Shown here piece after piece: positions 1 to 64,000 of a DNA stretch of 64,000 nucleotides (position 1 is the first letter of the stretch; every line of letters starts with the position of its first letter). The DNA lies in assembly GCF_010183535.1 (NCBI RefSeq), contig NC_071331.1, positions 12,462,001 to 12,526,000 of the forward strand. The letters are read 5' to 3'. The DNA comes from Caenorhabditis remanei. Its lineage: Eukaryota; Nematoda; Chromadorea; Rhabditida; Rhabditidae. The notes below the pieces were generated by a model. That model made no database searches and was not told the origin of the DNA. It saw only the letters and a program-made list of their open reading frames with translations. The position numbers were made by a program, and so were the translations under genes.

Positions 1-97
1 TTGTGAAAGTTTAGCTATTTACTACTAAGGCCAATTACCAAATCATCAAGTCCGAATCTTGAAACCCAGCAGACGTCCCAGAAATTCTAATGAAGTA

Positions 98-164
98 CCG
101 TTTCATGTTCTCTGGATATATATTGTCATATTCTCATGTTCGTTAATAAGAAGTTTCCTCTCTT
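98..164 (+). ncRNA. weak candidate 21U-RNA unit (one-mismatch core)
   Basis: The core at 98-105 reads CCGTTTCA, one mismatch from CTGTTTCA. A YRNT (CGTT) puts a 5' U at 144, 39 nt past the core. It lies in intergenic DNA. The spacing is right, but the mismatched core makes it only a possible locus. Confidence 0.3.
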
Positions 165-221
165 TTCTTTTTTGCTAGACACAGGGATCTCAGATCCCCT
201 TTGATTTAATTAAAATGTTCT

Positions 222-229
222 TGAAACAG
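222..229 (-). promoter_or_regulatory. Ruby-motif core without a placed start
   Basis: There is an exact CTGTTTCA on the minus strand. No YRNT falls 36-43 nt downstream (around 181-187), so the motif stands without a clear 21U start. Confidence 0.5.
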
Positions 230-311
230 ACTTCGTAAAAAATGAGACTTAGTATCAACTCTAGTATTTTATTCAATGTTTGTATACATCATCGGAGATT
301 ACCGCTCTTGC

Positions 312-358
312 AATAAGAACATTTCAGACTCTATCGAAAACATATAAAATTGGAACAG
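312..358 (-). promoter_or_regulatory. variant Ruby core CTGTTCCA
   Basis: The minus strand reads TACTGTTCCA with the core at 351-358. A YRNT gives a U at 312, 39 nt from the core. One base differs from the consensus. Confidence 0.35.
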
Positions 359-606
359 TAATTTTGCATGTTTTGCCTCTCGAGATAGTCTACCTTTCTC
401 ATTTTTATCTAGGTTAGATGAAAAAGATTCGACGTTAAGAAATTTCAAAGAATACATTTTTATTTTCACTTAGTCAACTCTCTTTGATAATTGGGGTGAC
501 TGAATAATCCAGTACTTTGCTCACTTTCCTCCATATTCTTTCCCCATTCACTTTTCTTCAATTCAACTTCTTTCCGTTTTCCAGAATTCCTCCACCAACC
601 AAAAGG

Positions 607-858
607 ATGCCTTCCCTGTCGAAATCAGTGATAGGGAGCAGTGCAGAAGAAAGAGAACTACAGATATGCCGTCTTGGATGGTCTCTTCTTCTTTTGTGGT
701 TGATCATGATCATTTACATGACAAAAGTATCGATAGTCTCTTATCAATTGTTATGTTAATTTCTTTTATAGGAGATTTGGTTTGGTGAGACATCGATTGG
801 ATTGGAAGAGGAAAGATTGGTTCGAAGAAGGAAACGCTCTATTTACAGTGACGATTAA
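607..858 (+). CDS. small single-pass membrane protein, 68 aa
   Basis: Two exons, 607-726 and 772-858, are joined across a 45-nt intron with a GTATCG donor and a TTTTATAG acceptor, keeping frame to a TAA. I chose the ATG at 607 because a strong acceptor (CGTTTTCCAG, ending 584) lies 22 nt upstream, as for SL trans-splicing. The product starts with a polar stretch (MPSLSKSVIGSS), then one hydrophobic helix at about residues 24-38 (WSLLLLWLIMIIYMT). It ends in an acidic and then strongly basic tail (EEERLVRRRKRSIYSDD). The RRRKR resembles a furin or retention signal, but that is inference. I do not recognise the family. Both splice sites and the open frame support it; the small size keeps confidence moderate. 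Confidence 0.55.
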
Positions 859-2007
859 AGCAGGAGTCCGGTGAGTTTTCCTATTCAATTTGGAAGTATT
901 GGCATCTCATTGACTGCATAATTTTAAACATAAACAGATAGTTTCTATGAGGTAGTCCTCCCCAGAAAAATCGAATGATAATTATGAGAATTTGTTTGCC
1001 ACAAATGCTGCTTGTTGAGTAATTCGTCAAACCAATTGTTCTAAATTCATTAATACAGTTGATTTTTATTTTCTTACATTCACAAATAATCTTTCGCCAA
1101 AAAAGTAATCAGAGCCATTTTAAAAAGTAGTCAGATCAGTCATTTGAATAACTAATTGACTATTCTTTCTCGCTTTCCCTGATTCAAATTGTTTTTGAAA
1201 AATGAACTTGTGTTGCTCTTGGAATGTTTCTTTAGAAACAATCAATGAATTCAAAATATTGCGAAACAGAATAGTTTTTCAATATTTCTGTCTGTTGCTC
1301 TCAAAAACGAACATCAGTTGATATAGAATGGTCGAACCAATCAAGCAGAGAGAGGTGATATAGTCATAGTTTTTCTGAAACGGGATTAAATTTTTCAACT
1401 CTTGTTAACCGAATTTTCGAAACTGTTATTCCGTGGATCAGACGAGGAAGTTATACAAATTTAGCTGTGAATTGAACTTCTGTACGTAGATTCCAGCATC
1501 AATGCGCGACGAAACAGTTTTCACAATCTCAAACTCTTCCCAATATCCCACGTTTTTCAGTCTTGAAAACCTCAGATTTCGGAAACAATGGGGTGGTCCA
1601 AAGACAAAAGGTTGGACATAATTGGAGGTACAAACGCCCTGGCGAGAGAAGAGGGGACGAGGTGTTTGTTCTTCTGCCTCCTCATTCCCTTCTTTTCCCT
1701 ATAGCAACACCTTTTTGCCTTTAGTCTTCTTTCTAAATTTTCCATTTTCAGGCTGGTCTTCTTCTTCTCTTCTTCTTCATCTTTCCACTCTTTTTCTTAT
1801 TTTCTTCTTTCCAAAAACTCCTCTGGGTAAGTTTGTATTCGTTCGTGTTCAATCAAATATTCCAAGGTGTTGAAGGTGTTTCCAAGGTCCTCTCTTTCTC
1901 GTTAAATGGAGCAAGTTATCACGCAATCCTCCGTCTAAACCACCCAGTCTCATTCCCATTTTCCCTTCCTAACTAACACTCTTCCATCATTCGAATGCTT
2001 CATCTAG
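859..2007. other. intergenic, variant piRNA motifs only
   Basis: No supported gene. Minus-strand one-mismatch Ruby cores lie at 1262-1269, 1376-1383 and 1510-1517. Each has a YRNT start 39-40 nt downstream (U at 1223, 1336 and 1471). A pyrimidine-rich stretch at 1680-1815 produces spurious open frames. Confidence 0.5.
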
Positions 2008-2008
2008 A

Positions 2009-3823
2009 ATGATTCCGGACAACTTTTGTGATCGACTCTACGTTGGTGGATTCTCGACGAACTTGAGCAGTGACCAAATTCGGGTAAGTGTGTATGTAAT
2101 CGGATAGGAAGGGTTGGAAATGGGAGAAATATGATTCAAAAGAGAAGGGGGAGAGGTGGTGGTAGAAAAAGAAGGACATGTAAAATTATAGGTTAGTTTA
2201 TTAGTTTATTGATTCGTAACAAGTGTTGGGTAGAAGCGAAAAAATAATTGTAGGTTGAATCGAAATCTGCATTGTAACCGGAACCGGCGTACTATCTTGC
2301 CGAGTTGTAGTTGAAACAATAGTGATGTGAGCCTCAAAGGAGTTTTGATATTCTGAAAATGTTTCCGCATAACAACAATAACCTAGTAACTCCTTGGAGA
2401 GATTTCAGGGTATCTGATTAGAAAACTAAAAGTAATTTTCACAATTTATTGCTTTATTCGAACGCCTCTATTGGGATTCATGATACGAGACAATTATTGA
2501 ATGCAATACTAAAACCTCATCTTGCTACAGTAATCCCTACCTAAACGGAATGTTAAGGCGGTAATGAAATAGAATATACCAACATAATACTGTCGTTACC
2601 ATCACCTTCTAATTACAGGCCCTAATCTCCCAATCAGCTGCTCCATTTGAAGTGAACATCGAAATCGTGGAGAATGGATCTCGGAGACATCGAGGATTTG
2701 CATTCGTTCAATGTCGCAACCCTGCGGAGGCCAGTGTTCTCATGGCCAAGTTTTCAGCGGTACGTTCTTCTCTTTTTTAGAGAAAATTACAGCTGCATAG
2801 TTTATCGTTTTAATTCAAAAGCGTCATACCATTTCAGCAACCAAAGGATGCCTTCTAGGCTATAAAAGGTTTGAGAAAAATGCTCTGATTAATTATTTGA
2901 TCCATCTAGATTCTGCAATTATTGATCTGATTCAACTCGTAATGATACAAATACTTATGTTATCCCTTTCACTTCTTTTGATTCTAGTTGGTTTTGTCTA
3001 ATCTGAAACTCGTAATTTCAGCTCTTCACGAAAGTCAACTTCGCCAAACGAGAGCCAAAACCTGCGGATAATGTCATGAGCAATGTGAGAATTTCACTCC
3101 CAGATTCATTCTCGTACATCCAATTATTTTCAGATCTCCAACGTGTTCGTGCGTGGAATTAATCGTGAAATGTCAGACACTGAACTCTTTCAAGCATTCG
3201 GTGGAGTCACTGATGGCGTTGTTCAGTGCCACGTGGCTGATGGATACGGTTTCGTTCTTTTTGACACTAGAGCGAATGCTCAGAAAAAGATCACAGAGAT
3301 GGATGGAACTGTTTTAGTATGTAGACTTTTCAAATTTGTTTTTTGAAATTGGGACTTTTCAGAACGGAAAATCGATTTCAGTGAGCTGGGCGCGTCCGGA
3401 TACTCTTGGAAGAAAAAGAAAAAGACCGATGAATGAAGAGAGGTTAGTCATTTAAAAGATGGATGTAGATCTTGTTCAATTAGAAAGAAAACAGTTGTTG
3501 GAATTGATAATTTACTGTTTCAAGCTTCATTTAGAAAAATTGATTCATGGACTCATTTCGATGGTCATTTGGAAAACGATTCCTTCATAATTCCTTCAAT
3601 TAGCCTCATTTTCAGCTCAACACTCTCCACACCTGACCTCGGATACGCTTCTCTTCTGAAACGACCAGCTATCCCGTCTCAACTTTTCCAGTTGTCACCA
3701 CAACCACCAGTTCTCCAACCGTCTCTTTTTCCTCTTCTCAACCCAACATACCCCCTCTTATTTCCTCCAAACCCATTGCTAGCTCAGCCCGATTTGTCTC
3801 AGTACTTGAATTTTCTTATGTAA
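2009..3823 (+). CDS. two-RRM RNA-binding protein, 249 aa
   Basis: Six exons (2009-2083, 2619-2759, 3022-3084, 3134-3316, 3363-3442, 3616-3823) keep frame throughout. The ATG lies 1 nt after a CATCTAG acceptor, consistent with trans-splicing. RRM1 (about residues 7-85) has RNP2 LYVGGF and RNP1 HRGFAFVQC. RRM2 (about 94-170) has RNP2 VFVRGI and RNP1 GYGFVLF. A basic stretch follows (GRKRKRPMNEER, a likely nuclear signal), and then a Pro/Leu-rich tail of some 65 residues ending NFLM. Tandem RRMs bind single-stranded RNA, so a role in mRNA processing is a family-level inference; I cannot name an orthologue. The last intron carries a piRNA unit on the same strand. A short acceptor-led segment at 2837-2870 inside intron 2 has an in-frame stop and is left out. 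Confidence 0.88.
3515..3582 (+). ncRNA. candidate 21U-RNA (piRNA) gene
   Basis: An exact CTGTTTCA (3515-3522, in TTTACTGTTTCAAGC) is followed by CGAT, placing the 5' U at 3562, 40 nt beyond the core; the RNA would be 3562-3582 (TGGTCATTTG...). In C. elegans, type I 21U-RNAs are single-locus Pol II units. They have this core about 40 nt upstream of a YRNT whose T becomes the RNA's first base, and the RNAs load PRG-1. Here the unit lies within the last intron of the RRM gene, same strand. Expression is inferred from sequence only. Confidence 0.72.
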
Positions 3824-4244
3824 TAAAAAAATAGTTTTGAAGTTTCATTGCTTTCGCACTTTCATGAAATGCAGGGTATGGTATGAAAAATATTTTGAGC
3901 AGATTTTGATGCAGTAATTCTCAAAATTATTACAATATCACTTGATTTCAATCTAAAACTAGGTCACATTCAACAGACGACATAATTTGTTTGTGCGTAG
4001 TTGATATTGTCAAAGATATTAAAAAACCTTTTGTCCTTCAAAATAGTTGTCGAACTATTTCCGGTTTCTTTTTTTTGAAAAACACCAAGAACCCTAGACT
4101 TACAAATTTCTGAAAACTTTCAGAAACTTGCATTCTGAAGATCAAAATTAAAATTTCAAACTTTTTTCATTTGAAGATCAAAGTGGGATCTGAGATTGGA
4201 TTAAAATTTTAATCGTGATTCAAAACTCGTTCAAACAATTGGTC

Positions 4245-4851
4245 ATGGAAATTGTCTTCGAACGCTCCGAAGTCGCCACATCACTCGCTCGATGTCCAAC
4301 AGAAATCGACATGAAAACGATCGGAGAAGTTGTGACCAAGTACTCTGGATTATCTTCTAGCATTCAAAACTGCCGTGTTACTCAGCACGTTGTCGCTCCA
4401 ACCGAAAAGGGAGAATCCATCGTCCGTTTCGGTTCTCCACTTCATCGGGTCATTGAACTAGTCAGAAAGATGAGCGAGTTCGGATCGGCATGGAAAATCA
4501 ATGTGGACAACTTTGATGAAGATCTCGGTGGTTCGAATGTGAAGCTGTGCTTGAAGAAGGGATGGCTGAAATGCAAGAAAGATGTACATATTACGTAATT
4601 GGAAAACAATTCAAATCTCGCGATATTGTTAGAGAAGTCATGGAAGGAGTGATGATGGGAGGAGGAGGATATACAGTTGCTGATCTTCAGAAACATGGTG
4701 TGCTTGATGCGATGTCAGTTGAGTGAGTTTCGAGTTTTGGAAAAAATAAAATAGTCAATCGAACATTTTCAGAATCACTATCGAATGGGATTTCGCTCAA
4801 GGGAAACATCTTCAAATAGCACCCAGTTTTCGACTCCAGATTATCCGCTAG
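4245..4851 (+). pseudogene. frameshifted nematode gene of unknown family
   Basis: From the ATG at 4245 the frame codes for MEIVFERSEVATSLARCPTE and on to WKINVDNFDEDL near 4530. The coding signal then continues in another frame (WFECEAVLEEGMAEMQERCT..., then GGGGYTVADLQKHGVLDAM) to a donor at 4723 (exon end 4722). A second exon (4773-4851) ends VEITIEWDFAQGKH...LQIIR and a TAG. Restoring a single frame would need about one extra base between roughly 4525 and 4540. If the frame is not restored, translation stops after KKDVHIT at 4598. Codon use looks protein-like on both sides, so this is a recently disabled gene, a sequencing error or, less likely, a recoded gene. I do not recognise the family. 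Confidence 0.6.
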
Positions 4852-5148
4852 ACTCCTCCCAACTCCTTTTCTTTTCCATACTTTTGGTCCTATTCACTCA
4901 AACTCACCTTTCAAATTTTTCCACTCGTCAAATTTTCACTTCTGTGATGGTCGTGTGCCTCTTCCCTTCTACTGTGATATTTTCTCCCGCTTTTCTCGTT
5001 TTATTTGTGACTCCAACTCCAGTTATCTCGTCGGTTTTCGTTCACTCGTCTTCAATAAACCTTCATGATCTCTAATTTTTATTTTCTAGTTTCAAAATCC
5101 TCTTCTTTTCAGATCTTTTTGTTTCGATTTCGTCTTCGCGTAGTTCTC

Positions 5149-5315
5149 CTATTCCATGATTTGAACTCCTGGAAAAAAGAAAGAACTGCCTCAGAAAGTT
5201 AAATTCCGTAAAATAATGAAAAAGAAATATTACCTGGTAGTTGTTCTTGCTCCTTGGATGATCGGAATATGCAGGACTGATAGCAGAAATAATAACAGCT
5301 GTCTTCTTTTGAAAC
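5149..5315 (-). other. possible orphan 3' exons, Cys-rich tail
   Basis: On the minus strand an acceptor-led segment (5315-5234) and a second exon (5168-5149) are joined by a canonical GTAATATTTC...TTTCCAG intron. One frame gives VSKEDSCYYFCYQSCIFRSS... then GVQIME and a stop. No upstream exon is recognisable because the inverted repeat begins at 5351. This may be the remnant of a gene cut by that repeat. Confidence 0.25.
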
Positions 5316-5520
5316 CTATTTTTGTGGATAACTGTTAAATTTCATAAATAAAACGATTTTTAACCGCGATTAAAATTTTATTCAATCTCAAATCCTGCTT
5401 TGAAAAAAGTTTGAAATTTCGATTTTGATCTTCAAAATGCAAGTTTCTGAATGTTTTCATTAATTTGTAAGCCTAGGGTTCTTGGTGTTTTTCGAAAAAA
5501 AACCGGGAACAGTTCGTAAA

Positions 5521-5648
5521 CACTTCCGAAGGGAAGAACTTCTGATCAATGCTATCTAATGGCTGATAAAAAGATTGCAGAACTGGCAAAGTTTGTGGAT
5601 CAACAAGTGGTCGATGCGTTGTGGTGTGCCGAGTTGAATCGGTGTTGA
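5521..5648 (+). pseudogene. truncated copy of saposin-gene last exon
   Basis: The sequence from 5521 to the TGA at 5646-5648 matches the final exon of the saposin-B gene at 12931-13095, from SLPKGRTSDQC to LWCAELNRC. One substitution turns the CYQMAD of the parent into CYLMAD. It lacks the exon's beginning, its acceptor and all upstream exons, so it cannot encode a saposin. It marks the edge of the inverted duplication and its direction (right arm to left arm). Confidence 0.88.
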
Positions 5649-5887
5649 CGAGAGGAAAAGAGAAGAGAAAACCCCTTTAATTAATAACATGACAAAATGA
5701 AGATTTCTAATTTATTATTTATATGTTTATGGCACACAGACAAATAAGATAAGGTTGGAAATGAAAACAGAAAACAAGATTATGCAACAACTGTAAATTC
5801 AATGGTAATTTAAAAGTTCACTGGAGTATCGGTGACGAATTTGGAAATTTTCAGACAGATTTGATAGCTGTCAGCATTCTCAGCATA

Positions 5888-6986
5888 TCAACAGAACAGG
5901 ATTTTCGAATCAAACTCTTCAGATGGTTGCTCTCTGTGTTCCTTCAGTATATCCATTGAAGATTTTCTTGATTCTTTTTTCATTTTCAGAAAATCTCGAA
6001 CTGTCAAAACTTCTTCTTTTTCTTCTTCGTTCATTTCATTCTTGTGCTCCTGTTTCTTGACTTTTCCCTTCTTACTCGAGTTCTTTCCAACACTCTCTTC
6101 AACTCTCTTGACTGCATCATTTGAAAGATACGGTTTCAGAAAACTCAAGTCCACTGGAGTTTCTGATTTCTTTGTAGTTTTTGCTGAAAAGAAAATTGAT
6201 CGATTGAGTTTTCTATGGTAAGAAGGGGCACCTACGTTTTTTAGAAATAGTCTTCGAGCATTTATTATTTTCCTTCTCAATCAAATCTTGCTTCTGTTTT
6301 TTCAACAATGCTGTCATAACTTCTTCAAAAGCCAAAAAATGAGCCGTGCTTGGGTCTTCATTCGAACTCAATAGTCGAATGTATTCCTTTTGATACTTGG
6401 ATCGATCGATATCATTGAATCTCTTATACATTATCCATTGAGCTGGTTCCACTATTTTCAGTGCCTTCTTTGGATTCGTCATCATCAATTCTCTCTTATT
6501 CTCAATAATCTTTTGAACCATTTCGGTTCCTGCCGAAATCATTTCCATTGCTGTCAACTGAGATTCATATTCCTTCAATTTCCTCTCATGCTCCTCTTCT
6601 TGTTGATTGTAATCGTCATCATCTTGGACATAAACGCAATATTGGAAAAATCCATACCAATTGTAATACACCATTCCTTCTTTCTCGTGAATAAGTTGAG
6701 GGAAATGCTTCTCAACAAGCTCTTTACAAATTTCCTCGAAATTCTCAGGAATATTTGAACCTGTCTCCAAATACCACGCGAGTTCTCTCATTTTAATTTT
6801 GTTTGAATTAAACAATTCAAGAGCGATTTCCACGGGAACATGTTTGTAGTTTTCTGGTTCTAAAAAATAAATAAATTTGGATTAGGATTAGGTAAACAAG
6901 CACTTACGTTGCCAGAATTCATGAATTTTCTCTAGGATTGAAGTAGATAATTTTGTATTTGAAGTAGAAATAATAGACTTATTCAT
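5888..6986 (-). CDS. unknown duplicated gene, left copy (332 aa)
   Basis: Three exons read on the minus strand: 6986-6908, 6859-6236 and 6183-5888. The first two match the right-arm paralogue in length exactly (79 and 624 nt). The product starts MNKSIISTSNTKLSTSI. It has a helical central part (LAWYLETGSNIPENFEEICK, GMVYYNWYGFFQYCVYVQDD), then an acidic coiled-coil-like stretch (NQQEEEHERKLKEYESQLT), and ends in a Lys/Glu-rich tail (LTVRDFLKMKKESRKSSMD). No catalytic motif or signal peptide is visible and I do not recognise the family. All splice sites are kept (donor GTAGGT at exon 2) and the frame is open, so this copy may be functional. A deletion changes the last residues to EEFDSKILFC, 13 residues shorter than the other copy. 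Confidence 0.8.
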
Positions 6987-7567
6987 TTTCTAATTCGTGA
7001 ATGAAAAGGAAGAAGACTAACAAGATGACTAGAGACGGGAAGAGTGAATCTATATTTTTCGAAAATAGTAAATGGCGGGAAGGACAGATGTGAGATGTGA
7101 AGACGAACGATGCTCCGTTTGAAAACCGCCAATGTTACAGATTCCAGTGGAGCGCGCTCACCAATTAGAGAAAGGGGAAACATGCCAGGCGGCTGTCAAT
7201 ACAGACTGTCCGAAATTATAAAGAAGAAGGTTTGAGCAAGAATATTGGTTCTAAGGAGAGAGGTCAGCTGGATGAGATTGCAGGCGGCGTACATTAGAAT
7301 ACTGGTACTAACGTAAAATATTGCATACTTATTCTGAAGCATAAATCTGAAGCGATTTTTCTAAAACTCATGAAAAAAGATAATCATGTTTCAAGGCGTC
7401 AGATGGATTCAATTTACTTTCAGAATTCCAAGCATCTAAATAGAAGAGTTCTTTCATTCCGCGGTTTGATGGCAAATGATGTGGGATTCTAGGAACATTT
7501 TGAAATTTTAAACAGACATGGGTTTATTCAGAAATGATATGATCTTCAAAGAAAAAGAATGAATGAA

Positions 7568-8700
7568 TTATTTATTGCGATGAACAGTTATGAAATAAGC
7601 CTTATTGAAAGCAGAACAATGATGCCGGGGTTTGCAAAATAATCGGAATTCTTCAGTGAAGTACCATGTTGAAGTTTCGATGGACAGAAGATACACATAA
7701 AAGTGTAGAAACAGCATTAAATTCGTCTGAAAATTTTTATTTTGTTTGAAAGGATGATTTCCCACATTTAATTACATCAACTTTTAGCTTATAGGAAACA
7801 CTAATAGATAACTGCAAAAACCCAAAACGAGTGATTTACATAAATATCATGTTTTCTATTAAATTTATGAAAAAAAAACGCTTGCTTCCGAAATAGAAAT
7901 GATGTCAAAATAAATAAGTCTGCCTATCAGAAGTATTTTAATTAAAACAAAAGCTTTATGGAGTTTAAATGAGATTCATTAACTGAATTCTCGATATTTA
8001 TTAGCTCGACACACTTCTTACAACCGCGCTCTACCGAAATCGAAGAAAATTGTGTGCGAAATTGAGAGACACAGAAAAAAGAGGGCATTTCGGTGGAGCG
8101 CAGTTGTAAGAAATGTACCAAGCTAATATCATTGTCGAAGAAAAATATATTTAAACATAAACCTAATCAGTATAAATTTGTGATGTTTCTACTGGAACTT
8201 ACACAATAGGGAAGCGATAAATATCCAATTAATGTGAAAGATAGAGTGATGATTGCAATTGATAACCAATTGGTTTTGATTGGAAACTTCGGAATCAGAA
8301 TAGTTTCAAAGTAGAAAAATCTGATCAAAGAATATGTGGAGAACATGAAAGCCATCAATCTTGCATAGTTGATTCCCTGTAATCAAGAAAAATTAGTCTA
8401 AAATTATCAATAAAAATTAAGAATTTTGAAACTCACCCATCCGAAATTAAACTGAATGAACATGAACAGATTGCATAAAAAAGAACTTTGTGTCATTCCA
8501 AAAAGAAGTGTGTCTGTTACACTTATTTTTTCAATCGGTGAACCCAGAAGACACGGGGACAAAATAAATGGAAGTATGATGAGTTCCCACATCAATCCAT
8601 CTTTTGTTACAAATTTTCCATGAAATGGATAAGCTATAGAATACGCCAAAACTTGATAGAAAATAAGCATTGGTGCTGCACTGATGATAGAAAACACCAT
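7568..8700 (-). CDS. small multi-pass membrane protein, 198 aa
   Basis: Exons on the minus strand: 8700-8437, 8376-8203 and 7726-7568, all phase 0 with canonical sites. The start at 8700 has an in-frame stop upstream and no earlier ATG. The product is mostly hydrophobic, with four to six possible membrane helices: about residues 3-23 (FSIISAAPMLIFYQVLAYSI), 38-55 (WELIILPFILSPCLL), 72-88 (SFLCNLFMFIQFNFGW), 96-110, 121-142 (WLSIAIITLSFTLIGYLSLP) and 147-158. The tail is polar and ends FITVHRNK. It is much shorter than a nematode seven-helix chemoreceptor and shows no family motif I know. It lies head to head with the gene starting at 8798, so the two probably share a promoter of about 100 bp. 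Intron 2 holds a palindromic element. Confidence 0.65.
8003..8124. repeat. palindromic MITE-like element
   Basis: The left arm (8003-8040) and right arm (8087-8124) are near-perfect reverse complements. Their landmarks are CTTACAACCGCGCTCTACCG and CGGTGGAGCGCAGTTGTAAG. It sits in the last intron of the membrane-protein gene. This class of dispersed GCGCTC(C/T)ACCGAAA hairpin is common in Caenorhabditis genomes. Confidence 0.8.
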
Positions 8701-8797
8701 GTCATGAAAGCGCCAGAGGAGTTGGATGGAAGAAAATAAGGAATCAATAAATTAGGTGTGGAAGGGTGGAGAGATCCCCCGAGAAGCGACTAGCCGT

Positions 8798-10869
8798 ATG
8801 TTTGAGCGACATTATGGACCATTGGAATGGGTTGACATCAAGACAGACGTCTGTCAGGTTACTGTAGAAGACTCTGGGAATATCAATTATGAGACTGAAA
8901 TTATCAAAAATGGTTCTGGCGGAGGGTATGTCTACATTTCTAACAACGTTTACCACCGTATCCTACAGATTCCAAACGCCGAAAACATTAATTCACGTAT
9001 GTTTCTTCAATTTCTTCACGCGATGAATCAGAAAAATAATCAAACAACCAAAAAACGTTCATTCTTATTATTTTGTTTTCTTTTCGGCGGCATATCAACA
9101 AGTGAAATGACTGAAATTCATAATGCCGAGGTGAGTGGAAGTACCATACGTAGATATCTTTTTCGAAAATAATCTGAAACTGAACACAACATTTCCATTT
9201 TCAGTTAACTCAAGAAGTAGTCATTGGATCAGTAGCAGCGTGGCTTGAACAGACAAATGACTCCATATTGAGCATTGAAGTCGCTTTTCAACGTGATCTC
9301 ACTCAAACTTCGAATCAGGATTTGTTCGTTTTTCATATATTTTTCTGTTTCAATACGGCTACTTGTTTTGTTACTTTTGATTCGTAGTTGGTTTTCCGCA
9401 CAATGTAGGAAATTTCAGAATTGCGACAACGAGAATTGATATACTGAAAGGGGAAGATTTCCGTCCAATGAACAGAGGTAAACATATGTGGAATGGTGAG
9501 GATCAGAAGATGATTGAAAAAATGCAAAGGAAGAGACCAGAAGTTAAACAGAAGGCAACGGTTGGATTGGTTAAAGGTGGGTTTAGAAATTTATTTGGGT
9601 TTTTGATTTGAAATCTAACAGTGAGAAAGTTATTGATGCGTTCCTGAACAACCATTGAGAAAATATTTCCAGAATCTGTTGAGAAGACGAAATCCAAATC
9701 CAAATCAATATCTAATGAACCTGAGAAAAAGAAAGGAGAAGATAAATCCAAGAAATGGTCGGATAAAGTTGAGAAGAAAGTTGCTGTGAAATGGGTGAGT
9801 GCTGAAAATTAGATATATATTTTGAACTTACTAAAACAAACACGCCTCACTCCAGGAAATTCCATCAGCCGAGTACTATCCAGTCCGATATGATGAGCGA
9901 ATCATTCGTAATCCAACTGCCAAGAAGCAATGCGCTGAATTACAAACTGCTCAAGAAGCTCCAGCAATTCGTGAGAGAGGAGATGCGAATGATCGTACGG
10001 ATCAAGATTGTCTCACTCATCCACGGGATTTGCATTCATCGGTATTTTTTAAATGTATATTTTCTTATTTAAATATTTGAACTTGTAGAAAGAATCACTG
10101 GCATCACAAGGATCAACTCAAAGAGATAGTTCACCAGAGAGAAAACAAGAAATGCCAGTAGAACCACCACCTGTGAAACCAATAGAAGAGATTGTTCCGG
10201 AGAAAATTCCAGAGAAAATTCCAGAAAAAGTTCCAGAAGAACCGAAAAAAGAAGAAGAGGTTAAGAAAGTGGAAGAAGTGAAGAAATTAGAAGAGGTGAA
10301 ACCGGAGGAACCGAAAAAAGAAGAGCCAAAGGTTGAAGAAGTCGTGAAGAAGTTAGAAGAGCCTCCGCCAAAGGTTGAAGAGATCAAGAAAGTAGAGGAA
10401 CTGAAGAAAGAAGAAGAAATTAAAAAGGAAGAACCACCGAAAAAAGAAGAAGAAGTTCTGAAGAAAGAAGAACCGAAAAAAGAGGATCCTCCTAAGCATA
10501 TAGAAGAAAAGAAAGAAGAAAAGAAGGAAGAAAAGAAGGAAGAACCGAAAAAGGATGAACCGAAAAAGGAGGATCCTCCTACAAAGATAGAAGAAAAGAA
10601 AGTAGTTGAGGAAAAGAAGGAAGTGACAAACAAAGAACCTCCGGTGGTGGTTGTTGAGGAGAAGAAACCGAAAAAGAAGATCCAGGTAAAACAAACTGTT
10701 TCAAAAGTGTTGTAATTGTTCTTCATCTAATATACTTCATCTTCAGATGAACGTGAAACGGTTTCCGGATATGGGAGATCTCACGATTCTATCGGAAAAC
10801 AATGGAATGGTCACCTTCAGTTGCTCGACGAGACATCGAAACAAGAAGGCGAAAAAGAGTGAAAAGTGA
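8798..10869 (+). CDS. Lys/Glu/Pro-repeat protein, about 490-520 aa
   Basis: Secure exons: 8798-8925, 9205-9323, 9419-9576, 9673-9794, 9856-10041, 10089-10685, 10747-10869. Between the first two, either 8969-8996 plus 9032-9130 (519 aa, needs a 35-nt intron) or 9103-9130 alone (486 aa) keeps frame; I cannot decide. The N-terminal part (MFERHYGPLEWVDIKTDVCQ..., VVIGSVAAWLEQTNDSILSI) looks folded. A basic linker rich in KSKS follows. About 190 residues of imperfect EEPKKEE, EKIPEKI and VKKVEEV repeats (10152-10680) come next, then a short C-terminal domain (NVKRFPDMGDLTILSENNGM) with a basic end. No signal peptide. The composition suggests a scaffold, cytoskeletal or sperm-type protein, but the family is unrecognised. 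One intron uses a poor donor (GTTCGT at 9324). Two introns hold piRNA cores. Confidence 0.7.
9345..9412 (+). ncRNA. candidate 21U-RNA, intron of repeat-protein gene
   Basis: Exact core at 9345-9352 (TTTTCTGTTTCAATACGG). TGGT places the U at 9392, 40 nt past the core; predicted RNA 9392-9412 (TTTTCCGCAC...). It lies wholly within the intron at 9324-9418, on the host's strand. Confidence 0.72.
10696..10703 (+). promoter_or_regulatory. Ruby-motif core, start not placed
   Basis: An exact CTGTTTCA lies in the last intron (10686-10746) of the repeat-protein gene. The nearest YRNT is too close (U at 10736, 33 nt) and the expected window runs into the last exon. It may be silent or fortuitous. Confidence 0.4.
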
Positions 10870-11486
10870 TTTATTTGTTGTAGAGAGAATGAAGATGTTT
10901 ACGCAAAAGTTTTAAAACAAACATATTTTGAAAAAAAATCTATATCCTAACCTGCATAATGAGAGGCGTCTTCTCAAAGATTCTTCATTAAAATGCGACT
11001 CTGAAATGGTTTTGAATGATGGAAAACAAATATCATTGTAATTCGCAAATTGAAACTTCAAATCTTCAGAAATTGTAACCGAAAAATTCGAAAATTAGAT
11101 GGGGAATTAGTGACAGCCGTCTGGCAGGTTTTATCTCTCGAATACAGAATAATATAATTGTTTCGAAAAGGATCTAATATTTGTTATCCCAGATTGAAAT
11201 TTTTTGAATCAGATTTTACGACTCACTCTTTTTTGGTTTCACTGTATTCACATATTTCTTTACTTATTTGTTTAAATCTTAATGTTTTTGTGGAGAATCA
11301 ATTTCGCTAATTGTCGACCGCGCTACTGGAATCTGTAATGGAAACGCGACGCAGCATAGTTCGTCTTCACATCTCACATCTGTCATTCCCGCCATTTACT
11401 ATTTTCGAAAAATATAGATCCACTCTCACTCTTCCCGTCTATAGTTATCTTGTTAGTCTTCTTCCTTTTCACTCACGAATTAGAAA
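10870..11486. other. intergenic, start of right duplication arm
   Basis: No gene is seen. The inverted-duplication homology begins near 11315 and includes the probable promoter of the gene at 11487. Conserved blocks shared with the left arm include TTCGTCTTCACATCTCACAT and CCCGCCATTTACTATTTTCG. Confidence 0.6.
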
Positions 11487-13055
11487 ATGAATCAGTCGAT
11501 TCTTTCTACTTCAAATCCAAAACTATCTAACTCAGTCCTTGAGAAAATTTATGAATTCTGGCAACGTAAGTGTTTATTTACCTAATCCTAATCCAAATTT
11601 ATTTATTTTTTAGAGCCAGAAAACTACAAACATGTTCCCGTGGAAATCGCTCTTGAATTATTCAATTCAAACAAAATTAAAATGAGAGAACTTGCGTGGT
11701 ATTTGGAGACAGGTTCAAATATTCCTGAGAACTTTGAGGACATTTGTAAAGAGCTTGTTGAGAAGCATTTCCCTCAACTTATTCATGAGAAAGAGGGAAT
11801 GGTGTATTACAATTGGTATGGATTTTTCCAATATTGTGTTTATGTCCAAGATGATGAGGATTACAATCAACAAGAAGAGGAGCATGAGAGGAAATTAAAG
11901 GAATATGAATCTCAGTTGACCGCAATGGAAATGATTTCGGCAGGAACCGAAATGGTTCAAAAGATTATTGAGAATAAGAGAGAATTGATGATGACGAATC
12001 CAAAGAAAGCACTGAAAATAGTGGAACCAGCGCAATGGATTATGTATAAGAGATTCAATGATATCGATCGATCCAAGTATCAAAAGGAATATATTCGACG
12101 ATTGAGTTCGAATGAAGAACCGCACAAGGCTCATTTCTTCGCTTTTGAAGAAGTTATGACAGCATTGTTGAAAAAACAACAACAAAATTCGGCGGAGAAG
12201 GGCAATAATAAATGCTCGAAGACGATTCCAAAAAAGGGTAAGTATCCCTTTTTACCATAGAAAACTTAATCGAGCAATTTTCTTTTCAGCAAAAACTATA
12301 AAGAAATCAGAAACTCCAGTGGACTTGAGTTTCCTGAAACCGTATCTTTCAAATGATGCAGTCAAGAGAGTTGAAGAGAGTGTTGGAAAGAACTCGATCA
12401 AAAAGGGAAAAGTCAAGAAACAGGAGAACAAGAACGAAGTGAACGAAGAAGTAAAAGAAGAAGAGAAGGCTTTGACTGTTCGTGATTTTCTGAAAATGAA
12501 AAAAGAATCAAGAAAGTCTTCAATGGATATACTGAAGAAAAACAGAGAGCAACCAGTTGAAGAGTTTGGTTCGAAAGTTAATATGGATTGTAACAATAGA
12601 AAAGAAAATATTCAAAACCAATAGTATAATTCTAAGAAAGAAACGGCATCAAAAAGAAATTTACAATTCCGTCCAGGAAATAATGCTCTGTTGAAATGCT
12701 GAAAATGCAGTCAGCTATCAAATCTGTCTGAATATTTCAAATTCGCCACCAATACTCGAGTGAACTTTTAAATTACCATTGAATTTACAGTTGTTGCATA
12801 ATATTGTTTTCTGTTTTTCTTTTCAACCTTATCTTGTCTGTCTGTGTGTCATAAACCTAAAAATAATAAATTAGAAATCTTCATTTTGTCTTGTTAGAAA
12901 TTAAAGGGGTTCTCTCTTCTCTTTTCCTCGTCAACACCGATTCAACTCGGCACACCACAACGCATCGACCACTTGTTGATCCACAAATTTTGCTAGTTCT
13001 GCAATCTTTTTATCAGCCATTTGATAGCATTGATCAGAAGTTCTTCCCTTCGGAA
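11315..13055. repeat. right arm of large inverted duplication
   Basis: It is the reverse complement of 5521-7165. It holds the right copy of the unknown gene (+) and the 3' end of the saposin gene (-), both complete here. It is therefore the probable source arm. It has about 100 nt (near 12565-12680) missing from the left arm. Confidence 0.9.
11487..12624 (+). CDS. unknown duplicated gene, right copy (345 aa)
   Basis: Exons 11487-11565, 11614-12237 and 12290-12624, all with standard sites. It starts MNQSILSTSNPKLSNSVLEK and is nearly identical to the left-arm copy through exon 2, with few substitutions (for example EEICK to EDICK and LLSSNED to RLSSNEE). The C-terminal exon ends KVNMDCNNRKENIQNQ, 13 residues longer than the other copy. 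The central acidic stretch (EEEHERKLKEYESQLTAMEM) should form a coiled coil. No recognised domain. Because it lies in the presumed source arm beside the complete saposin gene, it is probably the ancestral copy. Both copies staying open suggests either very recent duplication or selection. Confidence 0.85.
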
Positions 13056-14912
13056 GTGATGCACATGCCGTGTTGGCAAATGAGGTTATGTCTGTCTGGA
13101 AAGATATTGATTTTAAGTTTTGAAGAAGTCATCAAATTTTAAATAACTTACTTTTGAAGTGACTGCATAATTCTTCGCATTCTCCAACATTCGCTCACAG
13201 AATGCACATGTCAGACGTTTCTCATCCTGAAAACATTCATGTAAACAAAGATTTTTAAGATAGGATTCACTCACAACTTCTTCTTTTTCTGGAACTTTTT
13301 CTCTCGAAGTTTCGACAATTGTGTTACGAGAAACATATTTTGCTCGGAGAGGTGGTGGAATGAGAATCTGAAATGGAGAAATGGAATCAATATTTATTCA
13401 ATAAAAATGTCATTGTGATGCAGTTCATCTTTTCTAGCATTGGTGTAAACCGCTTCAACTTTATTTTGAAAATAATTATGGAATAAAAAAAGGAATGCAC
13501 ATTTGAAACGTTCAACCGATCCACTTGATTTTTGAAACAGAAAATTTCTTAAACCGGCTATCTGCATATCTACAGAATCTACAGATTCAAAAAGTAACTC
13601 AAACTTACTTCCAAAACATTCTTGTGTCCAATTCTATCCGTATGCTCTTCTCTTCTTTCTGGAATAACTGGAGGGGGAGGTGGTGGTCTTGGAGTTGTTG
13701 TGGTTGTTGCACGAGTCGTAGTCGTCGGGGGTACTGTAGTTGTTGTAGTACGTCTTCTTGTTGTTGTCGTTGGCAGTTCGATTTCTTCGATTTCTTCTTC
13801 TGGGTACTGTGTGGATGCTTCAATTGGTGGGAGGGGGCCGCCGACCTGGATCAAAACGGAATATTTACAAAACAAATCCGATTCTGATTATTGTGATCAC
13901 TGATTCAAAGTCAGTTTCAATATCAAACTTTTATAACTTGATATCTAATGAATTCCCCTTTCTGAAACTCACCGCAAACGGATTCGTCTCATCACAGAAA
14001 TTCATTCTCACACAAACATCTTTTGACGATAAATCGTAATTAATCGAGTAGTAGATCTCTGGAAGTGACGTCTCCACAAACGCGAAGCACTGCTCCTGTA
14101 AATTTTCCTAACATCGAGATTTCAAAATTCAGAATCTAAATTATTTGGGCACCTTGAAAACGGATGGAAGCACTCGACATTTCTCATAAAGTTGGTTTCG
14201 AAGCTGATTTTCAGAGAGTCCAACGCGATGTTTAGTTACGGAGAGTAGTTGAGTACACATGAAACAGCCGAGGTTCGAGGGAGTGTTGCCGTTGGGTGAT
14301 GGGGATGGTCTGGAATTTCATTATTACCGTTTCGAGTGGTTCTCAAGGTTTCGGAATTGTGTTCTGCCACAATGATTGAGGGTTTACATTCTCTTTCTCA
14401 CTGATTTTAAACGAATTTTCCGTCAATTTGACTTAAAATATCAATGACATTTCACAACGGATATACTAGTAAGGTTAATCTTGAAAAGAAATACGAGATC
14501 GAAATGTGCTATTCCAGATGAGGTTCGTAGGTGATTCGGCGTTTTTGTCCAAGCAGAAACACTAATGAATTCGACTACCAACACCCGATTTTTTTCGTCT
14601 CATTTCCAAAGAAATTCTAACTGTGTTGGTGGAAATAATATTCTCACTGTTTCAGAAATTACATTTCGGTATTCAAACTTCTAGTCGATCATTGGGCAAT
14701 AGATGCACGCGCCTTCAATTCTTCAAAAATTTTGAACACTTTGTGATTCAAGGAGGTTACTTTTTCTTAAACTTCAATCACTACACTGGTTGAATATCGG
14801 ATTCATTAATTTACCTCTGATTGACCACCGACTCTTCATTCCAGAAATACGTGAAAGTGACTTGAAACTGTTGTCCTAAAACGGCGAAAACTAATAGTAA
14901 ACTTACCCTCAT
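12931..14912 (-). CDS. secreted protein with two saposin-B domains, 315 aa
   Basis: Seven exons on the minus strand: 14912-14815, 14309-14153, 14095-13973, 13845-13609, 13367-13275, 13226-13152 and 13095-12931. A trans-splice-like TTTCAG lies 14 nt before the ATG. Residues 1-15 (MRVSLLLVFAVLGQQ) are a signal peptide. The first saposin-B domain is at about 46-125, starting LGCFMCTQLLSV, with the six-Cys pattern ending VCVRMNFC. A Thr/Arg/Pro linker follows (about 127-205, TTTTRRRTTTTTVPPTTTT then PRPPPPPPV), then a second saposin-B domain (about 240-315, TCAFCERML ... CASL ... CYQM ... LWCAELNRC). Saposin-B domains bind lipids and disturb or remodel membranes, in lysosomes or as secreted antimicrobial or lipid-transfer proteins. 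It resembles the nematode spp family. Its last exon was partly copied into the left duplication arm. Confidence 0.9.
13474..13540 (-). ncRNA. candidate 21U-RNA, saposin-gene intron
   Basis: Exact core on the minus strand at 13533-13540. CATT gives a U at 13494, 39 nt away; predicted RNA 13494 down to 13474 (TCCTTTTTTT...). It lies inside the intron 13368-13608, same strand as the host. Confidence 0.68.
14647..14713 (+). ncRNA. candidate 21U-RNA, antisense in saposin-gene intron 1
   Basis: Exact core at 14647-14654 (CTCACTGTTTCAGAAATTAC). CATT gives a U at 14693 (39 nt); predicted RNA 14693-14713 (TGGGCAATAG...). It lies antisense to the host, wholly intronic. Confidence 0.7.
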
Positions 14913-16023
14913 CCCAATATTATAATCTGAAATCAAATCAAAATTGAAATTTATTCGAAACAGAAGCCGAAATCAAAAATAAACAAGAAGACGAGTTGAA
15001 ATGAAAATAGTTTTATTATTGAAATTCGATGAGAACGCGGCACAGAAACAATTGAAAATAGGAGGAGTCTCTGCTTTCTTTTCCGATCCAAAATAAGAAT
15101 TCGTTTCTCTTTTTCTCTTTCTCTTTCTCCTCAAGCACTGTATTTGGTAAGAGAAGCTCGACGAGAGAGTACACAAATCGAGGAGACGCAGAGACTTGAG
15201 ATGTGCGAATTTGAGCACCCGAGATGAGAGTTTACACACTTATGATCTGTTGGGAGGGAACTCAATTGCCTTATTTCGCCACCTCCTCCTACTGTATTTG
15301 TACTATAATAATTGGAGGAAACGAATGAACAAAAGGAGAAATGAGAGAGAAAACGGGTTTGAGTCGTGAATTTCAATCAGTTTTTTGGTGTTATCCGTGT
15401 GGGAAACAAAGTGCAATGTGGGAGCATTTGGGAATAGATGGAAGAGCATTTGGAGATGAATCCGTGGGAGAATTGATAAAGTGACAGTTTCTGAGGATTT
15501 CACAGATTTTTACATCGAACTTCATAAGAGGGGAAGACGACAACGCGACATTTCAGAAACAAAAGTTAGGAATTTTAATTCAACTCTTGTTTTGACTCAA
15601 AGTAGATTTGTCAAAAAACCATGTTTCAATAAGTCCTGATATCCTTGCAATCTAATTTTCCAACACTTCTTTCTTAGTTCTTGAAACCCCGAAGTTTTCT
15701 AATTCAACCCTCATTTTTTTGATGCAAATCACGGGACAAAAAGTTAGTTCATCGCGTAATGCTCTTCTTGTTTTTTCTTAATACATTAACCATGGCACAA
15801 ATCGAATAAATTAGCATAATGCGTCCAGGAAGAAGACGACATTGGAAGAAGGAAAGTTTCTGGAAAAATAGGAGAAGAGGAAGGAGAAAAGAGATTTTTC
15901 TCTTTCCGGTTTTCCCCCTTCTTTAGATGTTTGTGATAACACGATTATACTTTTAGAGGGGGTTGGAGGAATGGATGCGTCGAGAAAGAGGCGGATATTT
16001 TCAGATTCTGAAAGTTATACTTT

Positions 16024-16092
16024 CTGTTTCAGATCTGGTAGAAATTATTCGTGGCAACTAGGATCTGTTAGTCGAAACTTGCTTTCTTTGAT
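16024..16092 (+). ncRNA. candidate 21U-RNA, intergenic
   Basis: Exact core at 16024-16031 (CTTTCTGTTTCAGATCTGG). Two YRNT starts fit: U at 16069 (38 nt, TGTT) and U at 16072 (41 nt, TAGT). Either gives one 21-mer within the interval shown. Confidence 0.68.
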
Positions 16093-16147
16093 GAAACTGC
16101 TGAGTAACAATATAAAACATCAATTTGCCTGCTAACTAAAAACAGAC

Positions 16148-16216
16148 CAATACCAAGACAGTCTTAAACTAAGGGTTTTAAATTCATCGAGTACATATTA
16201 CTATATTCTGAAACAG
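16148..16216 (-). ncRNA. candidate 21U-RNA, intergenic
   Basis: Minus-strand exact core at 16209-16216. TAGT gives a U at 16168 (41 nt). It converges with the plus-strand unit at 16024, leaving about 55 bp between predicted RNAs. Confidence 0.68.
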
Positions 16217-16621
16217 AGTCTATTCCTGCAAATCACAACTTTCAAAATCTCTTACCTCCTCTATCTTCTCTACTTTTTTCTTCCTTTTCCTTTACTTCAT
16301 CACTAATTCTCCTCAATTATCGTCTTGTTGCTCTTCTTTCCCTCTCTCCTGTCCATGTTTTTGTGATGTCCATTCCTACTAATTCCTTTCGTTTTTTCTC
16401 ACTTCACACCGAGTTGCTTTTGCAGAAAACACCTTTACTTCCTATGATACATCTCCATATATGTAGTTTGTAGTTTGGTGTATTAGAGTCATTTGTCCCG
16501 ATTATTGCTCGTATTGGGTTATGACAGTTATTTGTTATTCACTTCATCGCAAAAAATTTAAATTAAAAACGAATATGAGTCGGTGAATGTTTCATGTGAA
16601 TGGTGCCCTCATCAACAATTT

Positions 16622-16687
16622 ATTGGTGGATGGTTTATGAAATTAAAAATTGAAATTTTGGGAAAATAATTGGAAATTTTGAAACAG
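16622..16687 (-). ncRNA. candidate 21U-RNA, intergenic
   Basis: Minus-strand exact core at 16680-16687. TAAT gives a U at 16642 (38 nt); predicted RNA 16642 down to 16622. Confidence 0.66.
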
Positions 16688-16734
16688 AAAGTCGTGAAGA
16701 CATAAATTTTTTCAATCTCCCTAAAAGTAATTTA

Positions 16735-16801
16735 CTGTTCCAGAAGGGAGTCAAAAAGTTGACACGAGTAAGTTGAGCAATACATTTCTTGTTTTTGGTA
16801 A
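16735..16801 (+). ncRNA. candidate 21U-RNA with variant core
   Basis: The core CTGTTCCA (16735-16742) differs by one base but keeps the TTTACTGTT lead-in seen at the strong sites. CAAT gives a U at 16781 (39 nt). It is divergent from the minus-strand unit at 16680. Confidence 0.5.
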
Positions 16802-16981
16802 ATTGGTAAATTATTGGTTCCGGTTATTATTGGTTTTTTGATTTTCCAGAGTTCATGAATTTTCATTCCGACATCATATGACCGCAAAAAAGTCCCTACA
16901 CGAGAGAGCTCTGATGACCGCTCGGATGTTATTCAGAGTCTAATAAACAAGAGATATCAAGTCTTTAGAAAAACAAAATTA

Positions 16982-17049
16982 CTGTTTCACGGCTACCTCA
17001 TGAATCCCTTCAACGGCGAAATAGTCATTCCGCAACACTCTAAGTGAAA
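16982..17049 (+). ncRNA. candidate 21U-RNA, intergenic
   Basis: Exact core at 16982-16989 (TTACTGTTTCACGGC). CATT gives a U at 17029, exactly 40 nt away; predicted RNA 17029-17049. Confidence 0.72.
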
Positions 17050-17103
17050 CATTTTTCAAAATCTGTAATTTTCCTCCTCAAATTATGTCACTGCAGAAAG
17101 TTT

Positions 17104-17169
17104 CTGTTTCAGAATAAAACAAAATATTAAACTAAATTACAACAATAATAGGTAGTTAAACCCATAAAT
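17104..17169 (+). ncRNA. candidate 21U-RNA, intergenic
   Basis: Exact core at 17104-17111 (TTTCTGTTTCAGAAT). TAAT gives a U at 17149 (38 nt). It is the second of three same-strand cores within 290 bp. Confidence 0.68.
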
Positions 17170-17264
17170 TTTAAAAAAACTCTTTAAATTTGAATAATGT
17201 CCAAAGTTGAATTATATAAAAACTTTAAGTTTACCCACCATCAGAAGCCTATAATTTCTTACTA

Positions 17265-17333
17265 CTGTTTCAGAAGTACCGTATACCACTAGGTTAAGTT
17301 CTAACTATTCGCTTTGAACAATGAGGCAGTGTT
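17265..17333 (+). ncRNA. candidate 21U-RNA, intergenic
   Basis: Exact core at 17265-17272 (CTACTGTTTCAGAAGTACC). CGCT gives a U at 17313 (41 nt); an alternative U at 17309 is 37 nt away. It is the third of the same-strand trio. Confidence 0.68.
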
Positions 17334-20300
17334 TTTCTAATAAATTTCCATTCAAAAATCCTCAAACTTTGTTCCATTTTCCGTCTATTTTTTCACTTTT
17401 CTGTACAGAGATTGGTGTTGTTTTTTTGCCATCTGCACCCCCATTTTTCTCACTCTCTTCTTCTTCGTCGTCTGAAATAATTGTATAATTTTTCTCTCCT
17501 AAATCGCATTTTCCCATTCCTTTTTACTTCTGCGACAAGCTCAATGTTCACTTTTTTGGTCGTCTTTTTCTGGTTTTTTGTCATTTGTCTGCCCCCATTA
17601 TCATGGTCAAAGAAATTGAGATGAATAGAAAAAGAAACAAAAATAGAGTATGTGATATTGAAGATATTGAAGAAGAAAAAATAGAGGAAAAGTTGAAGAA
17701 ATTTGAATAGAAATTGGTGAAAAATGGGGCGAGAACAAGCTCGTTCCAACTTATCAATCATCGTTTTCCTTCTAGACATTTCTCATTTTTTCATCTCATC
17801 ATTTATCATTTTCATCTTCTTTCAACACTCTTTTGAGTGCTTCCCGAGAGAGAGACCTCCCTCTTGAGATGTTTCAAAGTACACAATATATATTCGCCTT
17901 TTTCTATTTTTTCTCCCCGAATTTTCACACCCTTTTTCCTTTTTTGTTAAGTTTTGTGTTTTGTAATTTTGATGTTATTGCTTCGAAAGTTCTAGTCAAT
18001 TTAGAATTCCTCCGAGATCAAAGAGTGTTCTGACTGCGTACTTCATAATCATCTAATGAGGTTGAATTTGGATAAAAGTACTCGGTTTCACAGTTGAAAC
18101 ACAAACTATGTCTATATCTGGAATACTGATTTGTAGAAGGTCTGGTGCACTCCAATAGGGTTGTTTCAAACGCTGTTAACTTTAGATAACGTCTCTCTGT
18201 TTTGAATTAGCGTTAAAATTATCAAGCGCTGATAGGTTTACATTTCGGGATTTTTTCTTTGGTTTCATCAGCAAAACAACTGTAATTTATAAATGTAAAC
18301 TATTATAGCTAGAACATTTTAGTTTAGTAAATCGTCAAATGATTTCAAATCGGATGACTATGTGACTTTAGCAAAGTAATTTTGCCTTTAGGTTTAATTT
18401 TCAAAGATGCATCGAAAGTGCTGCCAGATTACTCACGGTTTTCTATTTCTACTCATGGCCGATCCCGTGTCCGTTCTTGAAAAGATATAATTGTTATGGC
18501 CTACTGTGTTTTCTAAATTTCATTTCTTCAATATAAGAATCATAGATTCTGGATGAATTGATAACTCGAAATTATTCCTTCTTCCACTTATTTTATGAAT
18601 CTCTAGTGTCCATATTCAAAAAGTTCCAGAACTGTTCTAAAAATAATCCACTTTCACATCATAATCTGAGCCTCCCCATATCCTATTTTCAGATCAAAGA
18701 TTTGTCCGTTTCAGCTCTTCAAATCGGCTAATCTCATCTTCCTGACGATATCCGCTTTACTATTCCTCTCATTTTTCCCTCTTGTAGGTCAACTTGACAC
18801 TTTATTCTCGTTTCAGACAGTAATCTTACCTATGTTTTTCTTAGGTTATGAATCGTTATTTTTCCAGTTCCGAAACGAAATAATCTGATACCTTCTACTT
18901 CTTCTTTGTTCTTCCACTTCCTTCTTCGTATGCACACAAAAAGATGACCTCAGCAGTCCATCCAGTATTCTCTACTTTTTCTAGTTTCTGCTTCGAGAGT
19001 GAATCTATCCAAAAATTGGTACTGGATGAAGGAATGTGTCCGGAGAAAAAGTGGGGAATGGGGGCAGATTTCCGAGCGAATGACATTGAACAATAGAAGA
19101 GTCTTTCCCTTCGTTTTCCTTCATTGACCGCCTACTTGCTCAGCTTTTTTTCCAGCAGACATTATTATTAGTTGTTTTTTGATACATTAATGACCACATA
19201 TTTGTAAAGTAGGCTTATTCAATGTGTTACGGTTTCAGAAAAATTGAAATTCTGATGAGTATGGTTTCTATAGACAACATAAATTTTCCCGTTTCAGTTA
19301 AATAGGATATAACTGTATCTTCTTCTCCAATACTGCCACGTACAATTGTCAATGCATTCATATACTGTTAATCATAATTGGGTAAAACTTGAAAATCAGT
19401 GCAGATAAAATAGTTTTCAGTTTAAAAAAACTTTTAACGCTGGTTCTCAAGCAGCCTCACAGGTATCTTGTTACCTCTCTGAAGGTTTCAACTTTACCTC
19501 AGTGTTCTCACTTTTTCAGAGAATCTAAAAAGCACGATAGTCAAAACAGACAATTAGAACTGAGAGAAGAACTGGAAAATACAACGTTTCTATCGAAACG
19601 TCTGCTACCGGAGCCCATCCTCAAAACGTGCAAGCTTTAAGTTTCTCAAAATTCCAACCTTTGGGAACATCGGTTTCGAGAATGAGGGAATTGAAATTCC
19701 AGAAGCTGAACATATTCGGTGAAAACACAATTGCCTCTCATCATGCCTACGTTATAGAAATACTACGAATTGTAGTACACTTTTTTGATCCTTGTCTGAA
19801 ACATAACTTTTTCGAATCAATATGCTGAACATACAGTTTCTGTGACTCATGAAAAGTTGAATTTTAGATCTAACTATTGATGATTGAATAGGATTGAATA
19901 GGATATTTGAATAGGAAATCTTTCATCAACAGTATTGTCAGGTTTCGTCAGAAGCATACATAGTGACAGTCTCTATTGAACCGAAAACTGATAGGAATCG
20001 GATGAAAGAAAACTATCACGAACTGGATATTGTTGCTGTTTTCCTCTATTTTTCTCTTCAAGAAGGAGTAAAAAACACTCAAACTATCTCCTTCCATTTT
20101 CTTCTTTTTTCTCCTTCCTGAATGACTCTTCTACTTCCACTTTGGGTCATCTGGGTATGGAAGACACCCCTTCTCTTTCCCATTAAAAAAAGTGTCGAAT
20201 TTCCCTCCCCTTCTCTTCCTGGAGCAGGACATCGACGTCGTCAATCTGAAGTCTCCAGAAGGCCTTCACGCCTTCAGTTTTTTCTGTCGTCTCTTTTGGG

Positions 20301-20589
20301 GTTGTTGTAGAAAAAAGATAGAGAAAGAGGAAGAAACGAGGGGTTTTGAATTTCATTGCAGAGGAGCCAATTCCGATTTTCAGTTGGAAAATCCGATGAG
20401 ATGGTGCCAAAACTAAAAACACTTTTATCACTTTTATTTCTCTCTTTTCTCTTATTTTTCTGACGGAACTGAGAATCCTGTTCTCTGGATTTTATTTTTA
20501 TGGCAGTCTGAAACGGAATGGACTTCATTTCGGAATTTTGTTCATACTGAGAATTAGCAGACATTTCTTTAATGTGATAAATTGTTTTA

Positions 20590-20656
20590 CTGTTTCATGA
20601 AATATTGAATTATCTGCAAATTTTTACAAAAGCGTTACAAAAGCTTCATGCACGGG
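20590..20656 (+). ncRNA. candidate 21U-RNA, intergenic
   Basis: Exact core at 20590-20597 (TTTTACTGTTTCATG). CGTT gives a U at 20636 (39 nt); predicted RNA 20636-20656. Confidence 0.72.
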
Positions 20657-20690
20657 CCCAATTTCTCTAACATCCTGAAACCATTTGTTT

Positions 20691-20758
20691 CTGTTTCATA
20701 TTTATGTTTAAAGTTCACTTACTCAACGTCTCATCACTTAAATTCAGCTCGTCTATCA
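20691..20758 (+). ncRNA. candidate 21U-RNA, intergenic
   Basis: Exact core at 20691-20698 (TTTCTGTTTCATA). CACT gives a U at 20738 (40 nt). It begins only 35 nt after the previous predicted RNA ends, so the two form a tight tandem. Confidence 0.72.
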
Positions 20759-21724
20759 ATGAGTCACGTAACATTTCCAACTTCTCGAAAAAATGAATAA
20801 GACAGAAAAAGGAGAAGAAGAAGAGACACACCGGAAATTGAACCCTCGAGAAACGCGTGTTTTAGATGATGATAAGCTGATTGACTGTGATATTTATGGT
20901 GATACGAATAGCAGTTTTCAGTCACTTACGTGCATCTTCGGATTTTCGGTTTCTAGCAATCCATTTTTTCTTGATCTATAGGGCAGTCCATCATCAAAGC
21001 ATGGGTATTCCGAAACTTCAATAATGTTTCCGAAACTTCTTATATTGAAGTTTACTCTGGTTAAACATTCCCTCCAGTTGTTTCCGTGTCAAATTACCAA
21101 TGACTTCCCATTGGATTATTCAAAGACTATAATCGAATATTAAGGATGTTCTAACTCGTTGGATCTTCTTAATGTCTCGGCCTAGCAAACGACCATTTCA
21201 GTTAAAACCGTATATTTGTCATGAAGAATCGTAGATATTTATCAGTTTTTCTTATGAGGCTACTCACGTACGGAAAGACGTTTTTCCCCTCGATTCATTA
21301 ATTAGAAAAAAACGAAGAAAAAACGAATAATTAACGGTTTTTCTGATAAATGAATCGAGAAGTCGCAATATCTCCTCAATGCTTAATTTCATTTTGTTTC
21401 AAAACACAAACCTCCTCCGAGCTTCGCAAAAAGTGTGAACTCATCCAATTTCTAATATATTTGTTCATTCAACCATTGAAAGAACACCTCTTCTTCTTCC
21501 TAATTTGCATATCGTTGCACTCTTTCTCTCCCATGAATCAGTATTCATTTATTCAGTTTTTGATTTCAAATACTCACTATGATCGTCACCGCGGGAAGTT
21601 TATTTTTTTGAGTGAGGAGTGTGAGAAATGAAAGAAAAACGCTCTACGTGTGATCTCTAGAACTACGTTTTTTCTTGAGTTGGAAATCAGAAATCTAGGA
21701 TTGCAGCCTAATTTATAAACTCTT

Positions 21725-21792
21725 CCGTTTCAAGATTTTCAGATAAAAAGATCCATCAACCATTCCTCCGCTGTGTCTTCCGTTTCTTTTTT
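21725..21792 (+). ncRNA. weak candidate 21U-RNA (CCGTTTCA core)
   Basis: One-mismatch core at 21725-21732. CGCT puts a U at 21772, 40 nt away. It is kept because the spacing is exact. Confidence 0.4.
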
Positions 21793-24700
21793 GACTCGTG
21801 TCAATTCCCAATTGACTTCTGTCATCAGCATTATCTTGTCAATTAGCTTGTCTAGAAGAGTCATGCTTTATTGTTTTCCAGGTATCCCCTCTTCTTCTTA
21901 TTCCTTCTCAATTCCCTTTTCTCTTCAGTCTCAATTCAAACAATACTGACGTAATAATCAGCAGTTATCACTCAGCATTTCGAGTACATTTCAAACTATT
22001 CATTAGTTTTTTTCGTTTTCAAAACACAACTCCGAGTGTTTAAATGGTGCGGATTTTCTATAATGAAAGTAAGTAGCTCTAATTGAATAAACTGTAATAG
22101 CTAAGAAAATCAATATAGTTTTTTGAAACGGAAGAAATTTTTATTCTTTGTTCCGTATTTCTTAAGAGTCATGGACTGGATTTCGAGAATACAGCTATGG
22201 TTTTTTTTGATAATTTTACCGAGTTTACTTTCAAAACAGTTCTTGTTCCCGTTTTCAGTACAAGTAAAGTTGTCTTCTGTTAATTTCTGAAACTCATATC
22301 TTTCTGTATTAAAATGTCTTCTTAATTTGATAAGAATGATTTTTTGTTGATAAAATCCATTCGGAAACAATCTTAATCTCGATGTTAGTTCATGAGCAAC
22401 ACTGTGAATTATGAGTTCCGAGTTTAGTTTTATTTTTTTTTAAATTAAATTAGAGGCTATTTGCTCACCCAACATTGCACCTTTAACAAGTTCCAAACTG
22501 TTTATGAAACTTTGTAAATGCATTGAAACGGAAATTAATTGAAAGTTCAAAAAGCAACAGCGTCGTTCGACTACATTCTCGTTTTCTCTGCTCTCTGAAC
22601 TACTCAATTTTAATCTTTTCCGAAAATGGAAGACAAAAAAATCATGGAGGGATGCCCCTGGTAATCTTTAAAAAAGAAGAGAATACACAAACAATGCTAT
22701 TCAAATTCTTCAAAATCAGCTGGTCGTCTTCTTCCATTTTTCGTCTCAACTCTATTCTCGGTTTGTGCAAAAAATTAGGGTCGGTTTGTGACGGCATTTG
22801 GCGGGGATTTCCGGTACCCACCAAGTTGACGGGAGACTCACTTTATTTCTTTCTTTTTCCATCACTGAGTGTTATGTTTGGGAGACTACGGACCCCCTTC
22901 TCAACCCAAACTTTCTTTTTTTAGTCTATCTGTGTCGACCGATTCGTTTTCAGTTCAATGGAATGAGCAAGTGGCAATAAGCACTTCATCATCGAGAGAG
23001 TGTCCTCTCTCACTCGTTTTTTGATGGGGGTGGTTGGGAGGACCCACCCAAAACACCATGGATTATTGGTGCTCCCTCCCACTTTTTGTCTATTTTTTTA
23101 TTGTTTTCACACCACTTTCCACTCACTTTTTTGTTCCAATTTCTATTCAGAGATGAATTTGAAAAACGAGAGAAAAATGAAGTTGACAAAACTTTTTGTC
23201 GAGAGAACTGGAATTTTTTTCTGTCTTTTTCAGCTTTTCTCTTTTTTGGCATTTTTTTGTTTTTTGGCAAGATCGGACAGAGTATACTGAGATATTGTAA
23301 ATTTCAACAAGATCGGAGAGAGAGAGGGAGTTAATTGTTTTTGGTTAATATCACTGCCAAGGGTAGCAATTCGATTTTACGGATTTTCTTTTTCCAAGCA
23401 AATAGATATCATTGTAAAATTTCTTAAATAGAATCGTTCACACGTGGAAAATGTTTAAAACCGTGAGATATGAAAGATCTTCGATCTACGTAGATGAAGT
23501 GAATCTTTATTTGAAAGATGACTTATCAGAAAATTGTAACTCGTTGTTGCTCCATCTACCATTTTTCTTAAACTGAAAGTTATTCCAACAACAAACGAAC
23601 GGGTTTCAAATAGAAAAGATTAAATATTAATTCTAGTGTCATTTTATTTCGAGTTCTTTCACCACTTCTTTAAAAGTCAAGTGTTAATAAGAAGTTCCAC
23701 CAACATATTTGAATTTCACTTTTGACACTCAAAAACTGGAGGGACTGCTAAGAATTAGAGAACTTTGAGAAACACTGGCTCATTTCATATAAAGTCAAAC
23801 AGAATTCCGAAAATACCTGAAGCATCTGTGAATCACAATTGGTTGTCTAATAGAAAATGAGAAACCGAAAATATCGATGTCGATCATATCTCATTCGAGC
23901 AATATTCATATCTTATGAATAACAGAAAAAAGTTGTCTTCCAGACATTCTCTTTTCTGAAACATATCTTATTTTTGTAGGATCATCACCTCCTCTGTCCA
24001 TATATCTCTAAATGCTTTCAGAACTACATCAGATAAGTTCTAAAAGGTTTCATAAGTTGGAATAGATCATGGAAATTAGCCCTTTATTAACTGCAAATCT
24101 TCTTGTTTTTCTTCTTGTTCTTCTTTTTTTTTTAATCGCCCGTTCTCCGCCTTCTTTATTTTTCCTTTTTCCGTTCTGAAAACAGATTTGTGTAGTGTGA
24201 CACGTTCCACTTCTTTCTTCATTCCGTCACAACCATGCATATCTCAAAACGATATTCCCATCGTTTTCAGATTTTTTAGAGCATCTTCATGAGATAGATG
24301 AAGTATTTTTGGTCTGAAACTGATCAAACTTCTAAGTTACACGGAACTGCAAAAAATGCTTTTAGAAGACTATTTTCTCTTCATCTTATTACTATTTCTA
24401 CTACTATTACTACTACTCAAAACCACAAAAACCCCACTTTTCTTCTTCTTTATTTTCTCACTCATTGTCATTTCTTTTCCTGTTTGTTTGTTGGATATAT
24501 GTTCGACACCACTCTTCCCCTCATCTCATCTTTTTTACAACTTGTCAACAACTAGTTAAGCGGGTTTTTTGCACTTGAATTTCAGATTATTTGGGAATTT
24601 CCGGGTCTCATTTAGGCATTCTTTTAAAATAAGGGGTTTTCGATACATTGTGAATTGTTTGGAACGGTTTTTAATCATTCTTTTAAATTTATTTTGAGTT

Positions 24701-24915
24701 TCTTCCCTGGATTTACAGTTATCAACTAGAGGAATCAACAAGACAGAAATTAGAACTTTTGGAAAATGTTGCCATGTTAATTGACTTATTGAATTTAGGT
24801 CGGCCCTGAAATCAACAAGTTTTTTTTCTAAGTTTACTTCATCCAAGTGACTCTGCAAGGATCTAAGTTTCAAAATTCTTCCACACCTGTGTATCTTCTA
24901 AAACAGAAAAATAAT

Positions 24916-26544
24916 TAAGAGACAATCTCTGACTGGCTCGAGCATAGGCCTACAGGTCATGTTACACATAAACCAAAGTGATCCGTTTCGGCTGATTCTT
25001 TGATATGTTACTACCCTAGAAATTCTAAGAATTTTGTACTATACCCGATTAGGCTCCGCCCCCTTTGACCTACCAAAACAATCGATTGAAGTTGAAAAAT
25101 GAAAATTTTTCTATCGAGAGATAGGATCAAAATCTCTTCAGAAATGAATTGCCAGCCTAATTTGGTGCATTTTACAAGATAACTACTTTTTTCTAGCTTG
25201 CCTGCATCATAGAGAAAAAATCACTTTTTTGAAAAAATTGTCTATTTTTTCATGTTTTTTGGATTTTTCGGGTGGTCGAAGTACTGTGGTCCAAAGTAAA
25301 TTTATGATGGTAAGATACATATTTGTGTTGGCTTTCTGAAAATATAAAGATTTTCCCCAGATTACACTGTCTAGGTGAGTTATGATCAAAAAAGGGACGA
25401 AATTTGATGCTTTTCAACGTACCCCCCTCCATGGTAAAAAACGGCTGGGTGACGAAAATCAAAACTATTTTTTATTTGAATTATTTGAAATTAAAATAAT
25501 ATTCACACAAATTTTCAGACAATTCTAGCCATGTTTCAGTGAGTTACAGACACCTCCTCCATTTTTTCGAGCCAAAAAGTTTGAGCTCTCGTAGCTTTCC
25601 AGTTTATGACTCAAAGTTTAAGATACTTTGGGAAAGTAGTGAAATACATTACAAAAACGCAAATGAATAAATAAATTTCAAGTTTTGTCGTTTGGTTCAA
25701 CTTTCGTTTCATTTCATATCTGATAGCTTCATGGGTATACGATAGGGAGATATTCTGGCGCATAAAACGGCAGAATTCTTTCTTATAATCAACTTTTAGC
25801 TAGTCATTCGTGTTTTTGAAATATTTTTCATTACTTTCTCAAAGCTTCATAAACTTTGAGTCATAATCTGGAAAGTTACGAGAGCTCAAACTTTTTGGCT
25901 CGAAAAAATGGAGGAGGTGTCTGTAACTCACTGAAACATAGCCAGAATTGTCTGAAAAGTTGTGTGAGCACTATTCTAACTCTGAATAACTCGAATCGGA
26001 GACGTTTTCGATTTTCGTCACCCAGCCGTTTTTTACCATGGAGGGGGGTACGTTGAAAAGCATCAAATTTTGTCACTTTTTTGATCATAACTCACCTAGA
26101 CAGTGTAATCTGGGGAAAATCTTTATATTTTCAGAAAGCCAACACAAATATGTATCTTACCATCATAAATTTACTTCGGACCACAGTACTTCGACCACCC
26201 GAAAAATCCAAAAAACATGAAAAAATAGACAATTTTTTCAAAAAAGTGATTTTTTTTCTATGATGCAGGCGAGCTAGAAAAAGTAGTTATCTTGTAAAAT
26301 GCACCAAATTAGGCTGGCAATTCATTTCTGAAGAGATTTTGATCCTATCTCTCGATAGAAAAATTTTCATTTTTCAACTTCAATCGATCGTTTCGGTAGT
26401 TCAAAGGGGGCGGAGCCTAATCTGGTATGGTATAAAATTCTTAGAATTCTTGTGGTACTAACATATCAAGAAATCAGCCAAAACGGATCACTTTGGTTTA
26501 TGTGTAACATGACCTGGTGGCTTGAGCGAGACATTGTCTCTTAA
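24916..26544. mobile_element. 1.6-kb fold-back element with TTAA flanks
   Basis: The two arms, about 24920-25664 and 25812-26540, are reverse complements over roughly 730 bp, with a short unmatched centre. The outer ends read GAGACAATCTC and its mirrored GACATTGTCTC. Each is bordered by TTAA (24916-24919 and 26541-26544), which fits a four-base TTAA target duplication, typical of piggyBac-like and PALTTAA-type elements. Arm landmarks are TTAGGCTCCGCCCCCTTTGA and GTACCCCCCTCCATGG. No transposase frame is present, so it is non-autonomous. Open frames inside occur as mirrored pairs and are not genes. Confidence 0.85.
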
Positions 26545-28447
26545 AGCCTTTTCTCAAATTTATCACGGATTCAAAAACTTATTGAAATACCGTAAAGGTT
26601 GTGATTCTCTAGTTCGCTTGAAATTGTCGCACTGTATGAATAATGAAAAGTTGAAAATCTAGAACAATTGGATTTTAATTAATTCCATTAATTCTTAACG
26701 CGTATTATGTTCAGTTTCATACAGTAGATTTATTCTACATTTTGTTGAAAGTTTCAATCTTTCTCTCTTTTTTTTCCAAATCCAGTGATCTTAATCTATT
26801 TCCATTTTGGTCTTAGTCCATTCCAGAAATCTCGATTCCTTTCTATTTCCACTAGCTCTCTCTTTCCACTTTCCACGTATTCTATCTAATCTTCTCTCAT
26901 CATTTTCCGATTTGATTTTTTCTTCTATTCCAGTCGCCTCCAACAGCAGAATCAGCAAGAAAAGCTATCTTTCTTTTTCCCCGTTTTTTCTCTTTAAATA
27001 CTAATCTTCCATTCCAAAAAAAAAGAAAATAGAGTGGAGAGATTCAGAAAGTCAAATACACATTCCCTGATATTTTTTGGCCTAATCTCTCCCCTCATCG
27101 GATGCTCCTGTCCATCCAACTTGTCGATTTAGATTAGCAGTTTGTGTCCCCTCCCTCTCAGGCCTCCTCTCAATCTTCTTTTTTAACATTAGACCTTTTT
27201 TGGAGTAGTGATTTAGGTTTTGTCTTTTTTCTTTGAAATGAATGATGATTCTTCTTCTCCAAAATCTGAATCTCCATATCATTCAAGTCTAGACCCAATT
27301 CTCTCCCAGACACTATAATTGGAGGACGATCGGCGTTTTTTCATTTTCACTGGACATTTTTAATAATGGGATTGAGTAGAAAAAAAACAAAAGGATTTCA
27401 GAATTAGTCATTCTTTTTTTTAAACAAATTTTTCAAAAAGTAAAGAAAATTTAGAGATTAATACACTGTTACTTGCAGACTTTATTTAAAAGTTGCTTGG
27501 AACAGCACAATTATCATCGGTACGGAAATCGCTCTTTTCGATTTGGATACAGAGAAAAGTTGGTGGAACCATAAGTCTTATGAATTAGTTACTGTTCAGT
27601 CAGAAAAAATGTCCAAAAAACGCCCGTTCTTAAATATTAATTGAAACAAAACGTTGAAAGCCCGACCTGCAATTAGGAATCATAGAGAAACCATGCTCCG
27701 CAGTCCCCGAAAAAACATTTGGTAGAAATCTCTCACATAAATTACTGTTCAGATCCTATTTTCAATCTTTCTTTCATTGTTGCCACTCCGTCATTCGCTC
27801 TTTCTCTATAGTTTTCACTTCCTTTTTTAACTTTAATCCCCTTTCCAAAGTCTTCTTTGTAATCGGAAGGAAGTTCAATATTTTCATGTTAATCTTAATG
27901 CACATCCGCAGTTTTTTTATTTCTGAGAATATGAGGAATACGTACATATTTATGACGAAGTGAAGGGGTCATTCGGGAAAGAGATTCTGGATACGGGTAT
28001 CGCGTCTTTTAGCTAGACATTTATATGGTTTTGCAACTGACATAAAGCTGGCGAAGTCCTCACTCGAAATTGAAAGATTCTGGTATTGAGCTTTACCTAT
28101 GCTTCTGGACGCCACACCCATTTCTCATCCTCATAAATGTCTCTTTCTCCAACTTCCTATACCACATCAACATTTCCAGAAATCAATCCAATTGCTTCTT
28201 GATCGTTCATCAATGTATTTTTTGTTTTGAATCATATAATCTTTTGTATTCTGAAGTTTACTACTACTGACGTCTTCTTCCTCTTCTTTTCCGAATCCGA
28301 TATCATTTTGTTCAGAAAAAGAAAAAAGGGGATAAGATGATGTAGATCATCCGGGTCAGTGAATCATTTTCAGATATTTTGTGGTTAAAACGTTTTCGAA
28401 AAAAAGGAGATGCGACGGCTGGAAAAATAAGTTTTTTTTCGAAATCA

Positions 28448-28455
28448 CTGTTTCA
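28448..28455 (+). promoter_or_regulatory. Ruby-motif core, start not placed
   Basis: Exact CTGTTTCA within AATCACTGTTTCAAAATA. No YRNT lies 36-43 nt beyond; the nearest gives a U at 28501 (46 nt). The downstream stretch is unusually GC-rich (TAGCGCGCAC). Confidence 0.45.
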
Positions 28456-28841
28456 AAATATTATTTAGAAGTAATTAATTAGAACTTTTGTAGCGCGCAC
28501 TTGCCTGATGATCGAATTGTTTTCTTGATAAATTTTCTGTTATTTTGGTATTCCTCCCGTATTCTCCGAAAAGTCGTCGAAGCCCCTTCCCCTTCTTTTT
28601 CTAATCTTTTCTCCATTTATTTTACCATTATATTCATGAATAGACTATGATCTGTGTTGTCATAAAAGTGGCCGTCTTGGTCCAAAAATCTTCAAATGTC
28701 CATTACACCCCCATACATATTTATCCAGTTACACATACAAAGAGAAAAAAAAGGAGAAGAAAAAGGCCTTCTCTAAATAATTCGTCCTAAATAATTTATG
28801 GTAATCTCGATTCCGATTTCTTAGCTCACTAGCCGCCATGT

Positions 28842-29222
28842 TTACTTTCTTTCAGACGAAGATTTACTTTCATTCTTTTGACATTTATCTCCTTTTCTCT
28901 TTTTTTTCTTTTTAAAGGAATCTTGAACTTTATTGGAACTTTTAGTAGTCGTAATATCGATAGGACGGAGAAAGAGATTGAAATATTTACAGATATTTTT
29001 TCTAATATAATCGAGAACGGTTTCTAAATATTCAACTTTTCTGATTTTGAAATTGTCAGTTTTAAAAGTTTGTTGCACTTTTTTCTTTTTTCTTTTCAAA
29101 GACCCAGTTTCATTATTTCCAAATAATTTTTTTAACGTAGGTAGTTTTCTAGATTTATCTGTTTCGTTTGAATAACTAAATAGACAATTGATATTTGTAC
29201 GATCTCCTTCAAGAGTAGTTCC
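28842..29222 (-). pseudogene. orphan open exon, weak bHLH-like helix
   Basis: A 127-codon open segment runs from an acceptor (TATTTTTAG, ending 29223) to a TAA at 28842, with no ATG in frame. The product is very Lys-rich and AT-coded. It has IRKVEYLETVLDYIRKNI, which resembles helix 2 of a bHLH domain, and a basic end (KKKKKRKGDKCQKNESKSSS). I see no upstream exon with the basic region. It may be the last exon of a divergent or decayed gene, or chance. It ends about 260 bp before the divergent mGluR start codon. Confidence 0.3.
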
Positions 29223-29481
29223 CTAAAAATACAGTTTCCGAAATTCTTTGACTTCGATTGATCCAGTCTCTAATTGTGTTCTTCTCTATTTAAAAACCGT
29301 TTCGTAAAATTTTGAAATTTATGATATTTTGAAGCTTCACCAGTTTCATTCTTTTTCACACTCACACTTTAATTGTATTTCCACTAATCAAACCCCACAT
29401 TTCCAGATACCATCAATTTGTCAAAATTCTCAAAACGGAGAGCCTTCAAAACATCAGAAACGCGTCGTCGCTTGTCCGGAT

Positions 29482-32400
29482 ATGACATGCGCGTCGCTCT
29501 ACACACCTCGGCTGGTGCAGCGATATTCCTCATCAATTCTTCAGATTCTAATTATATTTCTATATGTTCTTCCTATTATTTCATCAGTCAAACAAGTGAC
29601 AGTACCCGGACAAATTGTGTTAGGAGGGTTGTTCCCGATTCATGAAGCTGGAAGAAATGCGTCACATCAGTGTGGAAAGATCAAAGCAGATCAAGGAGTT
29701 CAGAGGATGGTGGCGATGTTGTTTGCACTGGAAAAAGTAAATCGAGACAGACAATTACTGCCACAAGCAAGTTTGGGAGCACAGATTTTGGATACGTGGT
29801 AAGTAGAGAGATTATTGGCTGTCAAGGAAAAGTTAGTACACATTTAGTTTGTGAAACAGTAACATTTTCTCCGTTACTCAGAATCACAAACAATAGAATT
29901 TCGAGATTTACCTTTACAAGTTTGATGTATTTTCTGTTCCTTATTCATAATTTCAATTCACTAAACTTCTTTCAGTTCCGTCGACAGTTATGCTCTAGAA
30001 CAAACTCTGGAATTCATAAAATCTGTAATGTCGAATGGAGATGGAGTGACATGTGCAGATGGATCAACTGGATCATACACAAGACAACCAGTCGTTGCAG
30101 TTGTTGGAGCAGCTGGAAGTCAAGTCAGTGTGATGGTTGCATCCATGTTGCAGTTATTCAAGGTAGACATGATTTCTTCAGATAAAAACGAAATTCTTCC
30201 ATTCAGATCCCCCAAGTGAGCTACAGTTCGACGGGAGCTGAGTTGAGTGAAAAGCCAAGATTTGCATTCTTTTCTCGAGTAGTTCCTCCTGATAATCTGC
30301 AAGCTCAAGTAATGGCAAGAGTGGTGTGTTAATCCCTTTCTTTTATGGTTTCAGCTTCTATTTTGAGAATTTTCAGATTGGAGCTTTGGAGTGGACTTAT
30401 GTTCATGCAATTGCTGATACTGGGTCATACGGAGAGAGGGGAATGGACTCGTTTCGAGCTGCAGCAGCTGAGAATGGAATATGTATTGATGGAGATGTTC
30501 AGAAGATATCCAGACGGTGGACGGAGAAGAATTTTAGGTGAGAATAGAAATTAGAACGTTTGTGTGAAACCTAATAACCATGTACTGATGTGAATCCGAT
30601 TCCATTTAGATTTGACAACACTCCGAAACAGTTTTTTTGTTGAGAATTGTCCTTTCAAAAAGAACTATCAACCAGCTTAAAAAACTCATTGATATTTCAG
30701 AGACCTTCTGATCCGAATGCACCGAACTCGAAAAGCACGTGGAGTAGTGATGTTTGTGGATGAAGATAATTTGAAACGACTTCTCAAGACACTGGATCTT
30801 TTGGTTGCTGAAGGACATACAGAATTGGATAGACATTTTTGGTTGGTTGAGTTTTAAAGTGCAACTATTTTCTCAACGCATCTGCTTAAAAACTTGAATT
30901 CTTATAGAGATATATTCCGAACAAAAATAAAATAAACTCGTCATCTCGAATCAACTTTCTGAAACAGAAATAGTTTTCAGGTTCGTCGCCTCTGATTCAT
31001 GGGGAATCAAACAGTCAGTTGTCCGTGGTCTGGAGCATCGAACATACGGAGCCATCACAATTGCTCCGATGGTTAGAGAAGAGACTGGATATCTGGAATA
31101 CTTCCGATCGTTGTCTCCTAAGGGATTCGTTTTTCTGGAAGAGTTCTTCGAGTATCTGGGATGTTCGGCCACGGAAGATATCAAAACATTTGGAGACTGT
31201 TTTGATATGGTCAATGTGACATTAAAGCAGGTTGGTGTAGAGGAACAAAAAGAACGTTAATATTTGAAATGTTTTAATTCTTGGCGTTATTGAAACTGAA
31301 AACTTTCAAAAATTCAACAAAAAGAAGATACAGTTTCAATATTCAGCCTTATCACAATCAAAAGCTATATGAATAATTCTGGTTTTAACAGTTTTTCGAT
31401 AATCTCAAAGAATTGAATGAAATATTTCACACTAGTTTTCAGGAATCATATGTTCCATTCGTTGTCGACACTGTCAAAATCATTGCAAAAGCCATCTCAA
31501 TGTACATTGAGGACGATTGTGGAAAGACTCCATTCCACAAGTGCTCATTGGCTCAATCTGGATTTCGAGGGGAACGACTTCAGAGATATTATCGGAATAT
31601 GTCACTCAACAGTAAATCATTCAAAGCACTAAACTTCAAAACTCATTTAATAAAATTTCAGAAAATGAGCCAGCTCTAATCGATGCAAATGGAGACGGTA
31701 TCGGACGATATGATGTATTTCAACTGGATATGAATGGAATATATCAGAAAGTTGGAAAATGGAGATCAACTGATGATTTCTTGTCGGTTGAAGTTGAGAA
31801 AATCAGACATGCATTCAAGACAGCACACGGAGAAAGACCAATGAGTGTGTGTTCGACGGATTGTCCGAGAGGACATTACAGAGCATATCAGGATCAAACA
31901 TGTTGTTGGGCGTGTATTCCATGTGATACTTCTACGAGTATTCATAATGAAACTAGGTGAGAAATCGTTTGAAAAAGTTTGAACTTTCCTGCAAACGAAG
32001 CACTATAAATATTTTGTATGAAAGGGAATTTTATTTCCTGAAATTAAAAATATTTACATATTCCCTAATAATCCGGAAAGTTCATCTTTTCTACATAAAT
32101 ATCATTGGTTAAAAATCACTTGTTTCAGCTGCGAAGAATGTGCCATTGGAATGGTTCCGGATAGAACACTCCACTTTTGTGTACCGATTCCTCCCGTCTC
32201 TATGCAGTTAGTTTCATATCCTTCTCCACTAAATCTTACCCTATTTTCTTCCAGATGGGATACTACTTGGTCTCTCATCCCCGCTGCCTTCTCCACTCTT
32301 GGCATTGCTTCAACTATCTTCGTGATTTCAGTTTTCCTCAAATTCTCGAATACACCAGTGGTATCTATCAACTGAGATCGTATTTTTAAAAAATGTTTAT

Positions 32401-34369
32401 CAAATTCCAGATAATGGCATCAGGGAGAGAACTGTGTTATTGTATGATGTCTGGAATCGGAATGTGTTACGTTCTCACGTTTTTCTTGGTCTCTCAGCCG
32501 ACAGTTATCACCTGTTCGTTGACTAGAGTAAGAGATAACCGAATCACTTAGAAATAACTATAACGTGTTTACAGATTCTAATGGGTCTCTCAATGTCAGC
32601 CATTTATGCAGCAATCATCACAAAAACCAACAGATTAGCTAGAGTTTTTAAGCCAGATTCGGCACAAAGACCGAGGTTCATCACTCCAAAAGCACAGGTA
32701 AGATATTTGAAAATCATTTCAAAATGATGTCAACTCATTTGAAACCGTTTGGTGTTTCACGAATTCCTGATTAAACAAATATAGTCCCTCTCTGCAGTCT
32801 GAAGTTCCTCTCGATGCCAATTACTCGCTTTCAGGTCGGTATCTGTATGGGTATAGTCTCTGTTCAACTCATTGGAACATTCGTTTGGTTATTCTTCGAT
32901 CCACCCGGAACAATGATTGTTTTCCCGTCGAGAACTGAAGCTGTATTGACTTGTAAAGCAACAACATCTCATCTTTTGATCTCCCTCCTCTACAATATTC
33001 TTCTGATTGTTGCCTGTACAGTTTATGCATTCAAAACGAGGAAGATACCAGAGAATTTCAATGAGACGAGGCATATCGGGTTCACTATGTATTCCACGTG
33101 TATTCTATGGCTGGCATTTGGACCCATCTATTTTGCGACACAGAGTGATTTTAGGGTGAGTTATTGCTTTGCTGCGATAGAAGTGGTAATTAAAACGCCT
33201 CTTTTTCAAATCATGTGAAACAGAATAAAAATTAATGTTTTTCAGATTCAAATCACTTCACTCTGTATGTGTATTTCCCTATCTGGAACAGTGGCGCTCA
33301 TCTGTTTCTTCGCTCCGAAAGTAAGTTTTATAAAAGTCTTTGGGTCAATGAGGTTCAATTGAGATGAGCTCGAACTTCTCTACAAATTTAAATATAAACA
33401 ATTTTCCAGTTTTAAGTTTTCCATAACATTCCAACAAAACTATTATTTTCGTTGTGAGAACAGTTCTAACAGTTCTAATTTAATTCTCTTTCCAGGTCTA
33501 CATCGTTCTATTCCAACCATACAAAAACGTTCGTACCCGTCAATCAGCCGTCGGACGTCTTGTCAATCAACAAATGAGGTTTATGAGGTAGGTTTGCTGT
33601 GATTCTTCCCCTCAACTCATCCCTTTTTGATATGAAAAAAGGCATGACTCTCTGAGACTTGAATCCTTATCTCTCTTTCCAAAATACCCGCATGGTGTTC
33701 CTTTTTCTAGCCAATTGACCTACAACCCCGATGGATGCAACTCATATCAACCGATGTCTTCCAATCAATCCTATAAACCCAGTAGTGAGTTTTCTGAAAC
33801 GACGAAACTGATTGAAAAGTTTGATTCACTAATTGAATGAAATTCTGAAAACTGATATGAATGAGTCTGACCCTGGAAATATTTTCAGCAGAGGAGAGTT
33901 CTCACACGAGCAACGCTCCGGGACTACCGCAAACTCGAGCGATCCCTCCGCATGTAATTGAGCAGTTGGCTGCGAGTTTACCAATTAGTGACAAGAATGA
34001 TTTAGGTGAGTTTTATTCTTCACAATAGTTTCAGATTTATAGTAGATATTTTTGGGTGAAAAAATGAAAAAATCTTAATGTTTTACAGTAAAAAAGCTAT
34101 CACTTCAAGACAAATTGCTCAACAACAACAATAATAACGAGAGCAGTGAAGAGATTCGTCGCCGTCGTCCGAGCAGTGTTCACACAGTTGGCGCCATTGC
34201 AAATGGAGCATCAGTTGCTCATATTCCACCAAGAAGTTACACAGATGAACCAAAAAGTTCAATGATTCGACAAGACACGACTAAAAGCAGAGCAAGTCTT
34301 GCTGAATCTCATCAAGTCGATTTGATTTTAGAGGAAATCGCTGCAGATACACACTCGACTTTCCTTTGA
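29482..34369 (+). CDS. mgl-3: metabotropic glutamate receptor (class C GPCR), about 1006 aa
   Basis: Eighteen exons: 29482-29798, 29976-30162, 30207-30323, 30377-30537, 30701-30841, 30981-31230, 31443-31611, 31662-31956, 32129-32206, 32255-32360, 32411-32527, 32575-32697, 32835-33155, 33246-33320, 33496-33587, 33711-33784, 33889-34005, 34089-34369. A hydrophobic signal sequence lies within residues 1-35. A Venus-flytrap glutamate-binding domain follows ([46 protein letters not shown]). It retains the Thr, Asp and Tyr positions used for glutamate. The Cys-rich NCD3G domain (about 505-570, TCCWACIPC) precedes seven helices (about 575-835). The tail is long, with an Asn run, Arg-rich and Ser-rich stretches, and ends STFL, a class I PDZ-ligand form. 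The receptor couples glutamate to G proteins in neurons. I choose mgl-3 rather than mgl-1 or mgl-2 because C. elegans mgl-3 is the chromosome IV member. Exon 16 could instead begin at 33642. Confidence 0.9.
29791..29859 (-). ncRNA. candidate 21U-RNA antisense in mGluR intron 1
   Basis: Exact minus-strand core at 29852-29859. Two starts fit: U at 29811 (41 nt, TAAT) or 29814 (38 nt, CAAT). The RNA's 3' end would overlap the last 5-8 nt of mGluR exon 1 on the opposite strand. Confidence 0.62.
30584..30631 (-). promoter_or_regulatory. variant Ruby core CTGTTTCG antisense in mGluR intron
   Basis: One-mismatch core at 30624-30631 in the intron 30538-30700. CAGT gives a U at 30584, 40 nt away; an RNA would run 30584 down to 30564. 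Confidence 0.42.
30900..30967 (-). ncRNA. candidate 21U-RNA antisense in mGluR intron 5
   Basis: Exact core at 30960-30967. TGTT gives a U at 30920, 40 nt away; predicted RNA 30920 down to 30900 (TCGGAATATA...). It lies fully inside the intron 30842-30980. Confidence 0.72.
33216..33223 (-). promoter_or_regulatory. Ruby-motif core antisense in mGluR intron
   Basis: Exact core in the intron 33156-33245. The only nearby YRNT puts a U at 33182 (34 nt), and the intron is short enough that the RNA would overlap the preceding exon. Activity is doubtful. Confidence 0.4.
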
Positions 34370-34795
34370 TTTCTCTTCACTTTCTCTATTCATTTATCTC
34401 TTTTCATTTTAAACGGGTTCATCTGATTCTATGAATCTTTTTCTCATTCTTCCAGTGCCTTTAGGATCTCTTGCTCCTTGTTTATTGTGAATTTCGGTGT
34501 TTTTGAATTTTCATAACATAAATTATTTCATAATTTTGCATTTTTCATTGACGATTTGTTATAGAAAGTTTTATTAAAGTCGAAAAAGTGGTGGTTATTG
34601 GAAAAGCTGATTTAATAGAACTCGAATTCGAAACAAGAGAAGGGGTTATTAAAACTATAACAGCTTGTAAAATGGCAGAGAGTGTGTTTTACAACTGATA
34701 AAAAGCAATAAATCATATAATCAGAATGGATGGAATGTATGAAGGCGATTCAATATGCATATTTGTTCGGATTGCTTTGGTATTTCCATTGCTAC
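34370..34795. other. mGluR 3' flank
   Basis: AT-rich sequence follows the mGluR stop, with several possible poly(A) signals (for example AATAAATC near 34709). No gene seen. Confidence 0.5.
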
Positions 34796-35130
34796 TTACT
34801 GTACCAGTCTCAGAATTCCGTAATTCTTGGGCAACTTGGTGACATCGCCTCCTGTAATTTGTTATACAGATTCAAATTTCCTTTCATTTTCACAACTCAC
34901 CATCAACAACGTGTCCGCATTTGATCAGAATACGCGGAGTTTGTTTCTGGACTGTTCCGTCGTAATTCAGCATGCAGATCTCGCACTCCAATCCAGATAG
35001 TCAGTAACAAACAACGCGAATTTGGAGAACAAGGACATAGAAAAAGATTGAAAGCTGGGTTTACGAAGAAACTCACTGAGCATCGATTTCTTTCGGGGAC
35101 TTTGTTTGAATGTGGGAATAGAATTCGGAG
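34796..35130 (-). pseudogene. decayed copy of membrane-RING gene
   Basis: The minus strand keeps the first half of a RING (CEICMLNYDGTVQKQTPRIL, then IKCGHVVDG) joined by a good intron (34900-34852) to the family's C-terminal tail (GDVTKLPKNYGILRLVQ, stop at 34796). Compared with the intact neighbour at 37162-38422, the second zinc half of the RING is deleted between CGHV and VDG. The acceptor before the RING exon is lost and no membrane exons remain. It is therefore non-functional as a ubiquitin ligase. Confidence 0.75.
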
Positions 35131-35232
35131 AATCATTTATTAAGTATTGAAAATTCTAGAAGAAATCACGAACGGTTTTAGAAAACTATGTCAACATGTA
35201 AAGGATTTGTAATTAGAAAAGAGCAATAAATG

Positions 35233-36462
35233 TTATATTTGGAAATGCGTATTCGTGACGCTGTGAGAATATTTGATGAATTTGAATTGCTTTGAGCTTC
35301 TTGATCTTCGTTTAACGAATGAGTTGCAGTGATTTTGTGGAATTTGGGCAAGGTCTCCTGAATGAAAATAATTTTCATATAGTGACAAACGCAGAGCCAC
35401 TCACCATTAACCACAAGATTGGCAGAATGGGCAATAAAAATGCTGTTGATCGTATTGATTCATAATTATATCGATACATTTGTGGCAAAGAACGTGTCCA
35501 CACGATGTCGGAATGAGTGGAGTTTGTTGTTGGATTGTTCTGTCGTATTCCAACATACAGAGGTCACACTTCAAACAAGTCGCTCTGAAATAAATCAAAA
35601 TTCGGAATTTTCACAAATTTTTATCAAAAAAGTCTAACCACTCACTGTGTACCAATTTCTCTTGAAGAAGTCTCATCGATTTCACTGCAACAGACTTCAT
35701 GCACATTTTCTGCTCCTGTCTGTGATGAATCCCGTTCTCTAACATTTGTGCCCATCGGAGTACGATCATCTCCTGCTTCACCGTTTTCAATGATTCTCAT
35801 TTCAATATTCATAAGCTCGATGCGATTTCCGAGTATCGTCCATAATGTGATTGTGTTGAAAATCAGAGCATATAAAAAGGTGAGTTGAAAGCAGAGGATC
35901 ACAAAGGCAATCTGCCTGTCAAAAACCACTTTGAACGTGAAAATTGAAATCAAAACGAGCAAATGGAAACAGGTAGCGATGACACAATGAGATCGTTTGT
36001 ATTTCAGTCTACACAGACGTTTGAGTTTCGAAATGAATGCGTAATGGAGTACGACGGAGGAGATGTTGAATACGAAGAAGACGTAGAGAGCAATCTGGAA
36101 ATATGAATTTTACAACTCGAAGATTTTTGAACATTTACCTTAATGTTGAAATGAAAGTAGCAAATGACAAAATAGGGGATGCATGCGAAGAGGAGCAGAC
36201 TTCCACTGCCGATCGTATAATCTCGTTTGCATCTTTCCAGCACTCCTGCTTGATTTTTGTCATTGCGACAAATCGTCCAACTTTTGAGTATTCCAATGAG
36301 GCAGGAAATCAATGAAATCGTGAAAAGAGTCGCATAAAATATACGCCAGTGATATTTCGATTTGAAATCGAAGCCACCGAATGAGAATAGGAATAGAGTG
36401 ATGGAGATTGTTATGAATAAGTTAAAGTGGTGAGAGATTTCAGTAAGATGGAGACCTCCCAT
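35233..36462 (-). CDS. multi-pass membrane RING-finger protein, about 356 aa
   Basis: Exons 36462-36139, 36094-35646, 35584-35412 and 35357-35233. The start at 36462 (MGGLHLTEISHHF) matches the paralogue's MGQVTYF start. Several hydrophobic helices follow (LFITISITLFLFSFGG, IFYATLFTISLISCLIGI, IALYVFFVFNISSVVL, and two more near residues 150-195). Then come a polar linker and a C-terminal C3HC4 RING at about 258-310 (CDLCMLEYD, CGHVLCHKC, CPFC). This layout is that of a membrane-anchored E3 ubiquitin ligase; substrates are unknown. The donor after CQSCG (GTTAAT at 35411) is poor. Without splicing there, the frame stops at once at 35407, and both ends leave the RING whole. It is one of three tandem relatives, all on the minus strand. 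Confidence 0.8.
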
Positions 36463-36647
36463 TTTAAAAACAGAGAGAACAGAAGAACGTAATGAACACG
36501 TCGTTTCGAATGAGAACACATCGGAACTCCTTCAAAAAATTTGATCTACCTGCAAAACAAAAATTGAAAACTTTCGGAAGATCAAAAAGAAGATCATTGA
36601 GTAAAACAGTGGCATGTGGGTTTACTCTCTTTTTAATTTTTTAAATG

Positions 36648-36850
36648 CACTGTCTCCCAGTCTCCGAAAAAGAACAGCAAGGAAATGTTTGATCTACTTT
36701 CAAATTTCCTAATTTTTTTTGATTTTTAGAACTTTTAGCAAAACATTGAAGAAATCCAGTGGTAGACCTGAAACTTCTTCAAAATTTTGGTTTTATGAGA
36801 GTGGATAAAAAATTTCCCTGCAGTTCTTTTTCGGAGACTGGGAGACAGTG
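36648..36850. mobile_element. 203-bp MITE with about 28-bp terminal inverted repeats
   Basis: The ends are exact reverse complements for about 28 bp (CACTGTCTCCCAGTCTCCG... at 36648 and ...CGGAGACTGGGAGACAGTG ending 36850). Similarity fades inward (GCAAGGAAAT against GCAGGGAAAT). It lies between the two intact RING genes, just upstream of the 35233-36462 gene. No clear target duplication could be set by eye. Confidence 0.82.
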
Positions 36851-37161
36851 AAATTAATAATATGTTTAGTCATCTCGAACTTTGAAGACGGGCTTTTTGA
36901 GACGAGATTTAGATGAAAGAAACAAAAAAGTATTTTCGGCAGACGGAAAATGTACTGAGTAGAAATAACAATGATATAGAAAAATAAAATAGTACAAGTT
37001 TATTAAAGCAGAATGCTCAAAAGTGAAAAATAATTGGGGAGAAGCTTCCCGGAACGTGTTTCTCAAAGAAGAAAGCGATAAAAGAGGAATTTAATGTTAT
37101 TCTCAACCCGCCGGTGACAAAAGTCTAATATTTGAAGTCTCGGTGCATGTATTCGTCGTCA

Positions 37162-38422
37162 TTAACGAATTAACTTCAGCATTCCGTAATTTTTCGGAAG
37201 ATAGCTGGCGGAACCTCCTGAAAATTGTAACAGTAAAAATCTATTATTCGACATTCAACATACCGTTCACAACAGTGACTTGTTGGCAGAATGGACAGCA
37301 AACGTCTTGATGACTGTTGTATTCTAATAAATTTCCGATGCAACCTTGGCACATTGTGTGTCCGCATTTGATCAGAATTCGAGGAGTGTGCTTCTCGACT
37401 GCTCTATCGTATTTCACCATACAGATTTCACACTCTGCACCTGTTTCCGACCTGAAAAAAAAAATAACATTGACAACAAAAAAACTGTTCTCGCGTGCAA
37501 CAGGTTGTCACTGTTCTGATTCAGTGGCTATACAAAACAAAAGAAACTGATTGAGAAGAACGACTTAGATTTTTTCAGTTTTTCATAGCACTGACGCTTC
37601 GCGATTCGCATTTTCATGACTTTTACGGCCATCAAACTTCTTTGAAACTCACATCAACGCGGATTCTCCGGTCTCATCGACTGATGTATAGCTGACTCCA
37701 TCTCCGTCGAATGACCTCAATTCACGCATTGTTCCCACTTCTCCTGTTTTGATAACTGTGCTTTTGATAGGAATTTCAATGCGATTCATCAAAACAGCAA
37801 AAAAAGTTGGAATAAGGAGAGTCAGCTCGAATGAATACATCACTTGGATTGCGAGAAGAACTCCTCCATAGTGTGGGAAACCACGTAAAATGAGCAAGTT
37901 GTAAGTCGTAATCAGTCCAATAACATGGAATAAAGCGATCATCGCAATGAGATGTCCTTTCACTGGTCTCACTCTACATTTCGATTCGCAATCTCGAATG
38001 AACGTTAAGTAAAACAAGATGGAAATGTAGTTGCATGCAAAGAAGAGGAATGATGACGTCTGAAATATGAAATCATTCTTTAATTAAAAAATAAAACTCA
38101 CCAGAAGCTGAAATTGATTGTAACACATGTAAATGAATGCGGTGTAGATGGCAAGAATCATTCCGAAACATCCAGTCAGATAATCTCTTCTGTATTTCTC
38201 CCGGTTTCCAGTTTTTCGAATCTTGTCATGACACACCATCAATGATTTGAAAAATGTGAACACGCAACTGCTTGCGAACGCAAATTGAAGGAACAAACGT
38301 GGAACATAGAATGGATCAGATGAATCGAAAATTCCATTGCCCAACATCAAAATTATCGAGTAGAATGTGATTAATGTGCTAACTTCTTGAGCTGCCTTCG
38401 GAAAATATGTGACTTGTCCCAT
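37162..38422 (-). CDS. multi-pass membrane RING-finger protein, 323 aa
   Basis: Exons 38422-38102, 38059-37653, 37451-37264 and 37217-37162, all with clean sites. It starts MGQVTYFPKAAQEVSTLITF. Membrane helices lie at about 15-33, 44-62 (LFLQFAFASSCVFTFFKSL), 84-104, 107-122 and near 145-200 (LIAMIALFHVIGLITTYNLL, MYSFELTLLIPTFFAVLM). A polar linker (GTMRELRSFDGDGVSYTSVD) leads to the RING at about 246-300 (CEICMVKYD, CGHTMCQGC, CPFCQQ). The tail (GGSASYLPKNYGMLKLIR) is shared with the decayed copy at 34796-35130 and shows which frame the last exon uses. Likely a membrane E3 ligase. It is the best preserved member of the tandem family. Confidence 0.85.
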
Positions 38423-38849
38423 TTCGACACAGGCAAATGAACAAAATGTTCAATCCTGCATTGAAATAAGCAAGCAGGGCTAGAAATCGATATTTCCCGG
38501 GCGATATAGATCAAAATTTTCCGAACGTTTATCCATCAACTTTTGGTGTACGCTTTTTCCAAACTTCTGTAAAAAAGCAAACATATTTTTACGTTTTCAG
38601 AAAAGAATGAATTGCAAAGAAAGACAAAGAAATTGAATGCAAAGCATCGGAAAATAGAAGAAAAATGTCGGAAATTTTTTTGGGTTGTCGTCAGTTTGCA
38701 AGTGCGCTCTGATGCGAATACCGTAACCTGAAAATAATTTTTCACAGAAAAAAGCTCTAGAAAAACCACAAAACGCTAAAAGGGAGATATTGTAACCCGT
38801 TTATCTAATTTTAGGAATATTTAAATGATTAAAATGCGAAAATGGAAGT

Positions 38850-39367
38850 TCATAACAATAAAACAGCTGCGACAGTCACAATGACATAAAAAGAATTAAA
38901 AATTGACGCGGAATCGTCGAGGAATCTTCGTGTAGTTGTGACAATCCCAGATCCGATAATTCTCGGAACAGTACAACAGCAATTGTCTGAAATAAAATGG
39001 ATTTTTCAAATGAAAAGAGTTTCGAATGTTTCGAAAATCAGAAGAATTCACTTACTAACACAAACAGAATTCGAGCTGTAAGGTGTGCATTGATAATCTG
39101 CAGTGCATCCAACATTGATTTTGAATCCTCCATTTATACAAACTGGATACATGTTGCAGGCTGGAATATAATTAACTCAAATTCATTAAGAAACCCCCTG
39201 AACTTACGAAATTCCGAGTAGAATCTATATGGATCAGACCCACAAATATATTGATATCTTCCCTGAACTTGAGTTCCAAGGAGCTCTTGTTGAGATATCA
39301 ATTGAGCTAGACACGAATCAAAAACACATAAAAATAATAATAAAAAGGTGAGAGGAACGAGTTTCAT
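38850..39367 (-). CDS. small secreted Cys-rich protein with hydrophobic C-terminus, 133 aa
   Basis: Exons 39367-39208, 39160-39056 and 38986-38850, with standard donors and acceptors. Residues 1-21 are a clear signal peptide (MKLVPLTFLLLFLCVFDSCL). A Cys-rich segment follows (CNMYPVCINGGFKINVGCTA, CTPYSSNSVC, NNCCCTVPR), reminiscent of short EB or EGF-like modules but not assignable. The end is hydrophobic (FYVIVTVAAVLLL), so the protein is either GPI-linked or single-pass. Family unrecognised. Confidence 0.72.
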
Positions 39368-41124
39368 GGCTAGTTTCTGTCAGTTTATTTGAGAAATGAA
39401 AGTGGGAAGAACACAAAAACGAGCGGATAGTGGATGACAATGAATGTTTTCTCAGCTGTCATAACAGAAGCCACTGTCGATTTTGGAGGCGAATTTCGTC
39501 AGGAAAAATGATGACAAGGATATGAAGAGTGATGAAGTACAAAAGTTTGATGAATGAATCACTGAAGTCAAATAAAGTTGGCTACAAACTTTCAAAAAGT
39601 CCCTCTTGATTCCGTTCCCCTATTCCTAACTTTTAATTCCCTATTCAATTGTTTCGTTCCTCATAAACTCATTTCTCTCTTTCAATTTCCTGATTTCTCT
39701 TCCTTTTTCTTCTTGTTTCTAAACTCTCAATTCATCATTTTCTCTCTTCGTTCCATCTATCGGAATGCCTTCTTTCATTGCGCCATCTTTGGTGTGCTCT
39801 CTTGACAAGAGGGGACAAAGATTTATGAGTGTTCAAAGTGGAGGACCGATTGGAAATTGAGATAAGAGGGAGAAAGAAGATGAGAAGGAACAAGAAATGA
39901 ACCAGTTGACATAATTAATGAGTTTTTGAAACTGAAAAGTTGACTCAATTGAAAAATGAGTGGAGTTGGAGTGGAGGAGACAGATTGAAGTTATGATAAA
40001 CATCTTGAGTTAACAAGATGAAAAACCCGATACAGTTTGAAAGAGTTATTTTATTTTCAGAATCTTCATTTTTCATTTCGGCGGTTCTTATTAGCTGCAT
40101 CCCATCGGACTTTTTTTTAGTTGAGAGATCTGGAAGTTTGGGAAAGATCTGAAAACTTTCGCTGTGAATAATGGTTTTTTATTAGAATTGAGTTGGTTTG
40201 GATCTATCCATGGGAGAGCAAAGAATTGTGAGCAAGTGCTGAAAACTATCGATACTTTTTAATTAGACTACAGTTGTCAGGCATACCACCTGCTCTGAGG
40301 TAGCATCCCTACCCGTAAAGTCTCAGCTCTCGGCATTCCTACCGTAGTCCTCTGTCAAATTTCAGTTTCTTTTTGAATCTGTACAGGTCCCTCATAAACC
40401 AAACCCAAACCCTTCCCAATATAAAATTTCCATAAAAATAAATATTTCGAAAGACACTTATTCCGAATTGATTAGGGTCCGGGGACTTCTCTTCAGTCAC
40501 CGACGTCTTCTTCTTCTTCTTTGACATCTTCTAATCCCCCAGGCGACTTTTCTAGTGGAAGAAATAGTGAAGAAGACGAAGATAATCAGAGAGAAATGTT
40601 ACGACACACTTGCTCTCGGCGACTTTTGATTTCAATCGTTCCATTGGAATTAGAGAAGTTTAGAAGAGATGAAAACGGGTAGAAGAAGAAGAAGAAGAGG
40701 AAGAGTTGGAACCACTCGGAAAAGTCAAGTGGTCTCCCACGGAGTATTCTGGGTGGTCTCTTTTTGAAGTCACTGAACTAAAAGTGTAGCGAACATGTAT
40801 ACTTCTAGTCACTCTAGTTTTAAAAATTTAAAAATTTAAAAATTTAAATAACGCAAGAACTCTTCAAAGAAAAATACAAATTTATTCGACCGAATATAAC
40901 ATACACCGATGGACCAGAATCAACATCAAAAAATAATTACAGACAAGACGATTAATAAGTTCATAGAACATAATCATGGAGGCATTGGGGGCAGGCAACG
41001 ATACCGGTTTTAGAGAAAAATGGAGCAAAAAAATAGATAGAGAGACACAAAATGTCACTTGAAACTGATGATACCCATAGAAAAACGACGTAGAATCTAC
41101 AGAGTTTCTTTTAAAATGTTGGAA
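39368..41124. other. intergenic
   Basis: No supported gene. It holds an AGAAGAAGAAGAAG-type run near 40683 and an 8-bp tandem repeat at 40819-40849. A 62-aa frame at 40339-40527 (-) has no splice or homology support. Confidence 0.55.
40819..40849. repeat. short tandem repeat (TTTAAAAA)
   Basis: Nearly four copies of an 8-bp TTTAAAAA unit. Confidence 0.9.
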
Positions 41125-54629
<13,505 letters not shown>

Positions 54630-55683
54630 TTAAAATTCGAATTTGAAAGAGAAACAAGGCTGGGCTAAGTTCGGTGAGTTGGTGGGTCCTGATTGTAATT
54701 TTGGTTTAAACAAGATATTATTTTGAATGTATAAATACAAATAATGATGGTTCGAAGCATTGAAAACTGGTTTTTGCTACTTTTTTTCAAATGATCTGAT
54801 CTTCATCAAAAATGTTCTAATAGGTTTTGAGAGCCTTTCGAAAATATAGCAGAATCGTAAAACAGTGAACTTTCTCCAAAAAAGTCACCGAATGGATGTG
54901 TGACTTTTCTGCTCGGTTTCTATAGAAAAAAAGGAGGCTTCCGGCGGTTTCCGAATAGAAAATGTGAATGACTAATTAGAGAAAAAAGGACGGGACCAGT
55001 CAAAAGAAAAACGAGGAGAAAAGGTGAGAGATTCTGTTGCGAAAAGCGAAAAGGACGATAATCGGTCATGGAAAGAGAAAGCGGTGACACAGCTGTGGAG
55101 CAGTCTCTCTTCAAGAGAGAGCATCTCAGATTTCATTTGATATTAGAAAGAGAGAGTGAAAGGGCGGTACAGTTTTTTGGAAGTCAAAAAGGCTGAATGA
55201 AAGGGAAAATGGGTTATTAGTTATAGTTAGAGTGAGTTGCGCAATGAACAGATTACATAAAAGAACAAGAATTTGATTGGGGTCAAATGAGTTCAGGCAG
55301 AAAGTGCAATTGGGAGGGGAAAGTGATTCAGAAGAAAAGGGTTGGGTTGGATTGCTATCAGAAGCTTCAAATATGATTTGTTCTACATTTTCTGAGAAGT
55401 TAATCAGAAATAATTAATTCATAACAAGTTTTAAATTGATAAAGTGTACAATTACTGGAGCCTGTACTTTTCTAACAAAAAAAAACAGATGGGACATTAT
55501 ACGAAAATAATAAATTGTGAAGCTTAGCCTGTCTCAGAACAGAATCCAAACATGAGATTTCGAACAAATTTACTATCAGCTTCAGCAGGTAAGAGATTCG
55601 GGCAATTATGACTACGAAGATTTGCAGATAACGATTGAGTAAAAAGCCAGAATTGATGAGATTCAATTAATTCAATAAATGAT

Positions 55684-55750
55684 CAAAATTGATTTATATC
55701 GTTATTGAGGCTTGAAATTATTTTCTAGGTATCTACAATTTCTGAAACAG
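55684..55750 (-). ncRNA. candidate 21U-RNA
   Basis: Minus-strand exact core at 55743-55750 (TTATCTGTTTCAGAAATT). CAAT gives a U at 55704 (39 nt); predicted RNA 55704 down to 55684. Confidence 0.7.
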
Positions 55751-58700
55751 ATAATCGTTGGAGTAAAAGTTCTCACAATCAGTACCTTATCAACAATGGA
55801 AGTCTCTGAATCTCCAGGAGCAATTTGCAAAAGTTTGGAATTTGGTGTCAAGAAGCTTGGAACATAAAAAAATTAAATCAGCGGTCAGAAAAAGCCTTTT
55901 CAACGGAAGAATAAATGTTTTTGAATAATAAATTGGTATTGAAGCAGAGAAATACTCCAAAACTGCATGTACTATTGTTACAATCAGTTATCGAAAAATA
56001 TGAAAGTATTCAGAAACAGTAAAAAAAGTCAAAGTATATCAACAAGTGGTCCTTCCCCCTCAATAGTACTACAAAAACAAAGAGATAAGGGACCAAAGAG
56101 ATGCGCAAGAGAGGCCCATCCCTTTCTCTCTTCCGTCCCGCCCTTTTTCTCTCATGTCAACGAGTGGGCGGAGTCGAGTTGGAACGGGAAAGAGAAAAGA
56201 GTTTTCTGTTTGAAAAACGAGACTCAGTGGCCACCCATTTTCTTGCATCCGCCCACTTTTTGCTTCTGGAGAGAGATCGAAAAAATGGATAAAAAAACGT
56301 TCGGGGAGAAATTTTTGATGATGGATCGGAGGGAGCACTTACTTGAAGAATGGAGCCAAGGGAACCAGAGGGTCTCATGATACGAAAAAATGAAAGAAGA
56401 AGAAGAATGTGATGATGTGAATTTTTGAGAATTGAAAAATAATACGAAAAGATGTTAAAAATAGAAACAAATTGAAGATTTTCGAGAAACACTTTTCGAA
56501 TCGGTTTTTGTATTTTCTCTCAAAAATTGAACAACTTGAAAAACTCCTTTTTCTAGCACAAAACGGCATTAGTATAACCAGTCAACAGCAAGAAAGGAAT
56601 CAAAAGATCCATGTTTTGTTTCCCCTTTTTCTACCATTGCCTTTTCTAAATAGACCAAAAAAACAAAGAGTTGCAAATAGAGATGAGTAATAGGTTGATG
56701 GAAACAAGCAGAATAGGTTGAGAGTATTCCCGCGTTACTGATTGGAAGTGGGATAAAAAGAAACAATTATATGCAGAAAAGTTAGGGGCTGCTTCAATAG
56801 GAAATCAATTTGATGAACTGGTTCAATGTTTCATGAAACCGTAATTAATTGTAAAAACTATTTGAATCTCAGTCGACTGCTCTATGCGGAAAATGAGATA
56901 CCGTCTCAGTGAAGTTTTTGGAATGTGAGTCTCATGTTACAGGTAGGCTGACTTACAGTTTTTTTTCAATAGATGACACAATCTTTTCAAATAAACGTCC
57001 ATAAGATAGGATCACTGAAGTGATCATGCAGAGAAAATAATTAGACAATCACATGGGATTTTCTGCTTAAACTCTAGAGTATCCACTCAAAACCGTACCA
57101 CTAGCTTAATTTCAGATTTTATGACTCTTGAACTCAATTTCAGTAAACATGATTTCTTCCATTTCCATCCGAACAACAGAGTTTTCCGCCTTTTCTCAAA
57201 TCAATCATGTCGCACCCTTTTTCTCTTCCAGGTAACAACTTCCGAAAGACAAAAAAGCCTTCTCTTGGAAGCGATTTGTAGAAAAAAAAGAAAAGAAAAG
57301 AGACAAATTGTCGGGCACAGTAGGTGGTCTAGATGGGTAAACACCTCTCTCTTTTCCCCCATTTGCATAACACCTTTCAGCACTGAATTTTTCAATTTTT
57401 TCTTGCGGAAGGGTAGGTTGTTGTGTCACTGTCACCTCTCCTTTAGAGTAGACAAAAGTTTCGATTTCGTACATATAAATATTCAAAAGTTGAAAGTCAA
57501 AAAGAGAGAGAAAGGAAGAATAGAAAAATGGAACAACTTTTAATCCCGGAGACACATTTCGTCTCTATTCTTATCTGTTCGGAAAATCTTTTGAAAGAGC
57601 TTTTCCAGAGGGACAGGCAAGAAGGAGTAGAAGAATTTGGGAAGGAAAAAAAAGAAAAATGGAATACTTTTAGAGGAGAAAGAAGAGCTCGAAACGAAAG
57701 TCAACAGATTCTGGAACGACCAGAAACGGTGTGGAGCAAGGAACGGAGGAGCCCTGTTAGGTGTGATAAACTACTTTCAGGTTTTCAAGATTGGACGGTT
57801 TTTATGATTGAACTAGACAGAAAGGAAAATTAGATTAAGGCACAGACACGAAACGGTAAAAAACTCAATGAGTGGGACTCAAAATGACGAAAATTTATTG
57901 GATCAAAATATGCGAAAAAAATCGGACAACAACTCCTCAAGCCTATTTTAGAAAGTGAAGTCAATGTATCTCATCTAAACCCAAAAATGAACACTTACGT
58001 GAAAATCGTCCTTTTTAACCCACCTCCAATCATTTTTCCCCGCCTACCATTCTTCTGATCTCACCGCTTATTACCTATTAAGCCTCAATTCCATTTCCCC
58101 ACCCTATTTTTTTATTAGTATGACGTGTTAAGCGGATTTGCACACCGTTTGTCTCTTTTCTTTTTTTCAATTTCCGCCTAATTGCGTGGACAGTCTGTGT
58201 TTTCCCAAAACATCCTCTAGAACTGATGTCGTCTGGGGGTGGGGGAGTCGCTTGAGAGAAAAATAAGAGGGAAGGGATGATTCTTGACAGATGGTAAGGA
58301 AAGGGTATTTGCAGGCAGGTGTCAAAAGGAAACGGTAGTTATTAGAACAGAGGAGGTGAATGGGGTTATTGGAGGGAAAGGGAGAAGAGAATAGATGATA
58401 TGGGCGGTATGAAATTGGAGGGTACAGAAGATAACAGGAGAATTTTGAGGATTCGAACAAGCTCAGCAAGAATAAAAAAGTGATCTTTAAACTTTATATG
58501 AAATCATTCTGAAACCGGGTATTCAAGAATTGTCACACCGCTTGGAGCTAATTTTAATAATTGCGATACTGAATGATAACTTCTGGGGAAACCCTGAAAA
58601 CCACAACTATGGAATGCCAGTGGTATCGCTGAAAATGTTATGTTTCAAGGTCATTTATTATTGAGCCAGATAGTTTTTACTGATATTTGTGAGACATATC

Positions 58701-60267
58701 AATCAATGGTGGTGATAACGAATTCCAGGAGAGAAGTTCATTTGAAAGACTGAAAAGATCATCAGAATTTATTTCTTTTTCCTATCCATAATTTCATTTT
58801 TACAGAGATTGTTTCACTGCTGATTAGCCGAAATCGAGCAAATATTTTCAAGAAAACAAAAAACACTCTCAACTTCCAAAAAAAACTCCTTTGAAAATTG
58901 AATTAAAAGAGTGGGTCTTCTATTCATTTTTCTATCTAATTCTAGAATCTCACAATGAAAACTTCACTTTTTCGCTTTTCGTAGTTATTTGTTCAGTTGC
59001 TCAAAATGGAAAACTTCGCGACTTTGTTCCAATTTTTGTGGAAATTATGGATTTCTACGATGAAGTTGTTCAGAAGTGAGAAAATGTTGAAAATGCGTAG
59101 CTGAAACCGCTAAAATTACAGTTTCAAATAGTCCATTTGACAAAATGAGTTCGCAGAAAACTGATAACTTAGGAGATTTTGATTCCCATGTTCCAAATGT
59201 TTCTTGACAAAACCGAAGCCATCAGGATATTATTTCAGCCCGAACAGGAGCATTTTAGTACAAAATAAGGTATCACTCCAAACTTGAGAACGATTTGAAA
59301 CCGTTCTCGTCGTAATTCAGAAACCTAAAACCAAGAAAAAAGACCCATCTCTTCTTTTCTTCTTTCTCTTTTTTTTGTCGAGCGAACTGTCGGCAATTAG
59401 TTACGCTCGTAAAATGTTGTGCGGTAATGAGATATTGAAAACGTCTTTACCGGACTGTGGGGTCTCATAGAGGTACATGAAGTGAGATAGAATTCGAAGA
59501 GAAGAGATTCGGGAGAAAATAGAAAAGTGCCGCAAAGGGAATCGAAACAGGATGAAATCGAAATCCAAAAAAAACAATAGATTGGTATCCCCTTTTTCCT
59601 CAATCCTTCTCTTCCCATATATTCAGTGTATTTTATGGGTTTTCTATTTCTCTGTTTGTTCATTCCAACTGGAAAAGAGATTTCAATCATGAAAAAAGGA
59701 AACAGAAGACGAAAATTCATAGAATAATGCGACAGATGTTTTAAGAGAGAAGACAGCCTGGCAACCGTATCATCCGAAAGAGAATTGTTGCTTTCTTTTC
59801 ATCTGAAGGTCGTGTAAATGGAGGTTTTCGGTGTTTATTCAAGATGTATTACGTATATGGTTACGACCGGAAGGACGACAAGAAGAAGAAGAAGAAGACG
59901 GAAGACGGAAGAAGGTTGGGAAAGTAGTTGAATTTCGAGGAAGTTTGAAATGGTTGAAAGGTTTCAAAAGGTTGCCGTTTCAGGAGTTGGGAATGGTTGG
60001 AGAGCTTCTAGAGTTGGTGTGTCTTCGAATTCTTCCCAGCTATGAGAATTTGGATCAGTCAGAATTTAGTCAATAAAAACATGAAGTGCGGCAAGATTTT
60101 TTTGCATGTACCGAAACTGTATATTTATTAGATTTCAAAAATATAATTTCACTTATTTGAAAAATTATGGAAACTTTATAAACTAGCATGACTCATGGAA
60201 TATTGTAAATACAGTAACTGACATGCAGGAGTAAGGATTTAGAGAAGAACCCCAGATTACTCTACAT

Positions 60268-60335
60268 CTGTTTCAAAGGGTCAATGAGAATTTAGAATTT
60301 CGTCTATCTAATATTAATTGACCAGCCTCCTTGAA
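60268..60335 (+). ncRNA. candidate 21U-RNA
   Basis: Exact core at 60268-60275 (ACATCTGTTTCAAAGGG). TATT gives a U at 60315, 40 nt away. Its 3' end overlaps a minus-strand core at 60332. Confidence 0.68.
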
Positions 60336-60339
60336 ACAG
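60332..60339 (-). promoter_or_regulatory. Ruby-motif core, start not placed
   Basis: Exact minus-strand core. No YRNT falls near 60292. It faces the unit at 60268, and the two cores' transcribed regions overlap completely. Confidence 0.42.
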
Positions 60340-60908
60340 TTCAAATCTTTATCTATCTGCACTTTCCCAGTTCACCCAAATTTTTTTTTGAAATCGAACC
60401 CATAAAACTATGCATGGAAATGAAATAAAACCCGAATATAAATGACGCGGCTGGCTCTTTTTGTCCTCTAAAAAGACATGATGACTCGATTCGTCTATAA
60501 ACAATAAAAGTGACGACGAGGAGGAAGGTCAACCTATTTCATTTTAAAAATTTACTGTTCGTTAGATAAAAAACAGTTGAAGAAGAAGGGAGGGAGAAGC
60601 AGTCGAGGGATACATATATTGAAAAGAAACTATTTAATCGAATCATGGTGATATTTAATGTGTCATACCATATTAGACAGTCTGTAAAATATGGTAGATG
60701 GTGTAATTCGAATAAGGGAGAAAACGGAGAAGAAGCAACAACATCTGCTGGTAGTCGAATATGGACTATGTCTTTCTCTCTCTCTTTATTTATGTCGTAT
60801 TGTCTCGAAAATAATGATGACAGTAACAGAGAGACCGTAATTATGAGCATCATTATTTGTCGGTGACGAAGGGGGAAGGGGGGAGGAGAAATACGGGTGG
60901 AATGTGAA

Positions 60909-60916
60909 CTGTTTCA
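60909..60916 (+). promoter_or_regulatory. Ruby-motif core, start not placed
   Basis: Exact core within GTGAACTGTTTCAAATTATT. No YRNT at 36-43 nt. Confidence 0.42.
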
Positions 60917-61109
60917 AATTATTCATGTATACGGTTTTGCTTTTTCGATTGGCTCATGACAGGGTTTCTGTTTTTTTAACATTTCATTTTTCTGGGACCA
61001 TCTAATGAAGGTCATTTCTATGCATCAGTTGGAACTTTTACAAGAAATTTCTGAAAGTGGAAAATTCTGAAGATATAGATGTTTTCCTGGAAACCATTTC
61101 ACTTCTTTT

Positions 61110-61175
61110 CTGTTTCAAAACAGTTTTATGTGATCCACGTTTCTATAGAAGTGATTATAGTTGTATAATCTATTT
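61110..61175 (+). ncRNA. candidate 21U-RNA
   Basis: Exact core at 61110-61117 (CTTTTCTGTTTCAAAACAG). TGAT gives a U at 61155 (38 nt). Confidence 0.64.
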
Positions 61176-63283
61176 GCTGACAAAATGGGTGCGTTTTTTG
61201 CTCCCTGAAACTATATTTTACACCTCCTCTTTTCTCTCCTCCCGTCTGATCATTGTTTCCACTAATAATTTTTACACTTTTCGTCTTCTTCCACCTATTG
61301 ACGTCTTTTCCTATTTTTTGGTTTTTCATGCTCTTCCCACACCAATTGCCACACTCTCCTCCATCATCATCATGATTATTTTCGTCGGTTGCCAACAAAA
61401 ACCGCCGATTCATCATAAAAATCACACCCGAAGACTGGCGAATGACTACTGAACCAACTGCTCGTTTTGAAATTTGGAAGAGCGGGGAAAATCGAGAGAT
61501 TCCAGAGAATAACAATTTTGAGCTAGTATTTTTGGAAGAAATGGAGGGGACGGATGGGTGGAAAAGAAGTTCAGAAGCACCAGAAGAGAATAACATGACA
61601 ATAATAAACAAATGGAATGTAGAAATGTAATTTTAGGGATAAAAAAGTATACAAGCGTTGAAAATTATTGGGAACATCAGAGCAAGGGTGACGAAACTTA
61701 CTTAAAAGGAACTTCTATGATTCAAAAGACTTTTCCATGAACAAGGAACAAATGTCTCCTGAGATCAAGAGTAATGTTTTTCTAGATAAATAGTCATATT
61801 AAAAACAACCAAACACTGACAAGTACAAACTCATCAACACGGGATTACTAGGTCAACGCATTACCCAACCGATGGTAATTTGTACTTCAGCTCTTACTGA
61901 AACCGCAAATTTCAAAAAAGTTAATGTCTCAGACTGTACAAAATCGAATAACTCTTTTCTGAAACTGAGGTTCATATCTCAAGTCTTCATTGTCATGGAT
62001 TATGACCGAATTTCCTAGATCTACTGCGCCAACTAGATCTGTATTAGATTTTGAGTGTACAAACTTACTCTGTAACAAGGCATTACATTAACTACATATA
62101 AAACACAAAGTGATTCTCAAACTGAGCAACTGACACAATGTTGATCCTACATTAACCCAACCATATCACTTTATTCATTTTACAACCCCAACCACTTCTC
62201 CCATCAAGATGGATCTATGACCCATAAAACAAAGTTTGTGTTAGTACAACATGTTTCTCTACCTGTCTGATGATATGTAAAGTTTAATAAAAGAACAACA
62301 TTGGGACGAGCTTCTGATTGACATTTGACATTGGAGGTAAAGGTAGGGGCTCCATCAAAAAAGAATACCGCCTCACGTCGTCATCATCATCATTGTAGTC
62401 GATTGACTCAGGAAATGTTACAACAATATCATTTGGCGGCAAAAATCATTGAGACGAGGGGGAAGTTGTCCAGTCACCCGTGCTCCTATCTACTCTACTG
62501 GTGTGAATGGTTTTTGCGGTGAAGAAGGAGGAGGAAAAGGTGAAGACACAAAAACAACAGAGAGAGCAACTGGTGAAGAAGGGACTTCTTCTTCTTCTGG
62601 CGGGAACTTCGGGAGGGATTAAGTGGCGGCACGTGTGTCTTAAGGAGATGGGACACCTTGCGGGAACGGAAAAAAGAGAAAGGGGGATTTGAAGGATTGA
62701 TGATGAATTGAATGGAGTTTGTAAGATTGAAAGAAAGAAGAACGGAAAGGGATGTCCTGATCATGAAAATGGGGGACGTACAGGACGTCGGGAGCTGTTT
62801 AACGGAATCTATCTGATTTCAAAGTTGGATGAAGAAAGTGAGTGGACAGGTGGACAGGTGCAACACTACGCAGCCAACTAAATACGTAACTATCGTAGAA
62901 AAACTAAACAGAAACGATCATTCGGGGCAACGGAGTTCATGTTTCCAGGTTGTTGCCCTACTGAGACCCTGTTGAATAACACAATTTTTTCAAACGATCA
63001 GTTGTAAATGTTAACTAGAAAGCAAAAGCAACCGGAAGAAGTACCCTGATATAACATTTAGATCTTCCCAAGTGAAATCAAAGCGAAAAAAGATTTCGTA
63101 CCAGAAGTCACATATTTTTCGCATGAAAGTTAACAGTAATCTCGAAACACGAATGATGTTTTGAAATTCAGACAAACCGCAGGACAATTGATAATGTTTC
63201 AAATCAAAACTTGATTCGAAGTGGCTGCAAGATTCCATTAGGAATATTCATAGATATTGAAACATACATTTTATCAGCGTGTT

Positions 63284-63351
63284 CTGTTTCAGTCGGTTTA
63301 CCACAGCAGTAAATTCAGTGAGGAGCTCAATTTGATCACATTTGATCTGGT
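63284..63351 (+). ncRNA. candidate 21U-RNA
   Basis: Exact core at 63284-63291 (GTTCTGTTTCAGTCGGTTTA). CAAT gives a U at 63331, 40 nt away; predicted RNA 63331-63351 (TTTGATCACA...). Confidence 0.72.
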
Positions 63352-63600
63352 CTCAACTCTCATATCAGTTAAGTTTTTCCATAAATAATTGAACAGATCA
63401 GATTTTCTAAAGATTTTTAGTGTTAGTTTACACTTCCAATAGGAAACTGAAAACTATCTTTGAATGGTTCGAAAAGATTGAAGAGATTTGTAAAAAACTT
63501 GTTTAAGTTATAACAGAACATTTCATTCTAGTCTATTCTCTGACTTTTCATCAGGAAAATGATTTTAGTTTGAATACTTATTTTCGAACTTCAAAATTAA

Positions 63601-63667
63601 CTGTTTCAGTCGGCTTAATGAATGGGAAACTGTAATTGAAACATGTTTATCATCGAAAATTAAAAAA
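63601..63667 (+). ncRNA. candidate 21U-RNA
   Basis: Exact core at 63601-63608 (TAACTGTTTCAGTCGGCTTA). TGTT gives a U at 63647 (39 nt). The 16 bases from the core onward nearly match the unit 317 bp upstream, but the predicted RNAs differ. Confidence 0.7.
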
Positions 63668-64000
63668 CTCATAAAAAGGCGAAAAGATATCTAACTTTTT
63701 CGACCAAACAAAAAAACTTTCAGATTTCGAAACGCCATGAAACTGGAAAATGTATTTAATTTTCCAAACTGAATTGGAAGAATCTAGAAACTGTCTAATT
63801 CGGAGACTCTTTGAATTTCAGAGATTTCCCACCAAGACTCTCAATGAGTCTAGAATAAACTTCTCAATGTTTACAAACCACCGAAAAAGTGTCATTACCA
63901 CTTCTAGATATCACTCCAAATGACACTAATACCAAACAACTAACTGACCCCCCTTCACTCTAGATACCTTTTTTAATATTTACTCTAATAGCACCCCTGC

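Follow-up and report, generated by a model that had tools for sequence, protein, structure and literature searches.

Type I 21U-RNA (piRNA) genes of Caenorhabditis elegans are described as lying in clusters on chromosome IV, at 4.5-7 and 13.5-17.2 Mb (PMC3597512, PMC7884074, PMC6436959). In Caenorhabditis briggsae, the piRNA clusters are placed at 0.02-7.1 and 13-15 Mb of chromosome IV and at 9.8-12 Mb of chromosome I (PMC9683057), and for Caenorhabditis remanei a review (PMC6468775) states that the small RNAs of the species, with their 21U-RNAs, have been profiled. Here, we analyzed a stretch of 64,000 nucleotides from C. remanei (the window), located at 12.46-12.53 Mb of C4, which is most likely chromosome IV, judging by contig order, contig sizes, and gene content. 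The predicted loci in the window resemble those of C. elegans in their NNGTTTCA core, a spacer of ∼35-42 nt, a YRNT start, their presence on both strands, and their probable chromosome (PMC3597512, PMC7884074, PMC6436959). Unlike the C. elegans clusters, they belong to one diffuse domain of ∼13 Mb that is accompanied by two right-hand blocks.

Octamer count and start spacing

The window holds 33 exact copies of the Ruby core octamer CTGTTTCA (19 plus, 14 minus; Table 1), the first at 222 and the last at 63601, and the first-pass annotation had arrived at the same count and strand split by hand. Dinucleotide shuffles of the window (n = 100) give an expectation of 4.45 copies (sd 2.24, largest 11), and chance or base composition was rejected as the source of the octamers; the excess claimed earlier holds, although the 2-3 copies then expected were a slight underestimate. 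Across the genome there are 19,000 copies of CTGTTTCA versus 6,781 of the reversed word, a total that predicts 9.3 copies per 64 kb, and at this average the Poisson probability of at least 33 is ∼1e-9. Enrichment of the CTGTTTCA/NNGTTTCA core above chance, as found here, characterizes type I 21U-RNA genes in Caenorhabditis. Genome-wide searches with more than 100 matches, that for the octamer among them, served for totals and single places, and the domain counts come from complete listings. Among the octamer matches listed, every copy on C1 beyond ∼0.51 Mb has the same orientation, although the totals are balanced between strands. The right end assigned previously, 63667, is the exact end of the last predicted 21-mer; the left end, 98, was not reproduced.

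Table 1. Octamer copies in the window and the 21U-RNA starts predicted from them
Positions	Strand	Feature	Context
222..229	-	octamer without YRNT at +38..41, weak candidate	
3515..3582	+	Ruby core 3515-3522, predicted 21U 3562-3582	sole octamer with coding score >5
9345..9412	+	Ruby core, predicted 21U 9392-9412	
10696..10703	+	octamer without YRNT at +38..41	
13474..13540	-	Ruby core 13533-13540, predicted 21U start 13494	
14202..14267	-	Ruby core 14260-14267, predicted 21U start 14222	
14647..14713	+	Ruby core, predicted 21U 14693-14713	
16024..16092	+	Ruby core, two possible 21U starts 16069 / 16072	
16148..16216	-	Ruby core 16209-16216, predicted 21U start 16168	
16622..16687	-	Ruby core 16680-16687, predicted 21U start 16642	
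16982..17049	+	Ruby core, predicted 21U 17029-17049	
17104..17169	+	Ruby core, predicted 21U 17149-17169	
17265..17333	+	Ruby core, predicted 21U 17313-17333	
20590..20656	+	Ruby core, predicted 21U 20636-20656	
20691..20758	+	Ruby core, predicted 21U 20738-20758	
28448..28455	+	octamer without YRNT at +38..41	
29791..29859	-	Ruby core 29852-29859, possible 21U starts 29814 / 29811	antisense to class C GPCR gene (mgl-3-like)
30900..30967	-	Ruby core 30960-30967, predicted 21U start 30920	antisense to class C GPCR gene (mgl-3-like)
33216..33223	-	octamer without YRNT at +38..41	
42435..42501	+	Ruby core, predicted 21U 42481-42501	antisense, junction of unc-5 exon frames 41360-42439 / 42484-43242
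45570..45637	-	Ruby core 45630-45637, predicted 21U start 45590	between unc-5 exons found
46072..46140	+	Ruby core, two possible 21U starts 46117 / 46120	
46158..46224	-	Ruby core 46217-46224, predicted 21U start 46178	
50029..50095	+	Ruby core, predicted 21U 50075-50095	antisense; core beside, 21U within unc-5 N-terminal exon open frame (50045-50464, minus)
51575..51643	-	Ruby core 51636-51643, predicted 21U start 51595	21U in 2-copy 15-base repeat 51575-51604
52179..52244	-	Ruby core 52237-52244, predicted 21U start 52199	
55684..55750	-	Ruby core 55743-55750, predicted 21U start 55704	
60268..60335	+	Ruby core, predicted 21U 60315-60335	faces octamer at 60332
60332..60339	-	octamer without YRNT at +38..41	faces 60268
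60909..60916	+	octamer without YRNT at +38..41	
61110..61175	+	Ruby core, predicted 21U 61155-61175	
63284..63351	+	Ruby core, predicted 21U 63331-63351	
63601..63667	+	Ruby core, predicted 21U 63647-63667	

A T lying 38-41 bases past the octamer is the known start spacing of 21U-RNAs. In the window, 27 of the 33 copies have a YRNT whose T falls in this interval, versus on average 9.6 and at most 16 copies at 61 control offsets (binomial P ∼5e-10), so that the start expected of type I genes accompanies most cores. The other six lack it, which counts against the 21U-RNA reading and qualifies the first-pass annotation. That annotation also left uncounted the loci with other NNGTTTCA cores: we estimate ∼24 exact-octamer loci and 24 of the latter kind. 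The resulting roughly 0.75 predicted loci per kb can be set against the >15,000 loci, >90% of them in ∼6.2 Mb, given for C. elegans (PMC6436959, PMC6468775).

The spacing recurs in independent samples of the left domain (47/59 octamers, 18.8 expected; L022, which overlaps the window, was omitted) and in the right-hand blocks (55/70). Outside the clusters, it is seen at 0 of 9 exact octamers and at 32 of 134 NNGTTTCA sites, exact ones included, versus 35.8 expected, in nine non-cluster samples; the remaining two of the eleven, L026 and L028, have no octamer and were left aside. A further set of 21 sites from elsewhere, including sites from 8 loci chosen for holding an octamer, has no peak at the start spacing.

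These ratios also bear on the notion that the sites are decayed or silent promoters, remnants of a former cluster whose transcription has ceased in this part of the chromosome. The window does lie close to where the left domain ends on its right side, as samples at 11.5, 13.5, 15, and 17 Mb of C4 hold 1 octamer each, and C. elegans 21U units in active chromatin are reported to give no detectable mature 21U-RNA (PMC6436959). However, because the spacing is retained in the window as well as in the domain and right-block samples, there is no sign of decay, and we judge such relics improbable.

The core rule itself is not clean. The spacing excess mostly survives changes in core positions 1 and 2 and is absent for CTTTTTCA and CTGATTCA cores; some variants within the core nevertheless exceed expectation, on small numbers (CTGTTCCA, 9/11 versus 3.1 expected; CTGCTTCA, 9/13 versus 4.3). 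Also counting against a 21U-RNA domain is the bare pentamer GTTTC, which is hardly enriched in the window (321, or 5.0 per kb, versus 406, or 4.1 per kb, in ten other samples) and is described as about ten times enriched in the C. elegans clusters (PMC3597512). Type I 21U-RNA genes have A/T-rich flanks and spacers; around the window octamers, the A+T content is 0.69 upstream and 0.70 downstream versus 0.636 for the window, a nominal difference, and noncoding DNA is possibly richer in A/T anyway.

Beyond the core, only weak base preferences are conserved around the octamers, and by eye each of the 33 copies has different flanking letters. Tandem-repeat annotation of the window gave 14 rows, and no octamer falls within any of them. 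These findings led us to reject the proposal that the octamers are part of a dispersed repeat or satellite holding CTGTTTCA and spread over C4. Elsewhere on C4 the motif does seem to have been amplified locally, as with the recurring TACTGTTTCATA places at 13.62-13.69 Mb, and the predicted 21U at 51575-51595 sits in a two-copy 15-base repeat, yet a repeat origin is very improbable.

Distribution along C4

Thirteen 10-kb samples (130 kb in all) of the left domain, which spans approximately the initial 13 Mb of C4, yielded 61 octamers, versus 9 in a total of 110 kb sampled elsewhere on C1-C5, with none from C6. The window is average for this diffuse domain, and in this context the term "dense" cluster is misplaced. 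The right-hand blocks lie at C4:18.9-20.3 and C4:23.1-23.9 Mb, and picked 10-kb samples of them hold 19 and 51 octamers, making the window ∼4 and ∼10 times sparser than these samples; the density of the two (L034 and L039) is not an average because both were picked where a 15-base word had matches. A sample inside the 18.9-20.3 Mb block taken without that knowledge (L026) is satellite with no octamer.

The 15-base word, TTTTACTGTTTCAGA, has 85 matches in the genome, 82 of them on C4, where the left domain accounts for 19 and the two right blocks for 63; its reversed control has none. This and the sample excess in the left domain support the proposed concentration of the octamer on chromosome IV, with C4 as its likely equivalent. 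C. briggsae likewise combines a broad left-arm domain on chromosome IV with a right cluster in which the Ruby motif has strong A/T-rich flanks (PMC9683057), as in our sample at C4:23.66 Mb, where the flanks are strongly A/T-rich. Unlike in C. briggsae, nothing points to a cluster on chromosome I (0/85 TTTTACTGTTTCAGA matches on C1); since the word is mainly of right-block flavor, a C1 cluster of the left type would still be compatible with this result.

Gene context and the proposed unit

A coding score >5 was found at 1 of the 33 octamers (3515) versus 159 of 1000 random positions, and 16 of the 33 lie where none of the six frames has an open 90-base stretch (245 of 1000 at random). With fewer coding-like positions than random, a coding origin of the octamers was rejected. 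The test was trained on the same seven exons that served its calibration, and it misses some exons: of 42 positions taken from exons known in the window, 25 exceed 5. That all but one copy lie in introns or between genes, as annotated, is hence plausible, as judged by coding score and not by gene models.

The Pfam comparison covered 30 of 84 open frames that reach 90 aa, and the matches above curated cutoffs are confined to domains of a class C GPCR (NCD3G, 7tm_3) and of unc-5 (TSP_1, ZU5, UPA); ANF_receptor, Death, and Unc5_NetrinR_N fall below the cutoff yet fit the same two genes. Further below-cutoff matches, on which we do not rely, are EMP70, PalH, BILF1, TSP1_spondin, and 7tm_3 in one further frame. 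Comparison of the window with Rfam families and a tRNA search gave nothing at threshold (Rfam gathering score), so tRNA loci were rejected, as were snRNA genes, which have the SNAPc promoter motif in common with 21U-RNA genes.

Several octamers lie between exons of the class C GPCR and unc-5 genes, and forkhead factors are reported to bind the motif in C. elegans (PMC3597512), as might be expected of a transcription-factor site or a splice-related intron word. Neither predicts a YRNT 38-41 bases downstream of 27 of 33 copies, nor the concentration of TTTTACTGTTTCAGA on one chromosome, and we give either origin hardly any credence.

The window is very probably part of a diffuse type I 21U-RNA gene domain, and the first-pass assignment to 21U-RNA genes is supported; the core motif, start spacing, C4 concentration, and mostly noncoding location all fit, as does a predicted PIWI-clade Argonaute of the same genome. 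The latter is identified by family match of an exon at C1:628061-628363 (121 bits to Piwi-like 1, 60 to Argonaute-2). Three other Argonaute loci (L035, L036, L038) were rejected as PIWI because Argonaute-family proteins scored higher than PIWI-family ones. Expression and function of the predicted loci are inferred from the observed sequence features. Each unit would be a tiny autonomous gene in which a Ruby core (NNGTTTCA, at its best CTGTTTCA) is followed by a YRNT initiator, and the T of this initiator, located 38-41 bases past the core, would start the 21U-RNA. On the C. elegans model, Pol II would be recruited by SNPC-4, PRDE-1, and TOFU factors, and its product, a short capped precursor of ∼26-28 nt, would be trimmed to 21 nt and loaded on PRG-1. 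H3K27me3 (regulated) chromatin is a further mark of type I 21U-RNA gene domains.

Promoter types and their possible meaning

Cores beginning with C make up 55 of 57 spacing-positive sites in the picked samples of the right blocks, where they are preceded by TTA, versus 74 of 128 in the left domain, which mixes them with other cores, A-first above all. As genome-wide probes, TTTCATGTTTCAGA falls in the left domain in 28 of 41 cases (0 in the right blocks, 13 elsewhere), and TTTAATGTTTCAGA (n = 25) is concentrated in neither domain, with 6 copies on the left, 3 in the right blocks, and 16 elsewhere. The evidence for an A-first excess in the left domain therefore comes from the raw samples and TTTCATGTTTCAGA. 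Some of the left TTTCATGTTTCAGA copies are duplicates, as at least 2 pairs among the 28 have the same 966-base spacing.

In C. elegans, a C as the first base of the core marks male piRNAs. The right-hand blocks may accordingly be specialized for the male germline. We offer as a tentative possibility, more doubtful than not, that chromosome IV of this male-female species is split by promoter type, with the right blocks as factories of male (spermatogenesis) piRNAs and the left domain serving both sexes or oogenesis as well. If true, sex-specific piRNA programs would be physically apart along the chromosome.

The window carries dozens of tiny predicted germline piRNA genes, arranged as in C. elegans, and appears to be an unexceptional section of a very long piRNA domain. 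The spacing test needs no RNA data, and the chromosome-scale geography of piRNA genes is extended, from sequence alone, to a Caenorhabditis that is most likely outcrossing. Our results suggest that the word "cluster" is applied to two kinds of arrangement on the same chromosome. One is a sparse domain of ∼13 Mb set among ordinary genes; the other consists of shorter blocks that locally reach up to ten times its density and differ from it in promoter type. This picture yields a directly testable prediction on male and female piRNA programs.

The core octamer and its spacing to predicted 21U starts

The exact octamer CTGTTTCA, which is the Ruby core of type I 21U-RNA (piRNA) genes, occurs 33 times in the window, with 19 copies on the plus strand and 14 on the minus strand, the same numbers that the first-pass annotation had counted. 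Dinucleotide-preserving shuffles of the window give a mean of 4.45 copies and at most 11 (100 trials). The window spans C4:12,462,001-12,526,000. Across the genome (130.5 Mb, 186 contigs), the octamer is found 19,000 times versus 6,781 for the reversed word, and the window lies ∼3.5-fold above the genome-average rate of 9.3 per 64 kb. A codon score above 5 is seen at one of the 33 octamers (position 3515, exonic-looking) versus 159 of 1000 random positions. Known exons are recovered by this score at 25 of 42 positions, and a small number of the remaining octamers could therefore be exonic. Two genes in the window are supported by Pfam matches, the first of which had earlier been named mgl-3. 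No Rfam families and no tRNAs were found in the window.

Genes in the window with their Pfam domains
Gene	Position	Strand	Above cut-off	Below cut-off
Class C GPCR	∼29.3-33.2 kb	plus	NCD3G, 7tm_3	ANF_receptor
unc-5	∼41.4-50.5 kb	minus	TSP_1, ZU5, UPA	Unc5_NetrinR_N, Death (both just below)

In C. elegans, the T of the YRNT initiator is the first base of the 21U-RNA. We profiled YRNT offsets over 92 octamers, pooled from the 33 in the window and 59 from 13 samples of the left domain (approximately the first 13 Mb of contig C4, which holds the window). The profile has a sharp peak where the T lies 38-41 bases beyond the end of the octamer, with 23, 24, 18, and 17 sequences at the four successive offsets; every other offset from 11 to 69 is represented by no more than 12 sequences. 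This spacing is present at 27 of the 33 window octamers (binomial P ∼5e-10). Equally wide offset ranges used as controls, 61 in all, average 9.6 octamers and never exceed 16. It is seen at 0 of 9 exact octamers and at 32 of 134 NNGTTTCA cores (35.8 expected) in nine samples outside the clusters, and at 11 of 44 in the reversed window (9.9 expected). On the basis of this comparison of the window with controls, we conclude that the window octamers are tied to 21U start sites and that most alternative readings are excluded. For C. elegans, a core-to-21U separation of ∼35-42 nt (PMC3597512) and a YRNT initiator at 21U starts (PMC6436959) have been described. A convergent pair of octamers with 56 bases between them occupies 60268-60339, and the predicted plus-strand 21U (60315-60335) enters the minus-strand octamer.

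Core variants, locus number, and Argonaute genes

One-base variants of the core were scored for an excess of YRNT spacing over a pooled 194 kb. When the first or second base is changed, the excess in most cases stays clear, as in ATGTTTCA (31 vs 13.6 expected), CAGTTTCA (29 vs 10.9), CGGTTTCA (25 vs 11.1), and CCGTTTCA (18 vs 7.4), with a weaker one for TTGTTTCA (14 vs 9.7). Last-base changes also show an excess (CTGTTTCT, 17 vs 7.6; CTGTTTCG, 12 vs 4.5; CTGTTTCC, 9 vs 4.1). Among inner-core changes, CTTTTTCA (10 vs 10.0) and CTGATTCA (4 vs 4.7) have none in the pooled sequence, and CTGTTCCA (9 of 11 vs 3.1) and CTGCTTCA (9 of 13 vs 4.3) have an excess on small numbers. The pattern agrees broadly, not strictly, with the C. 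elegans core, reported as NNGTTTCA (PMC7884074). From the size of the spacing excess, we estimate that the window holds ∼24 exact-core loci and ∼24 with other NNGTTTCA cores, or ∼0.75 per kb. GTTTC taken alone, as a pentamer, shows hardly any enrichment, at 5.0 per kb for the window vs 4.1 per kb in ten other samples, unlike the C. elegans figures in PMC3597512.

With each exon counted separately, the genome contains 67 matches to the Piwi domain, and four of these loci were compared with solved structures. An exon within C1:627,501-628,500 scores 121 bits to Piwi-like protein 1 versus 60 to Argonaute-2, which by score places it in the PIWI clade as a PRG-1 candidate. For the other three, the higher scores are to Argonaute-family proteins.

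Distribution along C4

We infer that C4 is chromosome IV of C. remanei. The 15-base word TTTTACTGTTTCAGA has 85 genome matches (82 on C4, 2 on C2, and 1 on C5; reversed control, 0), and those on C4 fall at 2.3-12.9 Mb (19), 18.9-20.3 Mb (21), and 23.1-23.9 Mb (42), the latter two being the right blocks. For GGTACTGTTTCADA, there are 12 matches versus 5 for the reversed control: seven at C4:4.6-11.1 Mb, one in the 18.9-20.3 Mb block, one at C4:17.5 Mb, and three on C2 and C5. Thirteen 10-kb stretches of the left domain (C4 0.25-11.5 Mb) contain 61 octamers, and eleven samples elsewhere (the rest of C4 plus C1, C2, C3, and C5) contain 9. Set against these counts, the window density of 5.2 octamers per 10 kb makes it an average slice of a diffuse ∼13 Mb domain, close to the right edge. 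The first-pass observation of a dense 21U-RNA cluster is real, correctly interpreted, and ordinary in kind, with "dense" an overstatement. Just past the domain, C4:13,624,029-13,690,340 has at least 15 TACTGTTTCATA copies among the matches listed, with recurring spacings of 585-588 bases, which suggests a tandemly amplified motif-bearing block.

The 21U-RNA class is known in Caenorhabditis, and a review (PMC6468775) treats C. elegans and C. briggsae. In C. briggsae, a broad cluster occupies the left arm of chromosome IV, and a second one on the right is marked by strongly A/T-rich flanks (PMC9683057). A C. remanei piRNA chromosome map was not found among open-access titles and abstract openings, which is weak evidence.

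Right blocks and the first base of the core

Two right-block stretches, chosen because matches were already known at both places, are octamer-rich. L034 (C4:23,655,001-23,665,000) carries 51 exact octamers in 10 kb, ten times the window density, 40 of them with 21U start spacing and in strongly A/T-rich surroundings; L039 (C4:19,705,001-19,715,000) carries 19 over an equal length, 15 of which show the spacing, and has C-first cores at 19 of 21 and a higher G+C of 0.438. The octamers of L034 lie in same-strand runs, with a facing pair (5028/5056) and back-to-back pairs (6288/6309 and 6804/6826). The right blocks are uneven, since L026 (C4:19,000,001-19,010,000), inside the 18.9-20.3 Mb block, is satellite with 0 octamers and 0 GTTTC in 10 kb. 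Its 54-base units are arranged within longer repeats of 237, 291, and 345 bases.

In L034 and L039, 70 of 75 NTGTTTCA cores are C-first (55 of 57 when spacing-positive), versus 92 of 189 (74 of 128) in the left domain and window (Fisher P ∼9e-9 for spacing-positive sites). Less chance YRNTs, the estimated first bases are ∼66 C, 24 A, 7 G, and 6 T on the left and ∼48 C, 2 T, and no A on the right. An A directly precedes the exact core at 65 of 70 right sites versus 37 of 92 left sites. Genome-wide, the A-first word TTTCATGTTTCAGA has 41 matches, 28 in the left domain (some of them local duplicates), 0 in the right blocks, and 13 elsewhere. By contrast, TTTAATGTTTCAGA lacks this left-domain preference (6 left, 3 in the right blocks, and 16 elsewhere), so whether an A-first signal is seen varies with the flanking base.

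C-first cores mark spermatogenesis piRNAs in C. elegans, and a C to A change disturbs the spermatogenesis pattern and yields oogenesis expression (PMC3597512, PMC7884074). Taken with the first-base contrast here, this leads us to predict by analogy that the right blocks would be piRNA clusters of the male type, with a mixed left domain, and it is this contrast between the left domain and the right blocks that is worth following up.
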